From NCBI GenBank assembly GCA_017646885.1, contig JAGCLR010000337.1, positions 1 through 39,076 of the forward strand: a DNA stretch of 39,076 nt, given 5' to 3'. Source of the DNA: Methanobrevibacter sp. GTDB lineage: Archaea; Methanobacteriota; Methanobacteria; Methanobacteriales; Methanobacteriaceae. The notes under the pieces are model-generated. The model ran no database searches, was not told where the DNA came from, and saw only the letters and a program-made list of their open reading frames with translations. This document shows positions 1 to 39,076 of the stretch, one piece after another. The translations under genes were made by a program, and so were the position numbers. How positions within the stretch are numbered: the stretch's first letter is position 1; the number at the start of each line of letters is the position of its first letter.

Positions 1-108
1 GGTATTGACAGAAACCACCAGAACGAAATTTTTAAGGCAGTCAATGTAAAATACCCGAACGAATTTGAAATTAAAAATGACATTTTAAAGAACAAGGAGA
101 CCAAGTAA
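1..108 (+). CDS. C-terminal fragment of an unknown protein
   Basis: The frame is open from the first base to a TAA at 106-108, so only the last 35 codons are visible and the start lies outside the window. The visible part is rich in Lys, Asn and Glu and ends NKETK. The stop overlaps the next start as TAATG, and the AAGGAG serving the next gene lies in its final codons, so it is the upstream member of an operon. No family can be assigned. Confidence 0.7.
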   Translation, partial: GIDRNHQNEIFKAVNVKYPNEFEIKNDILKNKETK

Positions 109-512
109 TGACTTCACAATTTTTCTATTTGCCCGCAACACAGAAGGTTGAAGAAGAAAAACGTATCAAGTTCACCCAGGAACGAATCAAGCTGGTGAAG
201 GATTGGCTCCAGGAAAAGGTTGTGAACAAGTTCACCGAAAACGATTTTGATTGCCGTTCTTATTTGCCTGATTTTGGTGCCCGCCGTAGGGTTGTTAATA
301 CCAAAATCGTGACTGATAAGGATTGTAACATTACAAAGCAGTTTAAGATTGACACAAATTATTTCACTCAGGTAACTGACGAATTTTGTGCGAATAATCG
401 TTGTAAGATTGACAAGATGGATTTCACATACTTGCTCATGCTTACATTCAGGGACAATGGAATTTCTGTTAGTCCGGTCCTTGTAACTCTCGCATTTGAA
501 CTGGGGGTATAA
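108..512 (+). CDS. Unknown soluble protein, 134 aa
   Basis: The ATG overlaps the previous stop (TAATG) and has AAGGAG at good spacing. The first 45 residues are charged and probably helical (EEEKRIKF to EKVVNKF); the rest is mixed with several Cys and aromatic residues and ends in a hydrophobic stretch (LVTLAFELGV). No signal peptide and no recognisable motif. The stop abuts the next start, and a G-rich GGGGG run 5 bases before that ATG lies in the last codons, so translation is probably coupled. It lacks the C-terminal Asp-Phe motif common elsewhere in this window. Confidence 0.8.
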   Translation: MTSQFFYLPATQKVEEEKRIKFTQERIKLVKDWLQEKVVNKFTENDFDCRSYLPDFGARRRVVNTKIVTDKDCNITKQFKIDTNYFTQVTDEFCANNRCKIDKMDFTYLLMLTFRDNGISVSPVLVTLAFELGV

Positions 513-758
513 ATGAAAACATACAAATTCTATATTGAATGGAATACTGGTGATATGTACTGGGATAACATTCCGATTGTGGATGGTTTTGAAGGCACTG
601 TTGAAGGTCTAAATGATTATTTGAACACAAAGACGGAAGGTGTAGATGAAAAGGCCGAACTGACCGAAGAAGATTTACAGAAAATGCTTGCTGGTGAAGT
701 AATCTATGACCCATCAGGTGAAAGCTGGTCAGTTGAAATTAAAGAAGGAGACCGATAA
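513..758 (+). CDS. Unknown small acidic protein, 81 aa
   Basis: Starts directly after the previous TAA. The protein is strongly acidic (many Glu/Asp), with an N-terminal beta-like segment (MKTYKFYIEW) and a Glu-rich helix near residues 38-58. It ends EIKEGDR; the AAGGAG in its last codons is the ribosome site for the next gene, whose ATG overlaps this stop (TAATG). No family is recognised; its size and charge would fit a small protein-binding or DNA-mimic protein, but that is a guess. Confidence 0.75.
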   Translation: MKTYKFYIEWNTGDMYWDNIPIVDGFEGTVEGLNDYLNTKTEGVDEKAELTEEDLQKMLAGEVIYDPSGESWSVEIKEGDR

Positions 759-1024
759 TGAATAAGTGGTGGAAGAATTTTATTGACTCAGACGCAAGCA
801 CTACTGTGTTTATCGTTTTGGTGTTTGTTGTGACGTTCGCAGTTCTGTATTTCGGTATGAGTTACGGAAATGATAAGACTGAAAATGCGAATGGCGAAAA
901 GGTCCACTATTCCCATCCAATTAAAGACCGCGCCCACGGTGGTTTTGGCTATGGATTTGGTTACAGTCCACGAACTCATCGTTTCGGCTATGGATTTGGA
1001 ACTGGCACAATTAACTTTCATTAA
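758..1024 (+). CDS. Small single-pass membrane protein with Gly/Tyr/Phe-rich tail
   Basis: 88 aa. Residues about 16-34 (TTVFIVLVFVVTFAVLYFG) are a clear membrane segment after a short polar N-terminus containing WW. The tail holds near-repeats of GFGYGFGY and FGYGFG around residues 62-83, separated by a His/Arg segment. An inner-membrane orientation with the tail in the periplasm is plausible but not shown. Coupled to the gene before it by TAATG. Function unknown. Confidence 0.75.
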   Translation: MNKWWKNFIDSDASTTVFIVLVFVVTFAVLYFGMSYGNDKTENANGEKVHYSHPIKDRAHGGFGYGFGYSPRTHRFGYGFGTGTINFH

Positions 1025-1036
1025 GGAGTATAACAA

Positions 1037-1573
1037 ATGAAACCAGTAACTTCTGCTCTTCATAATTGGATGTCTGCTCTCTTTGTTCATCCGTTATTTC
1101 GTGGTGCTTCTTTCTTTCACATTCCTGATGGTGTAGGTAGTACCCATTACAATGTATACAGTATTGGAATGACTTCGGTTCCTGACCATCGTAATAACCA
1201 ACTGAAAAATCTTCTGCGTATTATATTTTACAATACTAATTCAAACCACATTGAAGTACGACTTGAAATTGAACAACCAGATGCGGTTTTTCAAACTGGA
1301 GAAGATAATGTAGATTATTATACGAATTTGAAGCTCAAGGACATCATTGAGTTTGTGAAAATGTATAAGACGAATTTTGAATCCAAGTGGGCTAGTGACA
1401 GAAATCCGTTTGCCATCTATTTCGCCCAATTCCAGGAAAATGAAAAAGAATTTATTAAACGAAACCAGGCTGCGTATGACGATTATAGAAATATAGTTAG
1501 GACCTGCTTTGATTTTTTGAACAAACGAGAAAAGTTGAATAAACGCTTGAAAGAAAAGGACAGTGATTTCTAA
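1037..1573 (+). CDS. Unknown Asp-Phe-tagged protein, 178 aa
   Basis: Preceded by AAGGAG nine bases before the ATG. The N-terminal third is rich in aromatic and His residues, the middle is beta-like, and the last 45 residues form a long charged helix (NIVRTCFDFLNKREKLNKRL) ending KEKDSDF. The terminal Asp-Phe is shared with 39 other + strand ORFs here; the hydrophobic position four residues before Phe is Lys in this copy. The final codons contain AAGGA, and the stop overlaps the next start as TAATG. Confidence 0.8.
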   Translation: MKPVTSALHNWMSALFVHPLFRGASFFHIPDGVGSTHYNVYSIGMTSVPDHRNNQLKNLLRIIFYNTNSNHIEVRLEIEQPDAVFQTGEDNVDYYTNLKLKDIIEFVKMYKTNFESKWASDRNPFAIYFAQFQENEKEFIKRNQAAYDDYRNIVRTCFDFLNKREKLNKRLKEKDSDF

Positions 1574-1983
1574 TGAGTAAGAAAACAATTACTGAAGACG
1601 AATTCAAATTTGTTATGACAAAACATAAGGATTTGATTCTGTTTTTTACAACTGCTGAAGAACTGAAATATACAAACAACGAATGCGGAACTTATCCTGA
1701 TGTACCTGGTGTGCTTTCCATAAACATCTGGGACGAAGATTTGTATGGCGATACTTGGGTTGAACTCAAAGATGGTGTTGCGACAGTTCTCGTTTACGAT
1801 GGTCATTATAACGATTACAGACCTGAACATATTTTTAGAGATTGGAAGGAACTAGACAGATGGATGGCTGATGGATTTATCAAGGACCATTTGTGGGATA
1901 TGTCTTTCGCAAGCAAGGCCCTGAAGAAACAGTATCTCGGTGACGAAGATTTTAACTATGACCCGTGGAGTAAAGGAAAATAA
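1573..1983 (+). CDS. Unknown protein, 136 aa
   Basis: Start overlaps the previous stop. The N-terminus (KTITEDEFKFVMTKHKDLIL) resembles the helical opening of many array proteins in this window, but the C-terminus (NYDPWSKGK) lacks the Asp-Phe tag. The middle is rich in Trp, Asp and Tyr. It is the last gene of its operon: a terminator-like hairpin at 2011-2040 follows. No family recognised. Confidence 0.8.
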   Translation: MSKKTITEDEFKFVMTKHKDLILFFTTAEELKYTNNECGTYPDVPGVLSINIWDEDLYGDTWVELKDGVATVLVYDGHYNDYRPEHIFRDWKELDRWMADGFIKDHLWDMSFASKALKKQYLGDEDFNYDPWSKGK

Positions 1984-2010
1984 AAGTTTACAAAACATTT
2001 GGTAGATTAT

Positions 2011-2040
2011 AAGATGTAAATTTATATTTACATCTTTTTT
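2011..2040 (+). terminator. Intrinsic terminator built on the TGTAAA/TTTACA dyad
   Basis: A 10-bp stem AAGATGTAAA / TTTACATCTT with loop TTTATA is followed by a T-run. It ends the upstream operon 28 bases after the stop at 1983. The inner part of the stem, 2015-2032, is the same TGTAAA-N6-TTTACA dyad found upstream of six other promoters, so this one element may act both as RNA terminator and as DNA operator. Confidence 0.75.
2015..2032. promoter_or_regulatory. Dyad operator TGTAAA-N6-TTTACA
   Basis: Perfect inverted repeat with a 6-bp spacer, ending 19 bp before the -35 box at 2052. The same element recurs with the same spacer length and offset at 6673, 23657, 27554, 31335, 36999 and 38432. 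The geometry matches CRP/FNR-family sites (the CRP consensus is TGTGA-N6-TCACA). Confidence 0.7.
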
Positions 2041-2051
2041 CGTTTTTTCTA

Positions 2052-2080
2052 TTGACAAACTGCATAAAATAATCTATATT
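2052..2080 (+). promoter_or_regulatory. Sigma70 promoter P1
   Basis: TTGACA at 2052-2057 and TATATT at 2075-2080 with a 17-bp spacer, the ideal arrangement. Transcription should begin near 2087. The leader then carries AGAGGT before the ATG at 2113. It drives the unit containing the HD-domain alarmone hydrolase. Confidence 0.85.
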
Positions 2081-2112
2081 ATTAGTGTAGACAAAACAAG
2101 AGGTAACAAATT

Positions 2113-2310
2113 ATGCCAAAGACTGCTGATGAAATGCTCGTTGAACTCCGCAAAACCCACACTGAACTTGAAAACGAACTGCGTGATGCTTATGTTGAAT
2201 TCCAAAATCACGGCGCAGCTGAAGCAGAATTTCTTGTAAAGAAGCTCCGTAAGTTGGCAGATAAAATGGAACAGTTTAACAATGGTTACAAAGAATACTT
2301 GGAGGCATAA
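2113..2310 (+). CDS. Small coiled-coil protein, 65 aa
   Basis: First gene after promoter P1, with AGAGGTAAC before the ATG. Almost entirely helical and charged, with heptad-like Leu/Ile spacing (MLVELRKTHTELENELRDA, then FLVKKLRKLADKMEQF), so probably a coiled coil or helical hairpin that oligomerises or binds a partner. No family recognised. Followed two bases later by an amber-interrupted gene. Confidence 0.8.
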   Translation: MPKTADEMLVELRKTHTELENELRDAYVEFQNHGAAEAEFLVKKLRKLADKMEQFNNGYKEYLEA

Positions 2311-2312
2311 TA

Positions 2313-2552
2313 ATGGCTAAACGAACTGAAGAACTGGAGCCGGAATTTTGCTAGTATTCTCTGTATGACGAAAACACAAAAACCTTTATCCGAAAAAATA
2401 GCTGGCTTGGATTTGCCACTGGACCGATTAAGATTTATGGCAACATTAAGAAAGCAAAAGAAGAACTTAAGTATTGGGAAAATCAACCAAATTTGAAAGT
2501 TAAGATTGTCCGACTTGGAATTGACAAAATTTTTGAAAACTATGAGGTATAA
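2313..2552 (+). pseudogene. Small ORF interrupted by an in-frame amber codon
   Basis: From the ATG at 2313 (GGAGG eight bases upstream) the frame runs to a TAA at 2550-2552 and is broken only by TAG at 2352-2354 (codon 14, after EPEFC). The 65 codons after the TAG look protein-like (YSLYDENTKTF, then KVKIVRLGIDKIFENYEV), and the stop sits just ahead of the next gene. Several genes here end in TAG, so general amber reassignment is unlikely. Mutation, sequencing error or read-through are all possible. Confidence 0.6.
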
Positions 2553-2554
2553 AA

Positions 2555-3082
2555 ATGTACGAAGCACTTTTTCAAAGAATTAAATCAACTGATTTTCCGC
2601 TCCAGTGCCGCGGAATGTATTACTTCTCCAAGGGCCGTCATGCCCATCAGGAACGAAAGGGCTCGGGCACTCCGTACTTCGTTCATCCACGTGGTGTTGC
2701 TCTCATTGTGATGGAACACGGTGGAACGATTGACCAGATTAACGCTGCTCTCGCACACGATTTGCTGGAAGACACTGAAACCAGTTTCTTGGAAATCAAA
2801 GCAGTCGCAAATTCTACCCATTGTGCGGAACTGTGTGCTGAATTGAGAAACAACAAATTTGGGATTGCTGAAAAGGGCAAGGAAGATTATATGACTGAAA
2901 AGCTGCTCAAGATGTCCAATGACGCACTCCTGATTAAGCTGGCGGATATGGTTTATAATTCTTGGGATAAGCCCGCAGAAAAGGCCCTGAACAGAATGTA
3001 CAAAAATGTTTGTGAACTTCTGTTGAAGCGAAATCTCTCACCAACCTGTAAAGAACTTGCGGAACTTGTAATTCTCGCATAA
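2555..3082 (+). CDS. HD-domain (p)ppGpp hydrolase-like protein (MESH1/small alarmone hydrolase type)
   Basis: 175 aa, the size of a stand-alone RSH hydrolase domain. The N-terminal helix holds H31-Q-E-R-K-G, then PYFVHP with His44, His68-Asp69 in AALAHDLLEDT with Glu72-Asp73, and Asp131 in LLIKLADMVYN. These are the Mn-binding and catalytic positions of SpoT/MESH1 hydrolases, which remove the 3' pyrophosphate of ppGpp. There is no synthetase or TGS/ACT domain, so it should be hydrolase-only. It lies in the P1 transcription unit, which would suit early blunting of the host stringent response (inference). Related HD-fold nucleotide hydrolases are the main alternative. Confidence 0.8.
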   Translation: MYEALFQRIKSTDFPLQCRGMYYFSKGRHAHQERKGSGTPYFVHPRGVALIVMEHGGTIDQINAALAHDLLEDTETSFLEIKAVANSTHCAELCAELRNNKFGIAEKGKEDYMTEKLLKMSNDALLIKLADMVYNSWDKPAEKALNRMYKNVCELLLKRNLSPTCKELAELVILA

Positions 3083-3094
3083 AGGAGTAACAAA

Positions 3095-3313
3095 ATGCAA
3101 ATTGTAAAAACTTTCACTCAGCGACTCTATGTACCAAAGACCGGAACTCGCAAGCTTGTCAATAAGACAGTTGTGATTGGTATTTATCCGACCTTGACGA
3201 ATGAACAGTTGGTTGCTATCGTTAAGGAATACGAAAAGAACCCGGAACCAGATAATTATTACTTTGTTTATGATGAAACAAAGCGAGATGTTGTTTATCG
3301 TCAAGGAGACTAA
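3095..3313 (+). CDS. Unknown small protein, 72 aa
   Basis: AAAGGAG precedes the ATG. The sequence alternates beta-like stretches (MQIVKTFTQRLYV, TVVIGIYPTL) with a short helix (EQLVAIVKEYEKN) and ends with a further strand and YRQGD: a compact alpha/beta protein without known motifs. Part of the P1 operon after the alarmone hydrolase. Its last codons contain AAGGAG, serving the frameshifted gene that follows. Confidence 0.75.
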   Translation: MQIVKTFTQRLYVPKTGTRKLVNKTVVIGIYPTLTNEQLVAIVKEYEKNPEPDNYYFVYDETKRDVVYRQGD

Positions 3314-3315
3314 TT

Positions 3316-3548
3316 ATGCTTGGTGTATGGTTGGGTAATCAAAATTAGCAAAGGAACATCCTGAAGAGTTTCTAAAGCTTGGAATTAAGCTTACTATCTG
3401 TGTGGGTATTTTGTTTATCATTGTTGCCCTGACTCAGGATTTTGTTAAGGATTGGTTGAGTGATTTCATTGAATGGACTTGTTCATTTAATGGAACATTG
3501 GATGTTGAAGCACTTTGGGAACAATTTAAAACTTTTATAGGAGTATAG
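3316..3548 (+). pseudogene. Small membrane-protein gene broken by a frameshift
   Basis: ATG at 3316 (AAGGAG upstream) reads only 10 codons to TAG at 3346. A -1 frame open from 3339 to the TAG at 3546-3548 encodes KEHPEEFLKLGIKL, a hydrophobic segment (ICVGILFIIVAL) and a polar tail ending FKTFIGV. One extra A in the A-run at 3341-3344 would restore a single ORF of about 77 codons. The next gene is a similar small membrane protein. Indel mutation or homopolymer sequencing error. Confidence 0.55.
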
Positions 3549-3549
3549 A

Positions 3550-3759
3550 ATGACTAACAAACCACAATCAGTAGAAGATGTGTTCAATGAAGCATTTGAC
3601 ACAGCAGACAAAACCATTAGTGGATTGTTCTCTTGGTCGGATGGTATTTTTGTTATTTTATTGGAAATTATTGCATTTTTAGCTGCAATACCTTTTGCTT
3701 TGTATGTAAGAGATTGGCTTGATAGTTTCTTTGGTTTTGTTTTTAACCTTTTCATTTAG
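3550..3759 (+). CDS. Small membrane protein, 69 aa
   Basis: TAGGAG precedes the ATG. An acidic N-terminal helix (residues 1-24) leads into one or two hydrophobic segments (GIFVILLEIIAFLAAIPFAL, then FFGFVFNLFI), separated by YVRDWLDS. The VRDWLDSFFG element resembles VKDWLSDFIE of the frameshifted neighbour just upstream, so the two may be tandem duplicates. Function unknown. Confidence 0.7.
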   Translation: MTNKPQSVEDVFNEAFDTADKTISGLFSWSDGIFVILLEIIAFLAAIPFALYVRDWLDSFFGFVFNLFI

Positions 3760-3765
3760 GATAAT

Positions 3766-4200
3766 ATGGATTGGAAAACATACGATTTTGACGAATGCGA
3801 AGAAAAAGTTAAGAGGGCAATTAGTCCTTATTTCAAGGCATTTGAAGAACTCGGTATTTCCGTAGATTTTGTTCCTGATTGCGACAACCCAGCAGATGAT
3901 TTCTGTGAACTGTATTACGGAGATTGTTTAGTTGGTTACATAACTCCCGAAGTTGATACTCACGAAGAATATGACTCTGATGACCCAAACGATTTTGAAA
4001 CTCATACTGTATGGGAATTTGATTACATAGACGTTCGCCTTACAGTTATGATTAACTTGGACAGAAATTACAAATTTTTCTATCCGAAAGAAAATGAAAA
4101 CGATTTGTCTGATGCAGTTCAAGCGGCAAAAAATTTCATTATTTTAATCAAGAACGAACAAATTAAAAAACGAGAAGCAAAACTCAACGAGGATTTTTAA
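3766..4200 (+). CDS. Unknown acidic Asp-Phe-tagged protein, 144 aa
   Basis: The ribosome site is weak (AGGATA just before the ATG). Very acidic: residues 44-90 hold clusters such as THEEYDSDDPNDFE. N-terminal helix, beta-rich centre and C-terminal charged helix, ending EAKLNEDF. This helix/sheet/helix layout and the terminal Asp-Phe match the other array proteins. The stop is followed immediately by the next ATG, with GAGGA in the last codons acting as its ribosome site. Confidence 0.8.
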   Translation: MDWKTYDFDECEEKVKRAISPYFKAFEELGISVDFVPDCDNPADDFCELYYGDCLVGYITPEVDTHEEYDSDDPNDFETHTVWEFDYIDVRLTVMINLDRNYKFFYPKENENDLSDAVQAAKNFIILIKNEQIKKREAKLNEDF

Positions 4201-4953
4201 ATGATTAAAAAAGCAAATTCAGTACAAGAATTTCAAATCATTGTTATGGAAGATTTAAAGTCTCATAACATTCTCACACAAAAGGCAAAGTTAGACTCTG
4301 TATGTTTTTGGTATGGTGATGCTCAATGTTCTAATTCCGGTAATACAGAAATAATAGATTACAAAGCTTCTATTTCTTTTATGGTTTTTGAAGGCGAAAC
4401 CACTATTAACAAAATAAAAGGAATTGCGAAATACAGACCACTCCACACACAGTTCAAAGCAATTAAAGCACTTTGGTGTGATGATAATACGATTGTTTAT
4501 GGTTATGATTCTTGGTATCATACTTACGAGGAACACAACCCAAATCCTTACAATGGTTTTCCAAAGGTATGGGGCTGGAGTGAAGACGATGTTAAAACAA
4601 TGCCTGATGTGTGGGCTGATTCGCATCCAACAAGTAAGCTTGCTCATTATAAACCTTGGCCTTGTTGTTATTATGGACCGAACTATTCAGTTACTGGAGA
4701 CCAGTGGGCTAAAGTTGAATTACACGGTTCAAAGTTCTATAAGGACATTGACGATTTGAATAAAATCTATCAGTTTGAAAGGGATGAAATTATTAGACTT
4801 ATTCCTGTTGCGGAAAAGATGAATAATCAGTATACTCAATTTCTTACAACAGTAGATTGGCATAAAAAGAGTGATAGAAAAATAATTCGTCAATACAAGC
4901 TCAAACTTAACAAACAGAATGTAAATCTTAACAAAGTAAAAATTGACTTCTAA
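4201..4953 (+). CDS. Unknown Asp-Phe-tagged protein, 250 aa
   Basis: The largest member of the tagged set. N-terminal helix (SVQEFQIIVMEDL), a long Trp/Tyr-rich middle (WYGD, YDSWYHTYEEHNPNPYNGFP, KPWPCCYYGPNY) and a basic C-terminal helix ending LNKVKIDF. The next gene's AAAGGAG lies after this stop, so here the Asp-Phe codons are not needed as a ribosome site. No enzyme motif is recognised. Confidence 0.8.
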   Translation: MIKKANSVQEFQIIVMEDLKSHNILTQKAKLDSVCFWYGDAQCSNSGNTEIIDYKASISFMVFEGETTINKIKGIAKYRPLHTQFKAIKALWCDDNTIVYGYDSWYHTYEEHNPNPYNGFPKVWGWSEDDVKTMPDVWADSHPTSKLAHYKPWPCCYYGPNYSVTGDQWAKVELHGSKFYKDIDDLNKIYQFERDEIIRLIPVAEKMNNQYTQFLTTVDWHKKSDRKIIRQYKLKLNKQNVNLNKVKIDF

Positions 4954-4963
4954 AGGAGATACA

Positions 4964-5224
4964 ATGACAAAGAAATTTTATGTTGTTAGTTATGAAGAAA
5001 ATGGTAAGACCATTTATTACACTGATAAGAAAGACACAGATTTGTTTGCTTATGAAACTTCCGACATTTTTGAAGCTAAACGATATGTTACTTATCGTAA
5101 AGCAGAAAATTATGTAAACAACAAGAAGAAAGAAGTTAACACGTGGATGAGAAAAACCATTAAGAATTTTAAGATTCACGAAGTTGAAGTAACATACAAT
5201 GTAATAAACACAAATGAAGTATAA
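4964..5224 (+). CDS. Unknown small protein, 86 aa
   Basis: The frame extends upstream to a TTG at 4943, but the ATG at 4964 has a perfect AAAGGAG and is chosen. Tyr/Lys-rich alpha/beta protein: strands KKFYVVSYEENGKTIYYT, a helix around EAKRYVTYRKAENYV, and a C-terminal strand. No Asp-Phe tag and no family recognised. Confidence 0.75.
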   Translation: MTKKFYVVSYEENGKTIYYTDKKDTDLFAYETSDIFEAKRYVTYRKAENYVNNKKKEVNTWMRKTIKNFKIHEVEVTYNVINTNEV

Positions 5225-5236
5225 AAGGAGATAACT

Positions 5237-5488
5237 ATGGCAGCAACTTATGTTCACCACATTACAATTAAATCAAACGATGTCAGAGAACCAAAGTACA
5301 AGACGATTGTCATTGAGTCAACTGACACTAATGCGGAAATGTACGAAAAGATGAAGGCTCTTACTGCTTTTGAACGTGCTGTATCTACGGGCTATCATTT
5401 GAGCATTGAAACCACAGTAAAAACAAACAAACGAACACCTGAACAGATTTACCAGGAATACATTGAGGCCTGGGGTAAGGGTTTCTAA
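5237..5488 (+). CDS. Unknown small protein, 83 aa, ending Gly-Phe
   Basis: AAAGGAG precedes the ATG. Two beta-like segments (YVHHITIKSND, YKTIVIESTDT) are followed by a helix (AEMYEKMKALTAFERAV) and a second helix near the C-terminus. It ends WGKGF, so the terminal Phe is kept but Asp is replaced by Gly, perhaps a degenerate version of the tag. Stop and next start overlap as TAATG. Confidence 0.75.
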   Translation: MAATYVHHITIKSNDVREPKYKTIVIESTDTNAEMYEKMKALTAFERAVSTGYHLSIETTVKTNKRTPEQIYQEYIEAWGKGF

Positions 5489-5883
5489 TGCTAACTGAAG
5501 AAGATGTAAAAGATGTTGTCAGTCGTTATCCAAATTTGGAACTGTCAATTCTAAATTCCACACTTTTTAAAAGCCATACAAAAAGATTGTTAGTTTATAT
5601 AAATTCCAAAGCATTCCACTATGGAAGTAATCTGTTGCTTGAATATGATTACAATGGAATGCCTACAGATGGAATTTTACAAGTAAACAATGGTAACCAG
5701 CACATTTATAGTGATTGGGGCTATATTACAGAAGATTCAATTTATCTGGTTGAAAATAAAAAAATGAAAAAGAAGGTCCGAAACAAAGAACAATTTGAGA
5801 AACTAATTACAGATTCTTTAAAAATGGTTAAAGAAGCAGAAGTAGAACTGCACATCCGTAAGATTAGTAAGGATTTTGTATGA
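5488..5883 (+). CDS. Unknown Asp-Phe-tagged protein, 131 aa
   Basis: Coupled to the previous gene through TAATG with AAGGG in its last codons. N-terminal helix LTEEDVKDVVSRYPNLEL, beta-rich centre, and C-terminal helix ending LHIRKISKDFV. The Val after Phe comes from the ATGA overlap with the next gene. Fits the shared helix/sheet/helix plan; function unknown. Confidence 0.8.
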   Translation: MLTEEDVKDVVSRYPNLELSILNSTLFKSHTKRLLVYINSKAFHYGSNLLLEYDYNGMPTDGILQVNNGNQHIYSDWGYITEDSIYLVENKKMKKKVRNKEQFEKLITDSLKMVKEAEVELHIRKISKDFV

Positions 5884-6206
5884 CATTTACAGAATATAAA
5901 CAATTATGCCAAAAATATAATTTGCAGTCATTGAGTTACGATGGCCGCGATTATGGTGTATGTAATGTTCCGTTTGTTGCTTGGGGAACGAACATTAGAG
6001 TTATTCCTGAAAGAGTTTGGAAAAATGAATTTCTGTCTGATAATGGAAAATACATTACATACAAAGGAGAATTTCAATACTATCCTGACGAAATAAAGAA
6101 AAATGACACACAGGCATTTGAGAATTATTTAATCAAATTAACTGCGTGGTTAAAACAACTTAGGCTTGACACTAAATTACAACTTATTCAAAAAGATTTC
6201 AAATAA
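5880..6206 (+). CDS. Unknown Asp-Phe-tagged protein, 108 aa, operon end
   Basis: Opens with TFTEYKQLCQKYNLQSL, the typical start of the array family, then a beta-rich middle and a C-terminal helix ending KLQLIQKDFK. It is the last gene before a bidirectional terminator, so the tag cannot be a ribosome site for a following gene. Overlaps the previous gene by ATGA. Confidence 0.8.
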   Translation: MTFTEYKQLCQKYNLQSLSYDGRDYGVCNVPFVAWGTNIRVIPERVWKNEFLSDNGKYITYKGEFQYYPDEIKKNDTQAFENYLIKLTAWLKQLRLDTKLQLIQKDFK

Positions 6207-6207
6207 A

Positions 6208-6230
6208 AAAGCGGGTTTATTTCCCGCTTT
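6208..6230. terminator. Bidirectional intrinsic terminator
   Basis: GCGGG / CCCGC stem extended by flanking A/T pairs (AAAGCGGG TTTATTT CCCGCTTT). Read on the + strand it ends the array operon. Read on the - strand it is followed by a stronger T-run and ends the facing gene, whose stop codon lies inside it. Confidence 0.8.
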
Positions 6231-6531
6231 CTTCTTTAAATTTTGCTATGACATTTTCGTCTGTTGCAGCCGCAGTTGCCGGACAACCTTGGTCTTGGTA
6301 TTTGGCTAAAAATCTAAACATATAATTGAGCATTACTCCAGTTACTTCTTCAACAGAAAGTTTATTATTTTTGGCGAATAATTTAGCAACATTTTTTATA
6401 TAATCTTCAGTTCCCTGATTAGCCATATAGCGACCCATTTTTGCTAAATCGGCTTTATACTTATCTTCAGCAGAATCTTCTAAAATAAATCCATTTCTGT
6501 TTAAAATTTCTTTAGCTTCTTTGATTTCCAT
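6217..6531 (-). CDS. Unknown small helical protein, late-expressed, 104 aa
   Basis: The start at 6531 is chosen because it has TAGGAG seven bases upstream and a TATAAATA box 20 bases upstream; an in-frame GTG at 6654 would add 41 residues but lacks good signals. The protein is mostly helical (MEIKEAKEILNRNGF, DYIKNVAKLFAKNNKL, VTGVMLNYMFRFLAKYQDQ) with a polar tail ending EESGK. One of only two - strand genes. Late timing is inferred from the box; no family recognised. Confidence 0.7.
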   Translation of the reverse strand: MEIKEAKEILNRNGFILEDSAEDKYKADLAKMGRYMANQGTEDYIKNVAKLFAKNNKLSVEEVTGVMLNYMFRFLAKYQDQGCPATAAATDENVIAKFKEESGK

Positions 6532-6550
6532 TGTAAAATCTCCTATACTG

Positions 6551-6558
6551 TATTTATA
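6551..6558 (-). promoter_or_regulatory. T4-type late promoter box TATAAATA
   Basis: TATTTATA on the + strand reads TATAAATA on the - strand, the exact late-promoter consensus of T4 recognised by gp55-like sigma factors. It sits just upstream of TAGGAG and the ATG at 6531. An 8-bp AT-rich match alone would be weak; position and the second box at 15848 support it. Confidence 0.6.
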
Positions 6559-6672
6559 ATTTTCCATACTTTGACAGTACTGTGCGTTTCCTGCCATTCT
6601 CTCGGTAAAATGATATAGCCCTAGCATCGGTATTAAATCTGGTCTCCTTGCCACGTTTCCTTGTCAGTGTTA

Positions 6673-6690
6673 TGTAAATTATTATTTACA
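6673..6690. promoter_or_regulatory. Dyad operator TGTAAA-N6-TTTACA
   Basis: Perfect inverted repeat, ending 19 bp before the -35 box at 6710. It lies between divergent genes where no terminator is needed, which argues that the dyad is a DNA site rather than an RNA terminator. Confidence 0.75.
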
Positions 6691-6709
6691 TTAAAACGAA
6701 AAATTCTTA

Positions 6710-6738
6710 TTGACAATGAAACTGTAATTTACTATATT
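6710..6738 (+). promoter_or_regulatory. Sigma70 promoter P2
   Basis: TTGACA at 6710-6715 and TATATT at 6733-6738, 17-bp spacer. No hairpin or T-run in the spacer, in keeping with the divergent gene upstream. The leader contains GAGAGGTAAC before the ATG at 6767. Drives the 6767-10995 array. Confidence 0.85.
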
Positions 6739-6766
6739 ATAATCAAACAATAAGAGAGGTAACAAT

Positions 6767-7018
6767 ATGGCAAGTGTAAAAATTCAGGTCCCAATGTTTA
6801 AGGGAATTAACATTTCGGGTGTAGAAGTTGTGGGTCAACTTATCGTGGTTGGTGATACTGCTTGTATCGTGCCGCTGAATGACCCGAACGATTGGAATAA
6901 AGATTATTTGACTTTTGATGGTCATCATCTGAGACAGGGTGAATACGATTCTGCGTTGTGGATTCGGGACCCGTCCACCATTCAACCCGCTGGTCATGTA
7001 GAAGTGGAGGTATGCTAA
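6767..7018 (+). CDS. Unknown small beta-rich protein, 83 aa
   Basis: First gene after P2, preceded by GAGAGGTAAC. Sequence is mainly beta-like (VKIQVPMF, GVEVVGQLIVVGDTACIV) with a Trp/His/Asp-rich second half, ending HVEVEVC. Lacks the tag. Its last codons hold TGGAGG, the ribosome site for the following gene (TAATG overlap). Function unknown. Confidence 0.8.
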   Translation: MASVKIQVPMFKGINISGVEVVGQLIVVGDTACIVPLNDPNDWNKDYLTFDGHHLRQGEYDSALWIRDPSTIQPAGHVEVEVC

Positions 7019-7494
7019 TGGATTTAATTTCTCCTGAAATTTTTAATTCATTGTGTAAAATCTGTAAGGAACATGGCTGGTATATGCCAGAAGAAAATTT
7101 CCGAAAGGTTTATAAAAACATTGAAGAAAGCAAAACTGGCGGTGTTGATTTTGCGAATAAAATTGTATGTAAATGCGATGTGAATTACAGGTTTTTAAGC
7201 CCGGATGGTTCAGATCAAGTACGAATGACTACTACTTGTGATAACTATTTTACAACTATCCGCCTGACTAAACTTTTTATCGCATTTCCTGTGATTATGC
7301 ACACTATTGACTTTGGTGAATTGTATCATTTTCAAACTGACGATTTTTATTTGGATTTTAAAGACATTAAATCTGAGCATGACATTGAAGATGTGTTACT
7401 ACAGGTAGAAGAACATATCAAAGAAGTAAATGATTGTATCGGCACCAAAGGAAAAATGAACAAGAAACTCAGGAATTTGAAAGGAGATTTCTAA
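7018..7494 (+). CDS. Unknown Asp-Phe-tagged protein, 158 aa
   Basis: The frame is open further upstream (to 6958), but the ATG at 7018 is in the TAATG overlap with GGAGG ahead and is chosen. Opens with SPEIFNSLCKICKEHGW, has a beta-rich centre and ends in a helix (EEHIKEVNDCIG to KLRNLKGDF). It shares IAFPVIMHTI and FYLDFKDIKSEHDIEDVL with the matching part of the gene at 7797 (VIPILYHTI, YYVDLSHINSEEEIADVI), so the two are probably paralogues. Confidence 0.8.
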   Translation: MDLISPEIFNSLCKICKEHGWYMPEENFRKVYKNIEESKTGGVDFANKIVCKCDVNYRFLSPDGSDQVRMTTTCDNYFTTIRLTKLFIAFPVIMHTIDFGELYHFQTDDFYLDFKDIKSEHDIEDVLLQVEEHIKEVNDCIGTKGKMNKKLRNLKGDF

Positions 7495-7796
7495 TGGAAC
7501 TCAAGGAATTTAACCAAACGATTGAACATTTGCGTCAGTTCTTTGACGCTTGTGTATTTGAACTTCGCACAAAGAATATGGAAACAGAAACCATATTGAC
7601 AGTTAAGGACGAAAAGTCCAATGCTGATTTGGTTGAAATTCATTTTACGAATAACATAAACATTAACTCTCATAATGGTTATGATTCTTTGGACCTGTTC
7701 GTTTCTTATGACTGGTCCAGGTATGACGAAAATGATTTGAGCCAGGCCGAACTATCTGCGGTGAAGGCAATTATCAAAATGTTCAGGAACAAGTAA
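7494..7796 (+). CDS. Unknown protein, 100 aa, no tag
   Basis: ATG at 7494 lies in the TAATG overlap with AAAGGAG upstream; an in-frame upstream ATG at 7434 lies inside the previous gene and is rejected. N-terminal helix (ELKEFNQTIEHLRQFFDACV), beta centre and C-terminal helix ending IKMFRNK. It has the array layout but not the Asp-Phe ending, and the next gene starts directly after its stop with no strong ribosome site. Confidence 0.75.
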   Translation: MELKEFNQTIEHLRQFFDACVFELRTKNMETETILTVKDEKSNADLVEIHFTNNININSHNGYDSLDLFVSYDWSRYDENDLSQAELSAVKAIIKMFRNK

Positions 7797-8273
7797 ATGC
7801 GACGTGAAGAAAAAATTGAACTTATCCTAAAACATCTAGGAAATAATGGATGGAAAATAACTACAGACCAGCATGACAAAATTTACACTCGTAAAGGAAC
7901 GATTAGCCCACACCTGAATGGAACTTTTATCATTGGCAGTAAAATTATTTTAAAAGATAAAGATTACATTTACATTGACAATGATGATTCTATTGGCTAT
8001 GACGGAGATAATTGGGAGGCTAAAGTTACTTTGTATGCTAATGGTAGCGGTTATCTTGTTATTCCAATTCTTTACCACACAATAACAGAAAAGAAAAGGA
8101 ATAAAATAAATTTTGCCAGCAGAGATTATTATGTGGATTTATCACACATTAACTCTGAAGAAGAAATTGCTGATGTTATTGCTCAGCTTGAAGAAAAGAT
8201 TAACCAGGTAAAATTCAAGGTCAAAGAATACGAATCAAAAATTAGAGAACAGAAAATGAAGAAGGACTTTTAA
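7797..8273 (+). CDS. Unknown Asp-Phe-tagged protein, 158 aa
   Basis: Basic N-terminal helix (REEKIELILKHLGNNGW), a long beta-rich region, then an approximately 45-residue charged helix ending EQKMKKDF. Likely paralogue of the gene at 7018 (shared HTI and D-[FL]-x-x-I-x-S-E patterns before the last helix). AAGGA in the tag codons is the ribosome site for the next gene (TAATG). Confidence 0.8.
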   Translation: MRREEKIELILKHLGNNGWKITTDQHDKIYTRKGTISPHLNGTFIIGSKIILKDKDYIYIDNDDSIGYDGDNWEAKVTLYANGSGYLVIPILYHTITEKKRNKINFASRDYYVDLSHINSEEEIADVIAQLEEKINQVKFKVKEYESKIREQKMKKDF

Positions 8274-8506
8274 TGACAAGTTATTATGTTGATGCTGGTA
8301 AATTTTCACCAATGGCTATTCCAGTTCCTGATTTAGAAACTGGCTATGCTCTTTGTGCGGAAATTTACAATAGCGGTATGAAGAATGTTAGACTTATTAA
8401 AATGGGTGACACATACGAGGACCGAGAAGAGATAGATTTAAAAGAATTTCTTAACAAATTAGATAATCAGGGAAATAGATTGGAAAAAATCAAAGAGGAT
8501 TTCTAA
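8273..8506 (+). CDS. Unknown small Asp-Phe-tagged protein, 77 aa
   Basis: One of the shortest tagged proteins. Beta-like N-terminus (SYYVDAGKFSP), helix (LETGYALCAEIYNSGMK), strand (NVRLIKMGD), and C-terminal helix ending RLEKIKEDF, a near-ideal copy of the tag. The tag codons read AAAGAGGATTTC and double as the ribosome site for the TAATG-coupled next gene. Confidence 0.8.
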   Translation: MTSYYVDAGKFSPMAIPVPDLETGYALCAEIYNSGMKNVRLIKMGDTYEDREEIDLKEFLNKLDNQGNRLEKIKEDF

Positions 8507-8937
8507 TGAGAGAATGGATGTCTAAAGAAAAATACAAATTGTATCAGCAGAAGATTAGTGAACTCTGTTTGCAGATGGGTTTAGTAGAAAAACGAACAGA
8601 AGATTGCATTGAGTATCGTACTGAATTAGAAACCAATTTTGTATTTGGCGAAGTAATTAGAATGTTTGATTATGACGAACACTATTACAACGCAGTTGTA
8701 TTTTTCAATAAGTTGGTGCCTTCAACTCCAATGTATAGTTCCGATGATTACAAATACATTTTTGAAAATGTACACGAAGAACTTCCGTTTGAAACTGATG
8801 ACAATGTAATTTCATTTAATGAGCCACTTGAAAAGGTTTTAGACAAAGTAAAATACATTGTTAGTAATGCTATTAAGCAGCGTAAAGAATTGAATGCTAC
8901 AGTAAAGTTGGAAGGAATTAAGGAAGACTTCAAATGA
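8506..8937 (+). CDS. Unknown Asp-Phe-tagged protein, 143 aa
   Basis: N-terminal helix (KEKYKLYQQKISELCLQMGL) followed by beta strands and a long C-terminal helix ending KLEGIKEDFK. The last Lys comes from the ATGA overlap with the next gene (AAATGA). Acidic centre. Function unknown. Confidence 0.8.
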   Translation: MREWMSKEKYKLYQQKISELCLQMGLVEKRTEDCIEYRTELETNFVFGEVIRMFDYDEHYYNAVVFFNKLVPSTPMYSSDDYKYIFENVHEELPFETDDNVISFNEPLEKVLDKVKYIVSNAIKQRKELNATVKLEGIKEDFK

Positions 8938-9254
8938 TTACTAAAAATGTATTTCACGAAATTTGTCGGAGAAATGGACTCGTTCAATGCGGCCCAATGA
9001 ATGAATACAAGTTACCTGCGTGGAAAAATAAATTTGGTGGAAGCATTGTTGCGACCTGGTTTAAATCGGAACGTGTTACAGTTTATGTACTTAACCAGCA
9101 TGAACGAAATGGAATAAAGCAGTGGGCACAAGACCCTTATTACCAAATTGAAGACCCTGAAGAATGTGAAGCACGAATAAAAGATACAGTGGAAACTGCA
9201 AAGAAGCTCTATCAGGAATTTAAATTAAAATCTATCAGTAGGGATTTTGACTAA
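8934..9254 (+). CDS. Unknown Asp-Phe-tagged protein, 106 aa
   Basis: Opens TKNVFHEICRRNGLVQCG, the family-type helix; strands around SIVATWFKSERVTVYVL; helical acidic C-terminus ending KLKSISRDFD. Overlaps the previous gene by ATGA and the next by TAATG. AGGGA in the tag codons is the probable ribosome site. Confidence 0.8.
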   Translation: MITKNVFHEICRRNGLVQCGPMNEYKLPAWKNKFGGSIVATWFKSERVTVYVLNQHERNGIKQWAQDPYYQIEDPEECEARIKDTVETAKKLYQEFKLKSISRDFD

Positions 9255-9745
9255 TGCTGAATGAATACTATAATATGATTGAAAATGTTGTAATGGGGTT
9301 TGGTAAGAACTGTATCATTTTATTGCACGGTGCTGCGGGTAATAAGGACACAATTTGTCATTGTACACAACTTAAACATTACAATGCTTATCCGAATATG
9401 ACAATGTATCATTTGTTCAAAGACCAAATGGATTTGAATTATGGAATTTATCCTCACGAAAGGAAAGAAAAACCATTTTATCTGGTTGGTGGTATTATAG
9501 ATTTGGAAAAGTTTAGTACTGTACCAATTAACGATGGAGCGAAATTAGAACCTGATACGCATTATGTTGTAACAACTGGAAATGATAAATTTAAGATTGT
9601 TTTATCAAATGAAGATGGCACACTCAGTTGTCCTGGTGTTAAAGCGTATCTTCCAATTTTGACTAGAGATATAGCAAGTAAGATTTTTGCTAAATTTCAT
9701 AAAATGGAACGCAAACTAGAAAAAATGAAAAAGGATTTTGAATGA
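9254..9745 (+). CDS. Unknown Asp-Phe-tagged protein, 163 aa
   Basis: N-terminal helix, then a hydrophobic segment CIILLHGAAGNKDT that superficially recalls a P-loop but lacks the GK[ST] signature, so no ATPase is claimed. His-rich region (TICHCTQLKHYNAY) and a beta-rich middle; the C-terminal helix ends KLEKMKKDFE. Coupled both sides (TAATG and ATGA). Confidence 0.8.
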   Translation: MLNEYYNMIENVVMGFGKNCIILLHGAAGNKDTICHCTQLKHYNAYPNMTMYHLFKDQMDLNYGIYPHERKEKPFYLVGGIIDLEKFSTVPINDGAKLEPDTHYVVTTGNDKFKIVLSNEDGTLSCPGVKAYLPILTRDIASKIFAKFHKMERKLEKMKKDFE

Positions 9746-10104
9746 TAATAGGCGATTTTGTAACATTAGAAGGTTTCCAGGAAGAAATGTTGGGTTGGCT
9801 GCAAGATGTTAAGGAAAAATGTGTTCCAGGTGGTTGCTGGTGGGATAGACAGAAAAATAAACCTGAAATTGTTGGTTTCTTTTTTAAAATTTTTTATGAC
9901 CCTAATGTTCACGATTGGTTGCTTGAAGATTCAGGAGTTTATTCTTCAAACCAGCGTTATGGTTCTCGTAAGAAAACAAACCATACATTCCTAATTAAAG
10001 GAATAGATTGGACTGAAGAAGATATGAAAAAAGAAATGGCTAGTCAGTATAAAGATTTTCAATTTAAATCAAAATTGGTTAAATTGGATGGAGACTTTGA
10101 ATAA
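9742..10104 (+). CDS. Unknown Asp-Phe-tagged protein, 120 aa
   Basis: Trp/Gly-rich N-terminal half (GWLQDVKEKCVPGGCWWDRQ), beta segment (IVGFFFKIFYD), then a helical C-terminus ending KLVKLDGDFE. The tag codons GGAGAC form the ribosome site for the TAATG-coupled next gene. No family recognised. Confidence 0.8.
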   Translation: MIIGDFVTLEGFQEEMLGWLQDVKEKCVPGGCWWDRQKNKPEIVGFFFKIFYDPNVHDWLLEDSGVYSSNQRYGSRKKTNHTFLIKGIDWTEEDMKKEMASQYKDFQFKSKLVKLDGDFE

Positions 10105-10346
10105 TGTTTAAGATTATTGTTTACGCAGATGGAATGGAATGTACCAGATTTGAAGGTAATGATTTGTATGACCTTGTTCTTGAATTGAACATTTACAAAG
10201 AAAAGCACTGCGCATTTACACACGCATTTATGTTGTTACAAAATGATAAACAACCTACTGATGCTGTGTGGAGAGAATACCACGATTTGTTGTACAAACT
10301 AATTCCAGTTGCTAGAAAGATGGTTGCTATGGGAGAAGATTTTTAA
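10104..10346 (+). CDS. Unknown small Asp-Phe-tagged protein, 80 aa
   Basis: Strand FKIIVYADGMECTRF followed by helices; ends RKMVAMGEDF, keeping hydrophobic residues at both expected tag positions (Met, Met). GGGAG in the tag region precedes the TAATG-coupled next start. Function unknown. Confidence 0.78.
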   Translation: MFKIIVYADGMECTRFEGNDLYDLVLELNIYKEKHCAFTHAFMLLQNDKQPTDAVWREYHDLLYKLIPVARKMVAMGEDF

Positions 10347-10669
10347 TGATAACACTTATACAATTTTACACGATTGCCAAACGCTGTGGATATGAAGTAT
10401 ACACAGATGACAATACGTTCTATAATTTGTATTACAGAAATGACACGAAAATGGCTAAGCGAATGGCTCGTTTTTTTGATGCTTCGTATTCACCAAAAGA
10501 AGTTACTTTGTATGAGCCAGTTTCTTATACTTATTTCTCGCCAGATACTTGCAAATCAAAAGAGTATGATGACCCAAAAAAATTTGAAAAAGATTTGCTG
10601 AAAAATACATTCACTATGAAAAAATACTTTTTCAAGTATTACGAAAGAATAAACACCATAACACTATGA
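10346..10669 (+). CDS. Unknown protein, tandem paralogue A, untagged, 107 aa
   Basis: Shares with the next gene the opening MIT-x-x-QFY, an R-x-G-[YF]-x-V turn, EVTL-[YF]-x-PV-x-Y, P-x-TC, and FEKDL-x-x-N-x-FT with KY-[FW]-F. The two are clearly tandem duplicates. It starts with the array-type helix TLIQFYTIAKRCGYEV but ends ERINTITL without Asp-Phe. ATGA overlap with its paralogue. Confidence 0.82.
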   Translation: MITLIQFYTIAKRCGYEVYTDDNTFYNLYYRNDTKMAKRMARFFDASYSPKEVTLYEPVSYTYFSPDTCKSKEYDDPKKFEKDLLKNTFTMKKYFFKYYERINTITL

Positions 10670-10995
10670 TTACAGTAAAACAATTTTACAAAGTCTGTAA
10701 TAGGCTCGGGTTCAAAGTTTTCAAAGATTATCCGTATAAAGATTTCTACAAAATCTTTTACGAAGATGTTAAAGAAAACATTAACTTTACCTTGGCTCGT
10801 TTAATTGTGTTTGCTGCTGGGAATGAAGTTACTCTGTTTAGACCTGTGCGTTATTCATTTTTAGCACCCTGTACTTGCACAGAAGACAAAATATATACAG
10901 ACATTAAAGAATTTGAAAAAGACTTAATGGAAAATTATTTTACATTGAGAAAGTACTGGTTTGAATACAATATGAGAGAACACTCAGCTATTTAA
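10666..10995 (+). CDS. Unknown protein, tandem paralogue B, untagged, 109 aa
   Basis: Duplicate of the gene just upstream (see the shared motifs there), diverged to roughly one third identity by eye. Ends YNMREHSAI with no Asp-Phe. It is the last gene of the P2 array and its end overlaps by 8 bases the facing M15 peptidase gene; no clear terminator is visible between them. Confidence 0.82.
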   Translation: MITVKQFYKVCNRLGFKVFKDYPYKDFYKIFYEDVKENINFTLARLIVFAAGNEVTLFRPVRYSFLAPCTCTEDKIYTDIKEFEKDLMENYFTLRKYWFEYNMREHSAI

Positions 10996-11539
10996 AGTCG
11001 CGGTATGTTTTTCCATTATCCAAAGACATTAAGTATTTTTTGCGTGTTTTATTCATACTGTCAATAATGCCTTGGTCGGAAAAGACCTTTTCCCAGTCAT
11101 TACCCAAATGAATCCACTCGGCTCTAGTAGCTGGATTGTATTCATAGATAATTTGTCCAAAATCAACCTGACCTGCTTTGTCTAACTCAATGATTTTAGC
11201 AACTATATCCTTCAATTTCAAAGAACAGTTATTGACATAAACATCTGCTGCTCCAATACAAGGTTTACAAGCTAACTGAAGCCCGCAGAAATGGTCGGAA
11301 GTTTTACTTGGGTTATATCCTTTCTTTATGAGTCTATCATAGTCAGATTGGGTACGAACTCCACTAGAAATGCCGACACTGACATTTTTCTTCGGGTCAA
11401 CTTTAAACTGTTGGAGATAATCACGAACTTTCTGTAAGTTATTGGCTAGTAATTGAACAAGCGCAGTTTGATATGGTGTCAAATCAGTACTTGTAAATTC
11501 GGATAATTTGAAATTTTGTGTAAGCTTAAAATCGGTCAT
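10988..11539 (-). CDS. M15-family peptidoglycan peptidase (D-Ala-D-Ala carboxypeptidase / endolysin type)
   Basis: 183 aa. SSGVRTQSDYDRL is followed by SDHFCG with His83, GAADVYV with Asp99 and EWIHL with Glu141 and His144: the zinc ligands and catalytic acid of M15 peptidases, with a Cys-containing insertion between the first two ligands. No signal peptide, so export would need a holin or tail delivery. AAGGAA precedes the ATG and a late-like GATAAATA box lies about 43 bases upstream. It would cut peptide cross-links at lysis or entry. It ends YRDFK, perhaps by chance. Confidence 0.8.
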   Translation of the reverse strand: MTDFKLTQNFKLSEFTSTDLTPYQTALVQLLANNLQKVRDYLQQFKVDPKKNVSVGISSGVRTQSDYDRLIKKGYNPSKTSDHFCGLQLACKPCIGAADVYVNNCSLKLKDIVAKIIELDKAGQVDFGQIIYEYNPATRAEWIHLGNDWEKVFSDQGIIDSMNKTRKKYLMSLDNGKTYRDFK

Positions 11540-11581
11540 CTTTTTTCCTTATACATATTGAACAATTTAACATTTTTACTA

Positions 11582-11589
11582 TATTTATC
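11582..11589 (-). promoter_or_regulatory. Late-promoter-like box GATAAATA
   Basis: The - strand reads GATAAATA, one mismatch from TATAAATA, upstream of the M15 peptidase start at 11539 with a leader of roughly 37 bases. The + strand of the same AT stretch reads TATATTTA and could serve the gene at 11595. Short AT-rich match, so only tentative. Confidence 0.4.
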
Positions 11590-11594
11590 AAATT

Positions 11595-11987
11595 ATGACT
11601 ACAAGTGAACTTAAAGATTTTATTTTTGCTACTTATCCTTCCTATTTCGCAATAGTAGGGACTAATGAGCAAAGATTTGAAATAGTGCTGAACAAAGCCC
11701 TATTACCAAATGACATTTATATAGCAAATGATACTATCCTAAATGTATATGGAACAGAAGGCTCAGTATCTGTTTATGATTTGATTTCACTAGAAGGACT
11801 TGAAAATGATGGACTTCCATTCATAGAAACTTACAAGTCAAGAAATTTGGATTTGAAAACATTGAACGAATTTATGCTTCAACTTGTATTAGATAATGTA
11901 GTAAATCGTTTATCTACAATTCAAACACAAATTAAAGACTTTAAAGCGAATATGAAGTTAGAAAGATTAAATGAGGATTTTAAATGA
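11595..11987 (+). CDS. Unknown Asp-Phe-tagged protein, 130 aa
   Basis: Opens with TTSELKDFIFATYPSYFAIV and has a mixed centre rich in Asn/Asp and a long C-terminal helix (LVLDNVVNRLSTIQTQIKDF) ending KLERLNEDFK. The final Lys arises from the ATGA overlap with the phosphoesterase gene. No strong ribosome site upstream of the ATG; it is close to the divergent late-like box. Confidence 0.78.
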   Translation: MTTSELKDFIFATYPSYFAIVGTNEQRFEIVLNKALLPNDIYIANDTILNVYGTEGSVSVYDLISLEGLENDGLPFIETYKSRNLDLKTLNEFMLQLVLDNVVNRLSTIQTQIKDFKANMKLERLNEDFK

Positions 11988-12886
11988 AGTGTTTAGTTTT
12001 AAGTGATATACATCCTGATATGTGGCTTGGTTGTTGTGATAAAACTTACAAAGAATCAAGCATAGACCCACCTGAAGAACTTGTTATGAAAACAATGGAT
12101 TGGATGTGGGATTTTCAGAGCATTCCTTCAACTCCTGCGATTTTGATTTCAGGAGATATAGCAAACGATTACTTGACATTCACAAGAGTAATCAAATGGC
12201 TCTCACAGAAATACGAACAAGTTTATTTCACACTTGGAAACCACGATTTGATTGTCCGTGGTGCTACGATGTCTAAGTCCAATTTACAATTCCATACTTC
12301 CGAACAAAAGATACAGAAAATGCAGGAATACTGTTCACAGTTCCCAAATGTTCATTTGTTGGAAGGAAACATTGTAAATGGGATTGGTGGCACAATGATG
12401 ACTACTGATTTGAAGTGTGAAGCAAGACCTGGACTAGATTATGATTTCAAATGGAAGATTGACTGGTTTGACGGTAGACATTGGAAGGTCAAAAAGAAAG
12501 CATCCGAAATTTGGACTGATTATGAAGCTAAAATGAACAACATAATCGCACAAAATCCAAAGGTTATTGCTTGTCATTTCGCACCGATTGAAGTTGGAAT
12601 AAGTTTTGAGTTTAGAAACCATCCAACAAATACATTCTTCTATTTTAATGGAAGTCCATTCTTTAACAAGATAACACAGGACACAATATGGACCTGCGGA
12701 CATATCCATAATAGAAAGATTTGTGAATTTGAAAACGATGCTGGAAAGAAAATAAAAATTTTGTGTAACCCTTATGGTTATCCTGGTGAAGGAGACCCAT
12801 ACACAGATGTTAGTGTAGTAAATGACGGAAAGTGGGAAAGGGAACAAATCAAAACCACACACAGTGACTATATCATTGACATTTAA
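11984..12886 (+). CDS. Calcineurin-like metallophosphoesterase
   Basis: 300 aa with the full set of metallophosphoesterase motifs in order: Asp8-x-His10, Gly57-Asp58, Gly85-Asn86-His87-Asp88, ACHFAP near residue 197, and CGHIH near residue 235. Such enzymes use two metals to cleave phosphomono- or diesters. The sequence differs from T4 gp47/SbcD, so a nuclease role is not assumed; a nucleotide or nucleic-acid phosphatase is as likely. GAGGA in the previous gene's tag codons is the ribosome site. Untagged. Confidence 0.85.
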   Translation: MKCLVLSDIHPDMWLGCCDKTYKESSIDPPEELVMKTMDWMWDFQSIPSTPAILISGDIANDYLTFTRVIKWLSQKYEQVYFTLGNHDLIVRGATMSKSNLQFHTSEQKIQKMQEYCSQFPNVHLLEGNIVNGIGGTMMTTDLKCEARPGLDYDFKWKIDWFDGRHWKVKKKASEIWTDYEAKMNNIIAQNPKVIACHFAPIEVGISFEFRNHPTNTFFYFNGSPFFNKITQDTIWTCGHIHNRKICEFENDAGKKIKILCNPYGYPGEGDPYTDVSVVNDGKWEREQIKTTHSDYIIDI

Positions 12887-12903
12887 GTTCACAAAAATAC
12901 ACT
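12876..12903 (+). promoter_or_regulatory. Possible weak promoter ahead of the 12956 gene
   Basis: TTGACA at 12876-12881 (inside the end of the phosphoesterase gene) and TACACT at 12898-12903 with a 16-bp spacer. No TGTAAA/TTTACA dyad upstream. The -10 match is poor, so this is tentative. Confidence 0.25.
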
Positions 12904-12955
12904 TTCTTTTCTAAACAATAAAATTTATTCTAAATTTACAATAAAGGAGAAAAAT

Positions 12956-13489
12956 ATGATAGAAATAATGGCAGGAGCAATAGAGTTAGGACTATTCGTT
13001 TATATGTTCTTTCTTGTTTGCCGAAACAACACACGAATTCAAGAACTACAAAAAGACTGTGTAGAACTTGAAAAGAAAATCACAAAACTAACAAAAGAAA
13101 CAAAGAAGAATCACGAAGAACTTATGAACTCATTTGATGATAAGTCCATCACGATTGCTGAAGGTGTAACTGACATCATTGAAACATTGGAAGACTTTGA
13201 AGTTCCATACAATGACGTTGGTAAAGTAATTGACGAAAAGAATTTGCCAAATTACAAGATTACCTTCAACAATGATAATGAGATTTTGCTTTCTTACGAT
13301 TTCCAAACTGTAACATTGACTACACCAACAGAAGGCACAAAGTTCAATGATTGGACTGAGTTCAAAAATGAACTAATAAATGTATTGAGTGTTATCAAGT
13401 GCCCAGAACCAGAAGAAACGGAAGGACAGAAGGACGAACCAACAGATGTTCCTGAAGAAGAACCTGGTGATGACACGACTGAGACCTAA
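12956..13489 (+). CDS. Membrane-anchored coiled-coil protein with acidic tail, 177 aa
   Basis: AAAGGAG precedes the ATG. Residues about 7-22 (AIELGLFVYMFFLVCR) form a membrane anchor, 26-55 a coiled coil (RIQELQKDCVELEKKITKL), then an alpha/beta region, and the last 30 residues are Glu/Asp/Pro/Thr-rich. The topology recalls spanin or membrane-bound assembly proteins but no motif proves this. A strong terminator follows at 13514. Confidence 0.75.
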   Translation: MIEIMAGAIELGLFVYMFFLVCRNNTRIQELQKDCVELEKKITKLTKETKKNHEELMNSFDDKSITIAEGVTDIIETLEDFEVPYNDVGKVIDEKNLPNYKITFNNDNEILLSYDFQTVTLTTPTEGTKFNDWTEFKNELINVLSVIKCPEPEETEGQKDEPTDVPEEEPGDDTTET

Positions 13490-13513
13490 GTACAAATAAA
13501 ATAATAAAAAATG

Positions 13514-13543
13514 AAAACTGGGACGCAACTCCCAGTTTTTTTC
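13514..13543 (+). terminator. Intrinsic terminator
   Basis: Stem AAAACTGGGA / TCCCAGTTTT with loop CGCAAC and a T-run, 25 bases after the stop at 13489. TATATT at 13544-13549 follows at once and may be a -10 element for the next gene, but no matching -35 box is visible. Confidence 0.85.
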
Positions 13544-13573
13544 TATATTATACATATTATCATAGGTGAATTT

Positions 13574-14101
13574 ATGAAAAATACATTATTAGTTAATTTG
13601 TATGCAGGTCCTGGTGCTGGTAAATCTACTGGTGCCGCTTATATTTTCGCAAAATTAAAAATGGCAGGTGTTGATTGTGAGTATGTTTCCGAATATGCCA
13701 AGGATAGAGTTTGGCAAGAAGACCAATTCCCATTACAACACTGTCAACTTTATGTTACCGGTAAACAATGTTTGAAGATTACCCGTTTGCTGGGCAAGGT
13801 AGACGTTGTGGTGACAGATTCTCCGATTGCTATAGGTGCGATGTACACAACCGAAAAACCATACCAGGACGTGTGTATCTACGAAGCAAAGAAATACAAG
13901 AATACTTATAATTTATTCGTTAATAGATTTAAACCTTATAACCCAAATGGCAGAAATCAAACCGAAGAAGAAGCCAAAGAAATAGACAGAAAAATCAAGG
14001 CATTTTTAACTGATAATAACTTGGAATTTAAAGAAATTAACGGAACTGAAGAAGGTTATAATGCCATAGTCAAAGATATAATAGAAAAATTAGGTAAATA
14101 A
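13574..14101 (+). CDS. P-loop kinase/ATPase (AAA_28-like or nucleotide-kinase type)
   Basis: Start set at 13574, which has AGGTGAA before it; the open frame reaches back to 13511, but that includes the terminator. 175 aa. Walker A is GPGAGKST at residues 12-19 right after the first strand, then VDCEYVSEYAKD and VVVTDSP (a Walker B-like strand), as in small phage kinases of the NadR/AAA_28 group. The substrate (nucleotide, nucleoside or protein) cannot be told. Coupled to the next gene (TAATG). Confidence 0.75.
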   Translation: MKNTLLVNLYAGPGAGKSTGAAYIFAKLKMAGVDCEYVSEYAKDRVWQEDQFPLQHCQLYVTGKQCLKITRLLGKVDVVVTDSPIAIGAMYTTEKPYQDVCIYEAKKYKNTYNLFVNRFKPYNPNGRNQTEEEAKEIDRKIKAFLTDNNLEFKEINGTEEGYNAIVKDIIEKLGK

Positions 14102-14343
14102 TGGGTGCTGCTATTTCAGCAATAACTGTGAGTACAATGGCTATGAATAATTCAGGAGTTTCACCTGAAATTAAATTAGTGTTTTGTATTGTATTATTAC
14201 TGATAATCGTGTTTGGTTTAATCTTCATTTGGTACGATGAATTTTTACCATTTAAAAAACAAAATAAACAGCCAAAAATTGACAAGAAAGCTTGGAAAAA
14301 ATATATAGAGACTGCAGAAAAATTGTCTAAAAGCAAAAAGTAA
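14101..14343 (+). CDS. Small membrane protein, 80 aa
   Basis: Residues about 24-47 (EIKLVFCIVLLLIIVFGLIFIWYD) are a strong membrane helix, followed by a basic cytoplasmic-type tail (KKQNKQPKIDKKAWKKY). The first 20 residues are Ala/Ser/Met-rich and could be a second weak hydrophobic segment, so a holin-like role is conceivable but unproven. Sits between the kinase and the helicase. Confidence 0.7.
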   Translation: MGAAISAITVSTMAMNNSGVSPEIKLVFCIVLLLIIVFGLIFIWYDEFLPFKKQNKQPKIDKKAWKKYIETAEKLSKSKK

Positions 14344-14351
14344 GGATAGAT

Positions 14352-14612
14352 ATGGCAGATATAAGCATTAAAAAGTTAAACGAAAGTTTCATTGAAATTT
14401 CCGCTCCTGAAGACATTACATACAACATTTATGCTCGTTATTCCGAGTATGTATCTGGTTACCAATTCCAGCCACGCTTCAAAATGAGAGTTTGGGATGG
14501 TAAACACCATTCATTCAATATACGTTCAGGTGTACTCCCTATTGGTCTTGCGAAAGACTTGATTTTGTGGGCAACAAATCAGGGAACAACATTTGAACTT
14601 GAACGGATTTAG
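14352..14612 (+). CDS. uvsW: UvsW helicase, N-terminal domain (frame 1 of split gene)
   Basis: 86 aa matching the N-terminal DNA-binding domain of T4 UvsW: ...SEYVSGYQFQPRFKMRVWDGK aligns with the T4 segment around DGYRFNPRFRYGNWDGR, followed by VLPIGLAKDL (T4 LLPFGLVGQI). It ends at TAG 14610-14612, and the rest of the helicase continues in the +1 frame. Removing one base near CGGATTT would join the two without loss. Either an indel, a sequencing error, or two chains. Confidence 0.8.
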   Translation: MADISIKKLNESFIEISAPEDITYNIYARYSEYVSGYQFQPRFKMRVWDGKHHSFNIRSGVLPIGLAKDLILWATNQGTTFELERI

Positions 14613-15843
14613 AGATGCCGAATTTCTTGAACAGTTAGACGAAGCAGAATACACCGAAATGATAAAGGACAATATGAAAAATGCTCCTTTTGAAATTCGT
14701 GATTATCAAGATAAAGCAGTTCGTGCCGCATTGAAATACCATAAGGGTATTTTGCTTTCTTGTACCTCTAGTGGTAAGTCTTTAATGATTTACAACGCAG
14801 TCCGTTGTATTAGAAAGAAAGATTATAACCATATCCTTTTGATTGTTCCGAACATTATGCTTGTAGACCAGATGTATGATGACTTTAAGGACTATGGTTA
14901 TGACAACATAGATGACGAAGTAGAAAGATTGGGTGGCGGTCACGAAGCTACATTTGACAAACCAGTTTTGATTTCTACGTGGCAGAGTTTACAGAATAAA
15001 GACGCTGAGTTCTTTGAAAAATATAGTGCTGTGTTCGTGGATGAAGTTCACGGTGTAAAAGCAAATGTTATGACTAAACTAATGAAATGGTGTGTCAATG
15101 CTTATTACAAGATTGGTACAACTGGTACACTTCCTAATGATAAGTGCGATTTGTTACAAATTAGAGAAGTCGTTGGAGATGTCATATTTGAATTGAAGTC
15201 TAAGGAACTCATTGATGCTGGTGTATTGACAAAGATTAAGATTGCGAACATTATCGCAAAATACCCTGCTGAATTTATCAAGAAGAATAAGGGTAGAAGT
15301 TATCCTGAAGAAGTGAAAATGGTAGAAGAATACCAGGACCGAAATAAGGTGTTGGAACTTATTCTATCCCACACAGACCCTAGCCATAACATTCTAATTC
15401 TTATGAACCACTTGAAACACGTCAAACTAATTCAAGAATGGTTAGAAGAAAAGTATCCTGACAAGAAGGTTTCTGTAATCACCGGCGCTGTTAGTGGTTC
15501 GGAACGTAGCCAAATTCGTACAGGTATTGAGAATGAAGATGGAACTATTTTGTTAGCAACATATCAGACTATGAGTACTGGTGTTAATATGCCAAAGCTC
15601 CACGATGTTATTTTGTATGCTAATAGTAAGTCCAAAATCAAGGTTCTTCAGTCTATTGGACGTGGATTGCGTAAGCACAAAACAAAGAACCAGATTATTT
15701 TGTATGATGTGATTGATGATTTGACCTACCAGACATCTAGAGGTAGATTGGTAGAGAATTACTTGATTAAGCACTGGAAAGAACGAATGAACTATTACAA
15801 GGAGCAAGAGTTCCCGGTAATCAATACCTCAATTAACATATAG
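14593..15843 (+). CDS. uvsW: UvsW-type superfamily 2 helicase, catalytic part (frame 2 of split gene)
   Basis: Open from a TTG at 14593; no ATG and no clear ribosome site in a sensible place, which supports a frameshifted single gene. Motifs: Q39 in DYQDKAV, Walker A SCTSSGKS with Lys62, DEVH box (VFVDEVHG), TGTLPN, ATYQTMSTGVN and QSIGRGLRKH. T4 UvsW unwinds R-loops and branched recombination intermediates and helps shift replication from origin- to recombination-dependent initiation. The total length with the N-terminal part (about 500 aa) equals T4 UvsW. Confidence 0.88.
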   Translation: MNLNGFRDAEFLEQLDEAEYTEMIKDNMKNAPFEIRDYQDKAVRAALKYHKGILLSCTSSGKSLMIYNAVRCIRKKDYNHILLIVPNIMLVDQMYDDFKDYGYDNIDDEVERLGGGHEATFDKPVLISTWQSLQNKDAEFFEKYSAVFVDEVHGVKANVMTKLMKWCVNAYYKIGTTGTLPNDKCDLLQIREVVGDVIFELKSKELIDAGVLTKIKIANIIAKYPAEFIKKNKGRSYPEEVKMVEEYQDRNKVLELILSHTDPSHNILILMNHLKHVKLIQEWLEEKYPDKKVSVITGAVSGSERSQIRTGIENEDGTILLATYQTMSTGVNMPKLHDVILYANSKSKIKVLQSIGRGLRKHKTKNQIILYDVIDDLTYQTSRGRLVENYLIKHWKERMNYYKEQEFPVINTSINI

Positions 15844-15847
15844 TGGC

Positions 15848-15855
15848 TATAAATA
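15848..15855 (+). promoter_or_regulatory. T4-type late promoter box TATAAATA
   Basis: Exact TATAAATA between the helicase stop (15843) and the first structural gene (ATG 15863). By the T4 spacing transcription would begin near 15861, only about two bases before the ATG, giving an almost leaderless message. It is well placed to start the structural block at 15863-23638. Confidence 0.6.
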
Positions 15856-15862
15856 CATTACT

Positions 15863-18109
15863 ATGGCAGTAGAGAATGATATAAGTAAAATCACTGTATG
15901 TACGATTGATTGTAACCCTGACAACCCAGACGAAAATGGTAAGTTATATGACTTGCGTGAAACCGCAGAATATGACAAACCATTTTCAGTTGAAGGTTAT
16001 AATGAAGATGTGTACATTACCTCGTATGAAAATGACTACGTATACAAATTAAACAAAAAAATAAGTGAAATTAACTGGGAAACTGATGATTTCACAAAAT
16101 TAGAAGAATTTACTGTAAATAGTCATTTCTTATTAGATGGTCGCGGCGAATTTATTTTCAGTAAAAAATTATTGACCCAGTATGGTATTGGGTTCGTATT
16201 AAGTGATTGGCTGGAAAAGAAAACAGACAATGGTGTTACTAAAGTATGGGTTCATTTTAAACCAGCATATATGGGTAACTGGTGTGGAACTGATACAACA
16301 GACATTTGGGATGATGAGTTATATTCATTCTACAATTTAAAGACTTATGAATACACAGTTGGTGGTGTATCAAAAAATGTTTTGTATGATTTGGTAGACG
16401 AAGGTAATAGTGCTGTTGATTCGTGCGAAGAGTTCCTAAAGAAATATGGAAAATACGAAAACATAAATTATAATAATAATTTTCAAGATGCTATTAGTAC
16501 AGAAAACTGGCGTAAATTCTTATTGAGTAGAAAATTCCCAGGAGTCAAGTTAAAGAAATTTGATTATAGTTTAGTAGATGGACAAATTGTTATTGATAAT
16601 TTTACAGATGATGTTGAAATAGGTCCTAATGGTGGTACTGATTTAACATTCATTTGCCCACATTATGTTTGTGCTGAATACAGAACTCCTACTTATGTTT
16701 TCATAAGATATAAGTTTGAAAATTATGTTGCGGCTTTAACGGCTGCTACAACATCTGGTGTAGCACATCAGTTGGTTAAATTGGAATTATTGTCATTTTG
16801 GGAAACAGTACAGGGTGGAACAACTTATATGTTCTACTATCCTGGTTTATCATCTGCTACCCCTAACTTATATAATGAGTCAAATGATGCCACAACATAT
16901 AATGACATTGTTTCGCATACTGCCATTACAGAAAATGGTAGTTTCATAGTAAGAGAACAGAAATATACTTATTTCCCAGTTCAAATGGATGACATTAGTC
17001 CAATTCACGCTGTACAAGAAACTACATTATGGAGTTATAAAGATTTATCAAGATACTCAAAATCAACTAATGTATTTTCTATCGTTAATAAGAATATAAC
17101 TTCTGTTCCTTCAGCTGACGAAATTTTGAATAAAGAATTGGAAGAAAATAAATTAAAATACCAAACTCCAGCAGAATACTATGCTAAATCATTAACCAAT
17201 TTTAATGAAAATGTTGAAAACGCATTTTCAGACATTGGTGAAGACCGAAATTGGTTTTGGGTAGATACTATTAAGAACTGGTGTATCTATATTGAAAAAG
17301 AAGGTATATTACAACTAATGTGCTGGAACGGTATTGATGGTTGGGATTCTGTATTTGACATAATGGTTGCTAGAAATGCAGCTAATCTATATTATTTGGC
17401 AAGAAAGTATTTGTATTCACCATATTTCTTTATGGATGGAATAGCTTATCCAAATGACAGATGGGGATGTTTCGTTCCTATACGTTATCCAAATGGTGTA
17501 ATAGCACAAATCTATTATAGAACTTTAATTTTGACTGGTGATACGAATGTAAAGAACTACAATAATAAGTTCCAAAACTTACACGATACAAAGATTTATC
17601 AAACTGGTGAAAGAAACGAAATCGCAAATACAGGTCTAGGTGCTAGAACGACTGCAGCAGGAACTACAATTCCAGTAGATACAACTAGACAAGCCGTTTT
17701 CGCTGTTCCTACACAGTATTGTCCTGTATTGTTTAAACAAACTAATGGCAATATAGCATTGAGTTATACTTATTATGTTGTTGGTAATGGTTATGGTGTT
17801 AATACAGAAACAAACCCATTCCATATTATATCACCAACTGTAGCAAATGAAAGATGTAGAGATATATTCGGCGCCGGTGATGACAAAACGATTGACAAAG
17901 ACTGGAAACGATACTTTACATTAGATTTCACTGAAGAAAGAAGTAGCGAAATTCACTCAAGTAATGACGATACCATTTATGGTGCAGCTAGTTTGACATT
18001 TAATGTTGCTGAAAAGAAAATAAATAGTATAACAATAGCTGCTAACAGACCAAACCCAGGAACTAATAATAAAGATAGACAAGATTATATTGAAAGATGG
18101 GATAAGTAA
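15863..18109 (+). CDS. Large structural protein (tail/baseplate or fibre), 748 aa
   Basis: No Shine-Dalgarno sequence precedes the ATG; a late box lies seven bases upstream. The protein is Asn/Asp/Tyr/Thr-rich, beta-like and low in Lys/Glu helices, as phage fibre and baseplate proteins often are. No diagnostic domain recognised. It is followed, each overlapping by TAATG, by the 1306-aa, 272-aa and gp14-like genes, so a virion role is inferred from context and composition. Confidence 0.6.
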   Translation: MAVENDISKITVCTIDCNPDNPDENGKLYDLRETAEYDKPFSVEGYNEDVYITSYENDYVYKLNKKISEINWETDDFTKLEEFTVNSHFLLDGRGEFIFSKKLLTQYGIGFVLSDWLEKKTDNGVTKVWVHFKPAYMGNWCGTDTTDIWDDELYSFYNLKTYEYTVGGVSKNVLYDLVDEGNSAVDSCEEFLKKYGKYENINYNNNFQDAISTENWRKFLLSRKFPGVKLKKFDYSLVDGQIVIDNFTDDVEIGPNGGTDLTFICPHYVCAEYRTPTYVFIRYKFENYVAALTAATTSGVAHQLVKLELLSFWETVQGGTTYMFYYPGLSSATPNLYNESNDATTYNDIVSHTAITENGSFIVREQKYTYFPVQMDDISPIHAVQETTLWSYKDLSRYSKSTNVFSIVNKNITSVPSADEILNKELEENKLKYQTPAEYYAKSLTNFNENVENAFSDIGEDRNWFWVDTIKNWCIYIEKEGILQLMCWNGIDGWDSVFDIMVARNAANLYYLARKYLYSPYFFMDGIAYPNDRWGCFVPIRYPNGVIAQIYYRTLILTGDTNVKNYNNKFQNLHDTKIYQTGERNEIANTGLGARTTAAGTTIPVDTTRQAVFAVPTQYCPVLFKQTNGNIALSYTYYVVGNGYGVNTETNPFHIISPTVANERCRDIFGAGDDKTIDKDWKRYFTLDFTEERSSEIHSSNDDTIYGAASLTFNVAEKKINSITIAANRPNPGTNNKDRQDYIERWDK

Positions 18110-21100
18110 TGAGTTCATTTGTATTTAATGATTTTAAGAAAAGATACTTGAATGGAGAAGTTCCAAGTGCAGACCATTGGACCTTTATTCCAGTCAATGA
18201 ATCTTTTAAAACAGATTTTGAATTTAATGACATTCGTTTAGACCATTATAGAAGTTTAAGTGACTTTAGAGATGTATCAAATAGTAAAAAAGAAAATGAC
18301 AAGAATATGTTTACTTATTCTGGTACAGAAGATAAAACAAGTAATGGTAAAGCTGATTATGTAAATGTAACTGGTGATAATTTTAGATTACACGGTACTA
18401 CTTTATATAGCGGCAGCAAGGTTACATACAAATGGACTAAAGTAATTGAAGACCAGGAATTTAACAATAAACCACTTTATGTAACTACTGAAAACTATGA
18501 AACATTCTTGGAATTCTATAAAGAGTCAGTTAAAGATAACCCATACATTCAGACATATTTAGGTCGCGGTGGTTTCTATTTCATTCGTTCTAAAGACGAA
18601 CTTGAATGGTTCGCAGATCGTAGTAATTACAATAATACTATCGTCGGTGTTATCGGCGATAATTTGGAAGGTGTAATTAACAAACCTATTGGTGTTAATG
18701 AGGATAAACCTTTCAATGGTATATTAGATGGTAACTATTATACACTTGACATTTCCATTAAAGCACAAAGTACTGACAACGGTGTTGTTGGTATTCTCGG
18801 CCCATTTGGTATAGTTAGAAACTTCAAACTAATTAACAGTAAGAATGTTAATAGTATTACTTGTGAAAAGGGTATTACATTATCCCACATTAAGAATGAC
18901 GGACGAGATGTTAACTGTGGTTTGTTGGTTGGTAGAAACTATGGCTTAATTGAAAACATTGACGCTAAAAATTTGGGCAACTTTAACATTTATGGTTGCG
19001 TTCCAAGTGTTTATTCTGTAACAAACAAATCAGACGATTATAAGTGGAATGAAACTGAAAATTTCGTTAGAAAGAAATTTGACGAAAATAACGAAAACTT
19101 TATGTATCTAAACTCATTCTGTATAAACTCTCCAGGTAACATTTGTCCTTATGTTGGTTATTTCAACGAAGGTAAATTTGCTGATGATGCTTGTGGTTTA
19201 ATGACTGATTTGAAAATTACTGCTATTGGCGATGGTGGTTTTAATTTACGTTCTTGTGAAGACTATTTTGCTAACTGGGGTCAGCAATTATTATCTTATG
19301 ATGGTGCTGTTGATAACGGATTTGATTTATCATTTACTGTTGGTTATTACGGGTCAAAACAAAGTGTTTATAACCCAGATCAAATTTATGTTTGGTATAG
19401 ACCTCTAGGAAACTATTATGTAAATGGTTATGCTGATACAGCATATAAGTCTACATACATTGAACGTGCATCTGCTGACTATGATTTGACATTTAGTTCT
19501 ATTTTGTCAAATAAGGCATTAAAGACTTATTTGAAGAACCCATTGTATTATGGATTTGATAATTTCGGATTTTATACTGTTCGTGGTGTTGGTAAATATG
19601 AATCAACTGTAACTTCTTGGATAGAAAACTATAACAGTAACCTTTGTCAAAAAGCATTAGGAACTGCATATAGTATGAATTCCGCATTAAAACCAAGTTA
19701 TGAAACAACAAGATGCTCAATGCGTTTACATCCACAAGCTAGAGCTGCATATAATGTTGGTATCATTATTGGTTCTAACTATGGTACCGCTAATAACATA
19801 CAAATTAGTGCTATTGTAAAGAACACCAGTAACTTCGTTGGTTTCATTGGTGGTCTTGCTGGTAAACAGTCTTATGGTCAGGTAAACAATGTAATCGTTT
19901 CTATGGATAACGAACTTGTTTATGATTTAGGTAGCCAACCGGAATATGGTGATATAGTTTATTATAAACAAACTCCAGTATTCCCAGATGTTATCAAGAA
20001 TTATATACAAGGTAAATTAAATGATTCTGTTGGTAAGAATAATTTAGTTAACTGGTATTGTAAGCCCTGGTATGACGAAAACCGAGACGATGCTAATACA
20101 CTCCCATATACTTGTAACACTGCACAGACAGTTACTGACGATGTTATTTCTTATAAATTAAGACCAATTTTCATTGTAGGTGGTTTGTTCGGACGATATG
20201 TTCCAAGTTATGGTTCTAATTCTAATTATTCTACATTAAAGACATTCGTTAATAATTCTACTGTGTTGTATAAGGACAACTACAGTACAACTAATGATGA
20301 ATTTAAACGAGCTGAAAATGCTTTCGGTGTTCTTGCTGGTAAGGTAGATTATGCTACGAACTCATACAATTTCTATTTTGAAGCTGGCATGGCTTGTAAT
20401 AATTGTGAATTTTCTGCTTTGAGTTTCGTTGGTGAACCATTTAAAGTATATGGTAACTATTTTGATGGTAAAGAATGGACTCCAGTTGGTACTGACCTGG
20501 GTAATGGTACTTCCGCATTAGACCAAGCACATTCTGTAAATCATTATGTTGGTGTTTATGAATTGAAGTATAATACAATAGACCCTGTTGTTTATACTGT
20601 TAATAGTGCTATAACTGCTAAACCAGATGGTTCATATTATTATTCATACTCAGATACATCAGTTTGGCCTCCAATAACAGTTACTGCATCTGGATATATG
20701 CCTAAAGATAAAAGGTCTTTGAGTGAACAAGGAATTTATTGGGCAGCAGACTATCCAATAGATTTATCTTCACATAATGGCGGTATGATTAAATCGCACA
20801 ATATGTTTGGATTCGTTTATGCTGATGACCCTGATTTAACATTGTCAGATGGTAATAGATGGGACGTTTTGCATAAGTATTATAATGCCCCTAACTTTGA
20901 CCCTACTGCATTAAATGGTGGTTATAACAAACGAAATATGGCTTCTAAACTTATAGCATTAAATAATTGTTATTCTAACATTGACAACTGGATTCAACTT
21001 TATGACGATTATATGAACCAATGGAACTATATGAAGATTCCAGATGTATATGCAGGTAAAACTGCTTTTGATGCTAATGAACTTTATATTATTAAAAAGT

Positions 21101-22029
21101 ATTGGAATAGAAATAGAACAAAATATAATGGCTATCAAAATAATGGGGCAAGACTTTCCGCTGAAGGTATATTGAGCTGGGACCCTGCTTCTGCAGCACT
21201 TTATACAAGTGCTATACCAGGAACAACCGCCCAAGTAAGTAGTTTATATATTGAAGGTTTAATCAGCACACAAATTAACCCTTATGTTTCATTAGCCACA
21301 CAAAATACTTATGATGGTTATACTACTGTTCAGTATAATCACTTTGCTTGGTATACTGGTACAAATGATGTTACTTATTCATTGAATCAACATACATTCT
21401 CAGCTTTTGAAGTCAATGGTTTGTATGATTTCGCTAATGTTTACAATAACCCACGAAAATATGAAAAGAACTTATTGACTCATTACAATATGGCTTGGAA
21501 TGTTTCTTTTGACAGAGATATAGTTTGGTATGACCGAATTCCTTATTTCCCACAAAGACAAACTGACGATACTTACTACTATTATACTTACAATACAACA
21601 TTATCAGAACCAAACAAAATCAATAGTAATAATTTTAACACATTGACAAATGCTTTTGCGTTCACATTACCAATAACATTTACTGCTGAAAATAATAAAT
21701 TTGGTTATACAACACCTATCATTGGTGAAAATGAAGCAACCAATGATTACATTACTATTGGTCAGTATTTCTCTCCAGCTGAAATTAGAAATAACATTGA
21801 AAAGTCTATTCATAAAGACAATAAAGGTTATAAGTACTTCACAACAACCAGTGTTTCATCTAATGAAAACTTTGGTGGTTTGCTGGTAGTAGATAGTTCA
21901 GGCCGAAATGTTATGTTTATGGATAACGAAACAAATATGCCTATCACTGGTAATTCTGTTGCTTTCAAAGCAGTAGGATTGACAAACATAAATAAAGTTA
22001 GAGATAACAAATTGGTATTGAGTGTTTAA
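18109..22029 (+). CDS. Giant fibre/adhesin-like structural protein with GLUG-like repeats, 1306 aa
   Basis: Largest gene here. Contains repeated Gly-rich turns of the GLUG/beta-helix kind: GVVGILGPFGIVRNF (about residue 225), CGLLVGRNYGLIENI (268), VGIIIGSNYGTANNI (549), VGFIGGLAGKQSYGQVNNV (575), VGGLFGRY (690), FGVLAGK (738). Long Tyr/Asn-rich stretches follow. Such repeats are typical of right-handed beta-helix adhesins and phage receptor-binding fibres. The last 100 residues may form a separate tip or trimerisation domain (inference). TAATG-coupled on both sides. Confidence 0.65.
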   Translation: MSSFVFNDFKKRYLNGEVPSADHWTFIPVNESFKTDFEFNDIRLDHYRSLSDFRDVSNSKKENDKNMFTYSGTEDKTSNGKADYVNVTGDNFRLHGTTLYSGSKVTYKWTKVIEDQEFNNKPLYVTTENYETFLEFYKESVKDNPYIQTYLGRGGFYFIRSKDELEWFADRSNYNNTIVGVIGDNLEGVINKPIGVNEDKPFNGILDGNYYTLDISIKAQSTDNGVVGILGPFGIVRNFKLINSKNVNSITCEKGITLSHIKNDGRDVNCGLLVGRNYGLIENIDAKNLGNFNIYGCVPSVYSVTNKSDDYKWNETENFVRKKFDENNENFMYLNSFCINSPGNICPYVGYFNEGKFADDACGLMTDLKITAIGDGGFNLRSCEDYFANWGQQLLSYDGAVDNGFDLSFTVGYYGSKQSVYNPDQIYVWYRPLGNYYVNGYADTAYKSTYIERASADYDLTFSSILSNKALKTYLKNPLYYGFDNFGFYTVRGVGKYESTVTSWIENYNSNLCQKALGTAYSMNSALKPSYETTRCSMRLHPQARAAYNVGIIIGSNYGTANNIQISAIVKNTSNFVGFIGGLAGKQSYGQVNNVIVSMDNELVYDLGSQPEYGDIVYYKQTPVFPDVIKNYIQGKLNDSVGKNNLVNWYCKPWYDENRDDANTLPYTCNTAQTVTDDVISYKLRPIFIVGGLFGRYVPSYGSNSNYSTLKTFVNNSTVLYKDNYSTTNDEFKRAENAFGVLAGKVDYATNSYNFYFEAGMACNNCEFSALSFVGEPFKVYGNYFDGKEWTPVGTDLGNGTSALDQAHSVNHYVGVYELKYNTIDPVVYTVNSAITAKPDGSYYYSYSDTSVWPPITVTASGYMPKDKRSLSEQGIYWAADYPIDLSSHNGGMIKSHNMFGFVYADDPDLTLSDGNRWDVLHKYYNAPNFDPTALNGGYNKRNMASKLIALNNCYSNIDNWIQLYDDYMNQWNYMKIPDVYAGKTAFDANELYIIKKYWNRNRTKYNGYQNNGARLSAEGILSWDPASAALYTSAIPGTTAQVSSLYIEGLISTQINPYVSLATQNTYDGYTTVQYNHFAWYTGTNDVTYSLNQHTFSAFEVNGLYDFANVYNNPRKYEKNLLTHYNMAWNVSFDRDIVWYDRIPYFPQRQTDDTYYYYTYNTTLSEPNKINSNNFNTLTNAFAFTLPITFTAENNKFGYTTPIIGENEATNDYITIGQYFSPAEIRNNIEKSIHKDNKGYKYFTTTSVSSNENFGGLLVVDSSGRNVMFMDNETNMPITGNSVAFKAVGLTNINKVRDNKLVLSV

Positions 22030-22847
22030 TGTCTTGGTCAGGTCATAAAGAATGTATATTTAATGCTTTTAAGTATTCGCTTGGTATGGGCGAACTCAAA
22101 GGTCTTGATTACGGCAAGTTAAAAATTAACATTACTGATGTGAACTTCTATGATACTAATTTTAGAAGAATGAAAGGACTTAAAGATGAAAGAACAACTA
22201 CTGATAAGAATTTAGACTATAATAAAATTAGACTTGGTGATTTGAAAGGGGCATACAAGTGGAATGTTTACGATAATAGTGGAAAACTGATTGCTGAAAA
22301 AGGACTAAGTACACATATCGTTACAACCAAACTAATTTTACAAAATGTTATTAGCGATTCATTCAATAAAGATACTGGATATACTTCCGAAGCATCTTAT
22401 GAACAAATGATGAACATTCCTGCTTCAGCTAAAATTTTTTCTTACGATAATAACAATTCCTGGGTAACAGGAGATTTGGATTGGTCTATAACAGCACCAT
22501 CAAATACTGCTACAATGGAATACTTCAAGAATGAATATAACTTTAAGACTGACTATAATAAAACAGAATACCAGTCTTATGGATTGGATGTAAACAAACT
22601 TGAAGAGAGTGTAGTTAGATTGTCTGCTGATTCATTTATTATGGATGACCGATACATTGGAACTAATACTGTTGCTATGGACTATGGTGCTGCCGGTGTA
22701 TTATTAACTTATGAAGATGAAGAAAGAGGTCTTACTGGAAAGAACGAACTACCAGTAGCATTTTATGATTTTGGTAAAACATTACATTCAAATTATAACT
22801 TCTTACAAATTGACTGGCACGAAGACGGAATTATAAAGGCGGAATAA
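22029..22847 (+). CDS. Unknown virion protein, 272 aa
   Basis: Starts with SWSGHKECIFNAFKYSLGMGE and contains YKWNVYDNSGKLIAEKGLS, a beta-hairpin-rich region typical of virion assembly proteins. No family identified; its place directly before the gp14-like gene makes a neck/tail-completion or fibre-associated role likely. Coupled by TAATG both sides and transcribed with the structural block. Confidence 0.5.
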   Translation: MSWSGHKECIFNAFKYSLGMGELKGLDYGKLKINITDVNFYDTNFRRMKGLKDERTTTDKNLDYNKIRLGDLKGAYKWNVYDNSGKLIAEKGLSTHIVTTKLILQNVISDSFNKDTGYTSEASYEQMMNIPASAKIFSYDNNNSWVTGDLDWSITAPSNTATMEYFKNEYNFKTDYNKTEYQSYGLDVNKLEESVVRLSADSFIMDDRYIGTNTVAMDYGAAGVLLTYEDEERGLTGKNELPVAFYDFGKTLHSNYNFLQIDWHEDGIIKAE

Positions 22848-23638
22848 TGTCAAGCACAGTAAATACAAACATTACAGCATATCCGTGGTTATGTTCAACA
22901 ATGCCCAAAACAAATGACTGGGATTGTTATTCGTCAGCTGGTAACATTGTAACAGAAGACGAAGGCCATCAAGCTGAAGCATACACAACCGAAGCCTATG
23001 GTACATTCGGTCTTCAGGTAGTTTATTATAAAGTATCTGAGAATTTGGAGAGAGATAAAATTTTGGGTGAAGACCAATTACAGGTAGTCCAAAGAGCTTT
23101 CAATATAGTAATGTATACTGAACAACTACCTCCAAATGTTCGCACATACCAATTACAAGGTATTTGGGGTGAAGATGTTATAACCTGTTTCGTGGGAGTA
23201 ACGGCATTCAAATACTGGAGCACTTATGGTGGAAAGGACAGAAACACACCAAAAGTTTATGACGATTTTGTGCCAAGAATTGGGGATGTTGTGTATTTGC
23301 CACAGAATGAAACATTTTACGAAATTAGAGATGTCAAATACTATCAGGAAGCATTTGGATTGCAGTCCCATACTTATACATTGACATTGAGAGTTTATAA
23401 GGACACGAAACTAACAATAGATTTCCGAAATGAAACTATCAGTGACAAGTCCGACCCGATTTACAATGTTGCTACAAGTGATTTCCCTGAACAATACCAG
23501 ATAAATGACCCATTGAAAAAGAATGATTTGTTGGAGGACGAAAATCTAGTTAAATCTGACAATGTAAATTATATGGACGTCATTTACCACAAAGAAGACG
23601 AAGGCCGACCTAGAATAGACCCGTTTGACGGTTGGTAA
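22847..23638 (+). CDS. Neck protein, T4 gp14-like
   Basis: 263 aa, close to T4 gp14 (256 aa). The order of features matches from memory of gp14: an early segment FGLQVVYYKVSENLERDKILGED (T4: [21 protein letters not shown]), a central FNIVMYTEQL, then P-R-I-GDVVYLPQNETFYEIRDVKYY (T4: [21 protein letters not shown]) and a final beta-rich part. gp14 joins head and tail at the neck. Last gene of the structural block; the dyad/terminator/promoter cassette at 23657 follows. Confidence 0.65.
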   Translation: MSSTVNTNITAYPWLCSTMPKTNDWDCYSSAGNIVTEDEGHQAEAYTTEAYGTFGLQVVYYKVSENLERDKILGEDQLQVVQRAFNIVMYTEQLPPNVRTYQLQGIWGEDVITCFVGVTAFKYWSTYGGKDRNTPKVYDDFVPRIGDVVYLPQNETFYEIRDVKYYQEAFGLQSHTYTLTLRVYKDTKLTIDFRNETISDKSDPIYNVATSDFPEQYQINDPLKKNDLLEDENLVKSDNVNYMDVIYHKEDEGRPRIDPFDGW

Positions 23639-23656
23639 ACAAAAATTTACACCTTT

Positions 23657-23674
23657 TGTAAATATAATTTTACA
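23657..23674. promoter_or_regulatory. Dyad operator TGTAAA-N6-TTTACA
   Basis: Perfect inverted repeat ending 19 bp before the -35 box at 23694. An additional TTTACA lies just upstream (23646-23651), so a second overlapping dyad TTTACA/TGTAAA exists here. Confidence 0.75.
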
Positions 23675-23685
23675 TAAATCTTCAG

Positions 23686-23715
23686 TTCGCTCATTGACAA
23701 AATGGGCGAATTTTT
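23686..23715 (+). terminator. Terminator hairpin embedded in promoter P3
   Basis: 9-bp stem TTCGCTCAT / ATGGGCGAA (one T-G pair) at 23686-23694 and 23702-23710, followed by five T. Most of the -35 box is in the loop, and the T-run lies in the spacer. Ends the structural operon. Confidence 0.75.
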
Positions 23716-23722
23716 CTATATT
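23694..23722 (+). promoter_or_regulatory. Sigma70 promoter P3
   Basis: TTGACA 23694-23699, TATATT 23717-23722, 17-bp spacer. Drives the array beginning at 23746. Confidence 0.85.
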
Positions 23723-23745
23723 ATGTAAAAACGAGAGATACAACT

Positions 23746-24216
23746 ATGAAAATGACTAAACGGTTTGAAAAGAAGCTCAAAGCTCTAGCGGACAAAATGG
23801 GTTTAGACACCAATTTTGACTGGGATTTGGGTTGGTTTGATTTCCTGTCAAAGGATTTAATCAAGCTCGGCTGTGTTCGTTTTTATGGTTATGGAATGAA
23901 CACCAAGCGGCAGTTACAGATTTATGTAGCAACTGCATACACGAAAATTTGTTATTACGAAAATGGCTCAAAATGGAATGGTTATGGCTGGGCAGCTACA
24001 CAAAATGCGTTACATATTTGGGACCCGGCAACACCAGGACATATTAAAACTGCCGAAGAAGGAACAACTCACGAAACACTAATTTTCAATGACGAAAACG
24101 AACCAACTGAAGAAATAATTTTAGGATTTCTTGAAGCTAGTTTTACTCATTGTATGAGAGCCAGGTTTTTGGAAAAAGAAAAAGAAAGACTTAAATCTAT
24201 GCGGGAGGATTTCTAA
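23746..24216 (+). CDS. Unknown Asp-Phe-tagged protein, 156 aa
   Basis: First gene behind P3, with GAGAGATAC before the ATG; a second in-frame ATG two codons on is possible. N-terminal basic helix FEKKLKALADKMGL, Trp/Gly/Tyr-rich beta centre (DWDLGWFDF, GYGWAATQNALHIW), C-terminal helix ending RLKSMREDF. Layout and several positions resemble the gene at 25989 (K-x-G, W-x-x-GW, YGY), suggesting paralogy. Confidence 0.82.
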   Translation: MKMTKRFEKKLKALADKMGLDTNFDWDLGWFDFLSKDLIKLGCVRFYGYGMNTKRQLQIYVATAYTKICYYENGSKWNGYGWAATQNALHIWDPATPGHIKTAEEGTTHETLIFNDENEPTEEIILGFLEASFTHCMRARFLEKEKERLKSMREDF

Positions 24217-24593
24217 TGAATTTTGCTGGAGAAAAATTGAACAAATTCAGGTCAGAAGTAGACATTTTTATGTTGCTTGATTATTTGAAAGAAAAGCTCG
24301 GTTGGAATTGGGTAAGGTCCGACCTGAAATGTTCGGATTTTGAATTTCAAATTTCCACAAATGATAAGTGGACATTTAAAGAAGATTTCTGTTCAGTATA
24401 CATGCCGAAACACGAAAATAAATTTTATTTTTGTTTGATTATGAAGGATTTCGGATATGTGAAACAAAAAGTAGATGTTTGCGAATTTCTTGAAACTACT
24501 GATGAACTAATTGAATGGTTGCGTGGTCAGCATCAACTGATTAAGCAAATTTACATTAGAGAACGGGAAAAGAAAATGAGAGAGGATTTCTAA
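24216..24593 (+). CDS. Unknown Asp-Phe-tagged protein, 125 aa
   Basis: GGAGGATTTC in the previous gene's tag is its ribosome site (TAATG overlap). Helical N-terminus (VDIFMLLDYLKEKLGWNW), central strands (NKFYFCLIMKDFGYV), acidic helix, and basic end REREKKMREDF. Cys and Trp present but no metal motif. Function unknown. Confidence 0.8.
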   Translation: MNFAGEKLNKFRSEVDIFMLLDYLKEKLGWNWVRSDLKCSDFEFQISTNDKWTFKEDFCSVYMPKHENKFYFCLIMKDFGYVKQKVDVCEFLETTDELIEWLRGQHQLIKQIYIREREKKMREDF

Positions 24594-25084
24594 TGACAAA
24601 TGAATTATTGAAAGAAGCAATTTATGCTGTTGCGTTGAGAGATATGCTCAACAAGTATCCGTATGGTTGTTTTGCGCAGTTGTATTACAATTACATTAGG
24701 AGCTTAGAGCCGAAGTGTGATAAAACTTTTCTTTTCTATCATTTATGTGTTGAAACGGCTAGAACAAAAGGCGAAAAATGGACTAGAATTATTGGTGCTA
24801 CATATCCTGACCTCAGAGAAACATATACTAGGATTGTTGAATATATCCCTTTTCCAGAAGACTTTATCCAGAGCAGATGGAATGAAGATGAAACTATTGA
24901 ACATTTTAAGAAATTAGACATTTCTCATTGTATAAATGGAAAGTATTTTTGTCCACTTCATGTGATAGATTATACTGGTGAAGAGTTTTGCGACATTCTA
25001 AGGAAAATGCCTGAGTATAGTCAAGTTGACTTCAAAAAGGAATTGGAACAAATTAAACTTGACAGAATTAAAGAGGATTTCTAA
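24593..25084 (+). CDS. Unknown Asp-Phe-tagged protein, 163 aa
   Basis: Mostly helical N-terminal half (ELLKEAIYAVALRDMLNKY), His/Cys residues in FLFYHLCVETAR and SHCINGKYFCPLHV (a possible C-x8-C-x2-H metal cluster, weak), and a C-terminal helix ending KLDRIKEDF, an excellent tag. TAATG-coupled both sides. Confidence 0.8.
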   Translation: MTNELLKEAIYAVALRDMLNKYPYGCFAQLYYNYIRSLEPKCDKTFLFYHLCVETARTKGEKWTRIIGATYPDLRETYTRIVEYIPFPEDFIQSRWNEDETIEHFKKLDISHCINGKYFCPLHVIDYTGEEFCDILRKMPEYSQVDFKKELEQIKLDRIKEDF

Positions 25085-25383
25085 TGAACCACTATTATGA
25101 ACATTTTAATAAAATAGCAAAAGATTATGGGCTTGAATTATACAGCTATTATATATGTACTTTGCCTGGAATACATCCGTCAGATTGTATTATGAAATAT
25201 GACGGACAGAAACATAGGATTTATTGTGCTGATCATTTGGGTTTGGGTTTGGGTTACATTTGTTGTTTTGGATTGGAAGAACTTAGACCAAAACTAGCGA
25301 GAAAACGAATTGAGAAATTGGTTGAACAGTACAAGCAGCTGAACATACAAAAGAAACTGAACAAAATGAAGGAAGATTTCTAA
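25084..25383 (+). CDS. Unknown Asp-Phe-tagged protein, 99 aa
   Basis: Opens YYEHFNKIAKDYGLELYSYY, the characteristic N-terminal helix plus 'yGl' turn. A Cys/Gly-rich centre (CADHLGLGLGYICCFGLEEL) is followed by a charged helix ending KLNKMKEDF, close to the consensus tag. TAATG-coupled both sides. Function unknown. Confidence 0.8.
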   Translation: MNHYYEHFNKIAKDYGLELYSYYICTLPGIHPSDCIMKYDGQKHRIYCADHLGLGLGYICCFGLEELRPKLARKRIEKLVEQYKQLNIQKKLNKMKEDF

Positions 25384-25733
25384 TGGCATTTATTGAAGTA
25401 AACATTTTAGATAAAGTAATTTCTGCTTTTGAAAAACGCGGGTGTGAACTTGATGATAGTAAAATGACTGTCAATACAATTAACAGTGGTAATTTTGATA
25501 TGACCTATCTTAAGTATCATTGTTTTAACATTACTATCTATTCTAGCAGTGGCGAAGCCAACCAGTGGGTTTGTTATATTGCTATTGGAAATCCTGTAGC
25601 TGACGAAGGTAGGGGACTGGAATGGCGAACGGAATATGACGATAAGTACGAAGAAATTGTTGATAATTTAATGTTGGAAATGAAACGAATGGAACAAGAA
25701 AACAAACTGAACGCAATTAGCAAGGATTTCTAA
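25383..25733 (+). CDS. Unknown Asp-Phe-tagged protein, 116 aa
   Basis: N-terminal helix (LDKVISAFEKRGCELDD), then strands FNITIYSSSGE and WVCYIAIGNP, an acidic helix with EYDDKYEEIVDNL and a tag KLNAISKDF. The AAGGA in the tag serves the TAATG-coupled next gene. Confidence 0.8.
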   Translation: MAFIEVNILDKVISAFEKRGCELDDSKMTVNTINSGNFDMTYLKYHCFNITIYSSSGEANQWVCYIAIGNPVADEGRGLEWRTEYDDKYEEIVDNLMLEMKRMEQENKLNAISKDF

Positions 25734-25999
25734 TGACTAATAAAGAATTTTTTGAGATACGTGATAAGTACCATTTGCGTTTAACTGGACATCAGATATG
25801 GATTGGCTATCTTTATCATATCGCAAATTTAGATGCTATCACAATGGACGATTATAGAATTATTTACTTTAATCAGAGTAAAAGCGATCCGAGCAAAGAA
25901 GTATTTGAAAAATTTGTACAGAAATATGTTCTGATAATTAAAGAGAACGAAGTTTTTGAACGAATTAACAAAATGAAAGGAGACTTTGATGACATTTGA
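25733..25999 (+). CDS. Unknown small tagged protein with extended tail (DFDDI), 88 aa
   Basis: Opens TNKEFFEIRDKYHLRLTG; short beta centre and C-terminal helix RINKMKGDFDDI. Unlike its relatives it has three extra residues after Asp-Phe because the stop is TGA at 25997, 11 bases inside the next gene. AAAGGAG in the tag codons remains the next gene's ribosome site. Confidence 0.78.
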   Translation: MTNKEFFEIRDKYHLRLTGHQIWIGYLYHIANLDAITMDDYRIIYFNQSKSDPSKEVFEKFVQKYVLIIKENEVFERINKMKGDFDDI

Positions 26000-26393
26000 A
26001 GAATTTGAAATTAAATTTGCGGAACTTGTAGCCAAATATGGTTTCGTAAAGGACACTTGGCATTATGGCTGGAAACCAGATAAGGACTATTATGTGAACC
26101 GAACAGAATTACCTGGTAAGCCAGACGCATTTGTCAGTTATGGATATAGCCCAAAGAGCAAGAAGAAGTTGTATGTGGATTTCAATTCTGTGCTATACTA
26201 TATCGCACCAACTGGTATGGATTCTTTCACTTCTAAGGACCACTGTTTGGCTTTTAAAGATTGCGACCAATTCAAGTGGGATAATTTTGAACGCTGGCTC
26301 AACTGTCAAAGTGAGACAATTTCAACTGCTCGCAGATTGAGTAAAGAAAAGAAAGAAAAAAAGAAACTCAAGGAACTCAAAAAGGATTTCTAA
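25989..26393 (+). CDS. Unknown Asp-Phe-tagged protein, 134 aa
   Basis: ATG at 25989 chosen (a TTG one codon earlier is in frame). Opens TFEEFEIKFAELVAKYGFVKD, a clear family-type N-terminus; Trp/Tyr/Gly centre like the gene at 23746; very basic C-terminal helix (RLSKEKKEKKKLKELKKDF). Overlaps the previous gene by 11 bases. Confidence 0.8.
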   Translation: MTFEEFEIKFAELVAKYGFVKDTWHYGWKPDKDYYVNRTELPGKPDAFVSYGYSPKSKKKLYVDFNSVLYYIAPTGMDSFTSKDHCLAFKDCDQFKWDNFERWLNCQSETISTARRLSKEKKEKKKLKELKKDF

Positions 26394-26767
26394 TGAATTA
26401 TCAGGAATTTTATGACAAAATGGGTGAATTTGCCGACCTGATGGGTTTGGGTATTAGACATACAAAAGAAGATGTGTTTGTCTATGTTAATTTGTTCCCA
26501 TTGGAAATTGAATTTGGCAAGTATCCAGGTCGCCCGGAATATAAGCGCCTTTGGGAATTTGTTAGTGTTCGTTTCACTCAGACGAATTTCCACGAAATCG
26601 GTTATGTGGATAGAAACCTGGAATGGCATTTTAAGGAATTTAATGACAATGTAATTCCTGAACGAATACTTGACGAAATTAAGAACAACTACGCAGATGT
26701 TCTTGTTGCTATTAAGTCAATTCCACTACAAAAGAAACTTGAAAGCATAAAGAAGGATTTTAAATGA
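26393..26767 (+). CDS. Unknown Asp-Phe-tagged protein, 124 aa
   Basis: Opens YQEFYDKMGEFADLMGLGIR, then beta strands (VFVYVNLFPLEIEF, WEFVSVRFTQ) and an end helix KLESIKKDFK. Final Lys from the ATGA overlap with the next gene. TAATG coupling upstream with AAGGA in the previous tag. Function unknown. Confidence 0.8.
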   Translation: MNYQEFYDKMGEFADLMGLGIRHTKEDVFVYVNLFPLEIEFGKYPGRPEYKRLWEFVSVRFTQTNFHEIGYVDRNLEWHFKEFNDNVIPERILDEIKNNYADVLVAIKSIPLQKKLESIKKDFK

Positions 26768-27102
26768 ATTTAATAAACGAAGAACAGAACTGGTACACCT
26801 TTGCTTGTAAATTAAATTCATATCTGATTGACAAAGGGTATAAAATGGAATACTCTAATAATTGTCGGCAGTATTGTTTGGGTAATGTACCTCATTTTAT
26901 GATAAACTATGATGAACAGTTCATACATTTTACTCAAGATTTGTATTCAATGTGGTATAGAATGCGATTTGATGATAATCTGAGTAATGGAGATTATGCT
27001 CCTGATTTTGATTTACTTGCTCGTTTTGCAGACGAAATGTTAATTGAATATAAGCAAAGAATATATGTGAACAAACTAATAAGGATTCAAAATGACTTTT
27101 GA
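26764..27102 (+). CDS. Unknown Asp-Phe-tagged protein, 112 aa
   Basis: N-terminal region WYTFACKLNSYLIDKGYKMEY, strands around FMINYDEQFIHF, C-terminal helix ending KLIRIQNDF. The Asp-Phe codons here overlap the start of the next gene (ATGACTTTTGA); the next gene's AAGGA is further upstream, so Asp-Phe is not encoded by the ribosome site. Confidence 0.8.
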   Translation: MNLINEEQNWYTFACKLNSYLIDKGYKMEYSNNCRQYCLGNVPHFMINYDEQFIHFTQDLYSMWYRMRFDDNLSNGDYAPDFDLLARFADEMLIEYKQRIYVNKLIRIQNDF

Positions 27103-27550
27103 AGAATTTATGTTAGAAATCGGAAAAGAATGGCCGACACCTTTGTTGGTTTTTGTTCTGTTAATTGGACTCAGTATGTTTCTGTTACGAATGAAAACCA
27201 AAATGACTGAGTTTAAAGACGCTGACGGAAAGAAAATACAGGAACAACTGAGAGAACTATTAGATAAATATGGCAACAATGATTTTGTTTGTTTTGCTGG
27301 GTTCACACCTTGGATAACTATTGGGCAACAGTTTGTTGTTAGAATTGAACCACAGGGGTATGCGTTTTTAACTGAGTATTTGTTTAGACCGCGTTTCAAA
27401 TATGCTCTAGTGTATCATTACAGAAACAGGGGTCAGGGACAGAAAATCGGTGTTTATACAGACCTGGAAAAATTGGTAAACGATTATGTAATAGTCAAGA
27501 AGGATTTTCAGGTAAAAGAAAAGTTACAGAAAATGGACGAAGATTTCTAG
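27092..27550 (+). CDS. Asp-Phe-tagged membrane protein, 152 aa, operon end
   Basis: Begins TFEEFMLEIGKEW, the array-type start, then a membrane helix TPLLVFVLLIGLSMFLL (about 16-32), an acidic/basic linker helix (KKIQEQLRELLDKYG), a beta-rich cytosolic domain, and KLQKMDEDF. It is the last gene before a terminator/promoter cassette, so the tag is kept without a following gene. Stop is TAG. Confidence 0.8.
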   Translation: MTFEEFMLEIGKEWPTPLLVFVLLIGLSMFLLRMKTKMTEFKDADGKKIQEQLRELLDKYGNNDFVCFAGFTPWITIGQQFVVRIEPQGYAFLTEYLFRPRFKYALVYHYRNRGQGQKIGVYTDLEKLVNDYVIVKKDFQVKEKLQKMDEDF

Positions 27551-27553
27551 TCT

Positions 27554-27571
27554 TGTAAACATTATTTTACA
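27554..27571. promoter_or_regulatory. Dyad operator TGTAAA-N6-TTTACA
   Basis: Perfect inverted repeat (spacer CATTAT, the same as at 31335), ending 19 bp before the -35 box at 27591. Confidence 0.75.
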
Positions 27572-27578
27572 TTATTAT

Positions 27579-27608
27579 GCGGTTTGTCTATTGACAAACT
27601 GCGTTTTT
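27579..27608 (+). terminator. Terminator hairpin embedded in promoter P4
   Basis: 10-bp stem GCGGTTTGTC / GACAAACTGC (one G-T pair) with loop TATT, then G and five T. The -35 box TTGACA spans the loop and the 3' arm. Ends the array at 27550. Confidence 0.8.
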
Positions 27609-27619
27609 ATTGCTATATT
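27591..27619 (+). promoter_or_regulatory. Sigma70 promoter P4
   Basis: TTGACA 27591-27596, TATATT 27614-27619, 17-bp spacer. Leader contains AGAGAGGTAAC before the ATG at 27648. Confidence 0.85.
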
Positions 27620-27647
27620 ATAGTATAGAGAAAAAGAGAGGTAACAA

Positions 27648-27983
27648 ATGAACAGTTATGTAGAAGTTTGGGAATCTAAAGAAGATTACGAATACTCCCG
27701 AAATTACAATGGTGTCGGTGACCTGCCGAAGGAACCAAAGTTTGTTTTTGCGTATGACAATTTCACGTGGATGGAAAAGTACATTTCTAACCACCCGAAA
27801 TTTTGGGAGATTTGGGAATTGTTCCAGATGGCAGCTGATGGTTGCCGAGTGGTTGAGAATGAAAGTTGGAAGGGTCCGCATCCTGACCACCATAATTTGA
27901 AATTTATGGAAAAGGATTTTTGGAAGCTCACAGAAATTCCGATTGGTAGTGATTTTATCGGTGTGTGCTACATTAACAAGTAG
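27648..27983 (+). CDS. Unknown Trp/His-rich protein, 111 aa
   Basis: First gene behind P4 with a strong AGAGAGGTAAC. Contains nine Trp, clusters such as SNHPKFWEIWELFQMAADG and GPHPDHHN, and no Asp-Phe ending (CYINK, stop TAG). Like the other promoter-proximal genes it is untagged, in contrast to the genes behind it. No family recognised. Confidence 0.78.
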   Translation: MNSYVEVWESKEDYEYSRNYNGVGDLPKEPKFVFAYDNFTWMEKYISNHPKFWEIWELFQMAADGCRVVENESWKGPHPDHHNLKFMEKDFWKLTEIPIGSDFIGVCYINK

Positions 27984-27988
27984 GATTT

Positions 27989-28366
27989 ATGACTAAAGAA
28001 GAATTTTTAGACACAGTTGCCAAATTTGGTTTGGCTCATAATGAATATGACGATTTCATTGAAGTCAAAATCAAAAGTCGCTATGGCAAAAGTATTACAC
28101 TAATGGAATACTGTAAGAAGACATTTCATTCTAATTATGCCTGGTGTTGCGAACAAGAAGGTGAAGTTACCATCTATTTTCCGCAAAGAGTTCTCAGTGT
28201 GGATGGTTATCTTGTGGAGATTGACCAGGGCGACGCTATGAAGAATGACCAGCACAAACGATTTAGCAAACAAACTAAATTGGAACGAACTCTTACAGAA
28301 GTAATAGACCAGCTCAAATCCTGGCGTCAGGAAATTAAACTAACAGAAGTGGAGTGGGATTTTTAA
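27989..28366 (+). CDS. Unknown Asp-Phe-tagged protein, 125 aa
   Basis: AGGA just before the ATG. Opens TKEEFLDTVAKFGLAHNEYDD; beta centre (WCCEQEGEVTIYFPQ); C-terminal helix ends KLTEVEWDF, an unusual tag with Trp before Asp-Phe. Translation coupled to the next gene (TAATG). Function unknown. Confidence 0.8.
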   Translation: MTKEEFLDTVAKFGLAHNEYDDFIEVKIKSRYGKSITLMEYCKKTFHSNYAWCCEQEGEVTIYFPQRVLSVDGYLVEIDQGDAMKNDQHKRFSKQTKLERTLTEVIDQLKSWRQEIKLTEVEWDF

Positions 28367-28707
28367 TGTTTGAAAGACTAGAAAAATTTTTACAGGACAA
28401 ATTTAGAAATTCACCTAACAAGATGGATTTTGACGAAATGAATGCTGTCATCGCAAAATTTGGATTGACTGAGCAGAAGTTTCTGTCTGGCAAACTGTAT
28501 TATCTGTATAATCATGAAGTGGTTTATTGTCCTGAAGACCATAGAATCGGTAGAGCATACTCACTGTATCCTGATGGCATTATTGACTTTGAAGACGAAT
28601 ACACCAGGACAGATAAGCTAGAAAAGTTCTTAATGAAGAAAACAAAAGAAATTAAGGACATTCATGCTGATTTGCGAATGATTTTAATGAAGGAAGATTT
28701 TGACTAA
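28366..28707 (+). CDS. Unknown Asp-Phe-tagged protein, 113 aa
   Basis: ATG at 28366 in the TAATG overlap is chosen; the frame is open slightly upstream but inside the previous gene. N-terminal helices (FERLEKFLQDKF, DEMNAVIAKFGL), strands with Tyr, end helix RMILMKEDFD. Basic and acidic residues interleaved; no motif. Confidence 0.8.
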   Translation: MFERLEKFLQDKFRNSPNKMDFDEMNAVIAKFGLTEQKFLSGKLYYLYNHEVVYCPEDHRIGRAYSLYPDGIIDFEDEYTRTDKLEKFLMKKTKEIKDIHADLRMILMKEDFD

Positions 28708-29072
28708 TGTTGAGCCTTGACGAATTTGTTGCGTTGTGTAAGCAGTATTGTCCTGAATGGGAACATTATGAAGATTGGGATGATGGTGAATACTGGATCA
28801 GTTTCAATCGTCTCAGCGATTATGCTATTTGTATGTACCAGTATGAACAAAATAAAATCTTTATGCCACAAGCAATAATTTACGAAAATGGCGAATGTGT
28901 TGCTGCTACTGAAGATGGTATTCAACCAACAACTTGGGAAGAACATATTATAATAAATGCTGAAGACACAGACGCAAAGGACAGAGTTATTAAGTGTCTA
29001 ATCAAACTACATCAGGACTACAAACAAATTCAACAGGACCTTAAACTAACGAAAATTAAAGAGGATTTCTAA
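28707..29072 (+). CDS. Unknown Asp-Phe-tagged protein, 121 aa
   Basis: Opens LSLDEFVALCKQYCPEWEHYEDWDD, acidic and Trp-rich; strands EYWISFNRLSDYAICMYQY; C-terminal helix ends KLTKIKEDF. Tag codons GAGGATTTC provide the ribosome site for the TAATG-coupled next gene. Confidence 0.8.
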   Translation: MLSLDEFVALCKQYCPEWEHYEDWDDGEYWISFNRLSDYAICMYQYEQNKIFMPQAIIYENGECVAATEDGIQPTTWEEHIIINAEDTDAKDRVIKCLIKLHQDYKQIQQDLKLTKIKEDF

Positions 29073-29353
29073 TGGAAGAACTGATGAAGTCATTTGGTTT
29101 ATTTGCTGACGAAGATGGTTATTGGTTTGTCACAAAAGAAGATCATGTGAGAGGCAATTTTCTTGTGATTACATATCCTGACCGAATTATTGCCCACAAA
29201 ACAATAAAAGTAATTCAAAACAAAATCTATTATAGTGATTTGTATGAAATTATTGGATATGAAGCAGCAAAAGCAACTGTCGCTCGTTTGTTGCGAGAAA
29301 CAAAAGAAAAGTTAACTGAAATGCGTTTGGAAAAGATACAGAGGGATTTCTAA
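29072..29353 (+). CDS. Unknown small Asp-Phe-tagged protein, 93 aa
   Basis: Short N-terminal helix (EELMKSFGLFADEDGYWF), strands (FLVITYPDRIIAHKTIKVI), and helices ending RLEKIQRDF. A compact example of the shared helix/sheet/helix plan. TAATG-coupled both sides. Confidence 0.8.
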   Translation: MEELMKSFGLFADEDGYWFVTKEDHVRGNFLVITYPDRIIAHKTIKVIQNKIYYSDLYEIIGYEAAKATVARLLRETKEKLTEMRLEKIQRDF

Positions 29354-29682
29354 TGAGTCACAGAATTACTTGGGAAGAATATAAAGAACTGATGGCGAAA
29401 TACAATTTGGAGCCGAATTCTTACAATGCTGCATTTATGCCAAATGGTGAACCAAAGCAACATTCAATTCCGTTTTTCCAAAAGTATGGAAAGCACCAAG
29501 GACATCGCTGTGCCGTTTTTAGTGAGTATTTCGGTGTGAAAATTCGTAGAGATATGGAATACTGGTATACTTGGTTAATAACAAAAGAAGAGGTGGAAGT
29601 CGCACTAAATGAAATGTTTAAATTTTTGAAGGACGAACAAATTAAAGAAAGAATGAATAGTGTAAGGAGTGATTTCGTATGA
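29353..29682 (+). CDS. Unknown Asp-Phe-tagged protein, 109 aa
   Basis: Opens TWEEYKELMAKYNLEPNSYNA; His/Lys-rich middle (FFQKYGKHQGHRCAVFSEYFG); C-terminal helix ends RMNSVRSDFV. AAGGAG in the last codons is the ribosome site; the final Val comes from the ATGA overlap with the next gene. Confidence 0.8.
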   Translation: MSHRITWEEYKELMAKYNLEPNSYNAAFMPNGEPKQHSIPFFQKYGKHQGHRCAVFSEYFGVKIRRDMEYWYTWLITKEEVEVALNEMFKFLKDEQIKERMNSVRSDFV

Positions 29683-30164
29683 TAGACAGTATTAGATATG
29701 TTGGGTTATTTATTGGCCTGATAACATTCTTTTCAATTTGCCGTAGATTTTATCTTGATTGGCGAACTGATAAGTGGCGAGAACTAACTGGCTTCAGTTG
29801 GGATGAAACTTATGAAACACTTGAAAATGTTTTGCTTGCTTTTGAAAATACAGAATTTTCAAGTCACATTACTAATGGTGATGTTGAGTGCGGACATTTC
29901 TTTATTGAAGTAGACCACATTAAATTTAAGATTTCCCTCGGCAAACATCCTATCAAGAGCTGGAAAGATTACAGAAAGTATAAGAAAGAAAGTAATACGT
30001 TCTACTATCTTAAAACCGTGGGAACTTTAAACTCTAAATCAAAAATTATTGCCCGCTATGAAACATTGGAAGATTTTATTTCGGAATTTCCGACAATATC
30101 TTCTCTCTATGTAAAACAGGGTAAGACAGAAAACAGAATAGACAAACTAATGGAGGACTTCTAA
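29679..30164 (+). CDS. Asp-Phe-tagged membrane protein, 161 aa
   Basis: Residues about 6-22 (RYVGLFIGLITFFSICR) are a membrane helix near the N-terminus, followed by RRFYLDWRTDKWREL and a beta-rich soluble domain; ends RIDKLMEDF. The tag is on the side opposite the N-terminal anchor, presumably cytoplasmic. TAATG-coupled to the next gene. Confidence 0.78.
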   Translation: MIDSIRYVGLFIGLITFFSICRRFYLDWRTDKWRELTGFSWDETYETLENVLLAFENTEFSSHITNGDVECGHFFIEVDHIKFKISLGKHPIKSWKDYRKYKKESNTFYYLKTVGTLNSKSKIIARYETLEDFISEFPTISSLYVKQGKTENRIDKLMEDF

Positions 30165-30535
30165 TGACTAAAAATGAAATTCTAAATCACATTCACAACC
30201 ACCCGAAGATGCATCATTTGCTGGCTAGCATTTACCAGCACGAAGATTATACTTGGGCAAAAGAAAGTGGACTAAATGCGTCTGCGTGTTTGTACATTGA
30301 CAATAGCGAACACAACGGCGACCTGGTTGTAACAACCGGTGCAGGAGACAGAAGTCCTGAAAGTGATTTCTTGAAAACTCACAATAAGTATTACCATCCA
30401 AACGAACTTACTCCTGAAAAGATTGACCAGATCATTGCTGAAGACATTCCTGAGTTGTACAAATTAACAATGAAGGATGTTACAGATTATCTTGAAGGCA
30501 ACAAGATAAAATCTTTGAATGAGGATTTTGAATGA
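30164..30535 (+). CDS. Unknown Asp-Phe-tagged protein, 123 aa
   Basis: His-rich N-terminus (LNHIHNHPKMHHLLASIYQH), strands ASACLYIDNSE and GDLVVTTGAGD, helical C-terminus with KIDQIIAEDIPELYKL and tag KIKSLNEDFE. The His cluster might bind metal, but no known motif matches. ATGA overlap with the next gene. Confidence 0.8.
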   Translation: MTKNEILNHIHNHPKMHHLLASIYQHEDYTWAKESGLNASACLYIDNSEHNGDLVVTTGAGDRSPESDFLKTHNKYYHPNELTPEKIDQIIAEDIPELYKLTMKDVTDYLEGNKIKSLNEDFE

Positions 30536-31014
30536 TTGAAGCATTTGTATTTGGAATGGGGTTTATGTTATTCGTATTATTTGTTGTGGCAATTTTTGTT
30601 GTAATTTTTGCTGCCGCAGTATGGTTTTCAGACATTGCAAAGGAAAAACCAAAATTTGAACCATACATAACTGAAGACGAACAGAATTTATTTGTGTCCC
30701 GATTTAAATCTTTTTCTTTTGACGAAATGCCACAGTTTATGTATGGACTTAGAAATATACCACCTAGAAGCATTCAAATGCAGTTTTCGCATCAGTCCAG
30801 GTGTTATATAGAAGTAACAAAAGACCTAAACAAAAAATGTTTTAAGTATGAAGTCAAATACAAGAAAACTGTGATTAAGACATTTTACGATTGGAGTGAT
30901 GTAGGTGATTACTGTTGGAATTTAAACATCAGTTATAGAGATAACCCTGAATTGGTTATAAAGAAATTGAAAACAGAAAAACGAGAAGCTTTAGCAGCAG
31001 GAGATTTTGAATGA
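30532..31014 (+). CDS. Asp-Phe-tagged membrane protein, 160 aa
   Basis: Strong N-terminal membrane helix (residues about 4-29, FVFGMGFMLFVLFVVAIFVVIF), then a cytosolic alpha/beta domain with a Tyr/Lys-rich segment and an end EALAAGDFE in which the upstream Leu of the tag is replaced by Glu. GGAG in the tag is the ribosome site for the ATGA-coupled next gene. Confidence 0.78.
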   Translation: MIEAFVFGMGFMLFVLFVVAIFVVIFAAAVWFSDIAKEKPKFEPYITEDEQNLFVSRFKSFSFDEMPQFMYGLRNIPPRSIQMQFSHQSRCYIEVTKDLNKKCFKYEVKYKKTVIKTFYDWSDVGDYCWNLNISYRDNPELVIKKLKTEKREALAAGDFE

Positions 31015-31328
31015 GGAAATTTAAAAATTTAGATGGTAGTGTATTCCAGGACGAAATTGGTACACTAACTTCAAATGCGTTTGAAGTATTAAATCATACA
31101 CTTAGTAAAGAATATGGCAGGCTCAAATTATTCAGTGAAGCCGTTAATTTGGTCAGTAAAAATTTTGAAATCATAGAAGATAACAGAAGAAAGAGTCATT
31201 ACAGTTATAAGCGTGAATGGGTAATTGAGCATTTTAATGAAGTAACAAAAATGTACTATGAACTGCTAGAATGGCGAAAGAAAATAGATTACAAAAATAA
31301 ACTTAAAAATATAAAGAACGATTTTTAG
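31011..31328 (+). CDS. Unknown Asp-Phe-tagged protein, 105 aa, operon end
   Basis: Mainly helical (NAFEVLNHTLSKEYGRLKLF, EVTKMYYELLEWRKKI), basic, ending KLKNIKNDF with a TAG stop. No gene follows: the P5 cassette begins seven bases later, so the tag does not serve translation of a downstream gene. Confidence 0.8.
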   Translation: MRKFKNLDGSVFQDEIGTLTSNAFEVLNHTLSKEYGRLKLFSEAVNLVSKNFEIIEDNRRKSHYSYKREWVIEHFNEVTKMYYELLEWRKKIDYKNKLKNIKNDF

Positions 31329-31334
31329 CAGTTT

Positions 31335-31352
31335 TGTAAACATTATTTTACA
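31335..31352. promoter_or_regulatory. Dyad operator TGTAAA-N6-TTTACA
   Basis: Perfect inverted repeat ending 19 bp before the -35 box at 31372; a further TTTACA follows at 31357. Confidence 0.75.
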
Positions 31353-31364
31353 CAATTTTACAAT

Positions 31365-31393
31365 AAATCCATTGACAGAAATGATGGATTTTT
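31365..31393 (+). terminator. Terminator hairpin embedded in promoter P5
   Basis: 8-bp stem AAATCCAT / ATGGATTT at 31365-31372 and 31384-31391 followed by T residues; the -35 box starts at the loop. AT-rich and weaker than P4's hairpin. Confidence 0.6.
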
Positions 31394-31400
31394 CTATATT
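31372..31400 (+). promoter_or_regulatory. Sigma70 promoter P5
   Basis: TTGACA 31372-31377, TATATT 31395-31400, 17-bp spacer; AGAGGT lies before the ATG at 31430. Drives the first ligase half. Confidence 0.85.
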
Positions 31401-31429
31401 ATACTTGTAAAAGAAAAAGAGGTTAAATT

Positions 31430-32548
31430 ATGAGCAATAAGACACGAATTTCCGAACTTGAAAAAGAAATCAAGAAGAACCAGGAACTCTATTACAACAA
31501 TAAGCCGGTCATTTCCGATATGGAATTTGATGCCTTGGTGGACGAACTGTCTAAACTTGACCCGGAAAATCCGCTGCTCACAACTGTGGTTGGTTCTGAC
31601 CACACAGAAGGTTTCAAGAAAGTTACCCACAACATTGTTATGGGTTCTCAGTCAAAAGCAAATACAGAACCAGAAATGAACTCCTGGATCCGCACTATTG
31701 ACAATTCTATGGTGCTTGGCTCCTTCAAGATGGATGGAAATTCTGTTTGCTTGACTTATAAGAATGGTAAATTGGTGCGAGCAGCGTCCCGTGGTGATGG
31801 TTACACTGGTGATGACATTACGGAAAATGTGAAGAAGATGAATTTCGTCCCGCAGAAGTTGGTGGATAATTTCACTGGTGATGTCCGTGGCGAAGTTTTG
31901 CTCTCTCGCAAAAATAAGAAGAAGTATTTCCCTGAATTTAAGAACTGCCGTAATGGTGCTAGTGGTGTTATGAAGCACCTGGATGGCGCTGGTTGTGAAC
32001 ATTTGGACGTTGTTTGCTATGACGCTCAATACTATTCCAAGACTGAAGAATTTGGAACGCAACAGAACCTCGTTTCTTTCCTTGAACGCAACGGATTTAA
32101 GGCTGCGGAATACCGCTTTTTCAAGAATCTTACTGGTAAGACCGCTATGGACTACCTTAAAGAAGTCTTTGACGATTTTGATAATCTTGAATATGACATT
32201 GACGGCATTGTTTGGAAGCAGAACTCCATAGATATGAACGATATGCGAACAAACGAACGTCCGAAGACCAACATCGCCCTCAAGCCTGCTAAGGTTTTCA
32301 AAGAAACGATTTTGGAAAACATTGAATGGCAGGTCCGCAACGGCACACTCACTCCTGTTGCTATCCTCAAGCCGGTAGAACTTCAGGGAGCAACTATTAG
32401 CCGAGCATCTCTCTGTAACATCGCTTGTTTGGAACAGATGGGAATTGAAATCGGACACAAGGTAATGATTTGCCGCTGTGGTATGATTATTCCGAAGATT
32501 ATCAAGGACATTAACACTGGCAAGTATGCCGAAGGTTACGAACTTTAA
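31430..32548 (+). CDS. ligA: NAD-dependent DNA ligase, N-terminal half (Ia, adenylation and OB domains)
   Basis: 372 aa. YYNNKPVISDMEFDALVDEL is the NMN-binding Ia domain; Lys100 in FKMDG is the adenylated nucleophile; SRGDGYTGDD, GEVLLSR, YDIDGIVWKQN and ALKPA are the next nucleotidyltransferase motifs; ATISRASLCN and GHKVMICRCGMIIPKI are the OB fold. The protein stops there, where whole LigA (about 670 aa) continues with zinc finger, HhH and BRCT. Those missing parts start at 38529 in this window. GC-richer codon use than the array genes. Seals nicks using NAD. Confidence 0.9.
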   Translation: MSNKTRISELEKEIKKNQELYYNNKPVISDMEFDALVDELSKLDPENPLLTTVVGSDHTEGFKKVTHNIVMGSQSKANTEPEMNSWIRTIDNSMVLGSFKMDGNSVCLTYKNGKLVRAASRGDGYTGDDITENVKKMNFVPQKLVDNFTGDVRGEVLLSRKNKKKYFPEFKNCRNGASGVMKHLDGAGCEHLDVVCYDAQYYSKTEEFGTQQNLVSFLERNGFKAAEYRFFKNLTGKTAMDYLKEVFDDFDNLEYDIDGIVWKQNSIDMNDMRTNERPKTNIALKPAKVFKETILENIEWQVRNGTLTPVAILKPVELQGATISRASLCNIACLEQMGIEIGHKVMICRCGMIIPKIIKDINTGKYAEGYEL

Positions 32549-32563
32549 TTCAGGAGAACAAAA

Positions 32564-32980
32564 ATGTTTAATTCTGTAAAAGATTGGAAGGACTATATCA
32601 AACAAACTCTTAAGTCCACGAAGGCAACTACGGCTCCTTCACAGGCCTGTATCTATCGTGTTCACCAGGGAAAATTTCAACCAGTAGGAAACACTCACAC
32701 AAATGGTCCTGGTGGTTTGGGAACTGTGATTTGGAAAAATGGGATTGCGAACAACCCACAGCATGAACTGAGCAAAAATCCTAAGCTGAAGTTCATTTCG
32801 TTCTACCTGGGTTATAATGATGATGCTATTGACAAATGTGTTATAGTTTATCTACATTTTGCTTATGACCCAACGCAGATTTACGATGTCGGTATGGAAC
32901 TGACTTATGATGTTAGTGATAAATTCACCGGCTATGCTTCTAATCAGGAAATTCAAAATCGTTTATTCAATGTATTTTAG
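32564..32980 (+). CDS. Unknown protein, 138 aa
   Basis: CAGGAG precedes the ATG. N-terminal helix (SVKDWKDYIKQTLKS), Gly/Asn-rich region (VGNTHTNGPGGLGTVIW), then strands (KFISFYLGYND, CVIVYLHFAYD) and an end with RLFNVF. Untagged. Transcribed after the ligase half; no family recognised. Confidence 0.75.
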   Translation: MFNSVKDWKDYIKQTLKSTKATTAPSQACIYRVHQGKFQPVGNTHTNGPGGLGTVIWKNGIANNPQHELSKNPKLKFISFYLGYNDDAIDKCVIVYLHFAYDPTQIYDVGMELTYDVSDKFTGYASNQEIQNRLFNVF

Positions 32981-32988
32981 GAGGAATT

Positions 32989-33204
32989 ATGAATTGGTCA
33001 GATTGGCTTGACGATTTGTGGGATGAATTTTTAAAAATGCAACCTGGTGATACAGAACTGCCCACAATGAAAAACATTTATCTAACACAAGAAGTTTATA
33101 ATAACCCACAGGACGATGACCTGGGTGGATTTTTGAACGATATGTATAATAATGGTGTAAGCACAAAAGTAGCTGCTGAAGCCATGTTAAATTTTGAGAT
33201 TTAA
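32989..33204 (+). CDS. Unknown small acidic protein, 71 aa
   Basis: AGGAGG lies just before the ATG. Acidic and Trp-rich N-terminus (NWSDWLDDLWDEF), central strand and a C-terminal helix (VSTKVAAEAMLNFEI). No known motif and no tag. Two bases separate it from the next ATG, which has only a weak ribosome site. Confidence 0.75.
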   Translation: MNWSDWLDDLWDEFLKMQPGDTELPTMKNIYLTQEVYNNPQDDDLGGFLNDMYNNGVSTKVAAEAMLNFEI

Positions 33205-33206
33205 TT

Positions 33207-33503
33207 ATGGGTATTTTTAAACAACTATACAAAACATTTGTAACTGACCCACAGAAAAAGCGGGAACTGTTAGATTGGTTGTGTGAACACGATACTCCTG
33301 AGTATCATAAGAATCCACTCCCGGTCGGCTACGAAACTAACAGACTGTGGTATGAACAAATGGTATCCGTTGAAAGTTTGGAAAAACAGAAGCAACAGAT
33401 GGAAACGTATCATAAATTCTATTACAAGCCGCAGTTGAATACACTGAATGATAAACAAGATTATATGAAACGCAGATTGGAAAAGCTCCAGGAGGATTTC
33501 TAA
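33207..33503 (+). CDS. Unknown helical Asp-Phe-tagged protein, 98 aa
   Basis: Nearly all helical and highly charged: basic N-terminus (KQLYKTFVTDPQKKRELLDW), His/Pro turn, long helix with Gln/Lys (ESLEKQKQQMETYHKF), and tag RLEKLQEDF. CAGGAGGAT in the tag codons is a perfect ribosome site for the TAATG-coupled next gene. Confidence 0.8.
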   Translation: MGIFKQLYKTFVTDPQKKRELLDWLCEHDTPEYHKNPLPVGYETNRLWYEQMVSVESLEKQKQQMETYHKFYYKPQLNTLNDKQDYMKRRLEKLQEDF

Positions 33504-33709
33504 TGTACAAACTAACATTTCCAGGTAGACCTTCAATGACTTTTAATTCATTAGACGATGCCGCAGAATTTATGTGTGGTGTAATTTATGGATTTAAAAG
33601 TTGTATTGACAAAAATGGAGATGACCATTCAGTTACATTATGCCAACTGATTGTAAAGAAACTAGAAAACAACAAAAGAATAGCACAACTTAAAGAGGAC
33701 TTCAAATGA
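33503..33709 (+). CDS. Unknown small Asp-Phe-tagged protein, 68 aa
   Basis: The shortest tagged protein. Opens with a strand (YKLTFPGRPSMTF), a helix (SLDDAAEFMCGVIYGF), and the C-terminal helix with KLENNKRIAQLKEDFK. ATGA overlap with the CoaD-like gene; GAGGA in the tag serves that gene. Confidence 0.78.
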   Translation: MYKLTFPGRPSMTFNSLDDAAEFMCGVIYGFKSCIDKNGDDHSVTLCQLIVKKLENNKRIAQLKEDFK

Positions 33710-34227
33710 AAGCAATTTACGCCGGTTCATTCAACCCACTTCACGCTGGACACATTGACATTCTTAAAAGAGCCATTAAGCTCTTTGGTGATGTTACTTT
33801 GGTATTAGCAGTTAACCCTGGAAAGACTTATATTTCGGCAGAAAGGCGAAAGGAAACTTATGAATGGCTTTTCAAAGAAATCGGAATGAATGTAAAGATT
33901 GAAATTCTCTCTGCATATAAGTTTCTCGCAGATTATTGCTCTGAAAATGGTGTAACTCACATTGTAAAAGGTCTCAGGAACGGAACTGACCTTGATAGTG
34001 AAATGGCACAGGAATGGTACACGAAGGGACTTAACCCAAATGTAGAAACTGTGTATTTCACCACAGATAACACACATCGTTTTCTTTCTTCAACCAGTAT
34101 CAAGGCTTTCGCCAAAATGGATAAAGCAGGTTTCATTAACTATATGATGAAAGTAAATAAAATTGAAGGAGCAAAGGACACAGTTGTAAAAACATATCTT
34201 GATTGGGTATGGAGGAATGTTCAATGA
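33706..34227 (+). CDS. coaD: Phosphopantetheine adenylyltransferase-like protein (CoaD family)
   Basis: 173 aa, near the 160 aa of bacterial CoaD. GSFNPLHAGHIDILKRA holds the T/HxGH nucleotidyltransferase motif (His13, His16); VNPGKTY, RRKETYEWL, HIVKGLRNGTD with Lys88 (usually Arg) and Arg91, and SSTSIK near residue 127 follow the CoaD order. CoaD makes dephospho-CoA from 4'-phosphopantetheine and ATP. A changed substrate, for example NMN, cannot be excluded. It sits inside the tagged array and is itself untagged; TGGAGG at its end serves the next gene. Confidence 0.82.
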   Translation: MKAIYAGSFNPLHAGHIDILKRAIKLFGDVTLVLAVNPGKTYISAERRKETYEWLFKEIGMNVKIEILSAYKFLADYCSENGVTHIVKGLRNGTDLDSEMAQEWYTKGLNPNVETVYFTTDNTHRFLSSTSIKAFAKMDKAGFINYMMKVNKIEGAKDTVVKTYLDWVWRNVQ

Positions 34228-34739
34228 ATGAATTAAATGATTTTGTAAAAAATCTAAGAGCGGATTTTGATAAATGCCGTAAGAATATGGAAAGTATGGA
34301 AAAGGGACTTCAGTTCGTGGAATCATATTTTACGGACAAGAATTTTCCTGGATGGACGTGGAGAATTTACACACGTGGAACTTACCAAAACAAACCATCT
34401 TTTGAAATTGATGGCAATTCAAGTATGCACATTTCAGAGTATGCGACAATTAGTTTGAAATATAATTGTTGTAATAAAACTGCCCCTGTATTTGTCATTC
34501 AAACCTTGAAACCAAAAATGAATGCTTGGAATTTGGAATGGTCAGATAAGCAATTATACAGAAATGAAATGGACCCTATTTTAAAAACATTTGAAGGAAT
34601 GAAGTTCAAAAATCCTGACCCGATCATTCCGCAAATTGCGAACATTCTTATTGACATTAAAAAATTGGAAGATGTCCACAAGGGAATACTTCAATTTAAA
34701 TCACTACTCAAACAAATTCAACTTAAAAAGGACTTCTAA
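34224..34739 (+). CDS. Unknown Asp-Phe-tagged protein, 171 aa
   Basis: ATG at 34224 (ATGA overlap with coaD, GGAGGA upstream) is preferred to a TTG at 34203. N-terminal charged helix (ELNDFVKNLRADFDKCRKNM), beta-rich centre with Trp, and C-terminal helices ending QIQLKKDF. Function unknown. Confidence 0.8.
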   Translation: MNELNDFVKNLRADFDKCRKNMESMEKGLQFVESYFTDKNFPGWTWRIYTRGTYQNKPSFEIDGNSSMHISEYATISLKYNCCNKTAPVFVIQTLKPKMNAWNLEWSDKQLYRNEMDPILKTFEGMKFKNPDPIIPQIANILIDIKKLEDVHKGILQFKSLLKQIQLKKDF

Positions 34740-35230
34740 TGGCACACGAAAAAATCTTTAAAACTGTGGAAGAAGCCCAGGAGTTTATACAACCCTGGAT
34801 TGACAAGGTTTCAGCCGATTTGGGCTGTGGTGTTGAACCATACAGTTACAATGACGGCTATTACATGTCTGGTGGACAGAATGTTGGCGACTGGTTTTAT
34901 GGAGCGAATCTAAAGTATCTCGGCTATAATTTGGGAACTGTAATGATGCAGTACAAGTATGGTTATGATAGGGACACTAAAGAATCGTGGAAATATGACC
35001 CGTATGTTCAGTTATCATTACAAACAAAGGTAACTTTTGAAATGAAGTCCATATTCACTAAAACAAATATGCGACACGATGTAAACATTAAACTGAATGT
35101 TAGCCGACAGATGTCTACATCAGATAAAGATTACAAGAAATTCATTGACTGGGCAAAGCTCATTATGAAACAACTAAAGACTGCGGAAGCAAAAAAACGA
35201 AAATTCCAGGCCGATGTTGACTTTGAATAA
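34739..35230 (+). CDS. Unknown Asp-Phe-tagged protein, 163 aa
   Basis: N-terminal helix (TVEEAQEFIQPWIDKV), Tyr/Gly-rich centre, strands, and a last helix KDYKKFIDWAKLIMKQLKT ending FQADVDFE. The last helix resembles that of the next gene (KDFKTVLEWAKYVVQKVKD ... MQADF), so they are probably paralogues. The next gene's TAAGGAG follows the stop, so Asp-Phe is not the ribosome site here. Confidence 0.8.
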   Translation: MAHEKIFKTVEEAQEFIQPWIDKVSADLGCGVEPYSYNDGYYMSGGQNVGDWFYGANLKYLGYNLGTVMMQYKYGYDRDTKESWKYDPYVQLSLQTKVTFEMKSIFTKTNMRHDVNIKLNVSRQMSTSDKDYKKFIDWAKLIMKQLKTAEAKKRKFQADVDFE

Positions 35231-35239
35231 GGAGCAACT

Positions 35240-35725
35240 ATGACTAACAAAGAGAAAAAAGCAAGGTTAGAACAAATTAACGAAAAGTTCCATACTCTTT
35301 TGGAACCGTATGCGGATCAACTTAGGAATACTGGACTTATCGTAGAATGGTTCCCAGACGAAGACTACCCAGATTGTTCTTCATTTTCTTGCTGTCTAAC
35401 CAAAAACGATATGGACGAAGGAAATGAGTTAATCAGTGTTTGTGTAAATGCTCCTGAAATGGATTGGGAACATCCCGAAAAATATGATTTGGATAAATAC
35501 ACACCTATAATTTATTTCAACATTCAAAATAAAATTCGTGAAATCAAAGATACTTCAATTACAAAAACGGGTATCAAGATTAAAACAAAATATGAATTTA
35601 AGGGCAGTAAAGAATACGGAGAAAAGGATTTTAAAACTGTACTTGAATGGGCGAAATATGTTGTACAGAAAGTAAAGGACCTTAAGCAGCAAGAAAAGAT
35701 TAACAAAATGCAGGCGGATTTCTAA
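35240..35725 (+). CDS. Unknown Asp-Phe-tagged protein, 161 aa
   Basis: Long N-terminal helix (KEKKARLEQINEKFHTLLEPY), acidic centre (VEWFPDEDYPDC), strands, and last helix ending KINKMQADF. Paralogue of the gene just upstream at the C-terminus; the acidic FVPD/FPDE turn also recalls the gene at 3766. GCGGATTTC before TAATG is a weak ribosome site. Confidence 0.8.
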   Translation: MTNKEKKARLEQINEKFHTLLEPYADQLRNTGLIVEWFPDEDYPDCSSFSCCLTKNDMDEGNELISVCVNAPEMDWEHPEKYDLDKYTPIIYFNIQNKIREIKDTSITKTGIKIKTKYEFKGSKEYGEKDFKTVLEWAKYVVQKVKDLKQQEKINKMQADF

Positions 35726-36156
35726 TGGCATCTGTTTTCAAAACAAAAGTAGCAATGCTGGACATTATCAAAAAGTTTGCTGATGAACTTAGGCTCATCG
35801 GGTTTGAGGTTAATGAACCTCGTTTAAATAACGATGAAGGTCGGCATTCGTTCTACATAGATAATGAATTTGTTGGTGATGTCTACTTTCATTATCAAAA
35901 AGAAAACAGAGGTATGCGCCGCATTGTTGCCAGGTTTAGTTACTCAGTTAAAATTTATCATAACATCATATACAACGCAGATAGGGTTGAAGAAGAATAT
36001 GCCCTTAAATTGCGTGATAGTGAAGCACGATATGTAACTGAAGATACAGTTGACATTTTGTATGACATTAAGAATATGTTAAAAGATGTTTACAGAAACT
36101 ATAAGAAAGCTCAAAATAAAATAAAAGAATTGAAAATGAACGGTGATTTTTCCTAA
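35725..36156 (+). CDS. Unknown Asp-Phe-tagged protein, 143 aa, array end
   Basis: N-terminal helix (KVAMLDIIKKFADELRLIGFEV), strands (FVGDVYFHYQ, RIVARFSYSVKIY), C-terminal helix ending ELKMNGDFS. The final Ser is unique among the tags. No gene is coupled to it: the next promoter begins seven bases after the stop. Confidence 0.8.
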   Translation: MASVFKTKVAMLDIIKKFADELRLIGFEVNEPRLNNDEGRHSFYIDNEFVGDVYFHYQKENRGMRRIVARFSYSVKIYHNIIYNADRVEEEYALKLRDSEARYVTEDTVDILYDIKNMLKDVYRNYKKAQNKIKELKMNGDFS

Positions 36157-36162
36157 TAGAGG

Positions 36163-36191
36163 TTGACAAATACATAGATTATTACTATATT
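36163..36191 (+). promoter_or_regulatory. Sigma70 promoter P6 (no dyad, near-leaderless)
   Basis: TTGACA 36163-36168, TATATT 36186-36191, 17-bp spacer. Unlike the other seven it has no TGTAAA/TTTACA dyad 19 bp upstream and no embedded hairpin. Transcription would begin near 36198, four bases before the ATG at 36202. Confidence 0.75.
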
Positions 36192-36201
36192 ATAGACCGC
36201 T

Positions 36202-36783
36202 ATGAAAAAAATAATTATATTAACAATTCTATTATTCTCGCTCGGGTTTTCTAGTAAAACTGAGAGCACTTTCGCCGACCTTTATTACATTTCTAAGGGT
36301 TCGGAAATCATCAAATCTGTAAACAAGAACATTACAGAAAAAGAAGCATTTCAGATTAGTACTGTTGCGTATGAAGAATCTGAAAAATACGATATAGATT
36401 TTCATTTTACATTGGGGATAATCACGACTGAAAGTCGCTTCAATGTAAATGCGAAATCTTATTGTGGAGCAGTCGGACTGATGCAACTAATGCCGAGAAC
36501 TGCCAAATATATCGCTGAGAAATACGATATAGATTATAAGAACTTGTATGATATAGAATCAAACATTCAGATTGGTGTTGCGTATCTGTATCATTTGAAA
36601 AACAAGTTTGGCAGTTACGAATTAACGGCAGCTGGTTACAATGGTGGCAGTGGTGGTGCTAAAAAGTATCACGAATATATGATTGGTAAACGCAAAGCGG
36701 ACGAAATCCATAATCAAACTTTAAATTATGTTCCGAAAGTAATGGGCTACGTTTATGACTACCGAAAAATCACAAAAATCTAA
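36202..36783 (+). CDS. Secreted lytic transglycosylase (SLT family)
   Basis: 193 aa. N-terminal signal peptide (MKKIIILTILLFSLGFSS). SLT motifs: catalytic Glu77 in TTESRFN, GAVGLMQLMP at about 89-98, IGVAYLYHL, and AAGYNGG near 143-149. Cleaves peptidoglycan glycan strands, leaving 1,6-anhydroMurNAc, in the periplasm. There is no Shine-Dalgarno sequence and almost no leader, so the message may be translated leaderless or by read-through from the operon upstream. Role in entry, lysis or superinfection is open. Confidence 0.88.
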   Translation: MKKIIILTILLFSLGFSSKTESTFADLYYISKGSEIIKSVNKNITEKEAFQISTVAYEESEKYDIDFHFTLGIITTESRFNVNAKSYCGAVGLMQLMPRTAKYIAEKYDIDYKNLYDIESNIQIGVAYLYHLKNKFGSYELTAAGYNGGSGGAKKYHEYMIGKRKADEIHNQTLNYVPKVMGYVYDYRKITKI

Positions 36784-37000
36784 AAAATATGTTGTTACAA
36801 AAATGGTGAGAAAAGTATCTGATGGTTATTCACCAATGATAGAAAAACAACTGTGCCGTTGCGATACATTAGAAGAATGTGCTGAGTTTATCGTGAACAA
36901 TGACGAATACTGGTATAATTGTAGGTATGGAAAAGAACTGTTAAATTTAAAATTAGCAGATCGTATTATAAAGTTCAAAGCATTGAAATCTGATTTTTAG
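36755..37000 (+). CDS. Unknown small Asp-Phe-tagged protein, 81 aa, operon end
   Basis: Starts inside the transglycosylase gene (29-base overlap); an internal ATG at 36803 is an alternative. Basic N-terminus (TTEKSQKSKKYVVTKMVRKV), Cys/Glu-rich centre (LCRCDTLEECAEFIV), C-terminal helix ending KFKALKSDF. Stop TAG is followed by the P7 cassette, so the tag serves no downstream ribosome site. Confidence 0.72.
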   Translation: MTTEKSQKSKKYVVTKMVRKVSDGYSPMIEKQLCRCDTLEECAEFIVNNDEYWYNCRYGKELLNLKLADRIIKFKALKSDF

Positions 37001-37016
37001 TAAACAAAATTTTACA
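36999..37016. promoter_or_regulatory. Dyad operator (A/T variant) GTAAA-N6-TTTAC
   Basis: AGTAAA-CAAAAT-TTTACA, first base A instead of T, overlapping the preceding stop codon. Ends 19 bp before the -35 box at 37036. Confidence 0.65.
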
Positions 37017-37028
37017 TACTTATCCACA

Positions 37029-37057
37029 AAAACCATTGACAAGGTCGGTGGTTTTTT
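37029..37057 (+). terminator. Terminator hairpin embedded in promoter P7
   Basis: 8-bp stem AAAACCAT / GTGGTTTT (last pair T-G) at 37029-37036 and 37048-37055, continued by a T-run to 37057. The loop carries the -35 box. Confidence 0.65.
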
Positions 37058-37064
37058 CTATATT
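37036..37064 (+). promoter_or_regulatory. Sigma70 promoter P7
   Basis: TTGACA 37036-37041, TATATT 37059-37064, 17-bp spacer; AAAGAGGTAC before the ATG at 37097. Confidence 0.85.
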
Positions 37065-37096
37065 AAACTTGAACAATTAACAAAGAGGTACAAACT

Positions 37097-37402
37097 ATGT
37101 CAACTTTTCTGTTCGTTATGCTCATTCTATTGGCAGTCTTCACTGTATATACGATTATTGCAGCAATGTTATCTGACGAAAAGGACGCAGCTACTAAATT
37201 CGTTGGTGGCATTATCCGACTTGTGTTGGTAATCGTGGCCTGCGTATTTGGTGGAGCTTGGGCAACTGTGATTGGCATCATTTATGGTGCTGTTGGTAAC
37301 GGACTTGGTTTTCTGTATCATGCTGCAAAGAAGAACGAAATCAAATGTATGGTTTGTTTGGTGTTTATGATTTTGTTCATTGTGGCACTCGCAAACAACT
37401 AA
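37097..37402 (+). CDS. Small multi-pass membrane protein, 101 aa
   Basis: First gene behind P7. Three hydrophobic segments: FLFVMLILLAVFTVYTIIA (about 4-22), FVGGIIRLVLVIVACVFGG (35-53, continuing to ATVIGIIYGAVG) and CMVCLVFMILFIVALA near the end. A short acidic loop (SDEKDAATK) lies between the first two. Typical of phage inner-membrane proteins that alter the host envelope; exact role unknown. Confidence 0.75.
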   Translation: MSTFLFVMLILLAVFTVYTIIAAMLSDEKDAATKFVGGIIRLVLVIVACVFGGAWATVIGIIYGAVGNGLGFLYHAAKKNEIKCMVCLVFMILFIVALANN

Positions 37403-37430
37403 TAACAAATTAACAAAGAGAGGTAAAAAA

Positions 37431-37796
37431 ATGGCATACTCACACGATGATCAGATGGAATTTCTTTACGAATTTGCGAAGAATTACCAGCACTACGTTC
37501 CTGATTCAAAGGACAATATGAGGGCTAGTGATTGTTTGAAGAAGCCCAACACTCTCCGAGCTGCTCAGGCTCAGTTGAAGTTGATTCGTGACCGTTCCAA
37601 GTTCTATCGCAGGCTGAAGGCATTTCTCCAGCATGGCATTAAGATTTACTCATTTGAGGGAACTCAGTGGGAAGAATTGGAATGTGACGAATTGCGTCAG
37701 TGGCTCAAGTTGGCGGTAGACGTCTATGCGGGTTCTAGTGCGCAGTCTGTTAAGGACCAAGAAATCACGAAGCTCGCCGGTGCGATTACGATGTAA
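37431..37796 (+). CDS. Unknown helical protein, 121 aa
   Basis: ATG at 37431 with AGAGAGGTAA is chosen over an upstream ATG at 37380 that overlaps the previous gene. Mostly helical and basic with hydrophobic faces (QMEFLYEFAKNYQHYV, RSKFYRRLKAFLQHG, ELRQWLKLAVDVYAG). Its leader (ATTAACAAAGAG...) resembles that of the previous gene. GC-richer codons, untagged, unknown function. Confidence 0.78.
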   Translation: MAYSHDDQMEFLYEFAKNYQHYVPDSKDNMRASDCLKKPNTLRAAQAQLKLIRDRSKFYRRLKAFLQHGIKIYSFEGTQWEELECDELRQWLKLAVDVYAGSSAQSVKDQEITKLAGAITM

Positions 37797-37810
37797 ATTT
37801 AAGGAAACAA

Positions 37811-38437
37811 ATGCTCAATTTAAAAGAATACATTGACGGCATTAAGCCGTTATTGAATGTCCCTGCGGACTATACGCCAAACTGCTATTATGGCAGTTCT
37901 TACGAAGTAAGAGTTAGGTTCCAGGTACAAATGGCACAACTCCCTAATTCGTTTGACTTCGCACGTACTGTTATCCACCCGGACAGTTTTCTCATAGATT
38001 GTTCATTCACATTAACCGAACATGAAACGGACCCTAGCCACGTTTCCTGCCAAATACTGTATTGGTTTTTGCGTGATTATCTGATTGATTCTCAGTATCA
38101 GTTCCGAGATTTAATGGACCGAATGTATGAAAACAAATTTTTACCAGATAATCAAAAGAAATTCCTGGATAGAAATATGTTTATTCAACAGAAGTCCGAA
38201 GTTTTCCCATTGACAGAGATTGTAACTAAATTTAAACAATATCTGGAGATTTTGAGAAAGCAGTATTACGGAATTTTACATATTGTTGAAGACCCAACTT
38301 ATAAGCAGTATTACAAAGAAATTACGGACTTGGAAAATAAAATTGACGAAATCAACAGACAGAAACGAGAACTGGTTGAAAAAATGACTAAACAAATCCA
38401 AAAGGACATTAAAATCTATAAAGAATTTGAAATGTAA
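37811..38437 (+). CDS. Unknown protein with long C-terminal coiled coil, 208 aa
   Basis: AAGGAAAC precedes the ATG. N-terminal half is mixed alpha/beta (YEVRVRFQVQMAQLPN, SFLIDCSFTLTE). Residues about 125-205 are charged helix with heptad spacing (DLENKIDEINRQKRELVEKM). Ends IYKEFEM, without Asp-Phe. Its stop codon lies inside the P8 dyad. No family recognised. Confidence 0.78.
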   Translation: MLNLKEYIDGIKPLLNVPADYTPNCYYGSSYEVRVRFQVQMAQLPNSFDFARTVIHPDSFLIDCSFTLTEHETDPSHVSCQILYWFLRDYLIDSQYQFRDLMDRMYENKFLPDNQKKFLDRNMFIQQKSEVFPLTEIVTKFKQYLEILRKQYYGILHIVEDPTYKQYYKEITDLENKIDEINRQKRELVEKMTKQIQKDIKIYKEFEM

Positions 38438-38449
38438 AATTCTTTTTAC
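38432..38449. promoter_or_regulatory. Dyad operator TGTAAA-N6-TTTACA
   Basis: Perfect inverted repeat overlapping the previous stop codon and ending 19 bp before the -35 box at 38470. Confidence 0.75.
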
Positions 38450-38460
38450 AATTATTTTCT

Positions 38461-38491
38461 AAATCGTCATTGACAAGGTGGCGATTTTTTT
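38461..38491 (+). terminator. Terminator hairpin embedded in promoter P8
   Basis: 9-bp stem AAATCGTCA / TGGCGATTT (one T-G pair) at 38461-38469 and 38479-38487, loop TTGACAAGG, T-run to 38491. The whole -35 box is in the loop. Confidence 0.75.
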
Positions 38492-38498
38492 CTATATT
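38470..38498 (+). promoter_or_regulatory. Sigma70 promoter P8
   Basis: TTGACA 38470-38475, TATATT 38493-38498, 17-bp spacer; AAGAGGT before the ATG at 38529. Drives the second ligase half. Confidence 0.85.
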
Positions 38499-38528
38499 TA
38501 ACTTGTAAATTAAAAAAGAGGTATCTTT

Positions 38529-39076
38529 ATGAACGCAATTAAAACTCTCGCCAAACTTCATAATTGGAATGTTCCGACTGTTTGCCCGATTTGTGGTGGT
38601 GAATTGGAACTGTCCGAAAATCATTGTCAGCTCAAATGTGTAAACGATTTCTGTCAGAGTAAGACTGCCGGTCGCATTAACAAATGGACTGGAATTTTGG
38701 ATGTGAAGGAATTTGGTTTGAGAACGATTAATCTGCTCATTGACAACGGCATTGTTGATTCAATTTCGTCCCTCTACAAAATGGACCTGAACAAGATTGC
38801 GAAAATTGAAGGAATGGGCAAGCGCTCGGCAGAGAAAATGAAGAAGGAATTGGATGCCCACAAGGAAATGACATTGGCGAAGTTTATCGCTGGCTACAAC
38901 ATTGAAGGTGTTGGTGAGAAGGTCATTGAGAACATTATCAGTTCCAAGAAGTTCAAGAATTTTGATGATTTCTTCGCTTATTCTAAATCTCCGACCCGCT
39001 TTACTTGCGACGGTGTGGGTGATGTGATTAGCACCAAGTTGGCGGAAGGTTTGAAGGCCCTGAAGAGTGATATGGA
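38529..39076 (+). CDS. ligA: NAD-dependent DNA ligase, C-terminal half (zinc finger and HhH domains), partial
   Basis: At least 182 codons; runs off the window. Starts with its own ATG and AAGAGGT. Cys19-x2-Cys22-x14-Cys37-x4-Cys42 is the LigA zinc finger (E. coli spacing x2, x14, x5); FGLRTINLLIDNGIVDSISSLYKMD and IEGMGKRSAEKM, then GYNIEGVGEKVIENI, are the helix-hairpin-helix DNA-binding repeats. It has no adenylation domain. A BRCT domain may follow beyond the window. It is the complement of the protein at 31430, and the two may assemble into one ligase. Confidence 0.88.
   Translation, partial: MNAIKTLAKLHNWNVPTVCPICGGELELSENHCQLKCVNDFCQSKTAGRINKWTGILDVKEFGLRTINLLIDNGIVDSISSLYKMDLNKIAKIEGMGKRSAEKMKKELDAHKEMTLAKFIAGYNIEGVGEKVIENIISSKKFKNFDDFFAYSKSPTRFTCDGVGDVISTKLAEGLKALKSDM

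Follow-up and report, generated by a model that had tools for sequence, protein, structure and literature searches.

A C-terminal tail common to many otherwise dissimilar small proteins of very large T4-like phages suggests a single collecting partner

Results

A 16-residue tag at the C-terminus of 40 small proteins

We analyzed a 39,076-nucleotide stretch of DNA (the window), whose + strand holds 114 open reading frames (ORFs) of at least 40 amino acids. Forty of these end in Asp-Phe (D-F) followed by 0-3 residues (none in 24, one in 15, three in one; Table 1), exactly the figures of the first-pass annotation. None of the 40 proteins matches Pfam or PHROGs at 1e-4. A nine-residue pattern, [KR]-[LIM]-x-x-[ILMV]-x-x-D-F, had been estimated by eye to occur in about three quarters of them and, as written, matches 29/40. 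The shared motif is real but longer than described: the full tag spans 16 residues, K-x6-[KR]-[LI]-x2-[ILM]-x2-D-F, and includes a previously overlooked Lys 14 residues before the Asp (position -14), present in 36 of the 40. When the window proteins were aligned with MAFFT, D-F formed the sole invariant columns and Lys -14 the sole further column at 90% or above; over 220 clusters this Lys is conserved at 88%.

Table 1. Tagged ORFs and promoter-like elements of the window.
Feature	C-terminal end	Position	Strand	Remarks
Tagged ORF	KDSDF	1037..1573	+	next ATG 8 nt past Asp codon start
Tagged ORF	LNEDF	3766..4200	+	
Tagged ORF	KVKIDF	4201..4953	+	uncoupled, own SD downstream
Tagged ORF	ISKDFV	5488..5883	+	
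Tagged ORF	IQKDFK	5880..6206	+	ATG absent within 50 nt of Asp codon
Tagged ORF	LKGDF	7018..7494	+	ORF opens 6958; ATG 7018 overlaps preceding gene's stop
Tagged ORF	MKKDF	7797..8273	+	
Tagged ORF	IKEDF	8273..8506	+	
Tagged ORF	IKEDFK	8506..8937	+	
Tagged ORF	ISRDFD	8934..9254	+	
Tagged ORF	MKKDFE	9254..9745	+	
Tagged ORF	LDGDFE	9742..10104	+	
Tagged ORF	MGEDF	10104..10346	+	
Tagged ORF	LNEDFK	11595..11987	+	
TATAAATA element		15848..15855	+	upstream of untagged 748-aa protein; presumably a T4-type late promoter element
Tagged ORF	MREDF	23746..24216	+	
Tagged ORF	MREDF	24216..24593	+	
Tagged ORF	IKEDF	24593..25084	+	
Tagged ORF	MKEDF	25084..25383	+	
Tagged ORF	ISKDF	25383..25733	+	
Tagged ORF	MKGDFDDI	25733..25999	+	3 extra residues
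Tagged ORF	LKKDF	25989..26393	+	ORF opens 25986
Tagged ORF	IKKDFK	26393..26767	+	AlphaFold2 model of low confidence
Tagged ORF	IQNDF	26764..27102	+	ATG absent 7-12 nt after Asp codon start
Tagged ORF	MDEDF	27092..27550	+	uncoupled; promoter-bearing gap next
Promoter-like gap		27551..27647	+	TTGTAAACATTATTTTACA, TTGACA, TATATT
Tagged ORF	VEWDF	27989..28366	+	
Tagged ORF	MKEDFD	28366..28707	+	ORF opens 28354
Tagged ORF	IKEDF	28707..29072	+	
Tagged ORF	IQRDF	29072..29353	+	
Tagged ORF	VRSDFV	29353..29682	+	
Tagged ORF	LMEDF	29679..30164	+	N-terminal hydrophobic segment, by eye
Tagged ORF	LNEDFE	30164..30535	+	
Tagged ORF	AAGDFE	30532..31014	+	possible TM segment from hydropathy
Tagged ORF	IKNDF	31011..31328	+	uncoupled; promoter-bearing gap next
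Promoter-like gap		31329..31429	+	TTTGTAAACATTATTTTACA, TTGACA, TATATT
Tagged ORF	LQEDF	33207..33503	+	
Tagged ORF	LKEDFK	33503..33709	+	
Tagged ORF	LKKDF	34224..34739	+	ORF opens 34203
Tagged ORF	DVDFE	34739..35230	+	uncoupled
Tagged ORF	MQADF	35240..35725	+	distant paralogue of 34739-35230
Tagged ORF	MNGDFS	35725..36156	+	uncoupled; AlphaFold2: helix-strands-helix, C-terminal helix 111-138
Tagged ORF	LKSDF	36755..37000	+	uncoupled; promoter-bearing gap next
Promoter-like gap		37001..37096	+	GTAAACAAAATTTTACA, TTGACA, TATATT

On the - strand, 2/116 ORFs end in this way: 10988-11539, which ends KTYRDFK with the remaining tag residues missing, and 25582-25716, which sits within a + strand gene. 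In 1104 proteins of at least 60 aa from seven contigs we counted where D-F begins: 176 have it at the final possible place, 159 one place earlier and 31 two places earlier, against 3-8 at each of the nine places further in. A profile scan of 169,359 positions, with the tags themselves set aside, returned 18 scores of at least 14, of which 12 lay no more than 12 residues from a C-terminus. Up to 12 residues follow D-F in some tags outside the window, and N-terminal positions 2-24 of tagged proteins carry at most 0.57 bit.

Distribution and conservation among phages

Contigs from related large T4-like phages also carry the tag, and one of 210 kb has 129 tagged genes among 427 called. The phages are T4-like in their DNA polymerase (phrog_262) and UvsX-like protein, with the nearest named polymerases at 27-31%. 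Among the phages examined the tag is limited to one group: it is absent at 13 loci from the nearest untagged relatives found, one of them from a 415.7-kb contig, and a search of the sister contig G012 gave six weak matches in 729 genes, one with Lys -14.

Within the group, 109 of 306 multi-member clusters are wholly tagged, 189 wholly untagged and 8 mixed. Related phages rarely carry an untagged counterpart of a tagged gene. Comparison with the diverged G005 and G010 contigs gave 127 reciprocal best pairs, 18 with both members tagged, 105 with neither and 4 that are discordant (an ORF cut short, 25 nt away from the end of its contig, a protein with five residues after D-F, a pair in which both have D-F and one fails the strict rule, and a weak match). 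Body identity is 22-55% in 17 of the 18 both-tagged pairs. Database relatives of three window families retain D-F in 62/63, 32/36 and 118/120 cases (the third figure covers the 120 best of 184 relatives), the misses being short or frame-changed sequences plus one in which Tyr replaces Asp. Only 1/482 tagged bodies has so much as a weak relative in the untagged sister phages; therefore no case was seen of the tag being added to an older protein that lacked it, and rapid divergence could also conceal such relatives.

Gene overlap and selection on the protein

In 32 of the 40 window ORFs an ATG begins 7-11 nt downstream of the Asp codon's first base (exactly 8 nt in 27), and in a wider set the first ATG stands at 8 nt in 203/376 tagged genes. 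Tail length mostly follows the type of overlap: TAATG straight after D-F leaves no extra residue and an xATGA overlap leaves one, which largely accounts for the residue that follows D-F. The codon before Asp carries the Shine-Dalgarno sequence of the next gene, and this shapes the residue encoded there: in coupled genes Glu is written GAG in 60% of cases (background 8%) and Lys AAG in 86% (background 38%).

This codon bias and the 8-nt spacing would suit the view that D-F merely results from translating GAGGATTTCTAATG, which serves as start site for the following gene. As a full explanation that view is refuted, and we give it next to no credence; it holds only for the residue right before Asp. 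Untagged window genes that also overlap by TAATG (starts 18109, 22029 and 22847) have no D-F, the sister contig G012 nearly lacks the tag, and the motif does not vanish where the next gene's ribosome site is elsewhere. Eight window ORFs keep D-F without such an ATG (ends 4953, 6206, 27102, 27550, 31328, 35230, 36156 and 37000), as do the 108 uncoupled genes among the 376 of the wider set, which retain K-14, L-6, I-3 and D-F; their 66 cluster representatives have a similar profile, with Lys -14 at 89%. In coupled genes, Leu at -6 uses all six Leu codons. Because it persists without a closely following gene and is retained in diverged orthologues, the tag is shown to be under selection as protein. 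The first-pass annotation had read the motif in this way, correctly except for the residue just before Asp.

A lineage difference in the tag

Lys or Arg occupies position -7 in 121/129 tags of contig G004, 34/35 of G008, 33/33 of G009, 15/15 of G013 and 13/16 of G014, but in only 21/69 of G005, with body K+R content alike (0.130 in G004, 0.127 in G005). This lineage-wide difference affects many different proteins of G005, which would be expected of tags read by a single receptor. G005 is also shifted at -4 (K/R 30% vs 50%) and -3 (Met 4/69 vs 31/129), so the difference extends beyond -7 and may reflect a fold-wide drift.

Protein bodies, structure models and promoters

With the tag trimmed, 115 tagged cluster profiles still fall into 111 groups. 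The composition of 203 tagged representatives suggests a common helix-strands-helix layout; tagged proteins prefer Thr, Glu or Phe at the N-terminus and have a mean net charge of -1.6. Two AlphaFold2 models (mean pLDDT 88 and 44, only the first confident) have weak fold matches and the same order of elements. In the confident model the tag forms the final stretch of a long C-terminal helix that reaches residue 138 of 143, and per-block confidence declines towards the tag end from 96-97 to 85 and then 49.

Across nine contigs that have orthologues in common, 219/597 genes behind sigma70-type promoters are tagged, against 13/246 behind TATAAATA. Among tagged genes assignable by this simple promoter rule, which is crude and leaves 211/443 unassigned, 219/232 lie behind sigma70-type promoters. 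The predicted promoters support expression of tagged genes from sigma70-type promoters.

Discussion

The reading we favor, and consider fairly probable, is that the tag is a C-terminal docking helix through which large T4-like phages direct clade-specific small early proteins to one putative hub. The first-pass annotation had proposed that a docking or sorting peptide is shared by many phage proteins; its protein-level nature and the dispensability of a free terminal Phe (up to 12 residues follow) hold, and we infer the single hub, the host-takeover role and the helix contact. The variable body (probably helix, beta-strands, helix) would run on into the C-terminal helix, whose last 16 residues would present a fixed face (K-14, K/R-7, L-6, I-3, D0, F+1) to a groove of the hub. 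One partner, phage-encoded or host, would read every tag. The bodies may bind or modify differing host or defence targets, and the tail would carry the protein, with anything bound by its body, to the hub. We counted against docking that tagged proteins are confined to a single group and that only 1/482 bodies has a weak sister-phage relative.

A more specific and rather doubtful form of this proposal is an adaptor library, in which each genome would encode on the order of 100 or more distinct small heads, every one capturing a different host or defence protein, with a constant tail docking on a single hub (protease, nuclease or compartment). If true, one machine would be aimed at many targets, as a phage counterpart of F-box/PRANC adaptors.

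The main rival to a docking hub is capsid targeting, in which the helix would bind the prohead core and many different small proteins would be loaded into the head for ejection into the next host. The tag would then be a C-terminal counterpart of the capsid targeting sequence (CTS) that T4 has at the N-terminus. The phages are T4-like, and T4 itself marks several divergent internal proteins with a single short peptide; according to a review, T4-like phages may load various proteins in this way (PMC9026906), and ejection proteins can exceed 40 MDa in the heads of giant phages (PMC7411985). We nevertheless regard capsid targeting as unlikely, given that the tag stands at the C-terminus, with 0-12 residues after it, and not at the N-terminus, that a gp21-type site, [LI]-x-E, is not enriched in residues -32 to -15 (71/218 vs 69.4 +/- 6.6 in shuffled sequences), that the proteins are not basic on average and that few tagged genes lie behind TATAAATA.

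The common layout and the N-terminal preference mean that the tagged proteins may instead be one extremely diverged superfamily, the motif being its most conserved, self-packing C-terminal helix, part of the fold and without a shared partner. The order of elements shared by the two models, of which one has low confidence, and the near absence of the tagged set from sister phages fit this reading, to which we assign a small probability: fixed residues at helix ends across 111 sequence-unrelated groups are hard to reconcile with self-packing, and G005 departs at -7 in many different proteins together. The confidence drop towards the tag end also speaks against it, weakly, because chain ends often show such a drop. 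Still less plausible is a degradation or turnover signal through which a host or phage protease would remove early proteins on schedule; C-terminal location, sigma70-type promoters and one signal across a whole protein class would suit it, but known C-terminal degrons usually require a free end and up to 12 residues follow D-F here, and the analysis linked no protease to the tag.

Large phages encode many small genes of no assigned function, mostly studied singly. One sequence rule groups a large share of them (129/427 genes called in the 210-kb contig) into one class and predicts a common partner. That the same, probably helical 16-residue tail occurs on dozens to more than 100 otherwise dissimilar small proteins of very large phages suggests that one partner collects them during infection. 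Once found, this partner would be the first functional handle on all tagged proteins, and its identity would separate adaptors with constant tails and variable heads from a virion-loading signal at the C-terminus. The contrast between lineages at -7 offers a built-in specificity test.

Comparison with known systems

The SSB C-terminal tip, with an acidic residue and Phe near its end, docks many partners. The earlier suggestion that the tag mimics SSB tails is unlikely, because the tag is Lys-rich (K-14, K/R-7, often K-4) and needs no free Phe (16/40 window tags have residues after it, an argument already raised). In place of an acidic, unstructured tail on one protein, the tag has many carriers and is helical in the confident model. 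Short C-terminal sliding-clamp binding motifs occur on several phage proteins, including late transcription factors and DNA polymerase of the T4 type. In G004 and G005 the DNA polymerase has the C-terminus SGLDDFFV (KIEIESSGLDDFFV), a presumed sliding-clamp binder; it lacks the basic -7 and hydrophobic -6, and the tag is a different peptide. Encapsulin cargo-loading peptides, also short and C-terminal, sort cargo to one shell and differ in sequence from the tag; encapsulin is not among the 25 Pfam families listed, out of 39 in all, for 129 untagged proteins from a fragmentary genome.

F-box/PRANC-type poxvirus adaptors give many variable bodies encoded by one virus an unvarying docking element at the C-terminus. 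The tag resembles them in its constant element on variable bodies (111 groups from 115 trimmed profiles); the host here is bacterial, and Pfam gave no F-box or PRANC domain match in the 40 window proteins at E up to 0.01. The CTS of T4 (internal proteins IPI-III and Alt) is likewise one short peptide that a T4-like phage places on small proteins of divergent sequence (PMC9026906, PMC7411985). The CTS is N-terminal, about 10-20 residues long, cleaved by gp21 and found on a handful of proteins, whereas the tag is C-terminal, 16 residues long and present on 129 proteins in a single 210-kb contig.

A C-terminal tag on small phage proteins

The window belongs to a T4-like phage, and its small genes lie in tight + strand operons. 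The first-pass annotation had noted 40 + strand ORFs ending in Asp-Phe, a count that holds: 40 of 114 + strand ORFs of at least 40 aa carry it, trailed by no residue (24), one (15) or three (1), as do 2 of 116 ORFs on the - strand. The nine-residue pattern proposed for these ends fits 29 of the 40, and a stronger feature had been overlooked, a Lys at position -14 (counted from Asp as 0) in 36 of 40. In an alignment of these proteins, D-F are the sole invariant columns and Lys -14 is the sole other column reaching 90%. We propose that the tag would act as a docking helix for one partner, or hub, gathering a clade-specific arsenal of early proteins. The ends of two adjoining proteins at 10346-10995 are possibly decayed tags.

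Across 220 cluster representatives, which retain a few non-tag proteins admitted by counting D-F with 0-3 trailing residues (a DNA polymerase ending in SGLDDFFV, an endolysin-like protein in YRDFK, methyltransferase-like proteins with FFE endings, and a 631-aa protein), the profile has Lys at -14 (88%, 2.55 bits), Lys or Arg at -7 (78%), Leu at -6 (54%; hydrophobic 77%), Ile, Met or Leu at -3 (hydrophobic 95%), then Asp and Phe; farther from the C-terminus than -14, every position stays at or below 0.43 bit. Run on 169,359 other positions, the tag weight matrix gave 18 scores of at least 14 bits, and because 12 of the 18 matches were tags or near-tags at most 12 residues from the C-terminus, the tag is an element of the C-terminal region that does not need a free chain end.

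Distribution among related phages

Relatives were gathered by a search with the 748-aa untagged window protein and by IMG/VR pattern scans for tag DNA. We take them to be of rumen origin from their IMG sample numbers, a RUG label being the sole hint in the data, and we know of no isolate of this phage group. By the per-contig rule, 3 of the 129 tags of contig G004 have more than three residues after D-F. Members of three tagged families lie on one 409-kb contig, and genomes of the group are therefore very large. Beyond the group, one scan with the tag DNA pattern gave a single locus (L079) whose protein gained 5 or 6 points under a six-point tag rule; outside matches look mostly like single chance matches.

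Tagged genes per contig (rule: D-F followed by 0-12 residues, with two of K-14, hydrophobic -3 and hydrophobic -6; genes called by a simple script on 20-kb pieces, those cut by piece ends being lost)
Contig	Length	Found	Tagged/all genes
Window			39/81
G001	107 kb	first	55/201
G003	26 kb	first	10/39
G004	210 kb	first	129/427
G005	133 kb	first	69/291
G006		first	34/94
G007		first	33/100
G008		later	35/164
G009		later	33/179
G010		later	9/22
G011		later	3/16
G013		after these	15/68
G014		after these	16/150
G015		after these	4/48

In an IMG/VR polymerase series, whose loci each take in the polymerase and its surroundings, up to about 24 kb in all, the six loci at 64-100% identity are all tagged (14, 9, 13, 5, 1 and 5 tags). 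No tags were found in the 28 loci at about 26-36% or in the 13 at 44-54%, one of which (L167) comes from the 415.7-kb sister contig G012. Across G012, 6 of 729 genes fit the tag rule, one of the six with Lys at -14, and its 496 proteins of 60-260 aa showed no alternative common C-terminal signal (maximum 0.11 bit). Because relatives in the 44-54% sisters were found for 1 of 482 tagged bodies (a weak match) versus 264 of 865 untagged small proteins, the tagged proteins would either have originated or been acquired as a class, or change too quickly for their kinship to be recognised.

Inheritance and selection of the tag

Among 306 multi-member clusters, all members are tagged in 109 and none in 189; the other 8 are mixed, in several cases through frame changes or because more residues follow D-F in the tag. 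Reciprocal best pairs between the window, G001, G003 or G004 and G005 or G010 (n = 127) comprise 18 with both members tagged, 105 with neither and 4 discordant; body identity in the 18 is 22-47% for 16 pairs, and 55% and 84% for the other two. Comparisons with G006/G007 (16 pairs: 3 both, 12 neither, 1 discordant) and G008/G009 (27 pairs: 2 both, 25 neither) involve few pairs and say little. Database relatives of three families retain D-F in 62/63, 32/36 and 118/120 cases (the last being the best 120 of 184), the exceptions being short or frame-changed sequences and one with Tyr replacing Asp. Alignments of two families (23 relatives chosen out of 36, and 29 out of 63, short ones omitted) show full conservation at -14, -7, -6, -3, D and F, the bodies averaging 0.89 and 0.85. 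G001 has the two genes that flank the tagged gene at 24216-24593 but lacks that gene itself, which suggests that single tagged genes are gained or lost with clean edges.

Of 376 tagged genes, 268 have an ATG whose first base lies 7-12 nt past the beginning of the Asp codon, and in 203 of the 376 the first ATG is at 8 nt. The codon preceding Asp in the coupled genes is strongly biased, Glu being GAG in 60% versus 8% in the background and Lys being AAG in 86% versus 38%, as a Shine-Dalgarno sequence would require. In uncoupled genes AAA encodes this Lys in 10 of 11, though GAG persists in 4 of 12 Glu codons (background 8%). The first-pass proposal of selection at the protein level is borne out by 66 uncoupled cluster representatives, which retain K-14 (89%), L-6 (50%), hydrophobic -3 (89%) and D-F. 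Leu -6 of coupled genes is encoded by all six codons near background rates; among window tags compared pairwise, second codon positions have identities of 0.70 (at -6) and 0.86 (at -3), third positions 0.30 and 0.28. TAATG overlaps without D-F occur at untagged genes of the same phage. Persistence in uncoupled genes, free codon choice at -6 and overlaps lacking D-F together show that selection acts on the tag as protein, the residue before Asp being a shared property of protein and ribosome site.

Promoters and timing

Among 19 intergenic TATAAATA sites in the window, G001 and G004, which we take to be T4 late elements, none stands in front of a tagged gene, and the 748-aa protein has one 15 nt upstream. 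TTGACA with TATATT occurs in three window gaps after tagged operons and in many G004 gaps, and the adjoining palindrome is a candidate operator for these operons. A simple promoter rule, which left 844 genes (211 tagged) unassigned across nine contigs, placed 219 tagged among 597 genes behind a sigma70-type pattern versus 13 of 246 behind TATAAATA. This distribution agrees with early host-takeover proteins. The strongest rival is capsid loading, with the tag as a C-terminal counterpart of the T4 targeting peptide, and the promoters count mildly against virion proteins.

Carrier proteins

Next after capsid loading stands the reading of the tag as the fold signature of one hyper-diverged family. 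Once the tag is removed, 115 cluster profiles form 111 groups. Composition points to a helix, strands, helix layout, and one confident AlphaFold2 model (35725-36156; mean pLDDT 88) shows helices at 8-25 and 111-138, strands within 28-104 and the tag at 127-142; a second model was not confident, and fold comparison of the models gave no convincing match. At a cutoff of 1e-4, none of the window's 40 tagged proteins, which form the whole tagged side of this comparison, had a Pfam or PHROGs hit (lowest values 0.0097 and 0.00028), versus 39 Pfam and 94 PHROG families for 129 untagged G004 proteins.

The untagged G004 proteins include HSP20-like, Thg1-like tRNA-His guanylyltransferase and ThyX-like proteins. 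The DNA polymerase and several methyltransferase-like proteins, also among G005 relatives, end with a second peptide (SGLDDFFV, SGLNDFFE, LTEFFE, DEFFE); it may be a sliding-clamp binding motif, and to our knowledge such a tail would be unusual on methyltransferases.

Coordinates of features (L handles denote pieces of G004)
Contig	Position	Feature
Window	10346-10669, 10666-10995	adjoining look-alike proteins in tagged operon; tag-like helix end without D-F (by eye)
Window	15863 (start)	748-aa untagged protein
Window	24216-24593	tagged gene missing from G001 61139-62100
Window	27551-27611, 31329-31400, 37001-37060	TGTAAA-N6-TTTACA-like palindrome directly upstream of TTGACA/TATATT; also in many G004 gaps
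Window	31430-32548	NAD-dependent DNA ligase, seemingly split into two separate halves (N-terminal half by eye and from the first-pass annotation)
G004	L060:867-1706	split ligase, as for 31430-32548 of the window
Window	35725-36156	tagged protein with confident model
G004	L054:12077-13180	367-aa protein, about 34% to untagged sister phage protein; HLMEH motif, presumably resembling M16-type peptidase
G004	L055:15731-18490	DNA polymerase with second peptide
G004	L055:15049-15747, L055:12934-13671	further carriers of second peptide
G004	L058:18457-19959	phage GroEL

A possible shared reader and comparison with known systems

Position -7 bears on whether the tags dock on a single hub. Orthologues in the window, G001 and G004 are not independent, and the fair test sets G004 alone against G005 alone: a basic residue stands there in 121 of 129 G004 tags versus 21 of 69 in G005 (Fisher 4e-21). 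Body K+R content is alike (0.130 and 0.127), and K-14 and D-F are unchanged in G005 tags; other shifts from G004 to G005 affect Lys or Arg at -4 (50% vs 30%) and Met at -3 (31/129 vs 4/69). In 10 of 18 orthologous pairs the G005 or G010 member lacks the basic -7. Elsewhere it is found in 34/35 (G008), 33/33 (G009), 13/16 (G014) and 15/15 tags (G013); among the tagged contigs G013 has the most diverged polymerase (64%), and its tags form a variant with Lys at -6 in 6 of 15 and at least three trailing residues in 7 of 15. A joint change at one position in many unrelated proteins is what one shared, changing receptor would predict.

If capsid loading were true, the tag would be a further form of an already known kind of system. 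None of the known families compared showed the whole set of features that defines its membership, and the literature search found no description of such a system.
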